Shown: positions 1-64,000 of the stretch, piece after piece
Numbering within the stretch: position 1 is the first letter of the stretch
How the letters are laid out: the number at the start of each line of letters is the position of its first letter
From: Streptomyces sp. SID12488
GTDB taxonomy: Bacteria; Actinomycetota; Actinomycetes; Streptomycetales; Streptomycetaceae
Assembly: GCF_010548275.1 (NCBI RefSeq)
Contig: NZ_JAAGLT010000026.1
Span: 62,001-126,000, forward strand
Reading direction: 5' to 3'
DNA length: 64,000 nucleotides
Translations under genes and position numbers: made by a program
Notes under the pieces: generated by a model
Told to the model about the DNA's origin: nothing
The model's input: only the letters and a program-made list of their open reading frames with translations
Database searches by the model: none

Positions 1-582
1 GTCAACCAGGCCTCCACCCGCACCTTCACACTCCTCAACGCCTCGGGCGGCAGCCTTGGCCAGCTTCGGGCCACCAAGGTCGCCTACGCGACGATGACGG
101 ACACCGACATCTCGCTGTACGAACTCAGCTCGACCTACGCCCAGATCAAGTCGGCCTACGGGATCAGAGCCCTGAAGGTCTCGGCGGCCCACCCGGCCGC
201 CGGCACCGCCATCGATGTGGTCTCCGGCTACTGGAAGCGCATCTACTCGTGCAACATCGACGCCTTTGTCCCACAGTTGCGTGAAGGCCAGTGGACCTGG
301 AAGGACTCCGTTCGCTACACCGGCGCCTGCCATACCATCGGTGGCACCTCCGGTTCCCCGGTCCTGGACCGTGCGGGCAAGGTCATCGCCGTGAACAACA
401 CGATCAACGAGGACGGCGAACGCTGCACCGACAACAACCCGTGCGAGGTCGACGCCAACGGCAACGTCACGGTCCATGAGGGCATCGACTACGGCCAGCA
501 GACCTACTGGATCCCCGGCTGTGTGGCCACCGGCAACAAGATCGACCTGAGGAAGGCCGGCTGCGCTCTCCCCAAGCCGTAG
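1..582 (+). CDS. Trypsin-like serine protease, C-terminal part (partial)
   Basis: The reading frame is open from base 1 to the stop at 580-582, so the true start lies outside the window; 193 residues are visible. The motif GGTSGSPV (about residues 114-121 of the visible part) is the S1 peptidase nucleophile region (GxSGSP). TDTDISLYEL near residue 33 fits the catalytic-Asp segment. Paired cysteines around the nucleophile and in the C-terminal tail suggest a secreted, disulfide-bonded enzyme. The N-terminal signal and catalytic His are off the window. It is followed by an empty region and is probably unrelated to the NRPS cluster. Substrate unknown. Confidence 0.8.
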   Translation, partial: VNQASTRTFTLLNASGGSLGQLRATKVAYATMTDTDISLYELSSTYAQIKSAYGIRALKVSAAHPAAGTAIDVVSGYWKRIYSCNIDAFVPQLREGQWTWKDSVRYTGACHTIGGTSGSPVLDRAGKVIAVNNTINEDGERCTDNNPCEVDANGNVTVHEGIDYGQQTYWIPGCVATGNKIDLRKAGCALPKP

Positions 583-1149
583 CGACCCTTGAGGTCTCTT
601 CCTGTCCTGCCGGGCCCGGGCGGTCGCGCCGCCCCGACAAGGGGTTCCGGCACCCGGCGGAGATCATCTCCCACCGCGACCGCAAGGCCACCGCAGAACA
701 CCTCACGCATCCGCGAGGTCGGGAAGCTGATGCCCGCCCGTGGGGTTGTGGTCCCGCACGGGACAGTCCGGCAGCGGTGCGCCGCGTACGGGCCCGCGTA
801 CGCGGTCGGCCCGCGCCGGCGTACGCCCCGGGCCGCAGACACGTGACGCCCGGACGAAGCCATCACCAAGACCAACAGCGAGCGGCACTACCCGTGACGG
901 GCCCTGGACCAGGACGGGAACGTCCCGGATGCCTCTGTGCAGAACAGGCCCGACACCGACCATGACGCCCGGACGATCCACCGCTTCACCGTCCGGAACG
1001 AGATCACCGGCCTGTGCGCCGCAGCCAGGCAAAGACCCCCTCACGCACCCCAACCCGTTCCGGGCGCACCCTCAGCACACACCGCGATCATCCAAGTTGG
1101 CAACGTCCGCAGAGATCGTGCCCGCCGACCGTCGCCGGCGCCGGTCGGA
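583..1149. other. Non-coding gap, 567 bp
   Basis: No convincing gene is seen. Open frames here (for example 589-846 and 740-1423 on plus) are Pro/Arg-rich in composition, match no family I recognise and partly lie antisense to the DinB gene. No clear terminator follows the protease stop. Confidence 0.5.
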
Positions 1150-1707
1150 TTACTGGCCCACCGCACCGTCAATGCCCTGTCGCAGGAAGTCGGCGTGGCC
1201 GTTGTGCCGACCGTACTCCTCCACCATGTGTATCAGTACCCACCGGAGGGTGACCGGGCCGCGCCAGGGGTCCGCGCCGGTCACATCGAGGTTGGCCGCC
1301 TCGGCAACGAAGCGTTCGGCGAAGTCGACCTCGTCCTGCCAGATGCGCCATGCGTCGGTGACGGCGTCGGGGGTGGGCGCGGCGTCGTCGAACGCCGAGT
1401 CGGGGTTGTCGTCCGTGCCGTAGTGCGCCACGGTCTCCTGCCCTGCCATCCACTCCCTGAACCACTTGCGTTCAACCTCGGCCGCATGCCTTACCAGTCC
1501 GAGCAGCGACAGACCCGAGAAGGCCACGGACCGTTGGGCCAGTGCGTCAGGGCCGAGCCCCGAGCACTTCAGTTTCAGCGTCTCGCGCTGCCAGCGCAGG
1601 AAGCCCGAGAGCATTGCCTTCTCGTCACCCTGGGTCGGCACATCGAACCGAGGATCATTTTCGGGAGGGACGAACAGGTCGGCAAACTTTTGCATGTGAG
1701 GAATCAT
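1150..1707 (-). CDS. DinB-superfamily (DUF664) protein
   Basis: A 185-residue protein of the DUF664/DinB fold, a four-helix-bundle family that often binds a metal through three His and in actinobacteria includes mycothiol-dependent transferases. The segments LLGLVRHAAEVERKW and VLIHMVEEYGRHNGHADFLR carry the usual metal-ligand histidines of the family. A longer frame opens at 1731, but the ATG at 1707 has a GGAG six bases upstream, so 1707 is preferred; an ATG at 1695 is also possible. It diverges from the dehydrogenase gene at 1996 and probably lies just outside the biosynthetic cluster. A role in thiol-dependent detoxification is family-level inference. Confidence 0.8.
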   Translation of the reverse strand: MIPHMQKFADLFVPPENDPRFDVPTQGDEKAMLSGFLRWQRETLKLKCSGLGPDALAQRSVAFSGLSLLGLVRHAAEVERKWFREWMAGQETVAHYGTDDNPDSAFDDAAPTPDAVTDAWRIWQDEVDFAERFVAEAANLDVTGADPWRGPVTLRWVLIHMVEEYGRHNGHADFLRQGIDGAVGQ

Positions 1708-1995
1708 CGTCCACTCCGGCTGCCCCCGCAATCATTTTCGCTGTTGCGGAACGATATCAATGGATATGTGATGCCTCAACTGGCGCCATCGGAGGGTTAC
1801 TTGCTTCGGAGTTGGAGCTCGGGGAGGGTTCCTCGCGATCGACGCCCGTATATGCCGTCGCGTCAGACGGTAGTACGGTCTCTGTTTTCGTGGATCCTGT
1901 CCGTCGAATTCAATGTCTTCACACGATGCCCCACAGGAATAAGTCGGTGACGGATTTCCTCTGCTCCTCGTGGGATCGACCGATCAGGAGAGCAC

Positions 1996-3042
1996 ATGAC
2001 TGGAACTGTCCAGGCCCCTACGTTTTCCGTCATTTCAGGCAAGGCAGTGCAAGAGGCACTGGCAGGCCGTGAGCGGACCGTGGTGGACCTGATCGAAACT
2101 GCCTACCGGCTGCACGGCCGCGGTGAGACGACGAACCCGCCGTCGTACTTCCTGCGCTTTCCCGACCGGCCCTCCGATCGCATCATCGCGCTGCCCGCCT
2201 CGGTGGGCGGCGAGGTGAACACGGCCGGCATCAAGTGGATATCCAGTTTCCCCGCGAACGTCGCGAACGGACTGCCCCGCGCCTCGGCCGTCCTGATCCT
2301 CAACGATCGCGAGACCGGCTACCCCTACGCGTGCCTGGAAAGCTCGATCATCAGCGCAACCCGCACAGCGGCGTCCGCGGCACTGGCCGCCGTGCGCCTG
2401 TCCGAAAAACGTCAGGGCCGGGGCCGGGTCGGGTTCTTCGGAACGGGCCTGATCGCGCGGTACATCCACCGGTACCTCGCGGCGGCCGACTGGCACTTCG
2501 AGGACATCTCGGTCTTCGACTCGTCGGCGGAGCGAGCCCAGGCGTTCGGGGCGTACCTGGCGGATGCGCACGGCGGTCATCCGGTCCACCAGGCCACGAG
2601 CCCCGAGGAACTGGTCCGCGGTTCGGATCTGGTGGTCCTCGCGACGACCGCCGCCACACCGCACATCACCGAAGCATCGTGGTTCGACCACCATCCGTTG
2701 GTGCTCAACGTGTCCCTGCGGGACCTGTCGCCGGAGATCCTGCTGACGGCCGTGAACGTGCTCGACGACGTAGAGCACTGTTTGAAGGCCAATACTTCGC
2801 CGCACCTGGCCGAACAGCTCGCCGGTAGCAGGGACTTCGTCGACGGCACGCTCTACGACGTCCTGACCGGCCAACTGGCCGTCCCTGAGGAGCGCACCGT
2901 TGTCTTCTCGCCGTTCGGCCTGGGCGTCCTCGACCTGGTTCTCGGGGCCTTCGTCCACCAGGAGAGCCTGCGGGCGGGCAACGCGACCGTGATCGACTCC
3001 TTCTTCAGTGAACTGGATGCCGCTCACCGCGCCCGAGCGTGA
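1996..3042 (+). CDS. sbnB: SbnB-like N-(1-amino-1-carboxyethyl)-glutamate dehydrogenase
   Basis: A 348-residue member of the ornithine cyclodeaminase/mu-crystallin family. In staphyloferrin B biosynthesis SbnB oxidatively cleaves N-(1-amino-1-carboxyethyl)-glutamate with NAD+, giving L-2,3-diaminopropionate (Dap) and 2-oxoglutarate. The Rossmann dinucleotide-binding stretch VGFFGTGLIARY is near residues 143-154; the substrate-binding half lies before it (GIKWISSFPANVANG). A clear AGGAG precedes the ATG. Its partner, an SbnA-like synthase, sits 37 kb away on the other strand (39952-40986), so the cluster holds the complete two-enzyme Dap pathway. The gene is followed by a strong hairpin and looks monocistronic. 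Assignment to SbnB rather than a generic cyclodeaminase rests on overall similarity and on the partner gene. Confidence 0.85.
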   Translation: MTGTVQAPTFSVISGKAVQEALAGRERTVVDLIETAYRLHGRGETTNPPSYFLRFPDRPSDRIIALPASVGGEVNTAGIKWISSFPANVANGLPRASAVLILNDRETGYPYACLESSIISATRTAASAALAAVRLSEKRQGRGRVGFFGTGLIARYIHRYLAAADWHFEDISVFDSSAERAQAFGAYLADAHGGHPVHQATSPEELVRGSDLVVLATTAATPHITEASWFDHHPLVLNVSLRDLSPEILLTAVNVLDDVEHCLKANTSPHLAEQLAGSRDFVDGTLYDVLTGQLAVPEERTVVFSPFGLGVLDLVLGAFVHQESLRAGNATVIDSFFSELDAAHRARA

Positions 3043-3054
3043 CACCCCGTATCC

Positions 3055-3097
3055 GAACTCCTCGCGCACCGGCGCCATCCCGGTGCGCGAGGAGTTC
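3055..3097 (+). terminator. Strong hairpin after the sbnB-like gene
   Basis: A perfect 18-bp inverted repeat (arms 3055-3072 and 3080-3097, 7-nt loop) begins 12 bases after the stop codon. There is no T-tract, as is common for streptomycete terminators. It should separate the dehydrogenase from the thioesterase operon downstream. Confidence 0.8.
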
Positions 3098-3378
3098 CGC
3101 GGTGGTCTGTCGCGGCCGGGGGCGTGGTGGCCGTTCCATGTCATGGCACCAGGCGGCCCGTTCGCTGCTCGTTGGGGCCGCCGATTACCGCCTACCGTTC
3201 AGTTGTGTGTTCCGGTCGAATGGTTTCGCGCTCTTTCCGGTCCGCGGAATCACCGAGTGCGTGCCGGCGGCAGGCGCGGATGTGGCGGCGATCGGCTGGC
3301 CCACAGTGAAAGAACTCGTTCGTGAGCGGACATCGTCCGTGCCGGGAATGGGTTCGCGACCTTTGAGGAAAGTGTGTG
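3098..3378. other. Likely promoter region of the plus-strand NRPS operon
   Basis: About 280 bp without a gene between the hairpin and the thioesterase start. The next promoter is expected here, but I see no convincing -35/-10 pair. It ends in a GAGGAAA ribosome site at 3365-3371. Confidence 0.4.
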
Positions 3379-4137
3379 ATGGGGAATCCGTGGCTACCGC
3401 TCGGGACTCATCCGGACGCCGAAATCAGACTCTTGTGCCTGCCGCACGCGGGTGCCGGAGCCACTACGTACAGGAGTTGGGGAAAAGGTCTGCCCGATCA
3501 GGTCAGAGCGTGCCCTGTTCAGCCACCCGGGCGTGAAAGACGGCGCCGTGAGGAACCTTTCACGAATGTCGAGCAACTGGCCCGGGAATTAGCGAAGGAA
3601 ATCGTCGAATCGGTCCGCCCCCCGTACGCCCTGTTCGGTCACAGCACGGGTGCGCTGTGCGCATTCGAGACCCTGCGCGAGCTGCGTCGCATCGAAGCGA
3701 TCCTGCCGGTCCACTTGTTCGTATCCGGTCGGCGCGCGCCACAGGTTCATATGCCCAGGCATGATCCGGCAGCCATGAACCTGACCGAACTCGCCAACCT
3801 CCTGCGGCACTTGGGAGGCACCCCGGAGGAGGTACTCGCCGCACCGGAGCTGCTCGCTCTGCTGCAGCCCGTTCTGGCCGCGGATTTCTCGGTCAACGAG
3901 GACTACTCACACACGCAGCAACCCCCTTTCGACATCCCGGTCACCGCCTTCGCAGGGGCCGACGACCCAGGTGCGGACGCAACCCTGATGAAGCCCTGGG
4001 CATCGCACACGGCACGGAAGTTCACGCTGCACGCGTTGCCCGGCGGACACTTCGCGATCTTCGACCATGCCGCGGTGGTACACGCCCGCATCGCCGAAGC
4101 CCTTGCCCAGTACGCGCCGATCCCGGGAGGGAACTGA
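3379..4137 (+). CDS. Type II thioesterase (Ser nucleophile)
   Basis: A 252-residue alpha/beta hydrolase of the external (type II) NRPS/PKS thioesterase family, which clears wrongly loaded or stalled carrier proteins. Nucleophile elbow GHSTG with Ser89; FAGADDPGAD supplies the Asp and LPGGHFAIFD the His. The N-terminal LLCLPHAGAGATTYRSW is the usual oxyanion region. GTG at 3376 is possible, but GAGGAAA lies seven bases before the ATG at 3379, so the ATG is chosen. It opens the coupled plus-strand operon and ends four bases before the aminotransferase start. It keeps a standard Ser-Asp-His triad, unlike the second thioesterase at 15416. Confidence 0.9.
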   Translation: MGNPWLPLGTHPDAEIRLLCLPHAGAGATTYRSWGKGLPDQVRACPVQPPGRERRRREEPFTNVEQLARELAKEIVESVRPPYALFGHSTGALCAFETLRELRRIEAILPVHLFVSGRRAPQVHMPRHDPAAMNLTELANLLRHLGGTPEEVLAAPELLALLQPVLAADFSVNEDYSHTQQPPFDIPVTAFAGADDPGADATLMKPWASHTARKFTLHALPGGHFAIFDHAAVVHARIAEALAQYAPIPGGN

Positions 4138-4141
4138 CTCC

Positions 4142-5431
4142 ATGAAGCTGTCTCGGACCGGAACGAAAATGGCGAGCTTGTCGGGCCTGCGGGGCATTAT
4201 GGAGGACATCTCCACCGCGATGGAGGGCTCGGCAGGCACCCGGTGGCTCAATCTGGGAGTGGGAAACCCGGCGGCTATACCGGAAGTCGGCGACACCTGG
4301 CGGCGGCTGACCGAAGAAGCACTCACCGCTTCGTTCGAAGAGGCGAGCTGCCGCTACGGGCCCTCCCGTGGCCTGCCGCGTCTTGTCGACGCAATTGTCG
4401 ACTATTTCAACCGGCGGTACGGCTGGGACATCGGTCCCCGCAACGTCGTAGTGGGCCCCGGCAGCCAGATGCTCGCCTTCATCGCCGCGGCGCTGTTCAC
4501 CGGCCCCGGTGAACACCGTGACTCCACGTTGGTGCTCCCGATGATCCCCGACTACACCGGTTATCAGGGCCTCATGATGTCTCCCCGAGGGATCGCCGGC
4601 GTCGAGCCGCTGCTGCGGACCGATGATAACGGGCGCTCGTTCCGCTACCTCTTCGATCTGCCCGCGCTTCGGACACGGACCGATACCGGCCTGATGCTGC
4701 TGTCCACTCCGGGGAATCCAACGGGGCGCTGTGCCACGCCGGATGAGATCCGGGACCTGATCTCGGTCGCCGAGGCGCACGACGTACCGCTCATGGTCGA
4801 CAACGCCTACGGCGCACCCTTCCCCGGCATCGCGGCCTCGGTCACCGCTCCGGTCCGGCACGACCGTGTCCTCAACTGCTTCTCTCTATCCAAGGCCGGA
4901 ATGCCCGGAGAGCGTCTCGGTTTCGCGATCGGGGACGAGAAATACATCAGCCCGATCGTCTCGTTCCTGGCCAACGCCGTCCTGCACGCACCCCAGCTGG
5001 TCCAGTCCGTGCTGGCCGGTGCCCTGGAGTCCGGCGTCATAGATTCCATGGTCGAGTCGACGATCGGCCCGTTCTACGCGCAGCGCCGGAAGTTCGTGGA
5101 GTCGCTGCTGGCGGAGACCCTTCCCACGGACGTCTCCTGGCGTCTGCACGCCTCCGACGGGGGCATGTTCATCTGGATCTGGGTGGACGAGGACTGGTTC
5201 GACGACCTTCAGATGTACAGGCTGCTCAAGGAGCGAGGGGTTTTCGTCGTGCCGGGCCTGCATTTCTTCACGGATCCCGAGCACAGCACGCGCCTGGGGC
5301 GTCATTCGCGGCAATGCATCCGCGTCAGCATCACGCCCGACCCGGCGACCCTGTCTGCCGGCATCGAGGTGATCGCGCAGACGCTGCACGACCTGCACGC
5401 CGGGAAGACCCGCGTGCCCGTCTATCTGTGA
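4142..5431 (+). CDS. PLP-dependent aminotransferase, AvtA (valine-pyruvate) family
   Basis: A 429-residue fold-type I class I/II aminotransferase. It matches the AvtA pattern throughout: NLGVGNPAAIPEV near the N-terminus, YGPSRGLPRLVDAIVDYF, the VDNAYGAPFPGI segment, the PLP-lysine motif SLSKAGMPG (Lys251) and a C-terminal CIRVSITPD carrying the carboxylate-binding Arg. AvtA moves amino groups between alanine/pyruvate and branched-chain acids. In this cluster it probably makes or consumes a non-protein amino acid for the adjacent PCP and A proteins. An upstream frame reaches 4067, but the ATG at 4142, after GGAGGG, starts at the family N-terminus. A link to capreomycidine synthases (VioD/OrfR) was considered and not supported. 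Confidence 0.85.
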   Translation: MKLSRTGTKMASLSGLRGIMEDISTAMEGSAGTRWLNLGVGNPAAIPEVGDTWRRLTEEALTASFEEASCRYGPSRGLPRLVDAIVDYFNRRYGWDIGPRNVVVGPGSQMLAFIAAALFTGPGEHRDSTLVLPMIPDYTGYQGLMMSPRGIAGVEPLLRTDDNGRSFRYLFDLPALRTRTDTGLMLLSTPGNPTGRCATPDEIRDLISVAEAHDVPLMVDNAYGAPFPGIAASVTAPVRHDRVLNCFSLSKAGMPGERLGFAIGDEKYISPIVSFLANAVLHAPQLVQSVLAGALESGVIDSMVESTIGPFYAQRRKFVESLLAETLPTDVSWRLHASDGGMFIWIWVDEDWFDDLQMYRLLKERGVFVVPGLHFFTDPEHSTRLGRHSRQCIRVSITPDPATLSAGIEVIAQTLHDLHAGKTRVPVYL

Positions 5432-5449
5432 CAGCGAGGAGTGGACCGC

Positions 5450-5737
5450 ATGGCGGAACGGCGAGAGGACTTCGTTGACGCCCCCTACGAGGCCCCGCAG
5501 CAAGGGCTTGAACAGGAAGTGGCGGACATCGAGGCCGAGGTACTAGGAATCGACCGGATGGGCCGAGAGGACAGCTTCTACGACTTCGGCGGAACATCAC
5601 TGCAGGCCATCCGCATCTGTGCCCGGATCGAGCTCAGCCTCGGCCTGAAGGCGCTTCCCGTCTGGCTTTTCTCCAACGACATCCTGCACTCGTTCGTGGC
5701 GGAACTGCGCGCTCGGACGCAGAACGCGCATGTCTGA
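5450..5737 (+). CDS. Free-standing peptidyl carrier protein
   Basis: A 95-residue carrier protein. The phosphopantetheine site DFGGTSLQA (Ser50) lies in a typical PCP context with an acidic helix before it. GAGGAG ends eight bases upstream of the ATG at 5450; the GTG at 5441 abuts that ribosome site and is less likely. Its stop lies inside the next gene (8-base overlap), so it is translationally coupled to the stand-alone A domain, its probable loading enzyme. It could hold an amino acid for tailoring, or serve as a module delivered in trans. Confidence 0.9.
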   Translation: MAERREDFVDAPYEAPQQGLEQEVADIEAEVLGIDRMGREDSFYDFGGTSLQAIRICARIELSLGLKALPVWLFSNDILHSFVAELRARTQNAHV

Positions 5738-7292
5738 ACACAGCGGTGCCGGACCCCTGGTCCACGCCGCGTTCTCCGGGCACGCGGCCCGGCAACCGGA
5801 CGCTCCGGCACTCATCCACGACGGCACGGCCATCAGCTACCGAGTGCTTGACGCGGCCTCGGACGGCTACGCTGCGGAACTCTCCGCCCGTGGCGTCAGT
5901 CCCGGACAGATCGTTCCGATCGTGCTGCCCCGCTCCCCCCAACTCGTCGCCGTCCAGCTCGCCGTACTCAAGTGTGGGGCGGCGTACGTGAACATCGATG
6001 CCGACTGGCCGGACGACCGGCAGGCGGCGATCCATGCCCAGGCGGCACCGAAGGTCGTCGTCACCGGGTCCGCGGGTGTTTTCGCGGGGGACGCCGAGAC
6101 GTTCCGCGTGGAGCCCGAGGAACTGGCCGACGTAGCGGCGCGGGCGTTCGCCTTCACCCGCGCCGACGTCACCGCGGACGATCCAGCGACCGTGTTCTTC
6201 ACCTCCGGCACCACCGGCCGCCCGAAGGGCGTCGTCGTCCCGCACCGGGCCGTCACCCGGCTGTTCGGCCCGGGAGGTCTTCCCGGCTTCGGCCCCGGAC
6301 ACGTCACACCGCAGGCGGCCGCGATCGCCTGGGACATGTACGCGTTCGAACTGTGGGGCCAGCTGAGCAGTGGCGGATGCGCGGTTCTCGTCCCGCACGG
6401 GCACCTGCTGCCGGGCACCCTGCGGAAGCTGGTTCACAGCGCGGGCGCGGACACAGTGTGGCTGACGACCTCGCTGTTCAACCTTTTCGTCGACGAGGAC
6501 GTGGACTGCTTTACCGGCATACGACAGTTGATCGTCGGTGGCGAGAAGCTCTCCGCCGCTCACGTGCGGGCCTTCCTGGACCGCCACCCGTCGATTCCGT
6601 TGCGCAACGGCTACGGCCCCGCCGAGAACTGCATGCTCACCACGACCCGCCTCGTCCGTCATGAGGACTGCGACATCGTCGAGGGCATCCCGGTCGGTGT
6701 TCCGGTTCCCGGCACCTCGGTGCTGATCCTCTCGGAGGACGGTACCCGGCGCGTGGCGGGGGAGACGGACGAGGTGTGCATCGCGGGTACCGGCCTTGCG
6801 GTCCACTACTTGAGCCAGCCCGAGATGACCGCTGAGAAGTTCCCCGTCGTGGACGTCGACGGCACGCCGGTGCGCGTCTACCGCACCGGTGACCGCGGTT
6901 TCGTCGACGACCTGGGCGTACTGCACTTCCGGGGACGGCACGACCGCCAGGTCAAGATCAGCGGGCACCGCATCGAGCTGGCCGAGATCGAGATCACCGC
7001 CCGTGCTGTCGAGGGCGTCCGCGAGTGCCTCGTGACGCCGCTCAAAGCACCCGAGGGGCAGGTCACCGGTCTTGCACTGTTCTATGTGCCGCAGTCAGCG
7101 GGTCATGCTGCGGACACCGGCGGCGCCGGCGAAGAACGCGCGGTACGCGCGGCACTGGCCCGCACTCTGCCCTCCTATCTCGTGCCCGGTGTGATCCGCG
7201 GCCTGGACCGCTTCCCCGTGACCGCGAACGGAAAGGTCGACCAGGTGGAACTCCTTCGGCTGGCGACGCGGCCCCGGCGCGGTCGGACATGA
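5730..7292 (+). CDS. Stand-alone NRPS adenylation domain
   Basis: A 520-residue A protein with intact core motifs: FFTSGTTGRPKGVVV (A3), NGYGPAENCM (A5), YRTGDRG (A7), GRHDRQVKISGHRIEL (A8) and the catalytic lysine in TANGKVDQ (A10). It forms an aminoacyl-AMP and presumably loads the PCP encoded just upstream. Reading pocket positions by eye gives D-M-F-W-I-G-G-M-L-K. This resembles the valine-type pocket (D-A-F-W-x-G-G-T-F-K) but differs at two key positions, so a hydrophobic or modified residue is a guess only. The stop overlaps the next start (ATGA). Confidence 0.9.
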   Translation: MSEHSGAGPLVHAAFSGHAARQPDAPALIHDGTAISYRVLDAASDGYAAELSARGVSPGQIVPIVLPRSPQLVAVQLAVLKCGAAYVNIDADWPDDRQAAIHAQAAPKVVVTGSAGVFAGDAETFRVEPEELADVAARAFAFTRADVTADDPATVFFTSGTTGRPKGVVVPHRAVTRLFGPGGLPGFGPGHVTPQAAAIAWDMYAFELWGQLSSGGCAVLVPHGHLLPGTLRKLVHSAGADTVWLTTSLFNLFVDEDVDCFTGIRQLIVGGEKLSAAHVRAFLDRHPSIPLRNGYGPAENCMLTTTRLVRHEDCDIVEGIPVGVPVPGTSVLILSEDGTRRVAGETDEVCIAGTGLAVHYLSQPEMTAEKFPVVDVDGTPVRVYRTGDRGFVDDLGVLHFRGRHDRQVKISGHRIELAEIEITARAVEGVRECLVTPLKAPEGQVTGLALFYVPQSAGHAADTGGAGEERAVRAALARTLPSYLVPGVIRGLDRFPVTANGKVDQVELLRLATRPRRGRT

Positions 7293-8653
7293 CGGAAGGA
7301 GGGCAGAAGACGCCGGGCGGTACGACGTTCCACCCGATGATGGTCGAGCAGGAATCGATGTGGCTGGACGACCACCTGCGGGACGGCCCGTCCCGCTACC
7401 TCGAGTCCTGGGTGTACCACCTGCGCGGCCCCCTCGACCGGGATGCCGTGCGCTGGGCGCTTGAGCGGATCGTGGCGCGGCACGAGGCACTGCGCAGCCG
7501 ATTCCTCCTGTGCGACGACCGTCTGCTGCAGGAGGTGCTTCCCGAGGGGAGACGGCTGGAACTGGAGACCGTCGCCTGCTCCCCGGAGTGCGTTGAGGAC
7601 ACGCTGAAGGAGCTGGTGCGGCGTCCCCTCGATCTGGCCGAGAACCCTCTGCGGGCCACCTTGGTCGACGTGTCGGCGGAGACCGCGGTCCTTGTCCTCC
7701 AGCTGCACCACCTGGTGATAGACGACTCGGCGTTGCACACCATCGAGCGGGAGTTCGAGGAGCATTACCGGGCGCACGTCGAGCGGCGCCCCGCGACGGT
7801 CGCTCCGGTGCCGCTGCAACCGGGGGCCTATGCGGCGGCCCAGCGCTCGGCCCCCCGCGACCCCGAGGCGCGGGCTTACTGGCGCGAGGCGCTGCGCGAC
7901 CTGCCCGACGACGTCGCCGGCACACTCGCTGCGGACGGCGCCGGTGCGCCGGACGACCTGAGCGGTGTTCGATCGGACCGCGGGGACCGGATCGCCTTTG
8001 ACGTCGATGCCGTGATGACGAAACGGGTGCGGACCGTATGCCGTCGGGTGCGGGCCACGCCGTTCGCCGTCTTCGCCTCCGTCGTGGCCGTGCTGCTGCA
8101 CTCCGTGCGCGGTGCCCGCGAGGTGATCGTGGGCATACCGGTCTCGCGCCGGGACACCGCCGACTGCGACCAGATGGTCGCGCCGCTGGGCGAGTTGCTG
8201 CCGCTGCGTCTGGCGGTTTCCCCGGACGTATCGTTCGCCGGCCTCCTGGAGCACGTGCGCGACCGGATCCACGAAGCGCTGACGCACAAGGACATCTCGT
8301 ACGCGGAAGTGCTCGCCATGGCGCGGCAGCGCGGTCGGCCAGGTGACCGGTACCTGTGCCGCACGGTGCTCGTGGTGGACGATGCGCAGCCGTCCCGGAT
8401 CGAGCTGCCCGGTGTTGAGGCCCGGCGGGTCCTCGTGCATTCCGGCGTCTCGAAGTATGACCTGACCTTCACTTTCGTAGCACAGGGCCGAGGGTATCTC
8501 GGCTTCCTGGAGTATCCGTTGGACCTGTTCGACGCCGAAGCGGCCGGGCGTGTCCTGGAGGGCTTCGCGGCACTGCTGGAACGTGCGTGCGACAACCCGG
8601 ACCGGGCGGTGTCGCACCTGACGGACGCTGTCGTACGAGGGATGCCGCAGTGA
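7289..8653 (+). CDS. Stand-alone NRPS condensation domain
   Basis: A 454-residue protein covering one C domain and nothing else. The active-site motif is HHLVIDD: both His are present and the usual final Gly is Asp. The floor loop (GVSKYDLTFTF) and the VIVGIPVSRRD latch region are recognisable. The ATG overlaps the A-domain stop (ATGA), and its own stop overlaps the next GTG start. A free C domain implies condensation between carrier proteins on different polypeptides, or use as an amide- or ester-forming release enzyme. Which substrates it joins cannot be read from sequence. Confidence 0.9.
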   Translation: MTEGGQKTPGGTTFHPMMVEQESMWLDDHLRDGPSRYLESWVYHLRGPLDRDAVRWALERIVARHEALRSRFLLCDDRLLQEVLPEGRRLELETVACSPECVEDTLKELVRRPLDLAENPLRATLVDVSAETAVLVLQLHHLVIDDSALHTIEREFEEHYRAHVERRPATVAPVPLQPGAYAAAQRSAPRDPEARAYWREALRDLPDDVAGTLAADGAGAPDDLSGVRSDRGDRIAFDVDAVMTKRVRTVCRRVRATPFAVFASVVAVLLHSVRGAREVIVGIPVSRRDTADCDQMVAPLGELLPLRLAVSPDVSFAGLLEHVRDRIHEALTHKDISYAEVLAMARQRGRPGDRYLCRTVLVVDDAQPSRIELPGVEARRVLVHSGVSKYDLTFTFVAQGRGYLGFLEYPLDLFDAEAAGRVLEGFAALLERACDNPDRAVSHLTDAVVRGMPQ

Positions 8654-9606
8654 CGGGTGACCCGCCCGTCGTCGTGGCATGCGACGAGTCCGGCGCCGAA
8701 GGAGAACGGCTGATCGGTGGGAACACGGTGGTGTTCGCGCACGCAGGCGTCACACTGAGCGTCGAAGAGGCGTCCGCGTGCATCCGCCGGCTGCGGGAAC
8801 TCATCCGCTCGCCGGCCACCGAGTACAAGGCGAACCATCTGCTGCGCTCGAAGAACCGGTCCTCGCTGGAGTGGTTTCTCGGGCCGGGCGGTCCCGTGCA
8901 CGGCCGTGCCCATGTATGCCTGGTCGAAAAGGCGTTCTTCCTTCTCGTCCGGTTCACCGAAACGCTCGTACGGGCTGCCGAGCGGTCCGCGTCCGGTACG
9001 GTGACGCCCGGTCCGTCCGCCGGGCAACTGGCCGAAGCCCTGTATCGCGAGGGCCCCGGCATGTTCGGGCGGAAGGGGTGGAGCTGCTTTTTGCGGCTGC
9101 TGAACAACCAGATGCGTTCCCCTTCGCTGCGCGAGCCCCTGCCGTCACCCGACGGCTTCTTCCACCTGGCCGAGATGCTGGGTGCACGGGGTAGGGCCGG
9201 CGCCGCCCACGACGTGTGGAACCTGGTGCGGCGTCACCAACCCTGCCCCCAGGCCCTGATCCCGCCGGACGCCAGGCGGCAGCCGGCTGTCTTCCCTGCG
9301 CTCGACCCGCTCGGCCCCGCGATCGAGTGGGCGTTCGCCCGCTGGAGCGACGGTGGCGCGCTGACTGTCGTCCACGACCAGCAGACGACGCTGACCAGCG
9401 CCAGGATCGCGCGGATCGAGCAGCTGTGTGGCGGCACACTGCGGCTGGTGCCCTCCGCATCGGATCCGCGGGTTCAGGTCGCCGACTTCCTCGCCGGAGT
9501 TGCCCGCAAGCTGGCCACTGACGAGTTGGCCCGCGAGGCGGACACCGAACTCGCAGAGCTGCTGCAGCCCTACATCGACCCTCGCTCGGTCTGGCGGACG
9601 ACATGA
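8650..9606 (+). CDS. DUF3800-like protein inside the NRPS operon
   Basis: A 318-residue protein of uncertain function. The N-terminal VVACDESG and the C-terminal VQVADFLAGVARKL fit the DUF3800 pattern (DES near the start, ADxxAG near the end), a family predicted to have an RNase H-like metal-binding fold and often found near mobile or defence genes. It has no signal peptide or membrane segment. Both ends are translationally coupled: GTGA overlap with the C protein and ATGA overlap with the NRPS. It is therefore an integral operon member, although DUF3800 has no known role in peptide assembly. It could be a repurposed enzyme or a passenger. Confidence 0.65.
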   Translation: MTGDPPVVVACDESGAEGERLIGGNTVVFAHAGVTLSVEEASACIRRLRELIRSPATEYKANHLLRSKNRSSLEWFLGPGGPVHGRAHVCLVEKAFFLLVRFTETLVRAAERSASGTVTPGPSAGQLAEALYREGPGMFGRKGWSCFLRLLNNQMRSPSLREPLPSPDGFFHLAEMLGARGRAGAAHDVWNLVRRHQPCPQALIPPDARRQPAVFPALDPLGPAIEWAFARWSDGGALTVVHDQQTTLTSARIARIEQLCGGTLRLVPSASDPRVQVADFLAGVARKLATDELAREADTELAELLQPYIDPRSVWRTT

Positions 9607-12600
9607 TCCCGGCTGTCTCCCGTCACGAGCACCCAGTCCTGAATGAGGCTCCTGCCATGAGTTTTCCCCTCTCCGCCGATCAAGCGGCACTGTGGTATGC
9701 CGACGAACGGACGGGCGACGGCCCTGCGGCCCACATCGCCCATGCCGTCGAGGTCACCGGCCCGCTCGACGTCGCGGTGTTCCGGTCCTGCTGGGAACGT
9801 CTGGTGGAGCGACACGACTCCCTACGCACCCGGTTCGGCGACGAGGCAGGCGTCCCTCACCAAGTGATCGTCGCCGAAGCAGCCCTCGACCTGGTGTACG
9901 AGGACGTAAACGGCCGGTCCACCGACGAGGTCCGCGAGGCCCTGCTCACCGAGGCCGCCCGCCCGTTCGACCTCGCGACCACCCCGCCTCTGCGGCTGCG
10001 GGTGTACCGCTTCGCTCCCGACCGGCACTGGGTGCTGTGGGCCGTGCATCCAATCGTGGCCGACACACGCTCCCTGGCCGTGCTCGTCGCCGAGTTCGGG
10101 CAGCTGTACACGGCAGCGCGGCAGGGCAGGGCGGCAGCACTGGAGCCGGCCGTCCGCGGATACGGGCAGGCCCTCGCCCGACAGCGGGAGTGGCGGCACG
10201 GGCCCGAGGCGGAGCGGCTGCTCGGCCGGATCTCGGGCGGACTGCGCTCTGCGCCGCCGCTGTCTCTCTCCTGCGACCTGCCCGGACCGACGCCCCGCAG
10301 CGCGCGGGGCGTTGCGGTGACACGGACCGTTCCGGCCTCGCTGGCAGTCGCCGTACAGGAGTTCTGCGCCGAGCGCGGCATCGCGTCCGGGGTGTTCCTG
10401 AACACCGTGTACCAGCTGCTGCTGCACCTGCGCTCAGGGCAGGACCGAATTGTGGTGGGGGTGCCCGCGACGAGCCGTGCCCCCGGCCAGGCCCGCATGG
10501 TGGGGTGCTTCGTCAACACGGTACCCATCGCGCTCGACTTCGCGGGTGCCCCCTCCTTCGACGAGCTGCTCACGCGCGCGGGGGAGGCGACAGCCGCGGC
10601 ACACGCCGCGCGGCGTGTCCCGTTCGCGGATGTGGTCGCCCGGGTCGGTGCCCGCCGCGACGGTGCCAGGACACCGCTTGTGCACGCCTCCTTCACCCAC
10701 CTGATCACCCGGCCGGGTGATGCGCTGTCCGAGACCGCTCCCTTCGTCATCGGCGCGCCGCACACACGGCTCCGGATCGGAGACCTCACGGTCCGGCCGC
10801 TGCCACCCGTCCGGTCGGTCACCGCCTTCGAGTGGGACCTGACAGCCGTCGAGGAGCAGGGCCGGCTGGCGCTGTCGCTGCGCTTCGACGACGGCCTGTT
10901 CCGGCCCGCGACCGCGCAGTCGCTGCTCGACCATCTGACCGAGCTGCTCGGCCGGGTCCTCGCCGAGCCCGAGCTGCCCGTCTCGGCCCACCCACGGGCC
11001 ACGCGGCAGGAAGCGGGCGCCCTGGCCGCCTGGAACAGGACCGACCGGGACTACGACAGCCTGCCCTGGGTGCACGACTCCTTCCGGCAGCAGGTGGCGC
11101 GGACCCCGGACGCCGTCGCCTTGCGCTACGCCGGCCGATCGGTGACCTACCGGGATCTCGACCGCCGGGTGAACGCCATGGCCGGACTGCTCCGGGAGCA
11201 CGGCGTGGGTCCGGGCACCGTGGTCGGTGTGGCCGTCGAACGATCCGTCGAGCTGGTGGTGTCGCTCCTCGGCACCCTTGCGGCCGGTGCGGCCTACCTT
11301 CCCCTCGACCCGGACTACCCGGCTGAGCGCCTCTCGTTCATGGTCGAGGACTCTGCCGCGGCGCTCGTCCTCAGCCGGTCCCATCTCAGGGAGCAGCTGC
11401 CGGACATGGCCGTCCCCGTCGTGTGGCTGGAGGACGGGGAACCGTCCGCCGGCTCCCTCGAACGCGTTGAGGCGCCTGTGCACCCCGGGACGGTCGCGTA
11501 CGTGATCTACACGTCCGGCTCCACCGGCAGGCCCAAGGGAACGCTCATCACCCACGCCGCGCTGCGTAACCGGATCGCGTGGATGCAGGACCAGTACGGG
11601 CTCACGCCGGACGACCGGGTGCTGCAGAAGACGCCGTCCAGCTTCGACGTGTCGGTATGGGAGTTCTTCTGGCCGCTGACCCAGGGGGCATGCCTGGTCC
11701 TGGCTCAGCCGGGTGGCCAGCGCGACGTGGCCTACCTGGCCGAGGTCATCCGGGCCGAGCGGATCACCACCGTGCACTTCGTGCCGTCGGTACTGCGGCT
11801 GTTCCTCGCCGACCCTTCGGCCGACCGGTGCACGAGCCTGCGGAGGATGTTCTGCAGCGGCGAGGCGCTGCCGCTCGACGTGGCGGAGGCGGTACTCCAA
11901 CGGCTGCCGTGCGAACTGCACAACCTCTACGGACCGACCGAGGCGACTGTGGACGTCACCTGGTGGCCGTGCCGCAGCGGCGACGGCGTCGTGCCGATCG
12001 GCTTCCCGGTAGCCAACACGATCATCCATGTGCTGGACGGGGCAGGGCGCCCGTTGCCGTCGGGCGTGACGGGCGAGATCCACATTGGTGGGGTCCAGCT
12101 GGCGCACGGTTACCTGAACCGGCCCGGCCTGACAGCCGAACGATTCGTGCCCGACCCCTTCGCGGCGGCAGCCGGCGCACGTCTGTACCGGACCGGGGAC
12201 ATCGGCAGGTACCGCCCCGACGGTGCGATCGAGTTCTTGGGCCGCCTCGACCACCAGCTGAAACTGCACGGCAACCGGGTCGAGATCGGTGAGATCGAGG
12301 CCTGTCTGTCCGCCCACCCCGAGGTGCGGGCCGCAGTGGTGACGGTGACACACCGCGGCGGGGCCGCGGCTCTGGAGGGCCACGTGGTGGCGGTCGACGG
12401 CGCCCAGCCCGACACGGCGGGGCTGACGGCCCATCTGCGGGAGCACCTGCCGGCCTTCATGGTCCCCGGCCGGATCACGCTGCTGGAGCAGCTGCCGCTG
12501 ACCCCCAGCGGCAAGGCCGACCGCAAGGCGCTCCAGGCTTCCGCGGATCCGGTCTCGGGACCGGCCGCCGGCGCCCGGCGCACCGTGGGATCTCCGGGGG

Positions 12601-15419
12601 AGCGGACGGTCGCCCGCGCGGTCGCCGAGGTGCTTGGGATGTCCGACGTGGGTGTGGACGACGACTTCTTCGAGCTCGGCGGCCTGTCCTCGGACGTGCT
12701 GCGGCTGCGCGCGCTGCTGGCCCGGGCCGGGCTGGACGTATCCGTGTGCGACATCCTGCGGCGCCCCACGGCCGAGGGCATCGCCCACGCCGTGCACCCG
12801 CTGCCCGAGAAGACGGCCCCGTGGCCGGAGCCGTTCGCGTTGCTCACCCCCGACGACCGGGCGCAACTTCCGCCAGGCCTGGAGGACGCCTTTCCCCTCA
12901 CCGGCCCGCTGCGGGAGCTGGTCCTGACCGAGCAGCCCGGCCGGCACCGCTGGTACGAGGTGCTCGTGCTGCGGTTCGGCGGGGAGTTCAGCGAGCCGGC
13001 GCTGCGGGACGCTCTCGACACGCTCGCCGCACGCCACGCCGTGCTGCGCACGTCGTTCGTGTCGCGCGGTGCCGGCGAGCCGCTCCAGCTCGTCCGGCCG
13101 CGGGCCGTCCTCCCACTGCGGGTGCACGACGTGACCGCCCTGCCGCCGGGGACGGAGGCCGCGCGGACCGACCGGGCGGTGACGGAGATACAGCGGGAGG
13201 CTGTGGACTTCTCGCGCGGGCCGCTGCTGAGGGCCGAAGCCGTGGCCAGTGGCGACTCGTTCACCCTGGTCCTCGGCCACCCGGGGTTCGACCGCTGGAG
13301 CCTCGAGCTGCTGGCAGCCGATCTCGTAGCGGGGTACGCGGCTTCGGCGGACGGCCGGGAGCCGTCCTGGCCGGCAACCCCCTTGCCGTCGGGCGCCCAT
13401 CTGGTCGCTCTGGAACGGCGGCCGGCCCTTGGCACTGCCGGGACCGCGTCCGATGACGACCCGCCGGCCGGCGAGGCATGTCTGCTGCCCCGGCCGACGG
13501 GAGCGGGCGGCAGGCACGGCGCCGAGGCCGGCCGCGGCACTCGTACGTCAGCTGCCGTTCCCGTGCCCGTCGAGGTGCGCGACGGCTTGCTGGCTCTCGC
13601 GCGGGCGTCCGGCTTCTCCCTGCGGACGGTGTTCCTCGCCGCCCACATGAAGGTGATCGCGGCGCTGGGCGGGCGGACCACCGCCACGGCGGGTGTGATC
13701 ACGAACTGCCGCCCTCTGCACGTGGCGGCGGAACGGTTCGCGGGTGCGTTCAACCAGGTCCTGCCACTGCGGGTGGACCTCGGGGCAGCCAGCTGGCGAG
13801 AGCTGGTGGGCAGGGTCGCGCGCGCCGAGCACGAGGTCCGCACACGGCTGAGGACATCCCCGCCCGAGGCGGTACCGGCGTACGACACCGCCTTCGACCA
13901 CGTCGACTTCGCACCGCACGAGGCCCTCGGCCGTCGTCCCGGTCCTCGTCTGCTGGAGTGGCGGTGTTCCCCGGGGCAGAGCCCACTGCCGTTGACGGCA
14001 AGCTGGCGCCCCGACGGCGCCACGGGTGAGCCCGTCCTCGTCCTCGACAGCGACGAGGAGACGGCCGACACGCGCAGGCTTGCGGAGATCGCAGAATGTT
14101 ACGCGCGGGTGCTCGCAGCGATGGCCACGGGTCCGGACGGCCCGTGCGACGTCGATGTGCGCAGCGACCGGGAGCGTGCCGTGGCCGAGAGCCTCCTGGC
14201 CGTCGAGGAGCCGTCCCCGGACCCCGGCCCCGTTGGGCCGCATCTGCGGGTGGCCCAGGTGGCGGCCCGCTTGCCGGACGCCACGGCCCTGCAGTACGCG
14301 GACCACCGTCTGAGCTACGCGCAGCTCGGCGCCGCGGCCGACGCCCTGGCCGCCCGGATCCGCGCCGCCGGTACACCGCCGGGCGGTGTGGTCGCCGTGG
14401 TGGGAAGGCCGTCGGCCGAACTGCCCGTCGCCGTGCTCGCGGTGCTGCGCGCCGGAGCCGCGTATCTGCCGATCGCCCCCCACCTCGACACGGAGTCCGT
14501 GCGGCGCGTCATCGTCGAGGCGGAGGTGTCGGCCATCGTGGGGGACGGCGCGCAGCGCCTGGCCTCGGGCACGGCGGTTGCCGCGATCCCCTTGCCGCCA
14601 CCGTGCGGTGAAGTCCCGGCCGGAGCGGCACCGGACCCGGGCGTCGCTCCCGATGCGACGGCGTGTGTCGTGCCCGCGGCCCGAGCGGACGCGTTCCCGC
14701 CGGGCGTGGATGTCTCCCACGCGGCGCTCGACGCCGCCCTGCACGGGGTGCGGCACGAGCTGAGCTGGCAGGACGAGGCAGAGGTCCTGGTTGTCGTGCC
14801 CTCGCCGCGGCTGCCGCCCATCGGGCCGGAACTGCTGCTCGCCCTCACCACGGGGGCCCGGCTGGTGCTGGCCACTGCCGAGGAGGCCCAGGACCCCGGC
14901 GCCCTGGACGGGTTGCTGATCGCCTGCGGCGCGACAACCATGCTGGCTGCCCCGGACGTCTGGCAGGCATTCGTGCACAGCGGTTGGCCGGGCGATCCGG
15001 CGCTGCGCATCGTGTGCGACGGAGTGGTTCCGTCCGCCGCGCTGCGCACGTCGCTGAGCCGGGCCGGGCGCGTCGCGTGGAGCCTGTACGGCCATGGCGA
15101 GACGGGACTGTGGTCGATGGCCACCCGGCTCGACGACGACACCGGGACCCTCCTTGGCCGTCCGCTGCCCCACGTCGGCTGCCGTGTGGTGGGAGCCGAC
15201 GGCCGGCCGGTGCCGTTCGGGGTACCGGGCGAGCTGTACATCGGCGGGCGCGGCCTGAGCCGGGGGTTCCGTGGCCGTCCGGATCTCGACGCCCGGTCGT
15301 TCGTGACGCTTCCCGGTGTAACGGGGCGCCTGTTCCGCACCGGGGAACGCGTACGCATCCGTCCTGACGGAGTGATCGAAAGTCTCAGCACCTACAACTC
15401 AGAAGGTTCTTCCCCATGA
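9603..15419 (+). CDS. NRPS: C*-A(Ser)-PCP-C-A* (degenerate end domains)
   Basis: A 1938-residue synthetase. C1 (about 18-460) reads HPIVADT where HHxxxDG is expected, so the catalytic second His is Pro. A1 (about 475-970) is complete (YTSGSTGRPKG, YGPTEAT, YRTGDIG, TPSGKADRK), and its pocket D-V-W-H-F-S-L-V-D-K is the classical serine code as in EntF. PCP (about 990-1055) has FFELGGLSSD. C2 (about 1070-1500) reads GHPGFDRWS and keeps the catalytic His. A2 (about 1530-1930) is eroded: the A3 P-loop is unrecognisable, A5 reads YGHGETG, and the protein ends just after the A7-like FRTGERV, without A8-A10 or a PCP. The start at 9603 overlaps the previous stop; ATG 9657 after GAGG is an alternative. 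It overlaps the next gene (ATGA). Confidence 0.93.
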   Translation: MIPAVSRHEHPVLNEAPAMSFPLSADQAALWYADERTGDGPAAHIAHAVEVTGPLDVAVFRSCWERLVERHDSLRTRFGDEAGVPHQVIVAEAALDLVYEDVNGRSTDEVREALLTEAARPFDLATTPPLRLRVYRFAPDRHWVLWAVHPIVADTRSLAVLVAEFGQLYTAARQGRAAALEPAVRGYGQALARQREWRHGPEAERLLGRISGGLRSAPPLSLSCDLPGPTPRSARGVAVTRTVPASLAVAVQEFCAERGIASGVFLNTVYQLLLHLRSGQDRIVVGVPATSRAPGQARMVGCFVNTVPIALDFAGAPSFDELLTRAGEATAAAHAARRVPFADVVARVGARRDGARTPLVHASFTHLITRPGDALSETAPFVIGAPHTRLRIGDLTVRPLPPVRSVTAFEWDLTAVEEQGRLALSLRFDDGLFRPATAQSLLDHLTELLGRVLAEPELPVSAHPRATRQEAGALAAWNRTDRDYDSLPWVHDSFRQQVARTPDAVALRYAGRSVTYRDLDRRVNAMAGLLREHGVGPGTVVGVAVERSVELVVSLLGTLAAGAAYLPLDPDYPAERLSFMVEDSAAALVLSRSHLREQLPDMAVPVVWLEDGEPSAGSLERVEAPVHPGTVAYVIYTSGSTGRPKGTLITHAALRNRIAWMQDQYGLTPDDRVLQKTPSSFDVSVWEFFWPLTQGACLVLAQPGGQRDVAYLAEVIRAERITTVHFVPSVLRLFLADPSADRCTSLRRMFCSGEALPLDVAEAVLQRLPCELHNLYGPTEATVDVTWWPCRSGDGVVPIGFPVANTIIHVLDGAGRPLPSGVTGEIHIGGVQLAHGYLNRPGLTAERFVPDPFAAAAGARLYRTGDIGRYRPDGAIEFLGRLDHQLKLHGNRVEIGEIEACLSAHPEVRAAVVTVTHRGGAAALEGHVVAVDGAQPDTAGLTAHLREHLPAFMVPGRITLLEQLPLTPSGKADRKALQASADPVSGPAAGARRTVGSPGERTVARAVAEVLGMSDVGVDDDFFELGGLSSDVLRLRALLARAGLDVSVCDILRRPTAEGIAHAVHPLPEKTAPWPEPFALLTPDDRAQLPPGLEDAFPLTGPLRELVLTEQPGRHRWYEVLVLRFGGEFSEPALRDALDTLAARHAVLRTSFVSRGAGEPLQLVRPRAVLPLRVHDVTALPPGTEAARTDRAVTEIQREAVDFSRGPLLRAEAVASGDSFTLVLGHPGFDRWSLELLAADLVAGYAASADGREPSWPATPLPSGAHLVALERRPALGTAGTASDDDPPAGEACLLPRPTGAGGRHGAEAGRGTRTSAAVPVPVEVRDGLLALARASGFSLRTVFLAAHMKVIAALGGRTTATAGVITNCRPLHVAAERFAGAFNQVLPLRVDLGAASWRELVGRVARAEHEVRTRLRTSPPEAVPAYDTAFDHVDFAPHEALGRRPGPRLLEWRCSPGQSPLPLTASWRPDGATGEPVLVLDSDEETADTRRLAEIAECYARVLAAMATGPDGPCDVDVRSDRERAVAESLLAVEEPSPDPGPVGPHLRVAQVAARLPDATALQYADHRLSYAQLGAAADALAARIRAAGTPPGGVVAVVGRPSAELPVAVLAVLRAGAAYLPIAPHLDTESVRRVIVEAEVSAIVGDGAQRLASGTAVAAIPLPPPCGEVPAGAAPDPGVAPDATACVVPAARADAFPPGVDVSHAALDAALHGVRHELSWQDEAEVLVVVPSPRLPPIGPELLLALTTGARLVLATAEEAQDPGALDGLLIACGATTMLAAPDVWQAFVHSGWPGDPALRIVCDGVVPSAALRTSLSRAGRVAWSLYGHGETGLWSMATRLDDDTGTLLGRPLPHVGCRVVGADGRPVPFGVPGELYIGGRGLSRGFRGRPDLDARSFVTLPGVTGRLFRTGERVRIRPDGVIESLSTYNSEGSSP

Positions 15420-16189
15420 GCGACTTGCCGTCCGCGCAGGCGGACACCGCCACGACCACGCCCGCCGCGAAACCGCGCTGTCTGCTGCGTAGGCCGTCCC
15501 CCGACGCCGAGGCCCGGCTGTTCTGTTTCCCCTACTCGGGAGTCGGCGCCTCCATGTTCCACCGCTGGCCGCGCAGCATCGACGGGATCGAGGTCTGCCT
15601 CATCCAGCTGCCCGCCCGGGAGAACCGGATCCGTGACCCGCACCATGGCACGTACGAGCAACTGGCCAAAGACCTGGTCGAGTTCCTGCCGCCGTACCTG
15701 GACAAGCCCTATGGCATCTTCGGCCACTGCGGCGGAGCCATCGCGGCGGTGGAGCTGGCCAACCAGCTTGAGGACGCCGGGCTGCCGATGCCACGCAGGA
15801 TCTTCCCCTCCGCGCAGGTGGCCGCGCACGACGGTCCCTACGGACGGTTCCTCGGCCTGAACCGGGAGGAGCTGGGGGAGGAACTGAGCAAGCTGATCGT
15901 CCACCTGGGCGGCACGCCCACGCCCTCGCTGGTCTCCATGGGCGCCGAACTGCTGGACCGTGATCTCGACGCGAACCGCGTCTACCGAGCCGCGGGCCCC
16001 CGCAAGCTCTCCTGCGGTGTCACGGCCATCGGCTGGGCGCAGGACGTGGAGATCCCTGTGGAGTTGATGGGGGGCTGGGCGGAGACATCCTCCGACTTCC
16101 GGTCGGTGGTGCTCGACGGCGGGCACTACGACTTCCTCAAGGCCCCGCAGCAGCTGCTGGCCACGTTCCGGGAGCACATGTCGGCCTGA
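15416..16189 (+). CDS. Type II thioesterase with Cys nucleophile
   Basis: A 257-residue alpha/beta hydrolase with the same architecture as the thioesterase at 3379 but with GHCGG at the nucleophile elbow, so Cys105 replaces Ser. The His is kept (LDGGHYDFLK). The segment that normally carries the Asp reads GGWAETSSDF, so the acid residue is uncertain. The RLFCFPYSGVGAS oxyanion region is intact. It overlaps the NRPS stop (ATGA) and ends the plus-strand operon before a hairpin. Cys-based thioesterases are known in some NRPSs that release strained rings (obafluorin, sulfazecin). Whether this protein edits, or releases the product, is open; no other TE in the cluster is fused to a synthetase. Confidence 0.88.
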   Translation: MSDLPSAQADTATTTPAAKPRCLLRRPSPDAEARLFCFPYSGVGASMFHRWPRSIDGIEVCLIQLPARENRIRDPHHGTYEQLAKDLVEFLPPYLDKPYGIFGHCGGAIAAVELANQLEDAGLPMPRRIFPSAQVAAHDGPYGRFLGLNREELGEELSKLIVHLGGTPTPSLVSMGAELLDRDLDANRVYRAAGPRKLSCGVTAIGWAQDVEIPVELMGGWAETSSDFRSVVLDGGHYDFLKAPQQLLATFREHMSA

Positions 16190-16253
16190 GCAGCCTTGCC
16201 GACGACCGTGCCCCGGGCCGCCCGGGATTCTGCCGACGGCTTCGGTACCTGAT

Positions 16254-16293
16254 CACTTCGCCCCGCCGGGTTGCTGCCGGGCGGGGCGAAGTG
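16254..16293. terminator. Hairpin at the convergent junction
   Basis: Perfect 14-bp inverted repeat (arms 16254-16267 and 16280-16293, 12-nt loop), 64 bases after the thioesterase stop. It lies between the converging plus and minus NRPS operons and could serve the plus operon. I see nothing else in 16294-16578. Confidence 0.75.
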
Positions 16294-16578
16294 CTGCCGG
16301 GTGGGAGATGAGGGTGCGTGGTGTGTCGCGGTTGCGGTGAACGGTGCCGGATCGCCGGGCTCCCTTTCGGGAAGGCGGCCCGGGACGCGCGCACCGTCTT
16401 CGGAGAGACCTCCCAGTCCCCGGCCGGAGGCGTCGACTACGACAGCTGTCCCGTACGGCAACGCCGGTCTCCAGGACCACGACCGGGTCCGAAGACCGAC
16501 GTCCCGCAAGGCTCCGAGTCCAGGGACGGCATCCCCGCGTGGAAGGGAGCCTGGTCGTCGACCGGTGCTCACAGTCGT

Positions 16579-17832
16579 TCAGCGCTTGTGCACTGTCACC
16601 GGGAAGTGCTTGATGCCCGCGGTGAAGTTGGAGCACAGGTGCTCGGGCTTGCCGACGGGTTCGAGGTACGAGACCCGGTCGAAGATCTCGCGCAGCGCGA
16701 TCTCCAGGCTGATCTGGGCGGCCGTGCCACCGATGCACCGATGTGGCCCGAAACCGAGGGAGATTTCCCGGTTCGGGCGTCGGTCGATATCGAAGCGGAA
16801 GGGGTCGTCGAAGACCTCCTCGTCCCGGTTGGCCGACGGTATCCATGCCGCGACGCCCTCCCCCTTCCGGATCCTGCGTCCGCGGATTTCGGTGTCCTGG
16901 ACGGCGTAGCGCAGGAAGTGGACGACCGGCGAAGACCAGCGCATCGCCTCACGGATACCTGTCCTGAGGTACTGCGGATCGCCGGCCCAGCGCTCGAACT
17001 CGCCCGGGTGGTCCATCAGTTCCAGGAACGCGGAGGAGATCACGTGGCCGGTGTTCACGTTCGCACCGAGCAGCACGCTGTAACAGTTTGCGACGATCTC
17101 TCCGTTGGTCAGACGGCTGCCGTCCACCTCCATGGTCATCAGACGCCCGATCAGATCACTGTCCCCGAGCCCTGGCCCGGGATTCGTCCGCCGCGCGCGC
17201 ACCTGCCGGGCAAAGTAGGCGAACAGGTCGTGGTGGGCCTGCTGGAGGGTCGCCTCCGGCGTGCCACCCTGCTGGAACTCGTGGTCGTCGGCGGCGATGG
17301 TCATCATGCCGCTGCGCACGAGCTGGGCGTGGTCCTCCTCGGGCAGCCCCATGAGGATGCCGGAGACGACCATCGGCAGGGCGGTCATCGCGGCGCCCAG
17401 GTCCCACACGGGTTCCTCGGTCATCGGGGCGAGCAGTCGCTTGATGCCCACCTCGATCCGCGGGATGTGCTTCTTGAGCGCGGCGGGCGTCATCATCTGG
17501 TGCAGCGGCTTGCGCACGTGCGTGTGTCGGGGCGGGTCACTCACCGCCATCTGGTGCCCGCCGGCCGGGTCGTCGGTGCCGAGTATCGTCAGCAGCCCGC
17601 CGCGCGCTGACGTGAAGACCGTGTGATCGGACAGGACACGGCATACGTCGTCGTACTTGGTCACCGACCAGAAGCCGCGGCCGTCCGGCAGGTCCTGCCA
17701 GAAGACCGGCTCCTCATGCCGGAGCGTGCGCCATATGGCGTGCGGGTCGCCGTTGCTGAACACCCGAGGGTCGTACAGATCGATTCGGTCGAGCGGAACC
17801 CGGTCGGCCGCGGTCGGCTTTGTGATCCTCAC
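16579..17832 (-). CDS. Cytochrome P450 coupled to an A-PCP didomain
   Basis: A 417-residue soluble bacterial P450. The heme loop is LGFGPHRCIGG, the K-helix ExxR is EAMR, and PERF-like FRFDIDRRP is present. The I-helix reads LLGANVNTGHV: the usual acid before the Thr is Asn. The frame extends upstream, but the GTG at 17832 overlaps the A-PCP stop (GTGA) and begins just before the family N-terminus. Stand-alone A-PCP proteins paired with a P450 are the known arrangement for hydroxylating a carrier-bound amino acid (NovH/NovI, NikP1/NikQ types), so beta-hydroxylation of the residue on the neighbouring PCP is the best guess. It is the last gene of the minus operon. Confidence 0.88.
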   Translation of the reverse strand: MRITKPTAADRVPLDRIDLYDPRVFSNGDPHAIWRTLRHEEPVFWQDLPDGRGFWSVTKYDDVCRVLSDHTVFTSARGGLLTILGTDDPAGGHQMAVSDPPRHTHVRKPLHQMMTPAALKKHIPRIEVGIKRLLAPMTEEPVWDLGAAMTALPMVVSGILMGLPEEDHAQLVRSGMMTIAADDHEFQQGGTPEATLQQAHHDLFAYFARQVRARRTNPGPGLGDSDLIGRLMTMEVDGSRLTNGEIVANCYSVLLGANVNTGHVISSAFLELMDHPGEFERWAGDPQYLRTGIREAMRWSSPVVHFLRYAVQDTEIRGRRIRKGEGVAAWIPSANRDEEVFDDPFRFDIDRRPNREISLGFGPHRCIGGTAAQISLEIALREIFDRVSYLEPVGKPEHLCSNFTAGIKHFPVTVHKR

Positions 17833-19646
17833 CGGGACACCGCCGCGCTCGCGACCAGTTCGTCGGCCGCGTCGGCGAACTCCGCGACGGTCGGGTTGTG
17901 CAGCAGGGCGCGTATGGGCAGTTCGACACCCAGAACCAGTTCGGTGCGGCTCATCAGGTCCATGGCCATCAGCGAGTTGCCTCCCAATTCGAAGAAGTCG
18001 TCCAGCACCCCGACGCTCTCGGTCCGGAGTACCTCCGCCCACAGGTCGCAGATCAATTGCTCAGTGGCGGAACGGGGCGCCACGTACTCGTTGTCGGCCT
18101 GGCGCGCGGTGTTCGCCGGCGTCGGCAGGGCGTCGGTGTCCACCTTGCCGTTGGCGGTCAGGGGGAACGCGCCGACCGGGATGAACAGGGCCGGGATCAT
18201 CGGACCCGGCAGCGTCTCGCGCAGGCTCCGGCGCAGGGCGGCCACCAGGAACTCCGGGTCCTGCTCCAGCGAGGGATCGGCGATGACGTACGCGGCCATG
18301 CTGTTGCCGTGCACGGGATCTCGGCGGACCACGACGACCGCGTCCTGGACGCCGGGCCGGGCGGACAGGGCCAGCTCGGTCTCGGAAGGGTCGACGCGGT
18401 GGCCCCGGATCTTGACCTGGCGGTCGGAGCGCCCGAGGAATTCGAGGTCGCCGTCGGTCGCCCGCCGGACCGCGTCGCCTGTGCGGTACATGCGCGCACC
18501 GGGGACGTCCGAGCAAGGTGCGGGGAGGAAGGCCAGGGCGGTGGCCACCGGGTCACCGAGGTAGCCACGGCTCAGTCCCGCCCCGGTCACGAACAGCTGA
18601 CCCCGATCGCCGGACGGCACCTCGTGCAGGTCGTCGTCGAGGAGGTGGATCCCGGTCCCCTCGACGGAGCGGCCGATGGGAACGGAGCCCTCTCGGATCC
18701 GCTCGCGAACGGTGTGGCAGGTGGTGAACGTGGTGTTCTCCGTGGGCCCGTACCCGTTGATCAGACGAATGCCGGGGAAACGCTCAAGGAAGCGATTGAC
18801 GTGGGCGGGGTTCAGTACGTCCCCGCCGGCCAGCAGCTGGCGCAGCCCACCCAGTGCCTCCAGACGGTGGTCGACCATCTGGTGGAAGAGGCCTGCGGTC
18901 AGCCAGGCTGTGGTGACCTCTTCCTCGGCGAGCAGTTCGGCGAGTTCGTCCACGGCCAGGGGGCCCGGCCGGTGCACGACGAGCCTGCCGCCGTTCAGCA
19001 GGGCGGCCCAGATCTCGAACGTGGAGGCGTCGAACGCGACCGGCGACAGGTGCAGGAACGACTCGCCGGGGCCGGTGTCGGCGAACGTGCCCGCGACCAG
19101 CCGCGCGATGGCACGGTGCGGAACGGCGACCGCCTTGGGCCGGCCGGTCGATCCCGAAGTGAAACTCACGTAGGCGAGATCGCCGGGGACGATCCCGGGG
19201 GCCGGGGCGGAAGCGGAAGTGGGCTCGTCCGCCCCGGCAGGCAGCCTCAGGACGGACACCTCCGTCCCCGCACCGGAAGCGTCCGCGGGAGCGTCGCCGG
19301 TGACGAGGGCCATGGCGCCCGCCGCGGCGATCATCTCGGTCCTGCGGGCCACGGGTATGTCGGCCTCCAGGCCCAGATAGGCGCCACCAGCCTTCAGAAC
19401 GCCCAGAAGAGCGGCGATGAGGTCGTGGCCGCGGTCCACACGGACCGCCACGACGGCATCGGCCGTGACTCCCAGGGCTCGGAGGCGGCGGGCAATCCGG
19501 TCGGACCGTTCGTCCAGTTCCCGGTAGGTGACGTGCGTCCCGCCGAAGGTGACGGCGTTGGCCTGCGGCCGCTTGCGGACCTGTACGGCGAAGAGCTGGG
19601 GAACAGTGCTCTCCCACCGTGTGTCGAGCTGGTTGTCGCGTGCCAC
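17829..19646 (-). CDS. NRPS A-PCP didomain (Val-type pocket)
   Basis: A 605-residue A-PCP protein. A domain (about 1-510): FTSGSTGRPKAVAV (A3), NGYGPTENTTF (A5), YRTGDAV (A7), GRSDRQVKIRGHRV (A8), LTANGKVD (A10). PCP (about 525-595): FFELGGNSLMAMD. The pocket read by eye is D-A-F-W-L-G-G-T-F-K, essentially the valine code. The start is GTG 19646, with GGAAGGGAA just upstream; the longer frame to 20180 only overlaps the acylase. It overlaps the P450 start by four bases (GTGA), so enzyme and oxidase are made together. The loaded residue, hydroxylated or not, could be delivered to an A-less site elsewhere. Confidence 0.92.
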   Translation of the reverse strand: MARDNQLDTRWESTVPQLFAVQVRKRPQANAVTFGGTHVTYRELDERSDRIARRLRALGVTADAVVAVRVDRGHDLIAALLGVLKAGGAYLGLEADIPVARRTEMIAAAGAMALVTGDAPADASGAGTEVSVLRLPAGADEPTSASAPAPGIVPGDLAYVSFTSGSTGRPKAVAVPHRAIARLVAGTFADTGPGESFLHLSPVAFDASTFEIWAALLNGGRLVVHRPGPLAVDELAELLAEEEVTTAWLTAGLFHQMVDHRLEALGGLRQLLAGGDVLNPAHVNRFLERFPGIRLINGYGPTENTTFTTCHTVRERIREGSVPIGRSVEGTGIHLLDDDLHEVPSGDRGQLFVTGAGLSRGYLGDPVATALAFLPAPCSDVPGARMYRTGDAVRRATDGDLEFLGRSDRQVKIRGHRVDPSETELALSARPGVQDAVVVVRRDPVHGNSMAAYVIADPSLEQDPEFLVAALRRSLRETLPGPMIPALFIPVGAFPLTANGKVDTDALPTPANTARQADNEYVAPRSATEQLICDLWAEVLRTESVGVLDDFFELGGNSLMAMDLMSRTELVLGVELPIRALLHNPTVAEFADAADELVASAAVSR

Positions 19647-19690
19647 GGGGTTTCCCTTCCGGCCACCGGTGCGGTGGTGGCCTGTGTAGC

Positions 19691-22006
19691 TCAGTTGTTC
19701 CTGCCTTGCGGCAGGAAAGTGGTGGACCACTTCTTGTGCCGATCGGTGAAATGTGGGCTCAGTGGATGCCCCGACTGGCCGCCGGGCACGTCGAACTCCG
19801 CGAAGCCGTCGGCGCGGGGGGTCAGGATCGCGCGCCCGGCCGCGGCGAAGCCGGGAACGCACGTCCGTACGCTGTGCAGGGCTCCGCCCTGGGGCCTCGC
19901 CTGCACCCCGAGCAGTGGGGCCGCCCACGGAGCGAGGCCTACGAGGGGGTGGTTCAGTCCTACGGCGTTGAGGTCGCCCCACTTCGGCAGGCGCCCCCGC
20001 CGCCCCTCGCGCGACAGGTCGGCGGCCGCCTGGAGGGCGCACCGGGCGATGAACCCCGGCCAGCCGTTCGCCTCTTCGTCCCTGGGCAGCAGAGACGGAT
20101 CCTTGGACCCGACGATCTCCAGTACGGGGGTGTCGATCGCGCGGAACGCGTAGAGAAAATCGGGGTCGAGATCGCGGCACACTTCGAGATACGGGGAAAG
20201 CACCTTCCGGGCCAGGATTTCGCGGAACCGCACCAGGACGCCGAAGGCGACCGAGTCGACGTCGGCGGTGCCGTCCCAGGAGGCAAGGCTGCCCGCCAGG
20301 CCGCCTTCACCGAGGGACGCCACCGCGAGATCCCGGTACGGCACGTACAGGTCCGCCGTCGTGTCGTGCTGCAGCGCCCGCATGCCGTGCGCGTCGGGCC
20401 TCGTCTCCCGCGCCAGAACGGCGCGCACCCGCCGGGCGCGGTACCCCGGATCGAGGTCGTATCCGACGCGGAACGGCTTCTGCGGGAACACGGCGTCGTT
20501 CGCCGAGACGAGGAATCCGACGGGCGGGTCCACGAGGCGCGGGCGCTCCGGTCCGGTGAGATGGCCGGTCGGCGCGTCGGGGGAGTGGGCGGGCCGCCGC
20601 GGTAGCAGACCGGTGGCGAGGTGCGCCATGCGGCCGGCGGTGTCGGCGACCAGGACATTGAGCGCGATGCCCTCGGCGTCGTCCAGGATGCGGATGCTCT
20701 CCTCGACGTTCAGGGCGTGGACCAGCCGCTGGAACTTCAGGTCGCAGCTGCGTGGGTCGTGGCCCGTCCAGCGCACCGCGACACGCTGCCCGAGGAGGGG
20801 ACGCGGCGAGACCGGCATGGTGCCGTCCCGCGCCACTTCGACAAGGTCGTCGTCGCGGCCGCGGACCCGGATTCGCTCGGTCCGGGTGGCGGGCTCCCCC
20901 TCCAGCGGTACGAGATCGAGGACATCGGCGCTGAGGTTGGTGATCCCCCAGGCGATGTGTCCGTTCGTCCCGGTGAGCACCGCCGGCAGACCGGCCGCCG
21001 CCAGTCCGCGCAGCCGGTGCCCTGGCCAGCCGACGTCCACCTCGTACAGCAGGTTGGGCAGGGTGAGCGTCAGATGCGGGTCACAGGCCAGGACCGGGCC
21101 GTCGGGGCCGCCGCGGATCCAGCAGTTGGAGCCGGCCACGGCCTGGCCGGTGGTGACGAAGTCGCCCCGCACCGGTTCCGCCGCGCGGTTGCGGCCCAGA
21201 TCGTCGGGCAACGGCGGCTGTTGCAGGAGGTCACCTGGCAGAAAGAAGTTCGCGATGTGCGGCGGCAGGGCCCGGCGGATGACAGCTTCGGCACGTTTGG
21301 CCTGCTCGTTCCACGACAGCGAGTGGAACATGAACAGCTCGACCAGCAGACTGTCGCGCGGTGTCCACGGCTCCGGTCGGTAGGCCAGGAACCGGCTCTC
21401 GAAGGGCCGGCCGTGGTGCAGCTGCTCGGCGTTGACGCCCGCCGCGAAGGCGTCGAGCAGTTCCCGCTCGGGTCGCTCCAGAGCGGTCAGGGCCCGATCG
21501 GCCGCAGCGGCCAGGTCGAGGTGCCGGTGGTGCCGGTCGAGGGGGAGCGCGGTCCTGCCCCACACCTCGGCCAGGCGGCCCGCCGCCGTGCGCCGCAGCA
21601 AGTCGAGTTGGAAGGCCCGGTCACGGGCCATGACGTAGCCGAGTGCGTGCACGGCATCGAGCCAGGTGGGAGCCTCGATCCGGGTGACGCCGCCGTCAGC
21701 CGTCGTCAGCCGGGTCTCGCCCGTCGGGCCTGCTACGACCTGCTCGTTCGCCGCGTGAGGGCCGTTCGAGGCGAGCAGGGCGCGCACCAGGCGGAGCTCG
21801 ACGGCGAGGCGGGCCCGGTGCCGCCACAGGCCGAGGCCCGTCACGACGGCTCCCACCGCGAGCACCGGGAGCACTGCCGATCGGGGGCCGACGACGCCGG
21901 TCGCGGCCGCCGCGCCGGCGAAGGCGATCGGCACCAGCGCGGCGCGGGCCGAGGGCAGCCGCCACAGCCGCCCGTAGCGGAGCCTGGAGGAGAGCCGGCG
22001 CGTCAT
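19691..22006 (-). CDS. Membrane-anchored penicillin acylase (S45) family hydrolase
   Basis: A 771-residue Ntn-hydrolase precursor. Two hydrophobic stretches (about residues 22-60) form an N-terminal membrane anchor. The chain then follows the penicillin amidase pattern, with the autoprocessing nucleophile in AVAGSNCW (Ser293); cleavage before Ser293 would give a roughly 290-residue alpha chain and 479-residue beta chain. GTNGHIAWGITN is the conserved oxyanion/Asn region. Relatives deacylate secreted peptides, for example PvdQ removing the starter fatty acid of pyoverdine. Because the assembly line here starts with a FAAL, removal of its acyl group at or outside the membrane is the likely job, with a resistance or prodrug function. 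The ATG overlaps the upstream NRPS stop (ATGA). An 8-bp hairpin overlaps the 3' end (19698-19717). Confidence 0.88.
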   Translation of the reverse strand: MTRRLSSRLRYGRLWRLPSARAALVPIAFAGAAAATGVVGPRSAVLPVLAVGAVVTGLGLWRHRARLAVELRLVRALLASNGPHAANEQVVAGPTGETRLTTADGGVTRIEAPTWLDAVHALGYVMARDRAFQLDLLRRTAAGRLAEVWGRTALPLDRHHRHLDLAAAADRALTALERPERELLDAFAAGVNAEQLHHGRPFESRFLAYRPEPWTPRDSLLVELFMFHSLSWNEQAKRAEAVIRRALPPHIANFFLPGDLLQQPPLPDDLGRNRAAEPVRGDFVTTGQAVAGSNCWIRGGPDGPVLACDPHLTLTLPNLLYEVDVGWPGHRLRGLAAAGLPAVLTGTNGHIAWGITNLSADVLDLVPLEGEPATRTERIRVRGRDDDLVEVARDGTMPVSPRPLLGQRVAVRWTGHDPRSCDLKFQRLVHALNVEESIRILDDAEGIALNVLVADTAGRMAHLATGLLPRRPAHSPDAPTGHLTGPERPRLVDPPVGFLVSANDAVFPQKPFRVGYDLDPGYRARRVRAVLARETRPDAHGMRALQHDTTADLYVPYRDLAVASLGEGGLAGSLASWDGTADVDSVAFGVLVRFREILARKVLSPYLEVCRDLDPDFLYAFRAIDTPVLEIVGSKDPSLLPRDEEANGWPGFIARCALQAAADLSREGRRGRLPKWGDLNAVGLNHPLVGLAPWAAPLLGVQARPQGGALHSVRTCVPGFAAAGRAILTPRADGFAEFDVPGGQSGHPLSPHFTDRHKKWSTTFLPQGRNN

Positions 22007-25000
22007 GCCCGCGCCTCCAGGGCGCGTACGACCCTCTGGGCCGCGGCGACCACGTCGTCGAGCAACGCGGTGGCGTCCTTGGCGTCGAACACCTTCGGTT
22101 TGTACAGGAGTTCCAGCTCCAGTTCCCCGCCGATCGGGGTCACGGCGAGAACGAAATCGGCCGTGGTGGGGGCGACGGGCCGGCCGAGGGCGGGGTCGGA
22201 GGGGACGTACGGCGAAAGGCCGAGTCCAGAGCCCGGATCCGTCGGCCGAGCCTCCTCCTGCATGACGAGCATGACCTCGAAGAGGGCTCCGTCTCCTTCC
22301 CGCTGGGCGGAGCGGCCGCCCAGTTCCTCGAATACGTCCTCGAAGGGCAGCTCCTGGTTGTCATAGGCCTCGTTGCACGCCTGCCGGGCACGCAGGGCCA
22401 GTCCGGCCGCGTCGGTGTCCGCGTCGAGGCGCAGGACAACAGTGTTGGCGACCAGGCCGACGGTTTCATCGCTGCCGGGCTGGAGGCGGTTGGCCACCAT
22501 GGTCCCGACCCGGATGTCGTTGCGGCCGCTCCAGATGGACAGGGTCGACGCGTAGGCGGCGAACACCGTCGTGAAGTCGGTGAGGAGGTGGCGCCGTCCG
22601 GCTTCGCGCAGAGCCGCCACCGTCGTCGCGGGAAGGCGGGTACGGCAGCCTGCCAGACGCAGGCCGTCGGCGAACCCGGCCCGTCCCTTGCGGGCCAGGA
22701 GGCTTTCGGGACCGTCCATGAGGGAGGGCCACGGGCCCGCCAGGCGCTCGGTCCAGTACGCCCGCTGCCGGTCGGCCTCGGGCGACCCCAGCCACTCGGC
22801 GCGCGCCAACTGCAGCTGTCCGGAGCCCAGCGGCGCGGGAGCGTCCGGGTGCCGGAGTCCCTCGGCCAGGTCCCGGTAGACGCGTGAGGCCTCGTCCAGC
22901 AGCAGTCCCATGGACCAGCCGTCGCAGACGATGTGATGCACGTTCAGGAAGATCACGTGCTCGTTGTCGGCCGTGCGGTGGACGATGACCCGCAGCAGCG
23001 GGGCGGAGTCCAGGGCGAACGGCTCGCGGGCCGCGGCCGCGACAGCTCGCTCGCAGGCGGCGGACGGGTCGGGCTCGCCGGACAGGTCCACGGTCTCGAC
23101 AGCGATGTCCACGGTTGGCTCGACTATCTGCTCGGGGACGCCGTCGGTGGCCTCGATGCGCGTCCGCAGAGCCTCGTGCCGCCGCGTCAGGAGGGCGAAC
23201 GTCTGCTCCAGCAGATCGATGTCGAGCGGCCCCGAGGCGCGCAGCGCGCCCGGCAACCCGAACAGCGGCAGGCCGGGCAGTCGCTGGGCCAGCAGCCACA
23301 TCTGGTGCTGAGCGGCCGACAGCGGGTACCGGCGCGCGCCAGAAGACGGGACAGCGGCAGCTGTGGCCGGGGGCTCGGCGGACGCGGCGCCGGACGCCTG
23401 CAGCAGGAGGGCGAGCGCGGCGATGGTGGGGGCCTCCATGAAGGTGCCCATGGACAGCGCGCCGTGCCGCGCGCGCAGCCGGCTGACCACCTGCATGGCC
23501 GTCAGGGAGGAACCACCGACGTCGAAGAAACGGTCCCGGTCGTCGTAGTGTCCGTCGCCCAGGACCTCGGCCCACACCTGCCGGATCTCGTGCGCGAGAT
23601 CCGCTGCGGCCCCCGTGAGCGGACGGCTCTCCTGGCTCTCGCGGTCGGCGGCGGCTACCAGGGCGGTCGGCGCCGTATCCTGCGGCCCGGCCTCGGGTTC
23701 GGCTCCGCGGGCCTGCTCGGCCACGCCCGGCAGGGTGGCTGTACGGCAGGAAAGGGACGGGTCGGCAGAGATGGCCGCAAGGACCCGGCGGTGTGCCTCC
23801 GCGGAGAGTTCGGCGGTGCGGCGGGTCACGGACGCGGCATCGTACTCGATGAGCAGCCGCAGTTCCTCGGTGCGTACGTCGACCGTGTAGTTGACTCCGA
23901 GCGGGTAGTGGTTCGACTCGATCTCCTGCACATCGAGGACCTCGACGCCACCGGCGCGCACGAGCGACTTGCTCGTGTGGAAGTCGGTGAAGTTGAAGTT
24001 GACGTCCAGGATGGGGCGGCTGCCGTGGTTCTGCTGGATCAGCGCGTGCGGGTACCAGCGGTGGCCCATCATGTCGATCTCCTCGGCGTGGATCTGCCGG
24101 GCGAGTTCGTTCCAGGACTGGGCGCCGAGCTGGATCCGCATGGGCAGTTCGTTGAGGAACAGGCCGAGCATGCGGTCGCTGTCGGCTGTCTCCGGCCGGC
24201 ACAGCGACGTCAGGCCGGTCACCACGTCGTCGTTCCCGGTCAGCCAGGACAGCACCCGGAAGTGGGCCGCCTGGAGCAGGGCTTTGAGAGGCACGCCGGC
24301 CTGCTGTGCGGCACTGGTGAGCCGAAGGATGGTGCCGTCGGGCAGCTTCGCGTGCAGTTGCCGCATCACGGGCTGCGCGGGGCGGTCCGGAGCGAGCAGG
24401 GGTGCGGGATCGCAGGTGCGGGCGCGCCAGAACTCCCGGTCCGCGGTGTTCCCGGCAGCGCGCTGCTCCAGGTCGACGGCATCGGCGGGCGTGGTCTTCA
24501 GGGCGGGGAAGTCGCCCGCCTCGCCGTCGAGCCGGTGCATGTACCGATCGTTGAGGTCCTCGAAGAAGATGTTCACGGACCAGCCGTCGAGGATGGCGTG
24601 GTGGTGGCTGAAGACCACCTGGTAGTCGTCGGGCGAGCGGGTCAGCACGACGAGGCGGAACAGCGGCGGGTGGGAAAGGTCGAAGTCGTCCGCCGTCTCC
24701 GCCTCGACGACCTGCTGGATGCGTGTGGTCCGCTCCTCCGGCGGCAGGGCGCTGATGTCCTCGAACCGGACGGGTGCCGCGACTGGTGCGTGGACCTGCT
24801 GCATGGGTCCTTGGGCATGGCCGAGGTCGAAGCTCGTGCGCAGGGTCGGGTGACGATCCATCACGTCCTCGACCGCCGAGCGGAAGGTCTCGTCGTCCAT
24901 CGGCCCGCCGACACGGTAGCTGAGCACTATGTGGTAGATGCCGGACTCGGGGGCGATCTCCCGGTGGTAGATCATGCCGCTCTGCAGCGCTGTCATCGGG

Positions 25001-28000
25001 TAGGCGTCGACGACGTCAGGGGCGAAGCCGTCGCCACCGCCCTGCACACCGGAGAACAGGACCCGGTCGGAGCTTCGCGGGGCGCCCTCGGCGAGTGGTG
25101 CGAGCCGTGCCCGGTCTGCGAGTTCACGGAGCTGCGGGGCGGCGTACACGTCCTTGACCTGCAGCGACAGACCGCGGTCGCGGGCGAGTCCGACCAGCCG
25201 GATGGCGCGCATGGAGTCGCCGCCGAGGGCGAAGAAGTCGTCGCTGAGGACTGTGCCGTCACCCAGGACCTCACGCGCCAGCTCAAGGAGCAGTTTCTCC
25301 TCATCGGTGACGGGCAGCGGAGCCGGCCTGGCGGGCGCCGCGGCGCGGTCGCCACCCGCGGCCACGGCGGCGCGGTCGAGCTTGCCGTTGACGGTGAGCG
25401 GCAGTTCCGGTGCGACGTACACCGTCTGGGGCGCCATGTAGACGGGTAGTGCGGAGCGGGCGTCCCTGAGCAGGTCGGGGACGGACAACTCGGCCGAACC
25501 GTCCGGGACGACGGCCGCGACGATGCGGGGGACGCCGTCCTCGTTGGCCACTGCGGCGGCCGCGGCGGCGACGCCGGGGCGGGCCGCGAGCGCGGTCTCG
25601 ATCTCCGACAGTTCCACCCGGAAACCATTGATCTGCACCTGCCCGTCCTGTCGGCCCAGGTAGGTGAGGCCGGACGCCCCCCGCCGGCCGAAGTCTCCCG
25701 ACCGGTACATGCGGGCACCGGGCACGGGGCTGTGCGGGTCGGGCACGAACCGCAGGGCTGTCTCGCGAGGACGTCCGATGTAGCCCAGGCTGACCTGGGA
25801 GCCGCCGATGTGGATCTCGCCGACGCAGCGGTCGAGGGCGGGGGTGCCGTTGCGGTGCAGGACGTGCAGTGCGGTGCCCGGCAGCGGGGTGCCGATCTCC
25901 GACTCGGCCCAGGCCCCCTCGTCGGGCCGCAGCCAGTGCCACGATGCGTGGACGGTGGTCTCCGTGGTGCCGTACATGTTCACCAGCCGGGTCTGGCCGC
26001 CGAAGGTCTCGTACCACTGTTCGTACAGACGCCGCTCAAGTGCCTCACCGGCGAAGATGATGAGGCGCAGATGCGCGGCGGCACCCTCCTGCCGGGCGAT
26101 GGCGGGGAGCATCGCGGACAGCGCCGAGGGGGTCTGGCTGAGGACGGTGACGCGTTCCCGGCGCAGCAGCAGGGCGAACGCCTCCGGTTCGCGGGTGATC
26201 CACTTCGGTACGACCACGAGGCGTCCGCCGTGCAGCAGGCAGCCGAAGATCTCGAACACGGAGACGTCGAACGAGCAGGAGTGGAAGAGCGACCAGGTGT
26301 CCTCGGGGCCGAACCCGAAGGTGCCGCTCACACCGTCCAGCAGGCTCAGGACGTTGCGGTGGGAGACCTGGACGCCCTTGGGGCGGCCGGTCGAGCCCGA
26401 GGTGAAGACCACGTACGCGACCGCCGACGACGGTACGGGCGGCAGCGCAGCGCCGTCGGAACCCTCCTGCGCGAGTTGGGCCACCGTGACCCGGTCACGG
26501 TCGGGACTCGGCTCGTCCGTGACGGTGTACCGCACACCGGCGTCCGCCAGAACCTGCTCCGCGCGGCTCTGCGGCCAGGAGTCGTCGAGTACGACGCAGG
26601 CGGCGCCGCTCGCCATGATGCCGAGCATGGCGAGCGGCAGGTCGATGCCGCGGGGCAGGGCGATCGCCACGACGTCGCCCGGACCGATGCCGCGTCGGTG
26701 CAGGCCCAGACCTGTGCGGCCGACGTCCCGGTCGAGGTCGCGGTAGGAGATGGTGGCACCGTCGTGGCTGATAGCCACGGCGTCGCCCCGCTCCCGAGCG
26801 ATCCCGGAGAGCCGGCCGACGAGTGTCTCGCCGTCCTGCGGCACCAGGTCCGGAGCCGCGCCCAGCGCACCGGCCGCGGCCTCTCCGAAGGGCGCGGCCG
26901 CCAGATCGGCGGCGGCCTGGTCCGGGGCCGCGCTGCCCCGCGCGAGGATCCGCCGGACCATCGCGACCAGGGCACGGACATCCCGCTCGCTCACGTTCTC
27001 CCGGTTGAACTCGACGTCGAGGCCGAGGGTGTCGCCATGGTCGCGGAGGAGGAAGTTCAGGTCGTACTTGCTGCTGGTCTGCGCCACATCGAGCCGGCCG
27101 GCGTCCAGTCCGTCGAACCGCGGCGCGGAGGCGTCGCTGCCCGCGTCGGTCAGGACGACGTGGAACGGCGTCCGTGCTGCCGTGTCCCCCGCGGCACTCG
27201 GCGCGGTCGCGTCGGCAGCCGGAAGAGCGTGACCGACCGCGCCGAGGACGGCTGTGCGGGTGCGCCCCACGAGTTCACGGAAAGTGGGGTTCCCGCTCAG
27301 GTCCATGCGGACGGGCACCATGTCGAGCAGCAGGCCGACGAGGCCGGCCAGTCCCTCCCGGTCGCGGCGGGCCACCGGTACCCCGGCCACGAAGTCGTCG
27401 CGACCGGTGTAACGCAGCAGGGCCGCGCAGACGGCGGCGGAGACCACGGTGAACGGGCTGGCTCCGCTGCGGACCGCCAGCGCCCGAACCGCCCCGGTAG
27501 TGGCGGCGTCCACAGGCGCGGAGACAACACCGCCGCCGGGTACGGGCTCCCTGGCCGGCGGCAGAGGCAGCGGCCCCAGCACGGCACCGTCCAGGCGGCC
27601 TTGCCAGTAGTCCCGGTCCGAGGAGGTGTCGGCGTACCGGTGGACGTCCTCCTCCCACCGGACGTAGTCGATCATGTCGATTTCGGAGGGCGGCGGGCCT
27701 GCGCCGACGCCGGTGCGGCTCGCGTTGTAGCAGTGCGCCAAGTCGTCCAGCAGGACGCCCAATGAGACACCGTCGGCGATGACGTGGTGCAGCACGACGA
27801 AGAAGACGTGGTCGTCCTCGGCCAGTCGGTACAGCGACTGCCGTACCGGAGGCGCGGTGTCCAGCGGCAGTCGGCGGGCCGCGAGGTCCGCACACTCGTC
27901 GAGGCAGGCGGCCAGGGCCGCGGCCGGGTCGAGGTCCGACAGGTCCCGGCGAAGCAGCGTCGGCTCGGCCGGCGGCAGGATGTGCTGCCTTGGCTCCCCC

Positions 28001-28398
28001 CGCTCCTCCTTGAACACCGTCCGCAGCGAGGGGTGGCGAGCCTGCAGACCGGTGAGCGCGGCGTGCAGGGCCGCCTCATCGAGTGAGCCCCGCAGGCGCA
28101 GTGCCCCGGTGAGGTTGTACGTGCCGTCGTCACGGAAGTAGTCCGTGGCCCATATCGTCTGCTGGGTCCACGTGAGCGGAGCGCCCCGCTCCCGGCCGGT
28201 GTCGTTGTGCGTCGGCCGGCGCGTCAGCCGGGAGCGGCCCGTCACCAGCGCCATCAGGTCGTCCCGGTGCAGTTTCAGCGCGGTCACCAAGTCGGGCGGC
28301 AGCTTGCCCGCCGGACTGCTGTAGCGCAGCCTGCCCTCGTCACAGTTCAGCGTGGCACCGAGATCGTCGAGTCGGCGCAGCAGATCGGGCGCGCTCAC
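22003..28398 (-). CDS. NRPS: docking-C-A-PCP-C-PCP-C
   Basis: A 2131-residue synthetase. Residues 1-52 resemble a TubC-type docking domain (LLRRLDDLGATLNCDEGRL). Then C1 (HHVIADG, about 207), A (about 510-1010; FTSGSTGRPKG, YGTTETT, TVNGKLDR), PCP1 (FFALGGDSMRA, about 1061), C2 (HHHAILDGWS, about 1269), PCP2 (FFDVGGSSLTA, about 1629) and C3 (HHIVCDGWS, about 1826). The A pocket read by eye is D-V-F-S-I-A-M-V-H-K, near the threonine layout (D-F-W-N-I-G-M-V-H-K) but not a match, so the substrate is unassigned. The second module has no A domain and needs loading in trans. It ends in a C domain with no TE, so the chain passes to another protein. GTG start overlaps the free PCP stop. Confidence 0.93.
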   Translation of the reverse strand: MSAPDLLRRLDDLGATLNCDEGRLRYSSPAGKLPPDLVTALKLHRDDLMALVTGRSRLTRRPTHNDTGRERGAPLTWTQQTIWATDYFRDDGTYNLTGALRLRGSLDEAALHAALTGLQARHPSLRTVFKEERGEPRQHILPPAEPTLLRRDLSDLDPAAALAACLDECADLAARRLPLDTAPPVRQSLYRLAEDDHVFFVVLHHVIADGVSLGVLLDDLAHCYNASRTGVGAGPPPSEIDMIDYVRWEEDVHRYADTSSDRDYWQGRLDGAVLGPLPLPPAREPVPGGGVVSAPVDAATTGAVRALAVRSGASPFTVVSAAVCAALLRYTGRDDFVAGVPVARRDREGLAGLVGLLLDMVPVRMDLSGNPTFRELVGRTRTAVLGAVGHALPAADATAPSAAGDTAARTPFHVVLTDAGSDASAPRFDGLDAGRLDVAQTSSKYDLNFLLRDHGDTLGLDVEFNRENVSERDVRALVAMVRRILARGSAAPDQAAADLAAAPFGEAAAGALGAAPDLVPQDGETLVGRLSGIARERGDAVAISHDGATISYRDLDRDVGRTGLGLHRRGIGPGDVVAIALPRGIDLPLAMLGIMASGAACVVLDDSWPQSRAEQVLADAGVRYTVTDEPSPDRDRVTVAQLAQEGSDGAALPPVPSSAVAYVVFTSGSTGRPKGVQVSHRNVLSLLDGVSGTFGFGPEDTWSLFHSCSFDVSVFEIFGCLLHGGRLVVVPKWITREPEAFALLLRRERVTVLSQTPSALSAMLPAIARQEGAAAHLRLIIFAGEALERRLYEQWYETFGGQTRLVNMYGTTETTVHASWHWLRPDEGAWAESEIGTPLPGTALHVLHRNGTPALDRCVGEIHIGGSQVSLGYIGRPRETALRFVPDPHSPVPGARMYRSGDFGRRGASGLTYLGRQDGQVQINGFRVELSEIETALAARPGVAAAAAAVANEDGVPRIVAAVVPDGSAELSVPDLLRDARSALPVYMAPQTVYVAPELPLTVNGKLDRAAVAAGGDRAAAPARPAPLPVTDEEKLLLELAREVLGDGTVLSDDFFALGGDSMRAIRLVGLARDRGLSLQVKDVYAAPQLRELADRARLAPLAEGAPRSSDRVLFSGVQGGGDGFAPDVVDAYPMTALQSGMIYHREIAPESGIYHIVLSYRVGGPMDDETFRSAVEDVMDRHPTLRTSFDLGHAQGPMQQVHAPVAAPVRFEDISALPPEERTTRIQQVVEAETADDFDLSHPPLFRLVVLTRSPDDYQVVFSHHHAILDGWSVNIFFEDLNDRYMHRLDGEAGDFPALKTTPADAVDLEQRAAGNTADREFWRARTCDPAPLLAPDRPAQPVMRQLHAKLPDGTILRLTSAAQQAGVPLKALLQAAHFRVLSWLTGNDDVVTGLTSLCRPETADSDRMLGLFLNELPMRIQLGAQSWNELARQIHAEEIDMMGHRWYPHALIQQNHGSRPILDVNFNFTDFHTSKSLVRAGGVEVLDVQEIESNHYPLGVNYTVDVRTEELRLLIEYDAASVTRRTAELSAEAHRRVLAAISADPSLSCRTATLPGVAEQARGAEPEAGPQDTAPTALVAAADRESQESRPLTGAAADLAHEIRQVWAEVLGDGHYDDRDRFFDVGGSSLTAMQVVSRLRARHGALSMGTFMEAPTIAALALLLQASGAASAEPPATAAAVPSSGARRYPLSAAQHQMWLLAQRLPGLPLFGLPGALRASGPLDIDLLEQTFALLTRRHEALRTRIEATDGVPEQIVEPTVDIAVETVDLSGEPDPSAACERAVAAAAREPFALDSAPLLRVIVHRTADNEHVIFLNVHHIVCDGWSMGLLLDEASRVYRDLAEGLRHPDAPAPLGSGQLQLARAEWLGSPEADRQRAYWTERLAGPWPSLMDGPESLLARKGRAGFADGLRLAGCRTRLPATTVAALREAGRRHLLTDFTTVFAAYASTLSIWSGRNDIRVGTMVANRLQPGSDETVGLVANTVVLRLDADTDAAGLALRARQACNEAYDNQELPFEDVFEELGGRSAQREGDGALFEVMLVMQEEARPTDPGSGLGLSPYVPSDPALGRPVAPTTADFVLAVTPIGGELELELLYKPKVFDAKDATALLDDVVAAAQRVVRALEARA

Positions 28399-28772
28399 AG
28401 TTCCTCCTCGTACACGCCGGACGCGGTGGACGCCGCGGCGGTCGGCCGGGCCTCTCGCAGACGGTCGATCTCTGCTGCGATGCCGGCCACGGTGCCCAGG
28501 TCGAAGAAGGCCTCCAGTTCAAGGAACGTCCCTGTCCGGTCGGCGAGTTGGAAGACCGCCTGAGTGGCCATCAACGAGTGGCCCCCCAGCTCGAAGAAGT
28601 TGTCGGTCATCCCGACCTCCACTCCGAGCAGTTCGCACCACACCGACGCCACCAGCGCCTCGGTGCCGGTGCTCGGTGCGACCTGTGCCCGGTCCTCATG
28701 GGCGGTGTCCTTCGCGGTTGTGGTCATCGAGCTGTCCGTCCTCGCTTTGATGTCGCTCGTCACTGACGTCAC
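28395..28772 (-). CDS. Free-standing PCP between two synthetases
   Basis: A 125-residue carrier protein with NFFELGGHSLMATQ as phosphopantetheine site, in a long low-complexity N-terminal context (Thr/Ser/Ala-rich). The GTG at 28772 overlaps the upstream synthetase stop (GTGA), and its stop overlaps the next GTG (GTGA). Alternative ATG starts exist at about residues 1-16. By position it acts between the C domain ending the A-PCP-C protein and the docking-C start of the next synthetase, so it would accept one residue. No A domain is attached, hence loading in trans. Confidence 0.9.
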   Translation of the reverse strand: MTSVTSDIKARTDSSMTTTAKDTAHEDRAQVAPSTGTEALVASVWCELLGVEVGMTDNFFELGGHSLMATQAVFQLADRTGTFLELEAFFDLGTVAGIAAEIDRLREARPTAAASTASGVYEEEL

Positions 28773-31700
28773 TTCTCTCTGGTTGTGCCGGTGCGCAGGA
28801 TCCGGCCTATGGCGGCGCTCCAGGCCGCCGCAGTCGATGCGTCGAGCAGTTCGGTCCGGTAGACCAGCTCAAGACGCAGACGGCCGTCCTCCCCGGAGAC
28901 GTCGAGCATCAGATCGAGGTCCGTCGCCGGTTCCGCGATCTCGCCCGGCACGACCTCGACGCCGGGCAGCGACAGTCCCTTGCCCCACAGCCCCTGCTGA
29001 GTCGCCTTGACCTGGAAGAGCGGGAAGTGGCCCGCCCGGCGGGGCGGGTTCGCCACGGCCACGATCTTGTGGAAGGGCAGCCGGTCGTGTTCGTACGCAC
29101 TCAGGCTCTCCCGACGCACGAGCTGCACCAGTTCGCCGAAGACCGGGTCCGGCGCCGGTGCCGTGAGCCGAAGCGGCAGCTGGTTGACGAAGGTGCCGAT
29201 GAGGTCCTCGCTGCCCGGCCACGACCGGTTGGCCGAGTCGATCCCGATGACAAGGTCGCCGGAGCCCGTGAGGTCGCGCAGCACGGCGTACAGCGCGGCG
29301 ACGACGACCATGAACGGCGTGGCCTTCAGGCTCCGGGCCAGCGCGGCCACGGCCCTGGTCTCCTCCTCGGTCAGCTGGTGCACGACGTTGGCGGCCGTGA
29401 AGTCGGGGCTGTCCGGCCGGGGCCGGTCCAGCGGCAGGGCAATGACCGGGGGCGCGCCGGCCAGCCTGCGGGCCCAGTGGGCCTCGGCCGCCTTGCCCTC
29501 CGGGCCGGCGAGCCACTGGCGTTCCGCGCCGACGTAGTCGCTGTAGGCGGACTGCGGCAGTGGCACCTCGGTCCGGCCCCGGGTCCATCGCTCGTAGTAC
29601 GTGCAGATCTCGTGCCCGAGGGCGCGGAGCGACCAGCCGTCGGCGACCAGGTGGTGCAGGACAAGGCCGAGCACGTGCTGGTCCGGTGCCTGTTCGGTGA
29701 GCCGGGCTTCCATCAGGGGCGGCTCGACGGTGCGGACGGACAGGCCGGACCGCGGGATGCGGCCGTCGGCGGCTGTGCCGGAGGCACGGACGACTTCCAG
29801 CGGCACCTCGGCGTGCGGCCGAACCGTGGCGACGGGCAGGCCGCGCTCGCTGGAGAAGATGGTACGCAGCGGCTCGTGGCGCTGGGCCGTGGCATTCAGC
29901 GCGTGCTGAAGTGCCCGCAGGTCGAGCGGCCCGTTGAGTGTGAGGGAGAGGCGCAGGAGCAACGGAGGCCGCTGGGGATGCAACTGCTCCAGGAACCACA
30001 ACCGCTCCTGGCCCGACGAGAGATCCTTCGCGTCCCGCGATGGCGCGACAGCGGGTGGCTGCACCTCGGCGGCCTGGAGCGCGGCGAGCAGGCCGCGGGG
30101 GGTCGGCGTGCCGAGGAAGCCGCGCAGCGAGGCGCCTCCGGCGTCGAACCGCTTGCGGGCAAGCGACACGACGGCCATGGCGAGCAGCGAGTCGCCTCCG
30201 GCGCCGAAGAAGTCGCCGTCGGGGTCCACCGCGGGGACGCCGAGGACTTCGGCCACCGTGGCGCAGACCGCGGCGAGGCGGGTGTCCTCCCCGCCGCCGG
30301 GCCCAGCGACGTCCGTACCGGCCGTGCCGCCGGGGCATGCCGGGTCCGCGCCGTGTGCCCCGGCCGCCGCTGCCTGCGGGAGCCGGGCCAGGGCCTTCAG
30401 GTCCGCTTTGCCGCTGGTGCCGGTCGGCATGCGGTCCAGGACGGTCAGTTCGTGGGGGACGAGCCAGCGCGGCGCGACCTGCCGCACCCGCTCCAGGAGA
30501 CCGGCCGGCTCAGCCGTCGTCCCGGCCCGCAGGGTCACGAAGGCACGGAGCCGGTTCGCCACGAGGACACAGCCGGCGGCCGAGACCTCGGCGAGGCGCA
30601 GCAACTCCGACTCGGCATCGCCCAGTTCGATGCGATGGCCGCGCACCTTGACCTGCCGGTCTCCGCGCCCCGCGTAGCGGACGACGCCGTCGGCAGTCCG
30701 GTCGCCATGATCACCTGTCCGGTACAGACGGGAGCCGGGCACCACCGACAGGTGGTCGGGGACAAAGACCAGGGCGGTGCCCACCGGGTCCGCGATGTAC
30801 CCCCGGCCGACAGCGGCCCCGCCGACCCACAGGTCGCCCCGCACACCCGGCCGCTGATGCCGGCCCTGGCCGTCGACGACGTGGACCCGGGTGTTGATGA
30901 TCTCCCGCCCGATCGCGGGCCAGGCCTCGGCCACGCAGTCGGCCTCGGTGACGAGGTGATGGGTGACGTCGTCGGAGCACTCTGTGGGCCCGTAGGCGTT
31001 CAGCAGGCTCGCGCCCGGACCGCGGCGGTGCCAGCGCAGCCCCAGGGGGCCGGGCAATGCCTCCCCGGTCGCGATGAGCATGCGCAGCGAGCTCAACCCC
31101 TTGCCGGTCCGCTCGTCGTCCTCCATCTGGTCGAGAACCACCGCGAGGAAGGACGGCACGATTTCGAGGACGGTGATCGCGTGGCGTTCCACCCACTGGG
31201 CCAGTGGCCCCGGTTCGGCCAGATCACCGGGTGTCGCAATGCAGACACGGGCACCGACGGTCAGCGCGGTGAGCGCCTGCCAGACGGAGATGTCGAAGGA
31301 CAGCGGCGCGGTGAAGCCGACGACGTCCTCGGGGCCCAGGCCGAGGTCCAGCACCTTGGCTGCGGAGTGGTTCGCCATCCCGCCGAGCGTGACCATCGCG
31401 CCCTTGGGCACCCCCGTGGAGCCCGAGGTGAAGATGACGTAGGCAAGTCCGTCCGGGTGCCGTTCGCCGGGCGCCGGTGTGCCGGGCGATACGGCGGCCT
31501 CCGTCCCGGCCTCCTGCTCCGCCACACAGATGTCGGGTGCCCCTGGGCCCCTGAACCCGGCCGCGATCTCCGCGGCGAACGCCCGGTGAGTCTGCTGGAC
31601 GAAGAGCACGCGGGGTCCTGCCCCCCGGCACATCTGCTGTGCCCGGCGCAGCGGCGTGGCCGGTTCGACGGGTACGAAGGCGGCGCGGGCACGCAGCACT

Positions 31701-31972
31701 CCGAGCAGCATTGCCACGTAGCCCGCGCTGCGGTCGGCGATGACCGCGACGACGGTCTCGGGGGCCGCTCCGTGGTCCCGGAGCGCGGCTGCGTGTCCGC
31801 GGGATTGTGCGTCGAGCTGTGCGTAGGTGATCCGGGTGGTGTGGTCCTGGACGGCGACCGCGTCCGGGCGCCGTGCGCACTGGGCGTCGAACAACGCAAG
31901 GACGTCCTGGACGGCGGTCACTGGTGTGGTGGGACGGATGTGTCGCGCCACGGGTGTCTTTTGTTCCCGCAT
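28769..31972 (-). CDS. NRPS: A(Dap/Dab-like)-PCP-C
   Basis: A 1067-residue synthetase. A (about 1-510): FTSGSTGVPKGAMV, NAYGPTECSDD, YRTGDHG, GTSGKADLK. PCP (about 545-615): FFGAGGDSLLAM. C (about 630-1055): HHLVADGWS. The pocket read by eye is D-I-W-E-I-T-A-D-D-K. Glu at position 278 and Asp at 330 make it unusually acidic, suited to a side-chain amine, and it is nearly the pocket I recall for 2,4-diaminobutyrate domains. With SbnA/SbnB present, L-2,3-diaminopropionate is the likely substrate. The start is ATG 31972, five bases after the upstream stop; the longer frame to 32470 only overlaps the neighbour. Confidence 0.92.
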   Translation of the reverse strand: MREQKTPVARHIRPTTPVTAVQDVLALFDAQCARRPDAVAVQDHTTRITYAQLDAQSRGHAAALRDHGAAPETVVAVIADRSAGYVAMLLGVLRARAAFVPVEPATPLRRAQQMCRGAGPRVLFVQQTHRAFAAEIAAGFRGPGAPDICVAEQEAGTEAAVSPGTPAPGERHPDGLAYVIFTSGSTGVPKGAMVTLGGMANHSAAKVLDLGLGPEDVVGFTAPLSFDISVWQALTALTVGARVCIATPGDLAEPGPLAQWVERHAITVLEIVPSFLAVVLDQMEDDERTGKGLSSLRMLIATGEALPGPLGLRWHRRGPGASLLNAYGPTECSDDVTHHLVTEADCVAEAWPAIGREIINTRVHVVDGQGRHQRPGVRGDLWVGGAAVGRGYIADPVGTALVFVPDHLSVVPGSRLYRTGDHGDRTADGVVRYAGRGDRQVKVRGHRIELGDAESELLRLAEVSAAGCVLVANRLRAFVTLRAGTTAEPAGLLERVRQVAPRWLVPHELTVLDRMPTGTSGKADLKALARLPQAAAAGAHGADPACPGGTAGTDVAGPGGGEDTRLAAVCATVAEVLGVPAVDPDGDFFGAGGDSLLAMAVVSLARKRFDAGGASLRGFLGTPTPRGLLAALQAAEVQPPAVAPSRDAKDLSSGQERLWFLEQLHPQRPPLLLRLSLTLNGPLDLRALQHALNATAQRHEPLRTIFSSERGLPVATVRPHAEVPLEVVRASGTAADGRIPRSGLSVRTVEPPLMEARLTEQAPDQHVLGLVLHHLVADGWSLRALGHEICTYYERWTRGRTEVPLPQSAYSDYVGAERQWLAGPEGKAAEAHWARRLAGAPPVIALPLDRPRPDSPDFTAANVVHQLTEEETRAVAALARSLKATPFMVVVAALYAVLRDLTGSGDLVIGIDSANRSWPGSEDLIGTFVNQLPLRLTAPAPDPVFGELVQLVRRESLSAYEHDRLPFHKIVAVANPPRRAGHFPLFQVKATQQGLWGKGLSLPGVEVVPGEIAEPATDLDLMLDVSGEDGRLRLELVYRTELLDASTAAAWSAAIGRILRTGTTREK

Positions 31973-31977
31973 GAAAC

Positions 31978-34900
31978 TCAGGTCCTCTCGGCCAGGGGTG
32001 CGTGGGCGCGCGTGAGCAGTTCCTCGATGCGGGAGCCGGGGGCGGCGGCGATGGAGTGGAGCGCCTCGCGCAGGTGCGCGGCGAGATCCTCCACGTCGGA
32101 CGGCGCATACCGTTCGGCCGCGTAGCGGTAGGCCAGGCGGTAGCCGTCGCCGTGCGCTTCGATGTCGATCGTCAGCGGATAGGGGGCTTCGCCGGTGCCG
32201 GCCTCCTGGAGGTCGGTCGTCAGTCCCTCGAATCCGCCGGTTTCTGCGGCGGACGGCTGCATCACGAGCATCACCTCGAACGGAGATCCGTCGCCGTGGG
32301 GCGCAGTCGGCAGGCAGGACGCGATCTCCTGGAAGGGCACGCGGCAGGCCCGGTAGGCGCGCAGCGCTCCCTCCCGTGTGCGCTGGAGTGCCTCGTCGGC
32401 AGTGTCCGCGGGCGAAAGGTCCACGGCGAGGACCGATACGTTCAGCAGGGGCCCCACCACACGCCGCCACTCCGGCCGGTCGCGCTGGGCGACGACCATG
32501 CCCAGCAGGACGGACTGCCGGCCGGCCCCGCCCGGGTTCGACAGCACGGTCAGCGCGGACAGCGCTGTCGCGAAAACCATGTAGGGGGTGGTTCCGGTAC
32601 GGCGAGCGGTAGCGCGGATCTTCTCGGCGAGGGCGTCGTCGATCGGGTCGGCGTACCGCCCCGCCCGCGTCGCGGCGGACGCGGCCGGTGCGCCTTGCTC
32701 AGCCCGGGACACGAGCGGTGAAAGCACCACGGGCCCGTCCCCGAGGCCGCTCCACGTACGGGCGGTCTCGTCGGGGTCACGGCGTTCCAGGTAGCCCTGT
32801 TCCTCGTGGCAGTAGTCCGCGAAGGAGAACTGTGCCATGTCCCGGGCCGGTGCGTCCGGCTCGCGCAGCCAACGGTTGTAGCAGGCGGCCAGATCTTCCA
32901 GGAAGACCGACAGCGACCAGCCGTCGCACGCGATGTGGTCGATGGTGACGAGCAGGCGCCACTCCTGCGCGCCGAGGCGGGCGAGGACGGCCCGGAAGGG
33001 GAACTCCCGGCGCAGGTCGACCGGCCGTGCCGCTTCTTCGGCCACCATCCGGTCGAAGACCATGTCACCGAACTCCGCCACCGCACCGCGCACGTCGAGC
33101 CGAGGCAGCTCGAACGCCTCCGGGGCCGCGGCAGTCCACCGCAGCACGCCGTCCGCCGAGGAGAACCGGGCCAGCAGGACGCGGTGGCGGGCCAGCACCT
33201 CGCGCAGTGCGGCCTCCATCGCGGCCTCGTCCAGGTCGCCGCGCAGCCGCAGCACGCCCGGCATGCTGTAGGTGGAGCTGTCCGGGTCCATCTCGCGCAG
33301 AAACCAGAAGCGCTGCTGCGCGGCGCTCGCCGGCACGGGCTCGTCGGGCGAGGCGTAGGCGTTACGGGCGCCACCCGCGAGCGCGGTCGGCTCGGCATGC
33401 CGAACGGCGGTCACGAAGTCGCACAGCCGGGGATGGCTGAACACCGTGCCGATCTCCAGCTCGACGTCGAGCGCCTGGGACACCCGGTCCACCATGCCGA
33501 CGGCGAGCAGGGAGTGGCCGCCGAGCTGGAAGAAGCTGTCATTCCAGGACACGTCCGGTGTACCGAGCACATCGGCCCACGCCGCCCGCACGACCGAGGC
33601 GACCGGGTCGTCGAGCCACTCGGCCCCGTCGTCGGCGGACGGAAGGGGTCCACTGTATTCGAGTGACCGGTAGTCGATCTTGCCGGTACCGGTGCGGGGC
33701 AACTCGGGCACCTCCACGAGCACGGTGGGCACCATGTGCCGAGGCAACCGATCCTCGAGGGAGGCACGCAGCAGCCGGTCCTCGGACGCGTCAAGAACAG
33801 TGGGTACCTCTGTGAGCCGGTCGCGCAGGACCACGTGGGCGACGAGGAACTCTCCCGTCCTGCCGCCGGTGACCTGCACGGCGCCGTCGACGACCTGTTC
33901 ACAGTCACGTAGCGCCGCCTCGGCCTGCAGGATGTCGACCCGCAGTCCACGGATCTTGACCTGCCCGTCGTTACGGCCGTGGAACTCTACGTCCCCCGAG
34001 GACGTCACCCGGGTGAGATCGCCTGTGCGGTAGAGCCTGGCACCGGGCGTCGCGGACCAGGGGTCCGGTACGAATGCCGCTGCCGTCCGGCGCGGATTGC
34101 CGCGGTAGCCCCGCGTCACGCCGCGGCCACCGGCGTAGAGGGATCCCACGACGCCGACCGGCACGGGGTTCAGGTCGTCGTCGAGGACCAGCATGGTGGA
34201 GTTGGCGAGTGGCCGGCCTATGGTCACCGGAGGCACTCGCGCCCCGTGTGCGCTCAGCGCGATGCTCACATCGTCGGTGCACTCGGTCGAGCCGTAGGCG
34301 TTGTACAGCGGTACGGCCGGCATCTCCCGGCCCCAGCGCGGCGGAAGTTCGGCCGTGAGCGGGTCACCGGTGGCGACCATGGCACGCAGTCGGCCGAAGT
34401 CGTCGGCGAGCCCCGCGTCGAGCAGCGCGGCGATGGCGGACGGAACGAGTTCGAGGACGGTGACCCCGCCGTCGAGGGTGGCGCCGAGCAGCGCGCGCGG
34501 GGACAGCGAGACGGGTTCCGGAATGATCCGGGCACTTCCGCCGACCAAGAGGGGCGCCATGAACTGCCAGATCGTCAGGTCGACGGTCACCGGAGCGGTC
34601 TGGCCGACGCAGTCCTCCGGACCGAGCCCGAAGTGCTCGATCATCTGCCACAGGTGGTTGTGCACGCCGTCGTTGGTCGCGACGATCGGCTTCGGCGCAC
34701 CCGTGGATCCAGAGGTGTACACGATGTACGAGGCGCCGTGCGCGGGACGGATCCGTGCAGCTCGCTTCTTGCTGCTCCCTGCGGTCAGCTCGGCAAGGTC
34801 CAGCGGATCCGGCGCCCTCTCCGGGCGGAAGGCGGTCAGGGCGTCGGCGAGGAGCCCGTGCGAACGCTCGTCGGCGATTGCGGCCACAGGGTCCACGGCG

Positions 34901-37900
34901 GCGGCCATGTCGGCGGCGCGACGGGGCGATTCGGTGGGGCTGATGGGGACGTAGCAGCCGCTGGCCTTGTGGATGCCGAGGACTGCGACCCAGTAGCCGG
35001 TGGAGCGCCGGGCGCACACCACCACGTTGTCGTCGATGCCGACGCCCCGGGCGCGCAGCCGCGCCGCCACGTGGTTCGCCCGTGCGTCCAGTTCGGCGTA
35101 GGTCAGCCTGGTGGTTCCGTCATCGACGGCGAGAGCGTCGGGCCTGCTGTCGGCCAGTTCTTCGAAGACGTCCAGATAGTCGGCCGGCCGCTCCGCGCTC
35201 GGCCCGCGGCCTGCGTCGACCCGCTCCCGCATGTCATCGGCGCTCAGCAGCGGAAGCCTGCGTACCGCGGTGCCGGGAGCGGCGCCGACGGCGTCGAGCA
35301 GGGTCAGGAAGCTCGTACGGATCCGGTCGGCCAGATCATCTGGCACTGTCCGCGGGTCGTACTGGAACTCGAAGTCGAAGGCGCCTTGCCGTGCCAGGAC
35401 GTTCAGGCAGAGGTCGGACTGCGTGGTGAAGTCCGGGACCGGGTGCCCGTGCAGGGCGGCGCCGTCGGCGCCAAGTGGGAGTGAGTGCCCGGGGTCGCCC
35501 AGTACGACGGCCGCGGCACTGCCCGTACCGCCGGGCAGCGGTGCCGAGTAGTAGGAGAACATCGCCCTGAACACCGACGCAGCAGGGTTGTCCCGGTCCG
35601 GGTTCGCCAGCCGGGTGATCTCCGGCAGCGGCAGGTCCTGATGCTCCATGACGTCGAGGACCCGCTGCTGGGTTCGAGCGGCGAATGCGGCGAAGCCGTC
35701 CGTGGCCGCGTAACGCGAGCGTACCGGGACGACGTTGACGAGGTATCCCACCCAGTCGGCGAGCGACCGGTGCCGGGTCGACGCCGGCACCCCGACGACG
35801 AGGTCGGGTTGGCCGGAGAACCGGTGCAGCAGTACTTGGAAGGCGGAGAGCAGGACATTGTGTGGGGTGAGGCCCGCTTCTCGGGCGAACGCAGTGAGCC
35901 GCGCGGTCAGTTCGCCGGATGCCCGGAAGGTGTGGGAGGCCGCTGTCCGGTCGGTCTGAGGCCACTCCGGTGACGGCAGGGTGAGGGTCGGGAGGTCGCC
36001 CCCGAGTTCGTCGCGCCAGAAGGCGGTCAGCTCGTCACCGCGTTCGCTCAGGACGGCGCGTTCCCGCTCGGCGGGCGACACGCACATCACCGGGCGGATC
36101 GCCTCCGGGGCATCGTCGGCGCCGCAAGTGTAGGCGCGGGCCAGGTCGTCCACGACGGTCCCCAGGGATGACAGGTCGCACACGATGTGGTGCAGGGACA
36201 GCACCAGCAGCCAGTCCTCCGGACGCCTCAGCAGGGCCGCGCGCAGCAGGGGGACGTGCTGCAGGTCGAAGGGGGCCGTGGCGAACTCGCGGTGCCACTC
36301 GGCCTGTTGGTCCGCAGTCCAGGTGCGGGCGTCGAGGCGCTCAAGGGCCGTGACCCGGTCCGCCCGGACGACACCGTGCGGCTCACCGTCCACGGTGCCC
36401 ACGGAGAGCCGCAGGCTGGGGTGGCGGCGTACGACGGAGGCCACAGCGCCGGCGAGTCGGCCGGGGTCGATACCGCCGGTCAGCCGGAAGGCCCGGGTCA
36501 CGTTGTAGCCGAAGCCGTCGGGGTAGGCCCGCTGGAGGAACCAGAGCGAGCGCTGAGCCGTCGTCAGTTCATAGGGCGCGTCACCGCTCTGGGCCGGGCC
36601 TGCCTCGACGGCATGGCCGGACGCGTCCGGTTGCCCGGTGGGGAGTGCCGCTCGCTGTTCCTCCGCGAGGCCGGCGAGTTCCCTGACGGAGGCGGCACGC
36701 AGCAGGGCGGTGGGGCGCAGCGCGACCCCGAGTGCTTCCTCCAGCTCGCCCTGGAGCCGCACCGCCTGCATGGAGTCCAGGCCCAGCTCGATCAGGGACT
36801 CCTCACCGCTCGGCCGCTCGGGCAGCCGCAGCAGAGCGACGAGGTGGTCGCGAAGCGCTTCCGTCAGGGTGGCGGCCCGGTCGGCGGGGCCGCCCCGCAC
36901 ACGGCCGTAACCGGCCGACGCGAGATGCGCCGCGAGACCCGCTTCGCTCGGCGGGACAGGCTGCTCGATGTCCGAGTGCAGGAGGCGGAGTTCCCCGGCG
37001 AGGAAGAGCTGCTTGGTCGCCTGGCGCTGGACCTTGCCGCTGGAGGTCTTGGGCACGGTACCGGGCGGTACGAGCAGCACGGTGTGGGCGGCGGCGCTGT
37101 GGATGCGCGACAGAGTCCGGCGGATCCGGTCCGCGATCGCTCCGTACGCTTCCGGCGGAACCTCCCTGCGCACCTCCTGGCAGACGACCAGGTCCTCGTC
37201 GGGCGCGTTCGTGACGCCGAAGACCGCGCAGCAGCCAGGACGCAGGCCCGGGTCGCACACGGACACGTCCGCCTCCAGGTCCTCCGGGTACAGATTGCGG
37301 CCGCGGTGGATCACCAAGTCCTTGCAGCGGCCCTGTACATAGAGGTGGCCGCTGTACAGGAACCCGAGGTCTCCGGTGCGCAGATACTGCTTCTCCTCGC
37401 CAGGGAGGGCGATCCGGAAGGTTTCCGCGGTGCGGGCGTCGTCCTCCCAGTACCCGGCGCCGTTGCTGTCGCCGGCCACCAGGATCTCGCCGGTGACACC
37501 CTCACCGACCGGTTCGGTGGTGGCCGGGTCGACGACCCGGACGGACGCGTGCCGCAGCAGCCGGTAGGCGACCAGCTCCTGAGCGTCCGGATCGTCCTGC
37601 GGCACCTCGACGGCCCGCCCCGCCTCCAGCGACGCGGACGCGAATGCCTTGTTCTCCGTCGGGGCGGGTGAGGAGCCCGCCACGAGAAGCGTGCCCTCGG
37701 CCAGGCCGTAGCAGGGCAGGTGGGACGAGGGTCGAAAGCCGGCCGAGCGGAACCGCTCGTCGAACCGCCGCAGGGTACGGGGGAAGACCTGGGCGGCTCC
37801 GTTGAAGGCAACGCGCCAACTGCTCAGATCCAGGCCGGACAGCTCCTCGTCGGAGACCTTCCGCGCGCACAAGTCGTAGGCGAAGTTCGGGCCACCGCTG

Positions 37901-38700
37901 ATGTCGGCTCGTTCCTGGGAAACCGTCTCCAGCCAACTGGCGGGCCGCTGCACGAAGGACAGCGGTTCGAGTACGAAACCGGTGGCCCCGGCGTACAGCG
38001 GTTGGAGCATTCCGCCGATGAGCCCCATGTCGTGGTGCAGGGGCAGCCAGCTGACGATCCGGGAATCCGGGCGCACCCCGAACGCCTCGCCGATCGCCGC
38101 CTCGTTCGACATCAGGTTCTTGTGAGTGACCACCACTCCGCGCGGGTTGGAGGTGGAACCTGAGGTGTACTGGAGAAACGCGATGTCGTCGGAGGAGATG
38201 CGACGGGGGAGGCCACGGGTTCCGCCTGTCCCGTCTTCGACGCCTGCGGTGGCATCGACACTGTCGAGGGCGTCGACCAGGAGCCACTCGTACGTCCGGC
38301 ACAGCTGCTGCATCTCCGGAGCACCGGATGCGGCGAACTCGTGGACGAATGACAGTGACACGATCTGCGTGACCCCGCAGTCGCGGGCCACGTTCACCAC
38401 GCGGCGCAGGGCGGACTCGTCGACCGGGATGGGTACCGGAACCGCGATCACGCCCGCGGCCAGACAGGCCAGGAACGACACGGTGAACTCGGGTGCGGCC
38501 GGAAAGAGCAGCAGCGCGCGCTCGCCACGTCCCATCCGTCGTGCCAGGACGCGTGCGAGCGCCTCCGACTGCTCGACGACCTCGCCATACGTCAGGACGA
38601 CTCGTTGCAGCCCCAGGTGCGCGGGGGCGAATGTCAGCGCGGTGCGTGACGGCTCCCGATCAGCGTGCGCCCGTATCCGGGCATTGAGGTCATCGAACAT
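31978..38700 (-). CDS. Loading NRPS: FAAL-ACP-C-A(Dap/Dab-like)-PCP-C
   Basis: A 2240-residue initiating synthetase. Residues 1-580 are a fatty acyl-AMP ligase (FLQYTSGSTSNPRGVVV, GLAEGTLLV, RTGDLGFL). ACP (about 600-680): ELGLDSMQAV. C1 (HHIVCDLSS, about 841) should acylate the first residue. A (about 1180-1690): YTSGSTGAPKP (final Gly of PKG is Pro), AYGSTECTDD, YRTGDLT, GTGKIDYRS. Its pocket read by eye is D-L-W-E-V-T-A-D-D-K, again acidic and Dap/Dab-like. PCP: FFQLGGHSLLAV (about 1730). C2: DHIACDGWS (about 1923; first His is Asp, catalytic His kept). It lies 54 bp after the P450 gene. The FAAL places a fatty or keto acyl group at the N-terminus of the peptide. Confidence 0.94.
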   Translation of the reverse strand: MFDDLNARIRAHADREPSRTALTFAPAHLGLQRVVLTYGEVVEQSEALARVLARRMGRGERALLLFPAAPEFTVSFLACLAAGVIAVPVPIPVDESALRRVVNVARDCGVTQIVSLSFVHEFAASGAPEMQQLCRTYEWLLVDALDSVDATAGVEDGTGGTRGLPRRISSDDIAFLQYTSGSTSNPRGVVVTHKNLMSNEAAIGEAFGVRPDSRIVSWLPLHHDMGLIGGMLQPLYAGATGFVLEPLSFVQRPASWLETVSQERADISGGPNFAYDLCARKVSDEELSGLDLSSWRVAFNGAAQVFPRTLRRFDERFRSAGFRPSSHLPCYGLAEGTLLVAGSSPAPTENKAFASASLEAGRAVEVPQDDPDAQELVAYRLLRHASVRVVDPATTEPVGEGVTGEILVAGDSNGAGYWEDDARTAETFRIALPGEEKQYLRTGDLGFLYSGHLYVQGRCKDLVIHRGRNLYPEDLEADVSVCDPGLRPGCCAVFGVTNAPDEDLVVCQEVRREVPPEAYGAIADRIRRTLSRIHSAAAHTVLLVPPGTVPKTSSGKVQRQATKQLFLAGELRLLHSDIEQPVPPSEAGLAAHLASAGYGRVRGGPADRAATLTEALRDHLVALLRLPERPSGEESLIELGLDSMQAVRLQGELEEALGVALRPTALLRAASVRELAGLAEEQRAALPTGQPDASGHAVEAGPAQSGDAPYELTTAQRSLWFLQRAYPDGFGYNVTRAFRLTGGIDPGRLAGAVASVVRRHPSLRLSVGTVDGEPHGVVRADRVTALERLDARTWTADQQAEWHREFATAPFDLQHVPLLRAALLRRPEDWLLVLSLHHIVCDLSSLGTVVDDLARAYTCGADDAPEAIRPVMCVSPAERERAVLSERGDELTAFWRDELGGDLPTLTLPSPEWPQTDRTAASHTFRASGELTARLTAFAREAGLTPHNVLLSAFQVLLHRFSGQPDLVVGVPASTRHRSLADWVGYLVNVVPVRSRYAATDGFAAFAARTQQRVLDVMEHQDLPLPEITRLANPDRDNPAASVFRAMFSYYSAPLPGGTGSAAAVVLGDPGHSLPLGADGAALHGHPVPDFTTQSDLCLNVLARQGAFDFEFQYDPRTVPDDLADRIRTSFLTLLDAVGAAPGTAVRRLPLLSADDMRERVDAGRGPSAERPADYLDVFEELADSRPDALAVDDGTTRLTYAELDARANHVAARLRARGVGIDDNVVVCARRSTGYWVAVLGIHKASGCYVPISPTESPRRAADMAAAVDPVAAIADERSHGLLADALTAFRPERAPDPLDLAELTAGSSKKRAARIRPAHGASYIVYTSGSTGAPKPIVATNDGVHNHLWQMIEHFGLGPEDCVGQTAPVTVDLTIWQFMAPLLVGGSARIIPEPVSLSPRALLGATLDGGVTVLELVPSAIAALLDAGLADDFGRLRAMVATGDPLTAELPPRWGREMPAVPLYNAYGSTECTDDVSIALSAHGARVPPVTIGRPLANSTMLVLDDDLNPVPVGVVGSLYAGGRGVTRGYRGNPRRTAAAFVPDPWSATPGARLYRTGDLTRVTSSGDVEFHGRNDGQVKIRGLRVDILQAEAALRDCEQVVDGAVQVTGGRTGEFLVAHVVLRDRLTEVPTVLDASEDRLLRASLEDRLPRHMVPTVLVEVPELPRTGTGKIDYRSLEYSGPLPSADDGAEWLDDPVASVVRAAWADVLGTPDVSWNDSFFQLGGHSLLAVGMVDRVSQALDVELEIGTVFSHPRLCDFVTAVRHAEPTALAGGARNAYASPDEPVPASAAQQRFWFLREMDPDSSTYSMPGVLRLRGDLDEAAMEAALREVLARHRVLLARFSSADGVLRWTAAAPEAFELPRLDVRGAVAEFGDMVFDRMVAEEAARPVDLRREFPFRAVLARLGAQEWRLLVTIDHIACDGWSLSVFLEDLAACYNRWLREPDAPARDMAQFSFADYCHEEQGYLERRDPDETARTWSGLGDGPVVLSPLVSRAEQGAPAASAATRAGRYADPIDDALAEKIRATARRTGTTPYMVFATALSALTVLSNPGGAGRQSVLLGMVVAQRDRPEWRRVVGPLLNVSVLAVDLSPADTADEALQRTREGALRAYRACRVPFQEIASCLPTAPHGDGSPFEVMLVMQPSAAETGGFEGLTTDLQEAGTGEAPYPLTIDIEAHGDGYRLAYRYAAERYAPSDVEDLAAHLREALHSIAAAPGSRIEELLTRAHAPLAERT

Positions 38701-38754
38701 GGCGGATCTCTGTCTCCCTGGTTCCCGGGACGGCTGGTGCGGGTGCGGAGGGCA

Positions 38755-39939
38755 CTACCAAGTGGCGTTGACCATCAGGGTGGTGGCGCCGAAGGAGATG
38801 CGGGGGTCGAGGAGCTTTGACCGCTCGTGGTCGACGGTGATGCCGCGCGTGCTGCGCAGGAGGTGCTCCATGGCGAGCGAGCTCTCCATCCGGGCCAGGG
38901 ATGCCCCGAGGCAGAAGTGGATCCCGTATCCCAGGGCGACATGCGGGTTGGGGTGGCGCAGAGGGTCGAAGGTCAGCGGGTCGGAGAACTTCGCGGGATC
39001 GAAGTTGCCGGCGGCCAGCCACACGGAGACGTCGTCCCCTTCGGAGAGTTCGTGGCGGCCGAGGGTCACAGCCCTGGTGGTGAGCCTGGCGACTCGCGTG
39101 GTCTGGGCCCGATAACGGAGGACCTCGTCGAGGGCCGTGCCACACAGGTTCGGGTCTGCGCGCAGCAACTTGTCGGCGGCCGGGTTCTGGTCCAGGCAGA
39201 TGACGGCGTTCGCCAAGGTCAGTGTGGGCGTCTGACCGGTGAGCAGGAGCAGGGTGACGAGCCCCATGATCTCGTCGTCGCCGAGCGTCTCACCGTCGAC
39301 CTCCGCCGCGGTCAGACGCGTGATGAAGTCGTCCTTGGGGTCGCGGCGCCGACTGCTAACGAGTACCGCGAGGTACTGCTTGATGTCCCGTGTGTAGCCG
39401 ACGATCTTGCGGAGCACGTTCTGTTCGACGGTGGGATCGGCCAGTGACATCAGTGCCGCGGACCACTTCCCGAACAGAATCCGGTCGGAGTCCGGGATGC
39501 CCAGCATGTTCGCGATGACGGCCTCCGCGATGGGCGAGGAGTACTCGTCGATGAACGAGAAGTGCTCCTTGCCCTCGATCTGCCCGAGGAACCGCTCGAT
39601 CGTCGAGACAACCATCGGCTGCAGGCCGGCGACATAGCGGGCGGTGAACGCGTGCCGCACCAGGGCGCGGAGCTGCGGGTGGCGCGGCGGGTCTATCCAG
39701 GACAGATTGCCGGTCCGGAAGAGCTCCATCGGTGAGCCCTCGGGCACGTCCTTGGCCACGGAGTTCGAGAACGCGCCGTGATTGCTCAGTGCCTCCACGC
39801 ACTCCGCGTGTCCGAAGATGTGCCAGCCTCCGTGCGGATCGCGCTGCACCGGGTCCAGGGCCCGCATAGCGTTCATCCAGGTGATGAACTCGCTCTCCGT
39901 GTTCGGCGGGCTCGTCCACTGCGCTGTTTCCGTCACCAT
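38755..39939 (-). CDS. Cytochrome P450
   Basis: A 394-residue bacterial P450. Heme loop LGYGIHFCLGA, ExxR as EVLR, and FSDPLTFDPLRHPNPH upstream of the heme. The I-helix reads LLLLTGQTPTLTLAN: where most P450s have an acid-Thr pair this one has Thr-Pro, so oxygen activation may differ or be assisted by substrate. AAGGAG sits eight bases before the ATG. It is 12 bp after the SbnA-like gene and 54 bp before the loading NRPS, inside the same operon. The substrate (lipid, Dap residue or finished peptide) cannot be told. Confidence 0.88.
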   Translation of the reverse strand: MVTETAQWTSPPNTESEFITWMNAMRALDPVQRDPHGGWHIFGHAECVEALSNHGAFSNSVAKDVPEGSPMELFRTGNLSWIDPPRHPQLRALVRHAFTARYVAGLQPMVVSTIERFLGQIEGKEHFSFIDEYSSPIAEAVIANMLGIPDSDRILFGKWSAALMSLADPTVEQNVLRKIVGYTRDIKQYLAVLVSSRRRDPKDDFITRLTAAEVDGETLGDDEIMGLVTLLLLTGQTPTLTLANAVICLDQNPAADKLLRADPNLCGTALDEVLRYRAQTTRVARLTTRAVTLGRHELSEGDDVSVWLAAGNFDPAKFSDPLTFDPLRHPNPHVALGYGIHFCLGASLARMESSLAMEHLLRSTRGITVDHERSKLLDPRISFGATTLMVNATW

Positions 39940-39951
39940 GGTTTCGCTCCT

Positions 39952-40986
39952 TCAGCGTGGCAGGGACAGCTCCACCTCGGGGGCCGCAGGCAGCGGTCCG
40001 GGGGAGCTGATGTGCGTGGCGACCCAGTCGGGGTCGTAGACCGTGTGGCGGTAGGGTCCGCCGCCGTCCGCGCACAGGAAGGCGACGGTCGGCGGCGGGC
40101 CCCGGTAGTGCTCGAAGTACCGGTTGATCGCGGCGTAGACGCAGCCCGTCGACCCGCCCGCGTACACGGCGTGTTTACGCAGGAGTTCGCGGCATCCGGC
40201 CACCTCGTCCCACTCGGATACGGTGACCACGTCCGTGATCACCGCATGCTCCACAAGCCGCGGCCGGATGGCGGAGCCGATGCCAGGGATGAACCGCGGC
40301 CCGGGCGGCCCGCCGAAGATCACCGATCCCTCAACGTCCACCGCGACGACCCGGGTGTGCGGCGATGCTGCGGTGACTCTCTGGGACAGCCCCGCGATCG
40401 TGGCACCCGTTCCCACTCCGACGAACAGGTGGTCGATTTTTTCGAGGGACTCGACGAGTTCCCGGCCCGTCATCTCGAAGTGGCCCCGCGCACCATCGGG
40501 GTTGGCGTACTGGTCGGGCCAGTACGTGCAGCCGATCTCCTCGGTCAGCTCCGCCACTCTGCGCAGCCGGCTGCGCAGGAAACCCCCGGCGCCCTCGGGC
40601 TCTTCCACCTTCTCGACCCGTTCGCACAGGTGGCGCAGCTTGGCCTCGGTCGCTTTGTTGACGTTGGGGTCGAGCACCGGGATGAACGTGATGCCCAGCC
40701 AGCCGCAGAAGAGCGCCAGCGCGAGCGCGAAGTTGCCGGACGAGGACTCTACGACCGTGGTGCGGCGCGTGATCTCCCCGCGGCGCACGGCCTCGCGAAG
40801 AATCCAGTACGCCGCCCGGTCCTTCACGCTCCCACCCGGGTTCGCGCTCTCCATCTTGGCGTACAGCGCGACCCGGGGATGGGGCAGCCGCACCAGCTCC
40901 GTTTCGGCGAGGCGGCCGCCCAGGGACTGCACCTTCGTCCAGAGATGCTGGTCCACGGCTGCGGCGCATGCACTCGGATTCGTCAC
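39952..40986 (-). CDS. sbnA: SbnA-like N-(2-amino-2-carboxyethyl)-glutamate synthase
   Basis: A 344-residue fold-type II PLP enzyme of the cysteine synthase family. The PLP lysine is in NPGGSVKDRAA (Lys55), the substrate loop is ESSSGNFA (about 79-86), and the phosphate-binding glycine loop is GVGTGATIAG. SbnA uses O-phospho-L-serine and L-glutamate to make the intermediate that SbnB turns into L-2,3-diaminopropionate. The SbnB-like partner is at 1996-3042. The start is GTG 40986, overlapping the FGE-like gene stop (GTGA); the much longer frame to 41700 is antisense noise. A plain cysteine synthase is possible, but the SbnB partner and Dap-like A domains argue against it. Confidence 0.87.
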   Translation of the reverse strand: MTNPSACAAAVDQHLWTKVQSLGGRLAETELVRLPHPRVALYAKMESANPGGSVKDRAAYWILREAVRRGEITRRTTVVESSSGNFALALALFCGWLGITFIPVLDPNVNKATEAKLRHLCERVEKVEEPEGAGGFLRSRLRRVAELTEEIGCTYWPDQYANPDGARGHFEMTGRELVESLEKIDHLFVGVGTGATIAGLSQRVTAASPHTRVVAVDVEGSVIFGGPPGPRFIPGIGSAIRPRLVEHAVITDVVTVSEWDEVAGCRELLRKHAVYAGGSTGCVYAAINRYFEHYRGPPPTVAFLCADGGGPYRHTVYDPDWVATHISSPGPLPAAPEVELSLPR

Positions 40987-41831
40987 GACGTGCACACACG
41001 GAAGCCGAGATCGAAGCAGCTGTACTCGCGCATCGAATAGCAGCGCGTCGTGGGGCTGACCCAGCGGGGCGTGCAGTCGTTGAAGAACGACCCGCCCCTG
41101 ATCACTCCCAGCTCGAAACTGCCTGCCTTGGTACTGATGACCCTCGGCGCGCTGCTCAAGTAGGGGAACTTGTGCCAGGGCGAGGATGTCCATTCCCAGA
41201 CGTTGCCGGCGGTGTCGGCCAGCCCGTTCGGGCCGGACGCCTGCGGGTAGGCGCCGATGGGCGTGGTGTCGCCGACCAGCATGCTGTGATTGCAGCTGTC
41301 CGGAGTGGGCGGGGTGTCGCCCCACGGGTAGATCCGGCCGTCGGTGCCACGGGCGGCCTTCTCCCACTCCGCCTCCGTCGGCAGCCGGGTACCTGACCAT
41401 GCGCAATAGGCGAGGGCGTCGGTGTGGCTGACGTGCGTGACGGGGTGATCCGCCTTGTTCGCCACGTCCGATCCGGCGCCGCGCGGGGCTTCCCACGACG
41501 CTCCCTCGATTCGCACCCAGAGTTTTTCCTGTCCCGACGTGGTGATGTCGTCGCCGCCGATCCAGACCCAGCTGTGGCCGGCCTGCTGCGCCGTCGTGAC
41601 ATACGACGTCCCTTCGATGAAGCGCGCGAACTCGCCCACCGACACCGGGGTGCGCGCCATGCGGAAGGCGTCCACCTCGACCACATGGGCGGGTGACCAC
41701 GGTGCGTGCTTGCCGTTCTCGAGTTCGTCCATGCCGATGGTGAAGGGGCCGGCTTCGATCGTGGCCCAGTGGGCGGGGTCGGACGGTTTCCGGCCTGTCT
41801 CGCCGGAGGGCTTCAGACTGGTCTCGGTCAC
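40983..41831 (-). CDS. FGE/SUMF1-like protein lacking the copper cysteines
   Basis: A 282-residue formylglycine-generating-enzyme-family protein. Typical segments are present: GPFTIGMDE, HPVTHVSHTDALAYCAW, RLPTEAEWEKAARG, GNVWEWTSS, IRGGSFFND and DLGFRVC. In true FGEs the RGGS segment is followed by two copper-binding cysteines (RGGSYLC...C pattern); here those positions are Asn and Arg, although other cysteines are near. It is therefore probably not a sulfatase activator. Family members without these residues do other chemistry, such as PvdO in pyoverdine maturation. No signal peptide. AAAGGA precedes the GTG start. A tailoring oxidation is inferred only from context. Confidence 0.85.
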   Translation of the reverse strand: MTETSLKPSGETGRKPSDPAHWATIEAGPFTIGMDELENGKHAPWSPAHVVEVDAFRMARTPVSVGEFARFIEGTSYVTTAQQAGHSWVWIGGDDITTSGQEKLWVRIEGASWEAPRGAGSDVANKADHPVTHVSHTDALAYCAWSGTRLPTEAEWEKAARGTDGRIYPWGDTPPTPDSCNHSMLVGDTTPIGAYPQASGPNGLADTAGNVWEWTSSPWHKFPYLSSAPRVISTKAGSFELGVIRGGSFFNDCTPRWVSPTTRCYSMREYSCFDLGFRVCTS

Positions 41832-41841
41832 GTGTGTTCCT

Positions 41842-43500
41842 TTATCCCTTGAATCCGCTGAGAGCTGGCTTGTTTGCTGTTGTTCCGTTCGGCGGGCAGG
41901 TGTCGAGGTAGTGGTTCCAGACCGTCGACAGCGGCGCGTAACCGCCCTGCAGGAGGCGTTCGTGGAAGTCCCTGAGTGTGGCCCGGTCCACGTCGTCGCC
42001 CAGCGTCCGCCGCCATGCGCGGATGCGCAGCTTGCCCAGCGCGTACATGGCGGTGGACAGGTGGGCGGTGGTGACCAGAACCTCGCGGACCGCCCGGTCA
42101 GGCGACCACAGGCATAGTGCCGTGGCCTGGCGCACCGCTTCCGCGAAGCTCCAGCGCCTCATGTGGACCGAGAGGTAGATCAGCAGTCGTACGGCGGCTT
42201 CGAGCGCCGACTTCAGCTGGGCGATCCGGACCCGGGGCCGACCGTCGGCGAACCCGAACTCGATCGCCAGCTCCTCCGCGTAATGGGACCAGCCCTCGGG
42301 GAAGCCGGCCGACCACCGGACGCAGTTGCGCATGACACCCGGCCGCTGGAGACCGGCCTCGGTGTGCACGTAATGACCGGCGAACGTCTCGTGCAACGCG
42401 ACCACAGCGAGCATCGGGTCGTTCAGGTACTGGCGCCGCAGACTCCCGGGATCGTCGCCCCGAAGGTCGGGGACGTGCAGGAAGTGAGACTGCGGAACGC
42501 TCTCGAGCGGGCCCGCGACGTCGAAGACGACCTCCACACTGCTCGCGCCCGCCGGCGCGAGGACCACCTCCAGCGGCGTCGTCACCGACACCGGGATGAT
42601 GTCCTCGCGGCGCCAGAACTCCTGGACCTCCTCGATGGCGGAGCGCACCGAGTCCACCACCGGGCGGTCACTGACCTGGTCGGCGAGCAGTCCGTAGGCC
42701 TCCGCGCGGCTGTCCGCGCCCACCTGGGCGGCCACCTTGTCGAGGGCCTTGACCAGCGAGGCGACTTCCTCCCGGGCCTCCTCCAGGAGATCGGTCACCG
42801 GCTGTTCCACGCCCTCCGTCGCCCGCAGATAGGCGCCCAGGAGCTCAGGGCCGAGGACGCCCCCGACCGGCGTCACCTCGGCAATGGCCCGCGTGTACTC
42901 CTCGCAGGCCACGGCGGCCGGTTCCGCGGCGGCGGCGACCCGGTTCAGGTCGGTCTCCGGGTGGTCGGCAGTGAGCCGCGCGGTGAGGCCGCGCAGCCCT
43001 GCCGTGCGATGGGCGGCCTGCTCCAGACAGCGCAGCCTGGCTCCGGCGGCCATCGTGGTGCCGAGTCCCTCGCGGGCTTGGTGCAGGAACTCCGGTACGG
43101 CCTCCAGATGCCTGCCGACGGCGTCCATTCGCTCCGCCACAGGGGCGTACGGTCCGCGCAGATAGACGGACACGTCGACCTCGGCGAACTGTTCCGGAGG
43201 CGCCGGGTGGTCCCATCCGAGGTGTTCCACCTCGAACCGCTCGGCCTCCAGGAACTTCAGGGCCGCGTCCAGGTCGGCCCGCAGGCCTGGATCCGCCGTC
43301 CCGGGCAGGGACTTGAGACCGCCGAGGACAGCGGTCCGCAGGCGGGTCAGACCCGCGGGGGACCGCGGACCCGGCTGCGGCAGACGGGCGTCGTACTCGT
43401 GCAGTCCCGCCCGGCGCGCGCAATGCGGGTACCGGCCGAAGATGTACGTCACCACCTCGGTGACCGAGGCTTCCGCCTCGCCGACTCCCTTGGCGGACAT
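41842..43500 (-). CDS. DUF885-family putative metallohydrolase
   Basis: A 552-residue protein of the DUF885 family. The signature ALHETFAGHYVHTEAG resembles the family HExxPGHxxQ metal motif, with Ala for Pro and His for Gln, followed by FPEGWSHYAEELAIEFG, where a third ligand is expected. No signal peptide or membrane segment is seen, so it should act in the cytoplasm. It starts two bases after the MbtH-like gene stop and is followed by the FGE-like gene 10 bp on, so it belongs to the operon. Family members are poorly characterised, predicted peptidases. It might trim, cyclise or hydrolyse a peptide intermediate. Confidence 0.8.
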   Translation of the reverse strand: MSAKGVGEAEASVTEVVTYIFGRYPHCARRAGLHEYDARLPQPGPRSPAGLTRLRTAVLGGLKSLPGTADPGLRADLDAALKFLEAERFEVEHLGWDHPAPPEQFAEVDVSVYLRGPYAPVAERMDAVGRHLEAVPEFLHQAREGLGTTMAAGARLRCLEQAAHRTAGLRGLTARLTADHPETDLNRVAAAAEPAAVACEEYTRAIAEVTPVGGVLGPELLGAYLRATEGVEQPVTDLLEEAREEVASLVKALDKVAAQVGADSRAEAYGLLADQVSDRPVVDSVRSAIEEVQEFWRREDIIPVSVTTPLEVVLAPAGASSVEVVFDVAGPLESVPQSHFLHVPDLRGDDPGSLRRQYLNDPMLAVVALHETFAGHYVHTEAGLQRPGVMRNCVRWSAGFPEGWSHYAEELAIEFGFADGRPRVRIAQLKSALEAAVRLLIYLSVHMRRWSFAEAVRQATALCLWSPDRAVREVLVTTAHLSTAMYALGKLRIRAWRRTLGDDVDRATLRDFHERLLQGGYAPLSTVWNHYLDTCPPNGTTANKPALSGFKG

Positions 43501-43502
43501 CG

Positions 43503-43961
43503 TTACGGCGCATCCGTTGTGGCGTGGGCCTCCACGTCGGCGGGCTCGGACTTCTTCGCGGCTGCCAGGATCTCGCCGTCTCCGTCGACAATCTCGCCGT
43601 CGAGCTGGATGAGCATCTCCCGGAGCTCATCGGGAGACATCGCCATCATTTCGTCGGCGTCGACAAGCTGTGAAAGGATCATGCGTCCTCCTGCGGCGGG
43701 TGCACTGGGCACCGGCGGTTGATGAATTACTGTTGTCCGGCTTGTGGGAACGGCTCGTTCGCCGACGGCGATGGCCTCGCGGACACTCCTCGGCGTCATG
43801 TCCGTCCACGTCTTCTCGATGTAGGACAGACAATGTTCGCGAGACCTGGCCGGACCGTCGGCCCTCCAGCCCTTGGGCAGCTCCCGCTGGGCCGGCCAGA
43901 TCGAGTACTGGTCCTCGTCGTTCACGACCACGAAATAGTCGACTGTCTCGTCGTCGAACAT
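43503..43961 (-). CDS. MbtH-like protein with C-terminal extension
   Basis: A 152-residue protein. Residues 1-62 are a complete MbtH domain (NDEDQYSIWP, LPKGW, CLSYIEKTWTDM, PRSVR), the small chaperone that binds and activates many A domains. MbtH proteins usually end near residue 70; this one continues about 80 residues, ending in an acidic, Met/Asp-rich tail. Inside it, the ATG at 43682 is preceded by a perfect AGGAGG, so a separate 59-residue protein (43503-43682) may also, or instead, be made. AGGGAGA lies seven bases before the ATG at 43961, and a strong promoter lies upstream. It is the first gene of the operon carrying the P450, FAAL and NRPS genes. Confidence 0.9.
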   Translation of the reverse strand: MFDDETVDYFVVVNDEDQYSIWPAQRELPKGWRADGPARSREHCLSYIEKTWTDMTPRSVREAIAVGERAVPTSRTTVIHQPPVPSAPAAGGRMILSQLVDADEMMAMSPDELREMLIQLDGEIVDGDGEILAAAKKSEPADVEAHATTDAP

Positions 43962-44015
43962 TTCAAATCTCCCTTCGGTCGACTTGCCTGAATCGGTGGA
44001 TCGAATTCAATGAAT

Positions 44016-44045
44016 AAACTAGGCGGCAATTCCGGAGAATGTCAA
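44016..44045 (-). promoter_or_regulatory. Strong vegetative-type promoter for the mbtH-NRPS operon
   Basis: On the minus strand, TTGACA (44040-44045) is followed after 18 bases by TAGTTT (44016-44021). This is close to the principal-sigma consensus and lies in an A+T-richer patch. Transcription would start near 44009, about 48 bases before the MbtH ATG. It is the only good consensus promoter I found in the cluster. Confidence 0.65.
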
Positions 44046-44163
44046 TAGTATTCACTGGAGGCATTTCTGGAAGTGATTCGAGATTGTCGAATTCGCCCCG
44101 TGGTCTATTGTTGAATTCTCTCCCGGGAAATGACGATGGAGAATCTCCGCGGTCTGACGGCGG

Positions 44164-45240
44164 TCACCCGCGCAGGACGTCGTCCCCGCGCGAGTAGTCG
44201 GTGTCGACGATGCGGCCGTCGAACGGCCTGCGGTCCTCGCTGCGCGACAGGTCCCGGGTCAGGGAGGTGCGCAGCAGCCAGCGGTCCGCGCCGTCCCAGT
44301 GGGCGCGGTAGGGCCGTCGGCCGTGGAAGGCCCGGTGATTGTCCACGAACAACAGGTCTCCCGGTTGGAGCAGCACCGGGACGGCCACCTTGTCCACGCA
44401 CTGCTTCAGCGCTCCGAGCGCTGCCTGGGCCGCGTCGTCCATACCGGTGGTCTCGGCGAAGTCCGCACGGACTCGTGGCCGTTGCGGGCTGCCGCTGAGC
44501 ACCTGGATCGGACCGATCTGTATGGGGTCCGTCGTGCCGATCCCATCGAGGAAGGAGGCGTCGACCGCCGTCTTGAACCTCTGTTCGCGCAGAATTCCGA
44601 TCGTGTCCGCGTCGAGCAGGGGGAGGACTGACTCGATGGGGCTGAGCGTTGTCGCGGCAACTCGGTCGTGATCGGCACGCAGGCACAGCAGTGCGACAAA
44701 GTCGGGGCGATCCTCGGCGAAGGCGCTCTCCACATGGCAGGAGAGTTCCTCGGCACTGGAGACGGACTGCTGCGTTTGCTCGAGACCGCGTACCGGAACG
44801 ACGTCCTGGACGACGGTGCCGCCCAGCTCGGGCTTGAACCCGTACTGATCGCCGACGACTGCCGAGACAATTCCGAAGATGCCCGCGGCGGTCAGCGTGG
44901 TCCCGGTGAGCGCTGCCGGGTCGGCCGGCGTGCTCGGGATGTCGAAGACCGGGCAGCCCCGGACCAGGAGACCCCCGAGGGGGCTGCCGTACCGCCGGAA
45001 CATCCGTAGCCCGTCCAGCAGTTCGGCGGACAGGGACGAGGCGGCCCGCACCGCTCGCGCCGTGAATTCTTCGGGATCCGCCACGATGTCGGCGGTGACA
45101 CAATGCTCCGCCGCGTCACGTATGCGGGCGAGTTCGGCGGATGAAAGGGAGAAGGTCAGTTCTGTGACTCCCTTCGAAACATCCGAGGGATTCGATGCCG
45201 TACGCCCGGAGACATCCGGCGCCGCCAGTACATCGCTCAT
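44164..45240 (-). CDS. Fe(II)/2-oxoglutarate oxygenase, VioC/AsnO/OrfP type
   Basis: A 358-residue clavaminate-synthase-like oxygenase, the family that beta-hydroxylates free amino acids (VioC on Arg, AsnO on Asn). The iron ligands are His169 and Glu171 (SCHVES) and His306 (FHGRRP). Arg324 (WLLRTSLTRD), 18 residues later, would bind 2-oxoglutarate, matching VioC spacing. If my memory of VioC numbering is right, its guanidine-binding Asp268 corresponds to Arg258 here while Asp270 is kept (Asp260), so arginine is not an obvious substrate. The start is ATG 45240 after AAGGAAG; the frame open to 45300 is longer by chance. Probable role: hydroxylated building block. Confidence 0.85.
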   Translation of the reverse strand: MSDVLAAPDVSGRTASNPSDVSKGVTELTFSLSSAELARIRDAAEHCVTADIVADPEEFTARAVRAASSLSAELLDGLRMFRRYGSPLGGLLVRGCPVFDIPSTPADPAALTGTTLTAAGIFGIVSAVVGDQYGFKPELGGTVVQDVVPVRGLEQTQQSVSSAEELSCHVESAFAEDRPDFVALLCLRADHDRVAATTLSPIESVLPLLDADTIGILREQRFKTAVDASFLDGIGTTDPIQIGPIQVLSGSPQRPRVRADFAETTGMDDAAQAALGALKQCVDKVAVPVLLQPGDLLFVDNHRAFHGRRPYRAHWDGADRWLLRTSLTRDLSRSEDRRPFDGRIVDTDYSRGDDVLRG

Positions 45241-45349
45241 ATCGTTCTTCCTTTCGAGAATTGTGCGGGAGGCGGAGGCGCGCCGGTTCGCCGGCGACAT
45301 CGTCGAGCCGGACCGGGCCGAGGAAGAGAGCCCGCATACGCCCGGGACT

Positions 45350-45499
45350 TCAGGTCGAAAGGCGCGCCGCGTGCGCGGCCTCGGAGCCCTCCGGCGGGAA
45401 CAGGTCGTCCAGAGCCGGGTGGTCGGCCAGTGACATGTCCGGCAGCTGATGCGGTCCGAACCGGCACCCTTCTATGCAATCCGTCGGGTGAACCCACAT
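45350..45499 (-). CDS. Possible 49-residue small protein
   Basis: A short minus-strand ORF, ATG 45499 to TGA 45350, between the MFS exporter (12 bp upstream) and the oxygenase. It begins MWVHPTDCIEGCRFG and ends in an Ala-rich tail (EAAHAARLST). It carries a Cys-x3-Cys pair, is acidic in the middle, and about four of five third positions are G/C, in line with coding sequence here. No good ribosome site is visible, so translation would rely on coupling to the exporter. I recognise no family. Confidence 0.35.
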   Translation of the reverse strand: MWVHPTDCIEGCRFGPHQLPDMSLADHPALDDLFPPEGSEAAHAARLST

Positions 45500-45511
45500 C
45501 GGGAGTGCGGG

Positions 45512-46876
45512 TCAGTCGACGGCTGCGGGCTCGCCACCGACGACTGCGGCGTCCGCCGGGCCCGATCGCGGCACCCCGCCGCGATCCAAGCTGATGAGAC
45601 GGCCGTCAGGCCCTCGCCGGACCGCGCGGATCGCGGGGACGAGGACGGTGAGGGCACAGGGAACGGCGATCAGAAGCGCGGCGCCCACCAGTGTTGGCCC
45701 CGTGCCCGACCGGACGGCCACAGGGCCAACCAGAGCCATGCCCAGCGGTGCCACGACCATGGAGAGCATCCAGTCGTAGGAGTCCACCCGCGAGCGCACC
45801 TCGTCCGGGATCAGTTCCTGCATGGTGGCGGTCCAGATGACGCCGAGGAAGGTCAGGCCCATGCCGCTCAGTACGGTCGAGCAGACGATGACCCAGGTCC
45901 CCAGGGGCTTTGCGAGCGCGAGCAGAGGCAACGCCGTGAGCAGCAGCGCCAGGTTGCCGGCGATCAGTGGCCGCTTGGGCTTGATGCGCAGAGAGACGAG
46001 CCCGCCGATGACGGCACCCGCCGCCGAACCGGACGCGATCAGTCCCCACGAGGACGCGCCACCGAGCTGATCGGCCGCGACGACCGGTCCGAGGACGAAG
46101 AAGGCCGCGACCGCGAAGTTCCACAGTGAATGGGCGATGAGGTTGATCCAGTACCAGGGACGCATCACTACCTCGCGCCAACCAGTGGACAGGTCGCCCC
46201 AGAACGAGGGTGAGGTCGACACCAGGCGCGGCGCAAGCCTGAGCAGGGAGAGCGAGACGGCGCTGATCACGAAGGTGAGCGCGTCCACCGCGAAGACCAC
46301 ACCCGGCCCCAGTCCCACGATGAGTACGCCGGCCAGCGCCGGTCCGACGATGGAGAAGGCACTGCCGGAGAAACCCATGAGGGCGTTGCTCTGCTGGAGC
46401 TCGTCCGTGCTGACGGTTTCAGGCAGCAGGCCGGTCGATGCGGGACCGAAGAAGGCCTGCGCGATACCGAAGAGCACGGCCCCGCATGCCAGATGCCAGA
46501 TTTCGGCCTGGCCGGTCAACAGCAGTACGGCCAACGTGATCTGAACCCCTGCCTGCACCAGATCACAGGCCAGCATGATGGCCTGGCGGGGCAGCCGATC
46601 CGCCCACACGCCCCCGGCAAGGATGAACACCACCTTGGCGACAGTCTGGGCCGCCATGATGTAACCGATGTCCGCGGCCGATCCGCCGACCTCCAGCACC
46701 GCGAACACGAAGGCGACCGCCGCCACGGTGTTTCCGACGGAGGAAATGCTCTGCCCCGTCCAGAGAAGGCGGAAGGACCGCCCGGACAACGGAGACAAGG
46801 CCTCCATCATTCGTTCTCGATTTGCTTTTCCGGGTTCCCGCTGCTTCTCGTTTTCCGCCGGCCGGTCAGTAGTCAC
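45512..46876 (-). CDS. MFS exporter (DHA3/EntS-like)
   Basis: A protein of up to 454 residues with about twelve hydrophobic segments. The first transmembrane region (RLLWTGQSISSVGNTVAAV) and the loop-2 motif GGVWADRLPRQ are typical of the MFS_3/EntS-like exporter group, which includes siderophore and macrolide efflux pumps. GTG 46876 overlaps the KASIII-like gene stop by 11 bases and has GGTGGA upstream; ATG 46810 would remove a 22-residue polar leader and is an alternative. In this context export of the peptide product, with self-resistance, is likely. Confidence 0.85.
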   Translation of the reverse strand: MTTDRPAENEKQREPGKANRERMMEALSPLSGRSFRLLWTGQSISSVGNTVAAVAFVFAVLEVGGSAADIGYIMAAQTVAKVVFILAGGVWADRLPRQAIMLACDLVQAGVQITLAVLLLTGQAEIWHLACGAVLFGIAQAFFGPASTGLLPETVSTDELQQSNALMGFSGSAFSIVGPALAGVLIVGLGPGVVFAVDALTFVISAVSLSLLRLAPRLVSTSPSFWGDLSTGWREVVMRPWYWINLIAHSLWNFAVAAFFVLGPVVAADQLGGASSWGLIASGSAAGAVIGGLVSLRIKPKRPLIAGNLALLLTALPLLALAKPLGTWVIVCSTVLSGMGLTFLGVIWTATMQELIPDEVRSRVDSYDWMLSMVVAPLGMALVGPVAVRSGTGPTLVGAALLIAVPCALTVLVPAIRAVRRGPDGRLISLDRGGVPRSGPADAAVVGGEPAAVD

Positions 46877-47882
46877 ATTCCACCGGCCACTCCGGCTCGG
46901 CGGCGATCTCCAGGATCGCGCAACCGTAGCTGAATCCGACACCATCCCCAAACAAAGCCACTCGGTCCCCTATCGAAACCGATCCCGATTCAAGTAGGAA
47001 TGTGAGACCAGCAACCTGGTCGCCGGTCCCGAAGTGACCGACAGTACGCCCCCATTCCCAGGTCGTCGCGGAGTCCTGGATCCCCATTTCCTCGCGGAAC
47101 GCGTGGCCGGCCAGGAAGTTCCCGGCGTGTGCGAAGACCCACCGAGTGATGTCCACAGGTTTCACATCTGCGTCCACGAGTGCCTGGCGGGCACACTCGC
47201 GCTGGAGTTCGGCCATGGCCTTCAGCAGCGGAAGGATCCGGCTGCGCTGCTCATCCAGGAATTCTTTGCGGGTTGCATATTGCCTGGGTCGGGATATCGC
47301 GGTGTCCGGGACGCTGAAGGAACCGTCCCCCATGACGGCGGTGGAAAGCAGCTTGGCCACGCCTGCGCGGCGGGTGAGGATCAGACCCGTGCCGCCGTCA
47401 CCCGGGATCGTTCCGGGGTCGGAGCGGTATCGGTCGCCCTCTTCCGCCGGGTGCTTTTCGCCGGTGGTCAGAAGAATCGCGGACCCGGTCGGCGCAACGC
47501 CGAGGTATGCCGACCCCATCTCCAGCGCGGCCAGTCCGCCGTTGCAGGCCTGGTTCACCTCGATCGCGGCAGTGCCGGACCGCAGCAACTCGCCCTGTAT
47601 GTAGGACGCCGGCTGAATGTGCGGGGGCCCCTGGGGGGTGGAGTACGAGTGAATCAGCAGCTTGACGTCGTCCGGGTGCACCCGTGACCGTGACAGCGCC
47701 TGTCGGCCCGCTGTCACGGCCAGGTCCATCGCCAGGGCGTCGTCCGCCACGGACACTGCCTGATACCCGTGGGCCACCTGGTACTCGGGCTCGTATCGTC
47801 CGGCGGCAACCGCCTCGTCCGTGTCTTCCCTGCGTCCCAGGGCAAAGGCACAGGAGTCGACGTAGACATCGGTCCACTGCAT
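46866..47882 (-). CDS. KASIII-like acyltransferase (CerJ/ChlB3 type)
   Basis: A 338-residue thiolase-fold protein of the FabH-like group. The active Cys is in VNQACNGG (Cys113) and the His in FAHAGN (about 255). The FabH Asn segment (GNTSAAS) reads GHFGTGD, so Asn is missing. This GH-x-G-x-GD pattern is, as far as I recall, that of KASIII-like acyl transferases such as CerJ and ChlB3, which move acyl groups to oxygen or carrier proteins instead of condensing. AAGGAGG lies eight bases before the ATG. It heads the exporter unit and overlaps the MFS gene. It could prime the FAAL starter or acylate the product. Confidence 0.82.
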   Translation of the reverse strand: MQWTDVYVDSCAFALGRREDTDEAVAAGRYEPEYQVAHGYQAVSVADDALAMDLAVTAGRQALSRSRVHPDDVKLLIHSYSTPQGPPHIQPASYIQGELLRSGTAAIEVNQACNGGLAALEMGSAYLGVAPTGSAILLTTGEKHPAEEGDRYRSDPGTIPGDGGTGLILTRRAGVAKLLSTAVMGDGSFSVPDTAISRPRQYATRKEFLDEQRSRILPLLKAMAELQRECARQALVDADVKPVDITRWVFAHAGNFLAGHAFREEMGIQDSATTWEWGRTVGHFGTGDQVAGLTFLLESGSVSIGDRVALFGDGVGFSYGCAILEIAAEPEWPVECDY

Positions 47883-48804
47883 GGGGTTGGCCTCCTTGCG
47901 GATTTACGGCGGGAGTAACAGATGTGTCCTGCGGGCCGTTTGGGCGGCGGGTCGGAGCCCGGTCTGCTGAATGCGTCCGGGACGGGGCGTGATCACGTCA
48001 GGCCGTATGCGCCTGATGCGGTCGTGTTCGTCGCCCGTCGGACTGGTGCAGCGCTCGCGCTGCCAGCCTTTCGGTTCAGCCAGGCCCGTCGACCAGATCA
48101 ACTGCTCCCGCTCTTCATCGGCCACGACCGTGTGCAGTGGGTCCACTGTGCCCTCGCTGTCAATTAACGGCCCCAGTTCCAGGCCCAGTTGTCCGGGTCG
48201 TCGGAGACCGATTCCGCAACGGTCGCCTACTCGTCCGTCGCCGTGACGTGGGACGCACGGCAGCCGAATGTGGACGCCTGAAGCAGGATGGTGAATGTCA
48301 TTGGAGGCGCTCACTCGATGCGTGATTCACCTTCGACCTCAGAAGGATTGTCCGCGCAACATATGCCGGAGAGGCAATCGGCGAGTGTGAACGAGGGGTT
48401 CGGCCCTCATGAAGAGGTCCGGCTGACAAGGCGGGCATACTGTGCCGCCACATATTCAGTCTCGCTGTTCAAGGGCCGGCTGTCATCCGTTTCGGTTGGC
48501 ATCTGGCGGTCATGGCCCCCAACTGCCATCACCAGTTCGCGCCCTTGGGAGCCGTGCTGATGAGCTTGCGGAGCAGTGGACACAGCTCGAGCGGGTGGGG
48601 TCGCTCCTGGTCAGCCTGTGCTGTTAGTACTCCAGTTGCACTTCTCCATATGCCCTGGTCGCGGGGCCCTTTCGGAGTCTAGTTGACTGACGCTGCATCA
48701 GGTTGGTGGTGGTTCGTGACTCACTCGATCGGGGCGCGTTGAACCGGTTGTGGATATGGAGAGCGATTCCGAAGTCGGTCTCCACGATTCGAGGGGATTG
48801 ACAG
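47883..48804. other. Gene-poor strip at the cluster edge
   Basis: About 920 bp with no gene I can support. Short frames such as 47904-48314 (minus) and 47922-48167 (plus) have no recognisable family. A plus-frame stretch after 48165 remains coding-like in composition past a stop, so a decayed gene is possible. Base composition falls toward the IS701 remnant near 48.7 kb. It should hold the promoter for the KASIII-like gene. Confidence 0.4.
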
Positions 48805-49219
48805 TTATTCAATTACAGGCCCCGGCCGTGCCGGTGTACTGGCGCTGGACAGCGACGGCGTGAGTCCCCTTCTTCGCGTCGCTGGTCTCGTCGACGACCA
48901 GCACCGCGACCTCGTCATGGAGGTGCTCGACCACGTATTCACGCACGTCATCGTGGACGGCATCGGCATCCCAGACGGCCCGGCACAGCAGGTGCTGCAT
49001 GCCGTACGGGCTGGTCTCCCCGGCCCACTCCACGATCGTCCAGCAATTCTTGCGAGGCAGGTCAGACAGCAAACCCAAGGCCAACCGCCCGGCCTGCAGC
49101 CGGGGTTCATACCGGGCGAAGCGGCCCGCGATCCGGCTCATGGCCACCTCGAATGCCTCCCGCCAACGGGCGGGATCTATGCTGTGACCTGCGGCCACCG
49201 TCTCGTCGTTTGTCCGCAC
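48805..49219 (-). pseudogene. IS701-family transposase, N-terminal fragment
   Basis: A 136-residue remnant matching the start of IS701-type DDE transposases: RIAGRFARYEPR, GLLSDLPRKNCWTIVEWAG, GMQHLLCRAVWDADAV and VVDETSDAKKGT, which carries the first catalytic Asp. Similarity stops abruptly after QRQYTGTAG (near 48827), where a stop follows within a few codons. Full proteins of the family are about 400 residues, so roughly two thirds are gone. It is non-functional and marks past insertion and deletion at the right edge of the NRPS cluster. Confidence 0.85.
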
Positions 49220-49319
49220 AACTCACGATGATCAACCGTGGCTGTACCCGCCCCCGCACCGGCCTCCACCAGCAAGATCACGATCGACAGCCGAAGCACC
49301 GGCCTGCGAACATGGCCTC

Positions 49320-49973
49320 ATGACCAAGCTGACCGGACAGCAGATCGCCGACGCCGGACTGGACGGGTGGGTCTACCTGCTCAATGGGCTGCAGACCCGC
49401 ATCCACACCCGGGACTTCGCGACCGGACTCTCGGTCGTCAACGCCATCGGCAATGAGGCAGAGGAGATGAACCACCACCCCGACCTCAACTTGCGCTACA
49501 CCCATGTCGACGCACGGCTGACAAGCCACAGCGAGCACGGAGTCACCGACCGCGACATCCGGTTGGCCCGCACCATCTCCTCAATCGCAGTTAACGCAGG
49601 CGTGCAGTTGGAGTCCGCGAACGTCTCCCGACTTGAGCTCGCCCTCGACACCCCAACCGCCGAGTCGGTCCTTCCCTTCTGGGCCGCCGTACTGGCGATG
49701 GAGCATCTATCCGGGCCCGACTTCGGCGACGAGCTTCGCGACCCATCCGACGCTCTGCCGACCGTCTGGTTCCAGACATCCGGAAGCGAGGAACCCCGTC
49801 AGCGCTGGCACCCGGACGTGTGGGTGGATCCCGCACAGGTCCAGTCTCGTATCGACGCCGCACTCGCCGTCGGCGGCGCCCTGGTCAGCGACGCAGAGGC
49901 GCCGAGCTTCTGGGTGCTCGCCGACCCCGAAGGCAACCGGGTCTGCTTGTGCACCTGGCAGGATCGCGGCTGA
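49320..49973 (+). CDS. Pterin-4a-carbinolamine dehydratase / VOC fusion
   Basis: A 217-residue protein. The N-terminal half matches pterin-4a-carbinolamine dehydratase (EMNHHPDLNLRYTHVDARL, SHSEHGVTDRDIRLART), with the conserved His pair of the family. The C-terminal half (about 105-217) is a glyoxalase/VOC-like domain ending in FWVLADPEGNRVCLCTW. Such fusions occur in actinobacteria. No aromatic amino-acid hydroxylase is nearby, so the physiological substrate is unclear. The ribosome site before ATG 49320 is weak. It sits between two transposon remnants and seems unrelated to either large cluster. Confidence 0.82.
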   Translation: MTKLTGQQIADAGLDGWVYLLNGLQTRIHTRDFATGLSVVNAIGNEAEEMNHHPDLNLRYTHVDARLTSHSEHGVTDRDIRLARTISSIAVNAGVQLESANVSRLELALDTPTAESVLPFWAAVLAMEHLSGPDFGDELRDPSDALPTVWFQTSGSEEPRQRWHPDVWVDPAQVQSRIDAALAVGGALVSDAEAPSFWVLADPEGNRVCLCTWQDRG

Positions 49974-50074
49974 GATCAGCTGGCACCGGGCATAGGCGGG
50001 CCTTACAACCACAAATGCCTCGGCGATCAGCTGGTCCATGCGCCAGATCCCAGCCAGCGACTTGACCTTGTCCT

Positions 50075-51314
50075 TGCCGAAAACCTCATCCGCCGAGGTG
50101 GGAGCCGGTGCGCGGGATGCGCGGGTTCTCGAGCACGGACGCTGGAATCGGTGCTCTCGCGGGACTGGCGATCACCCCGGCATGATGGCTGGTCGTGCTC
50201 CTGCGACTGGCTTACCTGACCGTGACGAACACGTTCGCCGTGCTGCGCCTGCTGCCCATGAGCGACTGGGACAAGGACACGGAGATTCTCGCCCTCCGGC
50301 ATCAGATCACGGTGCTGGAGCGCCAACTCGGTGGCGGGAAGGTTCGGTTCTCCCCGAACGATCGCGCGTTCCTGGCGGCGTTGCTGCAGCCTGCCCGAGC
50401 AGGTGCTGCGCAGGATACGGCTGGTGGTGCGTCCGGACACCGTGCTGCGCTGGCACCGCGATCTGGTCGCACGCCGCCACGCTGCGCGCTCCCGGCCCAA
50501 GCGTCCGGGAAGGCCGCGGACCGCGCGCTCCATCCGGCTGCTGGTGCTGCGGCTCGCCCGGGAGAACTCCAACTGGGGGTACCGCCGCATCCACGGCGAA
50601 CTCCTCGTTCTGGGCGTTACGGTGGCAGCCTCCACCGTCTGGGAGATCCTCCAGGAAGCCGGGATCGACCCGGCACCCGAGCGCGCCACGAGCACATGGG
50701 CGGACTTCCTGCGCTCCCAGGCCGACGCCCTGCTGGCATGCGACTTCCTGGAAACGATCACCTTGTCCGGGGCGCGGTTTTACGTATGTGCGGTGATCGA
50801 GCACGGCAGCCGCCGGATCCGGGTCCTCGGCGCCACCGCGCACCCCACCGCATCCCGGGTGACACAAGTTGCGAAGAACCTCGTCATGGACCTCGAAGAC
50901 GCCGACTGCCGGGCCAAGTTCCTGATCCGGGACCGGGACGGAAAGTTTCCCGCCCTGTTCGACACCGTCCTCAACGATGCAGGGATCGAGGTAGTACTCA
51001 GCGGAGTACGGATGCCGCGTATGAACTCGATCATGGAAAGGTGGGTGCAGACCTGCCGGCACGAGCTGCTGGACCGCACCCTGATCTGGAACCAGCGACA
51101 CCTGCTCCACGCGCTACGCGAGTTCGAAGACTTCTACAACTCCCACCGGCCCCATCAAGGCATCGCCAACGCCCGCCCATTACGCCCCTTACCGATGCCA
51201 ATCAGCGATCCGGAGCAGATTACCCACCTCGACATAAAACGACGCCAACGACTCGGCGGCATCCTCCACGAGTATCGACATGCCGTCTGAACTGGGCGGA
51301 TGAGCTTTTCGGCA
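50075..51314 (+). mobile_element. Complete rve-type insertion sequence (about 1.24 kb)
   Basis: Imperfect 25-bp terminal inverted repeats (50075-50099 and 51290-51314, three mismatches) flank one transposase gene. The element starts TG and ends CA, as IS3-like elements do. The right repeat overlaps the transposase stop. I see no target-site duplication (left flank ends GTCCT, right flank begins GGCGC). The transposase is frameshifted, so it is probably immobile unless helped in trans. Confidence 0.8.
50195..51290 (+). pseudogene. Frameshifted integrase-core transposase
   Basis: Two frames together give one IS3/rve-type transposase common in actinobacteria. From GTG 50195 the first frame has LRLLPMSDWDKDTEILALRH and continues to about 50388. 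The frame from there to 51290 holds the helix-turn-helix part, NSNWGYRRIHGELLVLG, and the catalytic core (ACDFLETIT, then MERWVQTCRHELLD). The switch falls near CTGCAGCCTGCCC, where two bases appear lost or one gained. The family is made from a single uninterrupted frame, so this is a mutation and not programmed frameshifting. Confidence 0.85.
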
Positions 51315-51507
51315 GGCGCAGGGTTTCATCGATCAGCAGGCAGGGATCAGCGAAAGCCGTCGGGTGGAGGCACCCTGCAAAGTCGCCCGCAGGCACTGTC
51401 ACCGTCGCTGCCACCGAGGGGCTTGCCTCGCCCCGCGGACTCGTCATCTTTGCGCCGCAGTGCCGCAGGATGCCGTAGCGCCCTACTGCCGCACCGAAGC
51501 CGAACAC
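51315..51507 (-). pseudogene. Possible 5' part of an unknown gene split by the IS
   Basis: The minus frame entering the IS from the right (ending CLLIDETLR) joins without a frame change to the minus frame left of the IS (DKVKSLAGIWRMDQ, 50072-50031) if the element is removed. The joined frame reads as one hydrophilic, normally biased ORF. No family recognised, start unknown, and the 3' end would run antisense to the dehydratase/VOC gene, so this may be chance. Confidence 0.3.
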
Positions 51508-51605
51508 CCTGAACGCCCGACCGCCACGAGTACGCAGGGAGCAACACGCCGGGCTGCCGGGCCCGTCACGACCCTCGGCGTCTCACACCCTCCGTGGAGG
51601 CCGGA

Positions 51606-51624
51606 ATCGAATCGGTTCCGCGCA
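51606..51624. promoter_or_regulatory. LacI-type operator-like site 1
   Basis: A 19-bp sequence with the palindromic core GAATCGGTTC (51609-51618). It matches the site at 51944-51962 at 17 of 19 bases. The CGAA-n-CG-n-TTC layout is typical of LacI-family operators in streptomycete sugar-utilisation clusters. No LacI gene lies in the window. Confidence 0.45.
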
Positions 51625-51943
51625 AGCGCTTCGACGGGATGCCACGACCGGCGGAACATGGGGTCAATGGCGCGCCGCACAGCGAAGGCGGTGCCCACGC
51701 ACGGGTGAAGGACCAGCGCATCAGCCGATTCGGTGCGCGCTGACCCCTCGTCAGCCATATTCGACGGCCACGCTCCTGCTCAGAAGCGTTGCAGGGGTGC
51801 GCCCGAGTGAGCGGAGCCCGGCCGTCGATCGGACCCCCGCGACCCGCCGCGCCGCCCCGACGACAGCGCGCACCACCGCTCGTCCACCCTCACGCCGAAC
51901 CTGCCTGAGCGGCCCGGTGGAAGGGAATCCGGGAAGATCGGCG

Positions 51944-51962
51944 ATCGAACCGATTCCGCGCA
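51944..51962. promoter_or_regulatory. LacI-type operator-like site 2
   Basis: Core GAACCGATTC (51947-51956), which is the reverse complement of the core in site 1. It lies about 180 bp before the first glycosidase start and 28 bp before a TTGACA, a sensible place for a repressor site. Confidence 0.5.
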
Positions 51963-52129
51963 CGAGGCGGACGGAGGATGTCCGGACCCTTGACAGCCCC
52001 ACGGAATCGGGAGCACCGTCTCCCCCCGAAACCTCTCTGCAATCCCACTGCAAGAACGGCACCTTCAAGCGCTGCCGCATGTGCCAGCGCTCCCAGCACA
52101 GAACCCGACTGGATCCGCCGGCACGGTAG

Positions 52130-53746
<1,617 letters not shown>

Positions 53747-53760
53747 GGGGAACGGCTCCA

Positions 53761-53792
53761 GCCCGTGGCCGGGTTCACCGCCGGCGACGGGC
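53761..53792 (+). terminator. Hairpin after the first GH54 gene
   Basis: A 12-bp stem with one mismatch (arms 53761-53772 and 53781-53792, 8-nt loop), 14 bases after the stop. No T-tract. It may terminate or reduce transcription into the beta-helix gene; the rest of the gap to 53933 holds no gene. Confidence 0.5.
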
Positions 53793-53933
53793 CTTCACCG
53801 ACCCAACGTCCATGACCGGGTGCCCTCGCCCCGCCCGGAGGGTGCAGGTCATGCAGACGGCCCCGGCGGCCCTGGCGGCCGAACAACCACTGGGCCCCAC
53901 ACCAGGCGCCACCGCCCCCACTGGAGGATGACG

Positions 53934-56378
53934 ATGTCCGGAGCCAGAGCGCTCCGCGGCCTCTGGGCCGCCCCCGTAGCTCTGTTCGCCCTACTCGCCG
54001 GGGGCCTGCCCATGGCCGGGGCCGCGTTCGCCGTACCGGCGGAGCGCCAGGCAGCGGCCGCCGACCTGTACGTGGCCCCGGATGCGGCTCCCGGCGGGAA
54101 CGGCACCGCTGAGCAGCCGTTCGCGACGATCGACCAGGCGCGGCAGCCCGCGCACCGGCTCTCGGCTGATTCTGACGTCGTGGTCCACCTGGCCGGTGGC
54201 ACCTACCGGCAGGCCAAGCCGCTGACCTTCGGCTCCGGCGACGGTGGCCAGAACGGCCACACGATCACCTACCAGGCCATGTCCGGGCAGCAGCCGGTCG
54301 TGAGCGGCGCTCAGCAGATATCTGGTTGGCAGGTGCATGATCAGAGCAGCAACATCTGGTCGGTCCACGTCGGCACGGGCGTGAACACGCGTCAGCTGTA
54401 CGTGAACGGCAAGCAGGCACCGCGCGCGGCGATCCAGGTGCCCCGCTCCGGCTTCACCTTCACCCAGACCGGCCTGACCTTCACCGACTCCTCCCTCGAC
54501 TACCTGGCCGGTCTCTCGGACCAGAGCCACATGGAAGTAGAGAGCCTCAACTCCTTCACCGACCGCTACGCGCCGGTCCAGTCGATCAGCGGCAGGACCA
54601 TCACCATGCAGCAGCCCGCCTGGAACAACAACTCCTGGGGCTACGACACCATCAACGCGCCGTTCGCCGGCGGGACCATGTACCTGGAGAACAACTACGC
54701 GTTCCTCAAGCAGGCCGGGCAGTGGTACCTCGACTCGTCCACCGGCGACCTGTACTACCGCGCCCAGCCGGGGCAGAACCCGAACAGCCTCGACGTCGAA
54801 CTGCCCCGGCTGCAGAGCCTGTTGGGCATCAGCGGCAGCTACGGCTCACCCGCGACCGGCCTGGGATTCACCGGCATACGGTTCACCGGGACCTCCTGGC
54901 TCGGCCCGAGCGGACCCGACGGATACGCGGACCAGCAGAGCGGCGCGCACATCACCGGCGCCTACGCCATGCCCGCCAACTGGCTCAGCACCTGCAAGTC
55001 GGGGTGCACACAGTTCGAGGCCACGCGGAACCACTGGGTGCAGATGCCCGCGGCCGTCCAGGTCTCCGCCGCCACCGGCATCACCTTCTCCGGCGACACG
55101 TTCTCCGAACTCGGGCAGGCGGGACTGGGCGTGGGCAACGACGGCGTCGCCACGGCCTCCGGCACCGGACTCGGAGCCAACGCCGTCACCATCACCGGCA
55201 ACACGTTCACCGACATCGCCGGCAGCGGCATCCAGGTCGGCGGGATCCAGCCGGACGCCCACCACCCCGCCAACCCGCAGATGACCAACCAGAACATCAC
55301 CATCAGCAACAACAAGGTCAGCGGGGTGGGCACCGACTACAAGGAGACCGCGGGAATCCTGTCCACCTACGTCACGAACGCGACGATCACCCACAACCAG
55401 TGCGACCACCTGCCCTACGACGGGATCGACATCGGCTGGGGCTGGGGGATGAACGACCCGGGCGGCAGCCAGGACTACGCCAACCGGGGCACGTACAACT
55501 ACCAGCCGATCTACAGCACCCCCACGACGCTGAAGAACAACACCGTTTCCCACAACCTGGTCTTCGACACCAAGAACGCGATGTTCGACGGCGGCAGCAT
55601 CTACAGCCTGTCCGCGGCTCCCGGTTCGGTGATCTCCGACAACTACATGTACGACAACAACCGCACCACGGCGCTGTACCTGGACGAGGGCTCCCGGTAC
55701 CTGAAGGTGTCCACCAACGTGGTGCAGGACGCGGGCAACTGGGCGCTCACCAACGCCAACGCGAACAACCACACCGACGACAGCACGTTCTCCGGCAACT
55801 GGTACAACGGCGGCAACACGTATGTGGCGACCGGCCCTCCGCACAACAACGTCCTCACCGGCAACGTCCTGGTCAGCGGCACCAACTGGGCTCAGGGCGC
55901 CAGAGACGTCATCCAGCAGGCGGGCGTCCAGTCCTCGGGCGGCGGCTTCCCCACGGGCTACCACCAGTTGGTGATCGGCAGCGACAGTCTGTGCCTGGAC
56001 GTGTACGGCAACTCCACCAGCGCGGGCGCCTCGATCGACCAGTGGACCTGCAACGGGCAGGGCAACCAGCAGTTCGAGTTCGTGCCGGTCTCGGGCGGCT
56101 ACGGGCAACTGCGCGTGCAGCACTCCGGACAGGTCGTGGCGGTGGCCGGCGGCTCCACGACCGCCGGTACGCCGAACATCGTGCAGCAGGCCGCGGGCGG
56201 AGCGTCCAGCTCTCTGTGGCTGCCGGTACCGCAGTCCGACGGTTCGTATTCCTTCAGGAACCAGAACAGCGGCCTCTGCCTGGACGTCTACGGCGGCGGC
56301 AGCAACCTGGGCCAACAACTCGACCAGTGGCAGTGCAAGAACGCACCCGGCACCAACCAGGACTTCACCCCCCGCTGA
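53934..56378 (+). CDS. Secreted right-handed beta-helix protein with CBM13
   Basis: An 814-residue protein with a Sec signal (ALFALLAGGLPMAGAAFA, cleavage near 33). ADLYVAPDAAPGGNGTAEQPF opens a parallel beta-helix with Asn-rich turns (NAVTITGNTFTDI, NQNITISNNKVSG, ATITHNQCDHL). This fold occurs in GH120 xylosidases, GH141 and pectate-lyase-like enzymes. A CBM13 trefoil covers about 680-814 (LCLDVYGNSTSAG, CNGQGNQQF, LCLDVYGGGSN). GGAGG lies six bases before ATG 53934; the ATG at 53928 abuts it. The context suggests a xylan- or arabinan-active glycosidase, but I cannot fix the family or catalytic residues. Confidence 0.8.
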   Translation: MSGARALRGLWAAPVALFALLAGGLPMAGAAFAVPAERQAAAADLYVAPDAAPGGNGTAEQPFATIDQARQPAHRLSADSDVVVHLAGGTYRQAKPLTFGSGDGGQNGHTITYQAMSGQQPVVSGAQQISGWQVHDQSSNIWSVHVGTGVNTRQLYVNGKQAPRAAIQVPRSGFTFTQTGLTFTDSSLDYLAGLSDQSHMEVESLNSFTDRYAPVQSISGRTITMQQPAWNNNSWGYDTINAPFAGGTMYLENNYAFLKQAGQWYLDSSTGDLYYRAQPGQNPNSLDVELPRLQSLLGISGSYGSPATGLGFTGIRFTGTSWLGPSGPDGYADQQSGAHITGAYAMPANWLSTCKSGCTQFEATRNHWVQMPAAVQVSAATGITFSGDTFSELGQAGLGVGNDGVATASGTGLGANAVTITGNTFTDIAGSGIQVGGIQPDAHHPANPQMTNQNITISNNKVSGVGTDYKETAGILSTYVTNATITHNQCDHLPYDGIDIGWGWGMNDPGGSQDYANRGTYNYQPIYSTPTTLKNNTVSHNLVFDTKNAMFDGGSIYSLSAAPGSVISDNYMYDNNRTTALYLDEGSRYLKVSTNVVQDAGNWALTNANANNHTDDSTFSGNWYNGGNTYVATGPPHNNVLTGNVLVSGTNWAQGARDVIQQAGVQSSGGGFPTGYHQLVIGSDSLCLDVYGNSTSAGASIDQWTCNGQGNQQFEFVPVSGGYGQLRVQHSGQVVAVAGGSTTAGTPNIVQQAAGGASSSLWLPVPQSDGSYSFRNQNSGLCLDVYGGGSNLGQQLDQWQCKNAPGTNQDFTPR

Positions 56379-56461
56379 CCTGCGCGCGCCTCCAAAGGGC
56401 CGGCACGGACCGGCGGTTCGTTCACCCCCACCCACTGTCCCGCACCCAGTGAGGAACGCTG

Positions 56462-57595
56462 ATGAAGAAGTACTGGGCACCTTTGGTCGCGGCCCTGGCG
56501 GCCACCCTCGGAATGGGCGCCGCGTGGCCTGCCGCGGCCACCGCCGCCGAGGCGGCGCCCTCCGCCACCCGGGCCGCCGCGCCCACGCCCCTGCGGCTGA
56601 TGCCGTTGGGCGACTCGATCACCTGGGGCGTCGGCAGCCCGTCCGGGAACAGCTACCGGAGCTTTCTGGCGAACAAGCTGACGGCCGAGGGACACACCTT
56701 GGACTTCGTCGGCTCGGGGCGCAACGGCACCATGTCCGACCCGGACAACGAGGGCCACTCCGGCTGGCGGATCGACCAGATCGCCGGCATCGCGGACTCC
56801 GTGCTGGCCCGTTACCGGCCGAACGTGGTCACCCTGGAGATCGGCACCAACGACCTCAACGGCAACTACCAGATCCCGACTGCGGCCGACCGGCTCCACG
56901 CGCTCATCGACCAGATCACCAGAGCCACACCCGACGCGACCGTGCTCGTCGGCACCGTGATCATCTCCACCAGCGGCACCGAGGAGGCCAACCGGCCCGC
57001 TTTCAACGCCAAGTTGCCCGGGATCGTCCAGGCCGAGCAGTCGGCCGGCAAGCACGTACGTCTGGTGGACATGAGCGCCCTGACCGCCGCGGACCTGTCC
57101 GACGCCCTGCACCCCAACGACAGCGGCTTCGCCAAGATGGCGGACGCCTTCAACGGGGGGATCCAGGCCGCGGACGCGGCAGGCTGGATCAAGCCGCCGG
57201 ATTCCGCGGCCGGGCAGGTGCGCTCCGGGATCGCGGGGAAGTGCCTGGGGGTCAACGGCGGCAACAGCGCCAACGGGACCGCCGCGGAGATCCGGTCCTG
57301 CGACGGCTCCGCCGCGCAGACGTGGTCCGCACGCTCCGATGGCACCCTGAGGGCGCTCGGGAAGTGCCTCGACGTCACCGGTCGCGGTACCGCCAACGGC
57401 ACCAAGATCGAGATCTGGGACTGCAACGGCGGCACCAACCAGCAATGGCAGACGTACAACGGCGGCTACCGCAACCCGGTCTCCGGCCGTTGCCTCGACG
57501 ACCCCAACGCGTCCACCACCGACGGTACGCAACTGGTCCTGTGGGACTGCAACGGCGGAGCCCACCAGCAGTGGACCGCTCTGCCCGTGTCCTGA
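56462..57595 (+). CDS. CE3-type SGNH acetyl (xylan) esterase with CBM13
   Basis: A 377-residue secreted esterase. Signal peptide about 1-31. The SGNH blocks are MPLGDSITWG (Ser nucleophile), GSGRNGTM, EIGTNDLNG and the Asp-x-x-His-like ALHPNDSGFAKMA; HSGWRIDQI is typical of CE3 acetylxylan esterases. A CBM13 trefoil (about 255-377) carries KCLGVNGGNS, CNGGTNQQW and CNGGAHQQW. Removal of acetyl groups would open xylan to the GH10 enzyme encoded next. GAGGAA lies seven bases before the ATG. Confidence 0.88.
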   Translation: MKKYWAPLVAALAATLGMGAAWPAAATAAEAAPSATRAAAPTPLRLMPLGDSITWGVGSPSGNSYRSFLANKLTAEGHTLDFVGSGRNGTMSDPDNEGHSGWRIDQIAGIADSVLARYRPNVVTLEIGTNDLNGNYQIPTAADRLHALIDQITRATPDATVLVGTVIISTSGTEEANRPAFNAKLPGIVQAEQSAGKHVRLVDMSALTAADLSDALHPNDSGFAKMADAFNGGIQAADAAGWIKPPDSAAGQVRSGIAGKCLGVNGGNSANGTAAEIRSCDGSAAQTWSARSDGTLRALGKCLDVTGRGTANGTKIEIWDCNGGTNQQWQTYNGGYRNPVSGRCLDDPNASTTDGTQLVLWDCNGGAHQQWTALPVS

Positions 57596-57619
57596 ACCCG
57601 TGACACCACTCCAGCGCGG

Positions 57620-57638
57620 CACCGGCCCGTGGCCGGTG
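57620..57638 (+). terminator. Short GC hairpin before the xylanase gene
   Basis: A perfect 8-bp inverted repeat with a 3-nt loop (arms 57620-57627 and 57631-57638), between the esterase and the xylanase. Probably an attenuator or RNA-processing element, since the genes look co-transcribed. Confidence 0.4.
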
Positions 57639-57673
57639 TCCGCCCCTCTCACGCATCCGCACAAGGAGGTTGA

Positions 57674-59155
<1,482 letters not shown>

Positions 59156-59161
59156 GGTGAC

Positions 59162-59216
59162 CCGGAACGAACACCCCGCGTCCGGTACGGCGGCCGTCGC
59201 CGGACGCGGGTTCCGG
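59162..59216 (+). terminator. Two-part hairpin after the xylanase gene
   Basis: Outer 7-bp arms (59162-59168 and 59210-59216) and inner perfect 11-bp arms (59175-59185 and 59200-59210) form a long stem beginning seven bases after the stop. It likely ends the transcription unit. The 220 bp that follow hold no gene and probably the next promoter. Confidence 0.7.
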
Positions 59217-59434
59217 CATGCCCTCATAACGGACTGACCAGGGACGATACATGGGATGAATGGGCGTCCGATTGGGAGTGTCGAGCGTATTGACTCGGTG
59301 ATGGACCTGTGGAATCACTATGACATGGGATGTCTGAGTGCTTCCTGTGGGTGCTCTCGATTGCCCCCGCCACCATCCCGTTCGGCCAGGCGCAGCGCTC
59401 TCTGTCACCTTCCCCCACATCCCAGAGGAACAGA

Positions 59435-60955
59435 ATGCGGCCTTCACTCTCTTCCCGTCGGAGTCCCACGGCCCGCAGACCACGCATACCGGCGTTCGCC
59501 GTCGTCATCGTGATGGCGCTGCTGGCCATGATGTCGGCGACCGCACAGACGTGGTCGGCACCGGCATCCGCCCCGGCATCGACACCGGCGCCCTTGGTGA
59601 GTTCGGCGTCGGGACGGTGTCTGGACGTCAAGGGCAATGTCGACACGCCGGGAACGGCGCTGGACATCCAGGACTGTGACAACCAGCCGAACCAGGCGTT
59701 CGAGTTCACCTCGGCGGGCGAGCTGAGGACGACGATCGGCACCCGCTGCGTGGACGCCTACGACAACCGGACCGCGCCGGGCACCCCGGTGATCATCTGG
59801 TCGTGCAACGGGCAGTCGAACCAGGCGTGGCGACAGAACTCCGACGGGTCGGTCACCGGTCTCCAGTCCGGCCTGTGCCTGGACGTCAACGGGGCGGGCA
59901 CGGCCAACGGCACCGCGGTCATCCTGTGGACCTGCAACGGTCAGAGCAACCAGAAGTGGACCACGTCGACACCTCCGCCCGCGCCCGGCGGGTCGGGCCC
60001 GTGCGACCTCTACTCCGCGGGCGGCACTCCGTGCGTGGCCGGGCACAGCACCGTGCGGGCGCTCTACGGGTCGTACAGCGGCAGCCTTTACCAGGTCAGG
60101 CGCGCCTCGGACAACACGACCAGGAACATCGGTGTGCGGGCGGCCGGCGGCTTCGCCGACGCGGCGGCGCAGGATTCGTTCTGCGCTGGCACCTCCTGTG
60201 TGATCTCGGTCGTCTACGACCAGTCCGGACGCGGCAACGACCTGTGGTACCAGGGATCGGCCCAGGTCCCGGGATCGAGTCAGAGCAGTCCCGCGAAAGC
60301 GACCTCGGAGTCGCTGACCGCCGGGGGCACCAAGGCGTACTCGCTGTACATCAATCCCGGGAACAGCTACTGGCGGGACGGTCATCTGACGGGCGTGCCG
60401 ACCGGCAGCGCGCCCGAAGGGGCGTACATGGTGACCAGCGGCACCCACGTCAACAGCGGCTGCTGCTTCGACTACGGCAACAGCGAGACGACCCGGAAGG
60501 CCGACGCGGCCGGGGCGATGGATGCGATCAACTTCGGCACCCAGTGCTGGTTCGGCGGCTGCTCGGGCGGCGGTCCCTGGGTCCAGGCCGACCTCGAATG
60601 GGGCCTGTACTCCGGGGGCAGCCAGTCCTGGAACACCAACCAGCGCGCCTTCCCCGTCAAGTTCGTCACCGCGATGCTGAAGAACAACGGGACGTCGAGG
60701 TTCGCCCTCAAGGGCGGCAACGCGCAGTCCGGCAGCCTGACCACCCTGTGGGACGGCGGACTTCCCGGCGGATACAGCCCGATGAAGAAGCAGGGTGCCA
60801 TCGTCCTCGGCAGCGGCGGTGACTGCTGCAAGCCCGGTGGTGGCGCCAACCTGAGCGCCGGCACCTTCTACGAGGGCGCCATCGTTGCCGGCTACCCCTC
60901 CGACGCGACCGACAATGCGGTGCAGGCCAACATCACCGCGGCCGGATACCGCTGA
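59435..60955 (+). CDS. GH54 alpha-L-arabinofuranosidase with N-terminal CBM13
   Basis: A 506-residue secreted enzyme with the module order reversed: signal/anchor (AFAVVIVMALLAMMSATAQ, about 18-36), CBM13 trefoil (about 50-180; CNGQSNQAW, CNGQSNQKW), a Pro-rich linker (TSTPPPAPGG), then GH54 (about 190-506). GH54 marks: GPCDLYSAGGTPC, VQADLEWGLYSG (nucleophile region) and GSGGDCCKPGG (acid/base segment). The start is ATG 59435, four bases after AGAGGAAC; the frame open to 59330 is longer by chance. It begins a new transcription unit after the hairpin. Same activity expected as the GH54 at 52139, perhaps on another polymer. Confidence 0.88.
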   Translation: MRPSLSSRRSPTARRPRIPAFAVVIVMALLAMMSATAQTWSAPASAPASTPAPLVSSASGRCLDVKGNVDTPGTALDIQDCDNQPNQAFEFTSAGELRTTIGTRCVDAYDNRTAPGTPVIIWSCNGQSNQAWRQNSDGSVTGLQSGLCLDVNGAGTANGTAVILWTCNGQSNQKWTTSTPPPAPGGSGPCDLYSAGGTPCVAGHSTVRALYGSYSGSLYQVRRASDNTTRNIGVRAAGGFADAAAQDSFCAGTSCVISVVYDQSGRGNDLWYQGSAQVPGSSQSSPAKATSESLTAGGTKAYSLYINPGNSYWRDGHLTGVPTGSAPEGAYMVTSGTHVNSGCCFDYGNSETTRKADAAGAMDAINFGTQCWFGGCSGGGPWVQADLEWGLYSGGSQSWNTNQRAFPVKFVTAMLKNNGTSRFALKGGNAQSGSLTTLWDGGLPGGYSPMKKQGAIVLGSGGDCCKPGGGANLSAGTFYEGAIVAGYPSDATDNAVQANITAAGYR

Positions 60956-61008
60956 GTCCTTCTGTCCCACGGTGAGTTCTGCCGCAACCCGGCCCAGGAG
61001 GTAATGAC

Positions 61009-62610
61009 ATGCGCATGATCACCCGAATATTGGCGGTCGCGTTCTCCATCGCGCTGTTCTGCATGGGCGTACCCCTCGTCTGTCTCGGCACGGCGCAGCC
61101 CGCCGCCGCGCTGGGCAACGGGCTGGCACTGACCCCGCAGATGGGCTTCAACGACTGGAACGCGTACGGCTGCAACGTCTCCGAGTCGCTGATCAAGTCC
61201 ACCGCGCAGGCGATGCACACCAACGGCATGCAGGCAGCGGGCTACTCCTACGTCAACATCGACGACTGCTGGATGACCCACAACCGCGATTCCGGCGGCC
61301 GTCTGGTGCCGGACCCGGCCAAGTTCCCCGACGGCATCAAGGGCACCGCCGACTACGTGCACTCCCTGGGGCTGAAACTGGGGATCTACGAGGACGCGGG
61401 CACCGCGACCTGCGCCGGGTATCCGGGCAGCCTGGGGCACGAGAGCACGGACGCCCAGTCGTTCGCGTCGTGGGGCGTGGACTACCTGAAGTACGACAAC
61501 TGCAACAACAACGGGGTGTCCGCGCAGAGCCGGTACACCGCGATGCGGGACGCGCTGGCGGCCACGGGCAGGCCGATCCTGTACAGCCTGTGCAACTGGG
61601 GCCAGGACAACGTGTGGACCTGGGGCGCGGGCGTGGGCAACAGCTGGCGCACCACCGGGGACATCAGCGCCAACTTCGCCAGCATGCTGTCCATCTTCCA
61701 CAGCAACGTGGGACTCGCCTCCTACGCGGGCCCCGGCCACTGGAACGACCCGGACATGCTGGAGGTCGGCAACGGCTCGATGACGGCCACCGAGAGCCGC
61801 AGCGAGTTCAGCCTGTGGGCGGAGATGGCCGCACCGCTGATCGCGGGCACCAACATCCCCTCGGCCAGTGCCGAGACCCTGTCCACACTGACCAACTCCC
61901 GGGTGATCGCGGTCGACCAGGACCCCCTCGGCAAGCAGGGCACCATGGTCTCCTCCTCGGGCGGCCGGGACGTGCTGGCCAAGCCCTTGGCCAACGGGGA
62001 CGTGTCGGTGGCGCTGTTCAACGAGACGGGCTCGACAGCGACCATCTCCACGACCGCGGCCGCGATCGGCAAGACCGGGGCGTCCGCCTACACCCTGACC
62101 GACCTGTGGTCGGGGGCGTCCTCCACCACCTCGGGCACGATCAGCGCCTCGGTCCCGGCGCACGGCACCGTGATGTACCGGGTCGCGGGTGGCACCAGCG
62201 GCGGCGGCACCGGCGTGACCGGCGCGGTGCACGCGGTGGGAGCGGGCAAGTGCCTGGACGTACCCAACGCGACCAGGACCGCCGGCACCCAGGTGGAGAT
62301 CTGGAGCTGCAACGGCGGCGCCAACCAGACATGGACGCACTCCGCGTCCGACCAGTTCACCGTCTACTCCGGCAGCGACCAGATGTGCCTCGACGCCTAC
62401 AACAACCAGACCACTCCGGGCACGAAGGTGGAGATCTGGTCGTGCAACGGCCAGAGCAACCAGCAGTGGACGCTGAACGCCAACGGCACGATCACCGGCG
62501 TCCAGTCGGGCCTGTGCCTGGATGTCGCCGGAGGAGCCACCGCCGACGGAACCCTCGCCGAGTTGCGGACCTGCAACGGCGGCAACAGCCAGCGGTGGAC
62601 GTTGGGATGA
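61009..62610 (+). CDS. GH27 alpha-galactosidase / beta-L-arabinopyranosidase with CBM13
   Basis: A 533-residue secreted enzyme. Signal peptide about 1-34. The GH27 barrel (about 38-320) shows MGFNDWNAYGCNV, NIDDCWM, the nucleophile Asp in YLKYDNC and the acid/base Asp in WNDPDML. The substrate loop reads GIYEDAGTATCAG: Glu where most alpha-galactosidases have Asp. As I recall, that Glu favours beta-L-arabinopyranose in the Streptomyces enzyme SaArap27A. A beta-sandwich follows, then CBM13 (about 405-533; CNGGANQTW, CNGQSNQQW, CNGGNSQRW). AGGAGG lies seven bases before ATG 61009. Confidence 0.9.
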   Translation: MRMITRILAVAFSIALFCMGVPLVCLGTAQPAAALGNGLALTPQMGFNDWNAYGCNVSESLIKSTAQAMHTNGMQAAGYSYVNIDDCWMTHNRDSGGRLVPDPAKFPDGIKGTADYVHSLGLKLGIYEDAGTATCAGYPGSLGHESTDAQSFASWGVDYLKYDNCNNNGVSAQSRYTAMRDALAATGRPILYSLCNWGQDNVWTWGAGVGNSWRTTGDISANFASMLSIFHSNVGLASYAGPGHWNDPDMLEVGNGSMTATESRSEFSLWAEMAAPLIAGTNIPSASAETLSTLTNSRVIAVDQDPLGKQGTMVSSSGGRDVLAKPLANGDVSVALFNETGSTATISTTAAAIGKTGASAYTLTDLWSGASSTTSGTISASVPAHGTVMYRVAGGTSGGGTGVTGAVHAVGAGKCLDVPNATRTAGTQVEIWSCNGGANQTWTHSASDQFTVYSGSDQMCLDAYNNQTTPGTKVEIWSCNGQSNQQWTLNANGTITGVQSGLCLDVAGGATADGTLAELRTCNGGNSQRWTLG

Positions 62611-62640
62611 CTCCGCATTCGAAGCCCGGAGGAGGTCTCC

Positions 62641-64000
62641 ATGCTCGAACCAGCCGGTGATCGCCGAAGCAGGCGATGGAAAGCCGTGCTCCTTGTCGCC
62701 CTGGCGATGGCCGTGGCCGCGTTCGGCGCACCGGCGTTCGCCACATCCCCGCGGGCCGGTACGGCGGCCGTCGCCCGTCCGGCGGCCCACAGCGTGGCGG
62801 ACGCGTCGCTCCCGTGCGACCTGTACGCCGCGGGCGGTACGCCGTGTGTGACGGCACACGCCACGACCAGGGCGCTCTTCGCCGCGTACAACGGCCCGCT
62901 GTACCGGATTCAGCGGACCTCCGACCACAGCTACCGCGACATCGGGCTGCTCAGTGCGGGCGGATACGCGGACGGCGCCTCCCAGGTGTCGTTCTGCGCG
63001 GGCACGTCGTGCACGATCACGAAGATCTACGACCAGAGCGCCCGGCACAACGACATGCCGATCTCGTGGGGTGGCTACTGGAAGGGGCCCGGGCCGGGCG
63101 GGTCCGACGTCGGCGCGGACGCCATGGCCCTGCCGGTGACCGCGGCCGGCCACCAGGTCTTCGGTGTCAAGGTCACCCCCGGCGTCGGCTACCGGCTCGA
63201 CCACGCGAGCGGTGTGCCCACCGGGGCCCAGCCCGAAGGCATCTACATGGTGACCTCGTCGGACTACACGAGCCAGTGGTGCTGTTTCGACTACGGCAGC
63301 GGTGAGAACTCCCACACCGACACCGGCAACGCCACCATGAACGCCATCTACTGGGGCACCGCCTGCTGGTTCGGCGGCTGCACCGGCACCGGCCCGTGGG
63401 TCGAGGCCGACCTGGAGAACGGCATGTTCCACACCAACACCGGCTCCAACAAGGACCCGAACAACCAGGGCGTGCACTACCCGTTCGTCAGCGCGTGGCT
63501 GAAGAACAACGGCACCAGCAACTTCACTCTCAAATACGGCAACGGCGCGAGCGGCGGCCTGACCACCACCTTCTCCGGCCCTTTGCCGAACGGCTACTCA
63601 CCGATGAAGGTCGACAGTTCGGTCCTGCTCGGCACTGGGGGCGACAACAGCCCCAACGGCGTGGGCGAGTTCTTCGAGGGCGCGATCACGGCGGGATATC
63701 CCTCCGACGCCACCGAGAACGCCGTCCAGGCCGCCATCACCGCGGCCGGCTACGGCGCGGGGGGCGGTGGCGGTACGTCGACCGCGCTGCACGCGATCGG
63801 TGCGGGCAAGTGCCTGGAGGTGCCGGGCGCGTCCACGACCCCGGGTACGCAGACGCAGATCCGGGACTGCACCGGAGCGGCGCAACAGACCTGGTCCCGG
63901 ACCGACTCCCGCGAGCTCGCCGTGTACTCCGGTGGCAGCCGGCTGTGCCTGGACGCCTCCGACCAGGGCACCAGCCCCGGCACCAAGGTCATCACCTGGA
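62641..64000 (+). CDS. Third GH54 alpha-L-arabinofuranosidase with CBM13 (partial)
   Basis: The frame from ATG 62641 (GGAGG five bases upstream) stays open to the window edge, so the C-terminus is missing; 453 residues are visible. Signal peptide about 1-36 (AVLLVALAMAVAAFG). GH54 domain (about 58-370): [32 protein letters not shown] (nucleophile region) and GTGGDNSPNG (acid/base segment). A CBM13 begins about residue 380 (ALHAIGAGKCLEVPG) and is cut off in its second repeat. It follows the GH27 gene by 30 bp and is probably in the same operon. Confidence 0.9.
   Translation, partial: MLEPAGDRRSRRWKAVLLVALAMAVAAFGAPAFATSPRAGTAAVARPAAHSVADASLPCDLYAAGGTPCVTAHATTRALFAAYNGPLYRIQRTSDHSYRDIGLLSAGGYADGASQVSFCAGTSCTITKIYDQSARHNDMPISWGGYWKGPGPGGSDVGADAMALPVTAAGHQVFGVKVTPGVGYRLDHASGVPTGAQPEGIYMVTSSDYTSQWCCFDYGSGENSHTDTGNATMNAIYWGTACWFGGCTGTGPWVEADLENGMFHTNTGSNKDPNNQGVHYPFVSAWLKNNGTSNFTLKYGNGASGGLTTTFSGPLPNGYSPMKVDSSVLLGTGGDNSPNGVGEFFEGAITAGYPSDATENAVQAAITAAGYGAGGGGGTSTALHAIGAGKCLEVPGASTTPGTQTQIRDCTGAAQQTWSRTDSRELAVYSGGSRLCLDASDQGTSPGTKVITW

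Follow-up and report, generated by a model that had tools for sequence, protein, structure and literature searches.

A lipid-started NRPS cluster with predicted diaminopropionate supply and a conserved acylase in Streptomyces sp. SID12488 belongs to a recurrent actinobacterial family

The window analyzed here, a stretch of 64,000 nucleotides from Streptomyces sp. SID12488, holds a single NRPS cluster between positions 1996 and 47882. Every part that an earlier note on this DNA had named lies within this region: both enzymes for diaminopropionate (Dap), a FAAL, A domains with acidic pockets, a Ser A domain, carriers without an A domain, and the tailoring set. Also present, and not named there, are an MFS exporter (45512-46951), an AvtA-like aminotransferase (4142-5431), free A and C proteins (5730-8653), and a DUF3800-like protein (8650-9606). 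A full-text literature search found no description of the cluster or its core, and the combination of parts is supported as uncharacterized. The claim that no such pathway has been described therefore holds for the literature searched, but the cluster is no one-off. Judged by its homologues, it is a member of a recurrent actinobacterial NRPS family, whose core we found in nine other clusters from five genera, mostly at 40-67% identity and colinear with the window in all nine. The FAAL module, the A2 protein, PCPb, the TubC-NRPS, the acylase, SbnA, the FGE-fold protein, the DUF885 protein, the MbtH-like protein (43503-43961, minus strand; PF03621), and TE2 occur in all 10 clusters, and P450b in 9 of 10.

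Sequence analysis shows which genes and domains are present and how they are arranged, along with their codes, their catalytic residues, and their conservation; we begin with the main assembly line on the minus strand. The FAAL starter was found as proposed: the protein at 31978-38700 reads FAAL-ACP-C-A1(DLWEVTADD)-PCP-C in a domain search (C motifs HHIVCDL and DHIACDG), with the catalytic His present in the first C domain, although the FAAL scores 458.4 bits against the fatty-acid--AMP ligase model NF004509, below its cutoff of 775. The same strand carries A2(DIWEITADD)-PCP-C (28769-31972, start estimated from a ribosome-binding-like site), the free-standing PCPb (28395-28772; PF00550, GGHS), and the TubC-NRPS (22003-28398), organized as TubC_N-C-A3-PCP-C-PCP-C with a Thr-like A3 code (DVFSIAMVH), a second PCP lacking an A domain, and an intact HHxxxDG in all three C domains. 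The Hamadaea cluster lacks A3. In contrast to lipopeptide antibiotics of the daptomycin/laspartomycin type, the last NRPS does not finish in a TE domain; Pfam detected none in any NRPS protein, and two free thioesterase-fold proteins are encoded in the cluster. On this architecture, the FAAL would activate a fatty acid and load the ACP, and the first C domain would couple the acyl group to residue 1 (A1), after which the line would add residue 2 (A2). Residues 1 and 2 are predicted to be diamino acids, here most likely Dap from SbnA and SbnB, and residue 4 would follow the Thr-like code.

A further NRPS protein lies on the plus strand (9603-15419) and reads C-A-PCP-C-A. What had been called a Ser module stands as far as its Ser code (DVWHFSLVD) and PCP are concerned, but both C domains are degenerate, without the second His of HHxxxDG, and the second A domain is degenerate with no PCP behind it. 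Together with transposase remnants just past 48.8 kb, these domains could be taken as signs of a decaying or partly dead cluster. We consider this very improbable, given that every gene range translates without internal stops, that the same multidomain protein occurs in Saccharopolyspora (51% identity over 1947 amino acids), and that the catalytic motifs inspected in the core proteins are intact, except for the FGE Cys pair. The protein at 8650-9606 (plus strand), which we presume to be DUF3800-like, had no match in Pfam and NCBIfam searches and has a 47% homologue in the Saccharopolyspora cluster.

The expected trans-loaded carriers were recovered as PCPb and the second PCP of the TubC-NRPS, neither with an A domain of its own. 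Three proteins are candidates for serving them. The first is an A-PCP didomain with a Val code (DAFWLGGTF; 17829-19700, start estimated [~19646], minus strand; PF00501, PF00550). Its gene adjoins that of P450a (16579-17799, start estimated, minus strand; heme loop FGPHRCIGG), a putative member of the carrier-bound amino acid hydroxylase class, whose PDB matches are led by two CYP125-type chains at 255-259 bits, which counts against this assignment, followed in third and fourth place by 4l0e (223.9 bits) and 3mgx (199.4 bits), which we take to be P450sky and OxyD. The third is TE2 (15416-16189, plus strand; PF00975), a thioesterase-fold protein with a Cys nucleophile (GHCxG) that is kept in 9/9 clusters aligned. 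Trans-loading by the A-PCP, a carrier-type P450, and a Cys-nucleophile shuttle is likely: residues 3 (PCPb) and 5 (C-PCP-C) would be charged in trans, in that the A-PCP protein takes up Val, P450a hydroxylates it while it is bound there, and TE2 transfers it in the manner of SyrC/CmaE-type shuttles. The P450 plus A-PCP arrangement has been tested in vitro for echinomycin Qui18/Qui15, according to a passage of PMC3578932. For polyoxypeptin, a passage of PMC3943440 proposes that free TEs hydrolyze rather than shuttle, which counts against the shuttle role of TE2.

Further units would come from the Ser A-PCP and from a free A/PCPa pair on the plus strand. PCPa (5441-5737; PF00550, GGTS) is followed by a free-standing A domain with a Val-like code (DMFWIGGML; 5730-7292; PF00501), which has a 62% Micromonospora homologue reading DMFWLGGML, and by a free-standing C domain (HHLVIDD; 7289-8653; PF00668); S. 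albiflavescens has homologues of the PCP (50%), A (52%), and C (39%) in the same order. Upstream, also on the plus strand, lie a type II thioesterase with a Ser nucleophile (GHSTG; 3376-4137; PF00975; 56% Micromonospora homologue) and the AvtA-like PLP aminotransferase of the valine-pyruvate type (4142-5431; PF00155; 394.9 bits against NF006967, cutoff 402), which has a 62% homologue in Micromonospora and none in the other eight relatives at E<=1e-20.

The heavy tailoring set comprises two P450s and VioC/AsnO-like, FGE-like, DUF885, KASIII-like, and penicillin-acylase-family proteins, all of which were found and lie on the minus strand. P450b (38755-39939; PF00067; heme loop GYGIHFCLG) has a 49-54% homologue in eight of the nine relatives. 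The FGE-fold protein (40983-41831; PF03781, 191.7 bits) was aligned with FGE structures and eight homologues; at the two positions that we take to be the catalytic Cys of true FGEs, it and its homologues carry Asn (9/9) and Arg or Met (9/9). Since both Cys are replaced throughout, a true formylglycine-generating enzyme was rejected. The DUF885 protein (41842-43500; PF05960, 1.7e-45) is a putative metallopeptidase with HExxxGH in 9/9 clusters aligned. The VioC/AsnO-type Fe/2-oxoglutarate oxygenase (44164-45240, start by a ribosome-binding-like site; PF02668) matches AsnO (2og5, 157.5 bits), carries HVE and DNHRAFHGR motifs, and is confined to the window's cluster, since a search of the stretches from the nine relatives gave no homologue at E<=1e-8. 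The KASIII-like protein (46866-47882; PF08541) matches 4xs7, 3s3l, and 7eqi in the PDB, keeps its Cys in 7/7 sequences aligned, and is a probable acyltransferase of the DpsC/CerJ/ChlB3 group. P450b, the FGE-fold protein, the oxygenase, and the KASIII-like protein would tailor the peptide.

The Dap enzymes lie on opposite strands, as had been noted, and both exceed NCBI equivalog cutoffs: SbnB (1996-3042, plus strand) scores 414.3 bits against TIGR03944 (cutoff 326.9) and SbnA (39952-41001, upper limit approximate, minus strand) 362.7 bits against TIGR03945 (cutoff 349.95), a model that the Saccharopolyspora SbnA also passes, although it is only 37% identical. These scores support a predicted supply of Dap, the only diamino acid with its own genes in the window's cluster. 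The pocket codes agree with those given earlier over the nine residues read, the tenth (Lys) being assumed; A1 is DIWELTADD in 8/10 clusters, and A2 is DIWE[IV]TADD in 10/10. The codes alone are no proof of Dap, because two viomycin-like SbnA/SbnB clusters have quite different ones (including DVYHFSLVD and DVRHMSMVE, none like the window's). The proposed fatty acyl-Dap-Dap start thus keeps its Dap supply and its FAAL, but Dap-Dap itself is doubtful, because all nine relatives, with nearly identical pockets, also carry a Dab-transaminase homologue (family membership was tested for those of S. silvae and Hamadaea), together with a Cupin_8 oxygenase. Both genes are absent from the window's cluster; in six relatives they sit between MbtH and MFS, the slot of the window's VioC-like gene. 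One acidic pocket in the relatives may take Dab, and codes like these may occur for Dab in syringomycin. Because the window's genome encodes EctB among its ectoine genes, Dab would be available in trans, and one acidic-pocket A domain might use it, so that the peptide starts Dab-Dap or Dap-Dab. We regard this as a serious possibility, if not the expected outcome: the window's cluster has no Dab transaminase of its own, and its A1 carries Val at the position where A2 codes show Val or Ile. The link between A1 code and transaminase is weak, however, since Hamadaea has Ile there yet carries a DAT-family enzyme. In a tree of the FAAL module, the window's sequence and that of Hamadaea possibly group as sisters (90/97).

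What becomes of the lipid turns on an acylase of the Ntn type, assigned to the penicillin amidase family (19691-22006, minus strand; PF01804, 4.4e-110; GSNCW invariant in four sequences aligned), which combines in this cluster with an acyl-activating start domain. Its gene directly follows that of the TubC-NRPS in 10/10 clusters, and acylase and FAAL are kept together in all 10; a different Streptomyces cluster has a 35% acylase homologue next to NRPS genes and, not far away, a FAAL-type protein. A passage of PMC10587159 describes PvdQ, GdnD, and Tem25, the last encoded within the telomycin cluster, as deacylating enzymes. By analogy with telomycin and pyoverdine, the fatty tail is probably cut off again and the lipid temporary; the acylase would act last, making the lipid a handle during assembly rather than part of the end product. 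"Lipopeptide-type" is thus borne out by the FAAL start but probably wrong for the end product, since acylase and FAAL module are kept together throughout, a conservation that argues against a retained fatty acid of the daptomycin/laspartomycin type. Two observations count against this preferred reading: in the PDB, the acylase matches D-succinylase and cephalosporin/penicillin acylases at E<=1e-10 but not PvdQ, and two hydrophobic N-terminal segments (hydropathy peaks at ~22-40 and ~43-61) make either side of the membrane possible as its site of action. Alternatively, the FAAL-ACP-C start and the MFS exporter (45512-46951, true start possibly ~46876, minus strand; PF07690; 55-60% homologues in six relatives) could belong to a true lipopeptide, with the acylase inactivating the product for resistance or recycling, or acting on another amide; the same passage discusses GdnD and Tem25 as possible detoxification or self-resistance enzymes. 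This is rather unlikely in view of the invariant position of the acylase behind the TubC-NRPS, with close MFS and KASIII homologues not present in all clusters, a pattern that is suggestive only.

Taken as a whole, a lipid-started Dap peptide that receives trans-loaded units, is tailored, and is then deacylated seems to us somewhat better than an even bet; in this reading we infer the substrates, the order in which the trans-loaded residues enter, the removal of the lipid, the tailoring, and the product. The FGE-fold protein, Ntn acylase, and FAAL occurring together in 10/10 clusters, along with the Dab transaminase of the relatives, also bring to mind a siderophore matured like pyoverdine, with its acyl start, acylase, FGE-fold oxidase, and diamino acid; PvdL, PvdO, and PvdH take part in that maturation, PvdO being FGE-like and PvdH a Dab transaminase. 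We find a siderophore quite improbable, as no receptor or ABC uptake gene appears among the ORFs scanned in 1996-47882 and no code read resembles one for an aromatic amino acid, leaving pyoverdine's Tyr/Dab chromophore modules unmatched. It is tempting, though at long odds, to speculate about a Gram-positive counterpart of pyoverdine-style maturation, in which P450b and the Cys-less FGE-fold protein cyclize and oxidize two neighboring diamino acids of a lipid-anchored peptide to give a new heterocycle (e.g., a cyclic amidine) before the acylase frees the peptide, and in which the monomer cassette (Dab transaminase plus Cupin_8 versus VioC type) is swapped at a fixed slot, with A1 following. 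A core of about 10 proteins kept in five genera, with no product description found, is a good target for a new compound class; the oxygenase/monomer swap at a single syntenic slot offers a natural comparison for NRPS building-block change, and the family conserves, in the Cys-less FGE-fold protein, a putative enzyme to which no reaction is assigned.

Among known systems, the viomycin-like clusters G223 and G312 (40 kb each) share SbnA, SbnB, NRPS genes, and a VioC-family oxygenase that is above cutoff there, but homologues of the acylase, the FGE-fold protein, and the DUF885 protein are missing from them at E<=1e-10, their FAAL matches reach at most 29% identity, and their A codes differ. Against the VioC model TIGR03946 (cutoff 418.6), the oxygenase of the window reaches 162.2 bits; on this score and the codes, tuberactinomycin membership was rejected. 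A passage of the BGCFlow paper (PMC11162802) describes a Saccharopolyspora cluster family, GCF_201888, with sbnA and sbnB orthologues as in the window, which the paper connects with staphyloferrin B and which may or may not be the cluster of the S. shandongensis relative found here. The rotihibin cluster of Streptomyces scabies (passages of PMC8552735) is likewise a Streptomyces NRPS system with a FAAL, an MbtH protein, an L-asparagine oxygenase, and a diamino acid, there Dab. It differs in encoding FAAL and ACP separately and in dividing its NRPS between a pentamodular and a single-module protein, and the part of its gene table covered shows no acylase, FGE, SbnA, or SbnB. Chitinopeptins, as far as described in a passage of PMC9248904, likewise have sbnA/sbnB beside an NRPS placing Dap in the peptide, but are Bacteroidetes cyclic lipodepsipeptides of 14-15 residues that keep their lipid. 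The likeness to pyoverdine maturation (PvdQ, in a passage of PMC10587159) is one of part type, namely acyl start, Ntn acylase, FGE-fold protein, and diamino acid. Telomycin, a different peptide that is likened here by description in the same passage, shares an NRPS product built on a lipid start and an acylase, Tem25, encoded in the cluster.

Relatives of the cluster were reached by two routes, the first through its KASIII-like gene, which led to three Streptomyces clusters, and the second through an alignment of four sequences of the acylase (19691-22006), which was scanned against GTDB genomes. The acylase scan returned 118 pattern-matching stretches, of which 10 encode a relative, at nine distinct loci. 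Eight of these loci (54-64% identity) include the three Streptomyces clusters from the first route; the ninth (Polyangiaceae, 27%) showed no other cluster genes within its 13.7 kb. Adding the cluster of Streptomyces genome G523 to the eight gave nine relatives. At E<=1e-60, the acylase was found in 5 of 392 sampled Streptomyces genomes (the window's own, three family members, and one with a 37% homologue), and 396 genomes drawn across the phylum held none beyond the window's own. Since hits are so few in the genome samples while the loci fall in several genera, the family is rare but spread, with members in Saccharopolyspora, Hamadaea, Micromonospora, Umezawaea, and Streptomyces.

All ten clusters, the window's included, share the FAAL module, the A2 protein, the lone PCP at 28395-28772, the TubC-NRPS, the acylase, SbnA, the FGE-fold and DUF885 proteins, MbtH, and the thioesterase-fold protein at 15416-16189. 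The MbtH matches are short in three clusters, Hamadaea lacks the A3 domain, and the Saccharopolyspora SbnA is just 37% identical yet passes TIGR03945. The P450 at 38755-39939 is present in 9 of the 10 (the best match in Hamadaea reaches only 31% over 287 amino acids), the KASIII-like gene in eight, and a close MFS homologue in seven. The closest relative is that of Saccharopolyspora shandongensis (FAAL module, 59%; acylase, 64%; the C-A-PCP-C-A protein at 9603-15419, 51%); trees resolved the window, Hamadaea, Micromonospora, and Saccharopolyspora only in part. The cluster is real and conserved, with reading frames open throughout, and Pfam and NCBIfam bore out each part named in the earlier note.

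Members also carry genes of their own. A Lys/Orn-type N-monooxygenase, a Cys/Met-metabolism PLP enzyme, and an unknown 311-amino-acid protein, all absent from the window, form a tail common to S. silvae, S. griseus BIG105, S. albiflavescens, G523, and Umezawaea (fetched stretches L066, L071-L076, L106-L109, L110-L113, and L123-L126). A second DUF885 gene, likewise absent from the window, occurs in the same four Streptomyces clusters and in S. atratus, and in Saccharopolyspora a zinc carboxypeptidase (Peptidase_M14; L115:9059-12097) is flanked by the FGE gene and that for the homologue of the P450 at 38755-39939.

The minus strand encodes the proteins FAAL-ACP-C-A1-PCP-C (31978-38700), A2-PCP-C (28769-31972), the lone PCP (28395-28772), and TubC_N-C-A3-PCP-C-PCP-C (22003-28398), and the catalytic histidine is kept in all six C domains of this line. 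A serine-requiring pattern detected seven PCPs but not that of the A2 protein, nor the ACP. The codes read from the sequence are DLWEVTADD for A1, DIWEITADD for A2, and DVFSIAMVH for A3, the last similar to what we take to be threonine codes. On the plus strand lie a lone PCP, a lone A domain (DMFWIGGML), a lone C domain, and the C-A-PCP-C-A protein. The first A domain of this protein reads DVWHFSLVD, presumably a serine code, and that of the minus-strand A-PCP protein (17829-19700) reads DAFWLGGTF, which we take to be a valine code. Both C domains of the C-A-PCP-C-A protein are without the catalytic histidine (HPIVADT and GHPGFD where HHxxxDG is expected), and its second A domain is degenerate, without the usual core motifs; the Saccharopolyspora homologue (51%) is nevertheless kept along its full length. 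In S. albiflavescens (L110-L111), a PCP, A, and C trio in identical order is 50%, 52%, and 39% identical to the free-standing trio of the window, with an A code (DALWLGGVF) that differs from that of the window's lone A domain.

The earlier note had proposed that two consecutive Dap residues are incorporated. The SbnA/SbnB gene pair fits Dap, and it is this pair, not the A codes, that would argue for Dap as a substrate, because SbnA and SbnB also occur in two viomycin-like clusters, used as a control, whose A codes are unlike those of the window. Dap at both positions is doubtful, as evidence from the relatives favours Dab at one of them. Among these nine, a true SbnB occurs in Saccharopolyspora alone (64%); seven have a divergent SbnB-like protein (29-34%), which in S. 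silvae scores 189 bits against a cut-off of 326.9, and Micromonospora has no SbnB homologue in its 80 kb. A Dab transaminase (TIGR02407, 594.4 bits; cut-off, 552.2) is encoded in the S. silvae cluster and has homologues of 39-96% identity in the other eight relatives. Family scans covered S. silvae and Hamadaea, and the Hamadaea enzyme falls in DAT, a related family (TIGR00709, 461.8; cut-off, 401.6). A pocket rule in which leucine at A1 position 299 marks Dab and valine or isoleucine marks Dap was dropped, given that Hamadaea has isoleucine yet a DAT-family transaminase; a further point against it is that Hamadaea may be the window's sister in the tree.

In S. silvae, the transaminase gene adjoins one for a Cupin_8 oxygenase (HFD motif), whose homologues in the other eight relatives are 42-94% identical. 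Six relatives, namely five Streptomyces and Umezawaea, have the pair between the MbtH and MFS genes (Umezawaea with an extra thioesterase gene in the same slot); in Saccharopolyspora, Micromonospora, and Hamadaea it is found elsewhere within or near the cluster. The window has no homologue of either gene at E<=1e-5, and its MbtH-MFS slot holds the VioC/AsnO-like oxygenase (44164-45240), which has no homologue in the nine relatives' stretches at E<=1e-8. Its genome likewise returned no Cupin_8 homologue at E<=1e-10, an empty result that by itself proves little. The best EctB homologue in this genome is flanked by a GNAT gene and the ectoine synthase gene and is therefore the ectoine enzyme. We infer that the window's lineage exchanged a Dab-derived unit for a different oxygenated unit.

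The thioesterase-fold protein keeps GHCxG in all nine clusters aligned, a cysteine that we take to mark aminoacyl shuttles of the SyrC/CmaE kind. At presumed catalytic positions of the KASIII-like protein, which matches DpsC, CerJ, and ChlB3, the cysteine is kept in all seven sequences aligned, the histidine is present in the window alone, and the asparagine is apparently arginine in all seven; acyl transfer therefore seems likelier than condensation. The FGE-fold protein is without both catalytic cysteines and so is not a formylglycine-generating enzyme. In the DUF885 protein, the HExxxGH motif is intact in all nine clusters aligned.

The left edge of the cluster is SbnB at 1996, preceded by a mycothiol-transferase/DinB-type gene and a trypsin-like gene and, outside the window, by a LuxR-type regulator and other genes without a visible link. 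Also upstream of the window in this 9.6-Mb genome (L161:3497-10230), a reverse transcriptase gene lies ~0.9 kb ahead of a large TPR-CHAT protein, possibly a defence locus. On the right, the cluster ends with the KASIII-like gene at 47882, after which transposase remnants (DDE_5, rve_3) flank a pterin-4a-carbinolamine-dehydratase/glyoxalase fusion (48809-51290), and a glycoside hydrolase series carrying ricin-type lectin domains (arabinofuranosidase, GH10, alpha-galactosidase) occupies 52139-62610. Of 295 Streptomyces genomes, 45 (its own included) carry a counterpart at E<=1e-10 of the DUF3800-like gene (8650-9606), whose product matches no Pfam or NCBIfam family. This gene was discarded as a cluster marker: of 15 neighbourhoods fetched, one surrounds a second copy in its own genome and 14 come from the top 15 hits elsewhere, and no other gene of the cluster turned up in any of them at E<=1e-20. 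Querying viral contigs with it gave nothing, and of the 80 records returned by a distant plasmid search using part of the FAAL-module gene, not one reached 80% coverage of the query.

GE23077, which contains Dap, Ser, Thr, and Val, was considered as a candidate and set aside; a passage of the review PMC10951976 mentions it without a gene cluster. Also considered and dropped were alanosine, malonomycin, antrimycin, enamidonin, and zwittermicin. We found no published description of this gene combination in a search that left subscription journals mostly outside, so that one may already be in print; PMC11162802 mentions a family of Saccharopolyspora clusters carrying sbnA and sbnB, which could be the one found here. 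What is new here is the family together with its proposed cassette swap.

The earlier note had called the cluster lipopeptide-type. The FAAL start is present, and its pairing with an in-cluster acylase makes a retained lipid doubtful. The acylase keeps GSNCW across the four aligned sequences and begins with two hydrophobic stretches. The FAAL-acylase pairing recurs outside the family: in a separate Streptomyces NRPS cluster (G592:C1; L127-L128), a penicillin-acylase-family gene (35%) stands beside NRPS genes, with a FAAL-type protein (33%) nearby. The P450 at 16579-17799 matches carrier-type P450s, which two CYP125-type chains outscore, and its gene follows the A-PCP gene. The same arrangement is found for echinomycin, whose P450 acts only on the loaded amino acid, according to an excerpt of PMC3578932. 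For the lipid, the corresponding parallels, in PMC10587159, are telomycin, which combines a lipid start with an in-cluster acylase as the window's cluster does, and pyoverdine, whose deacylation by PvdQ we liken to a putative role of the acylase here.
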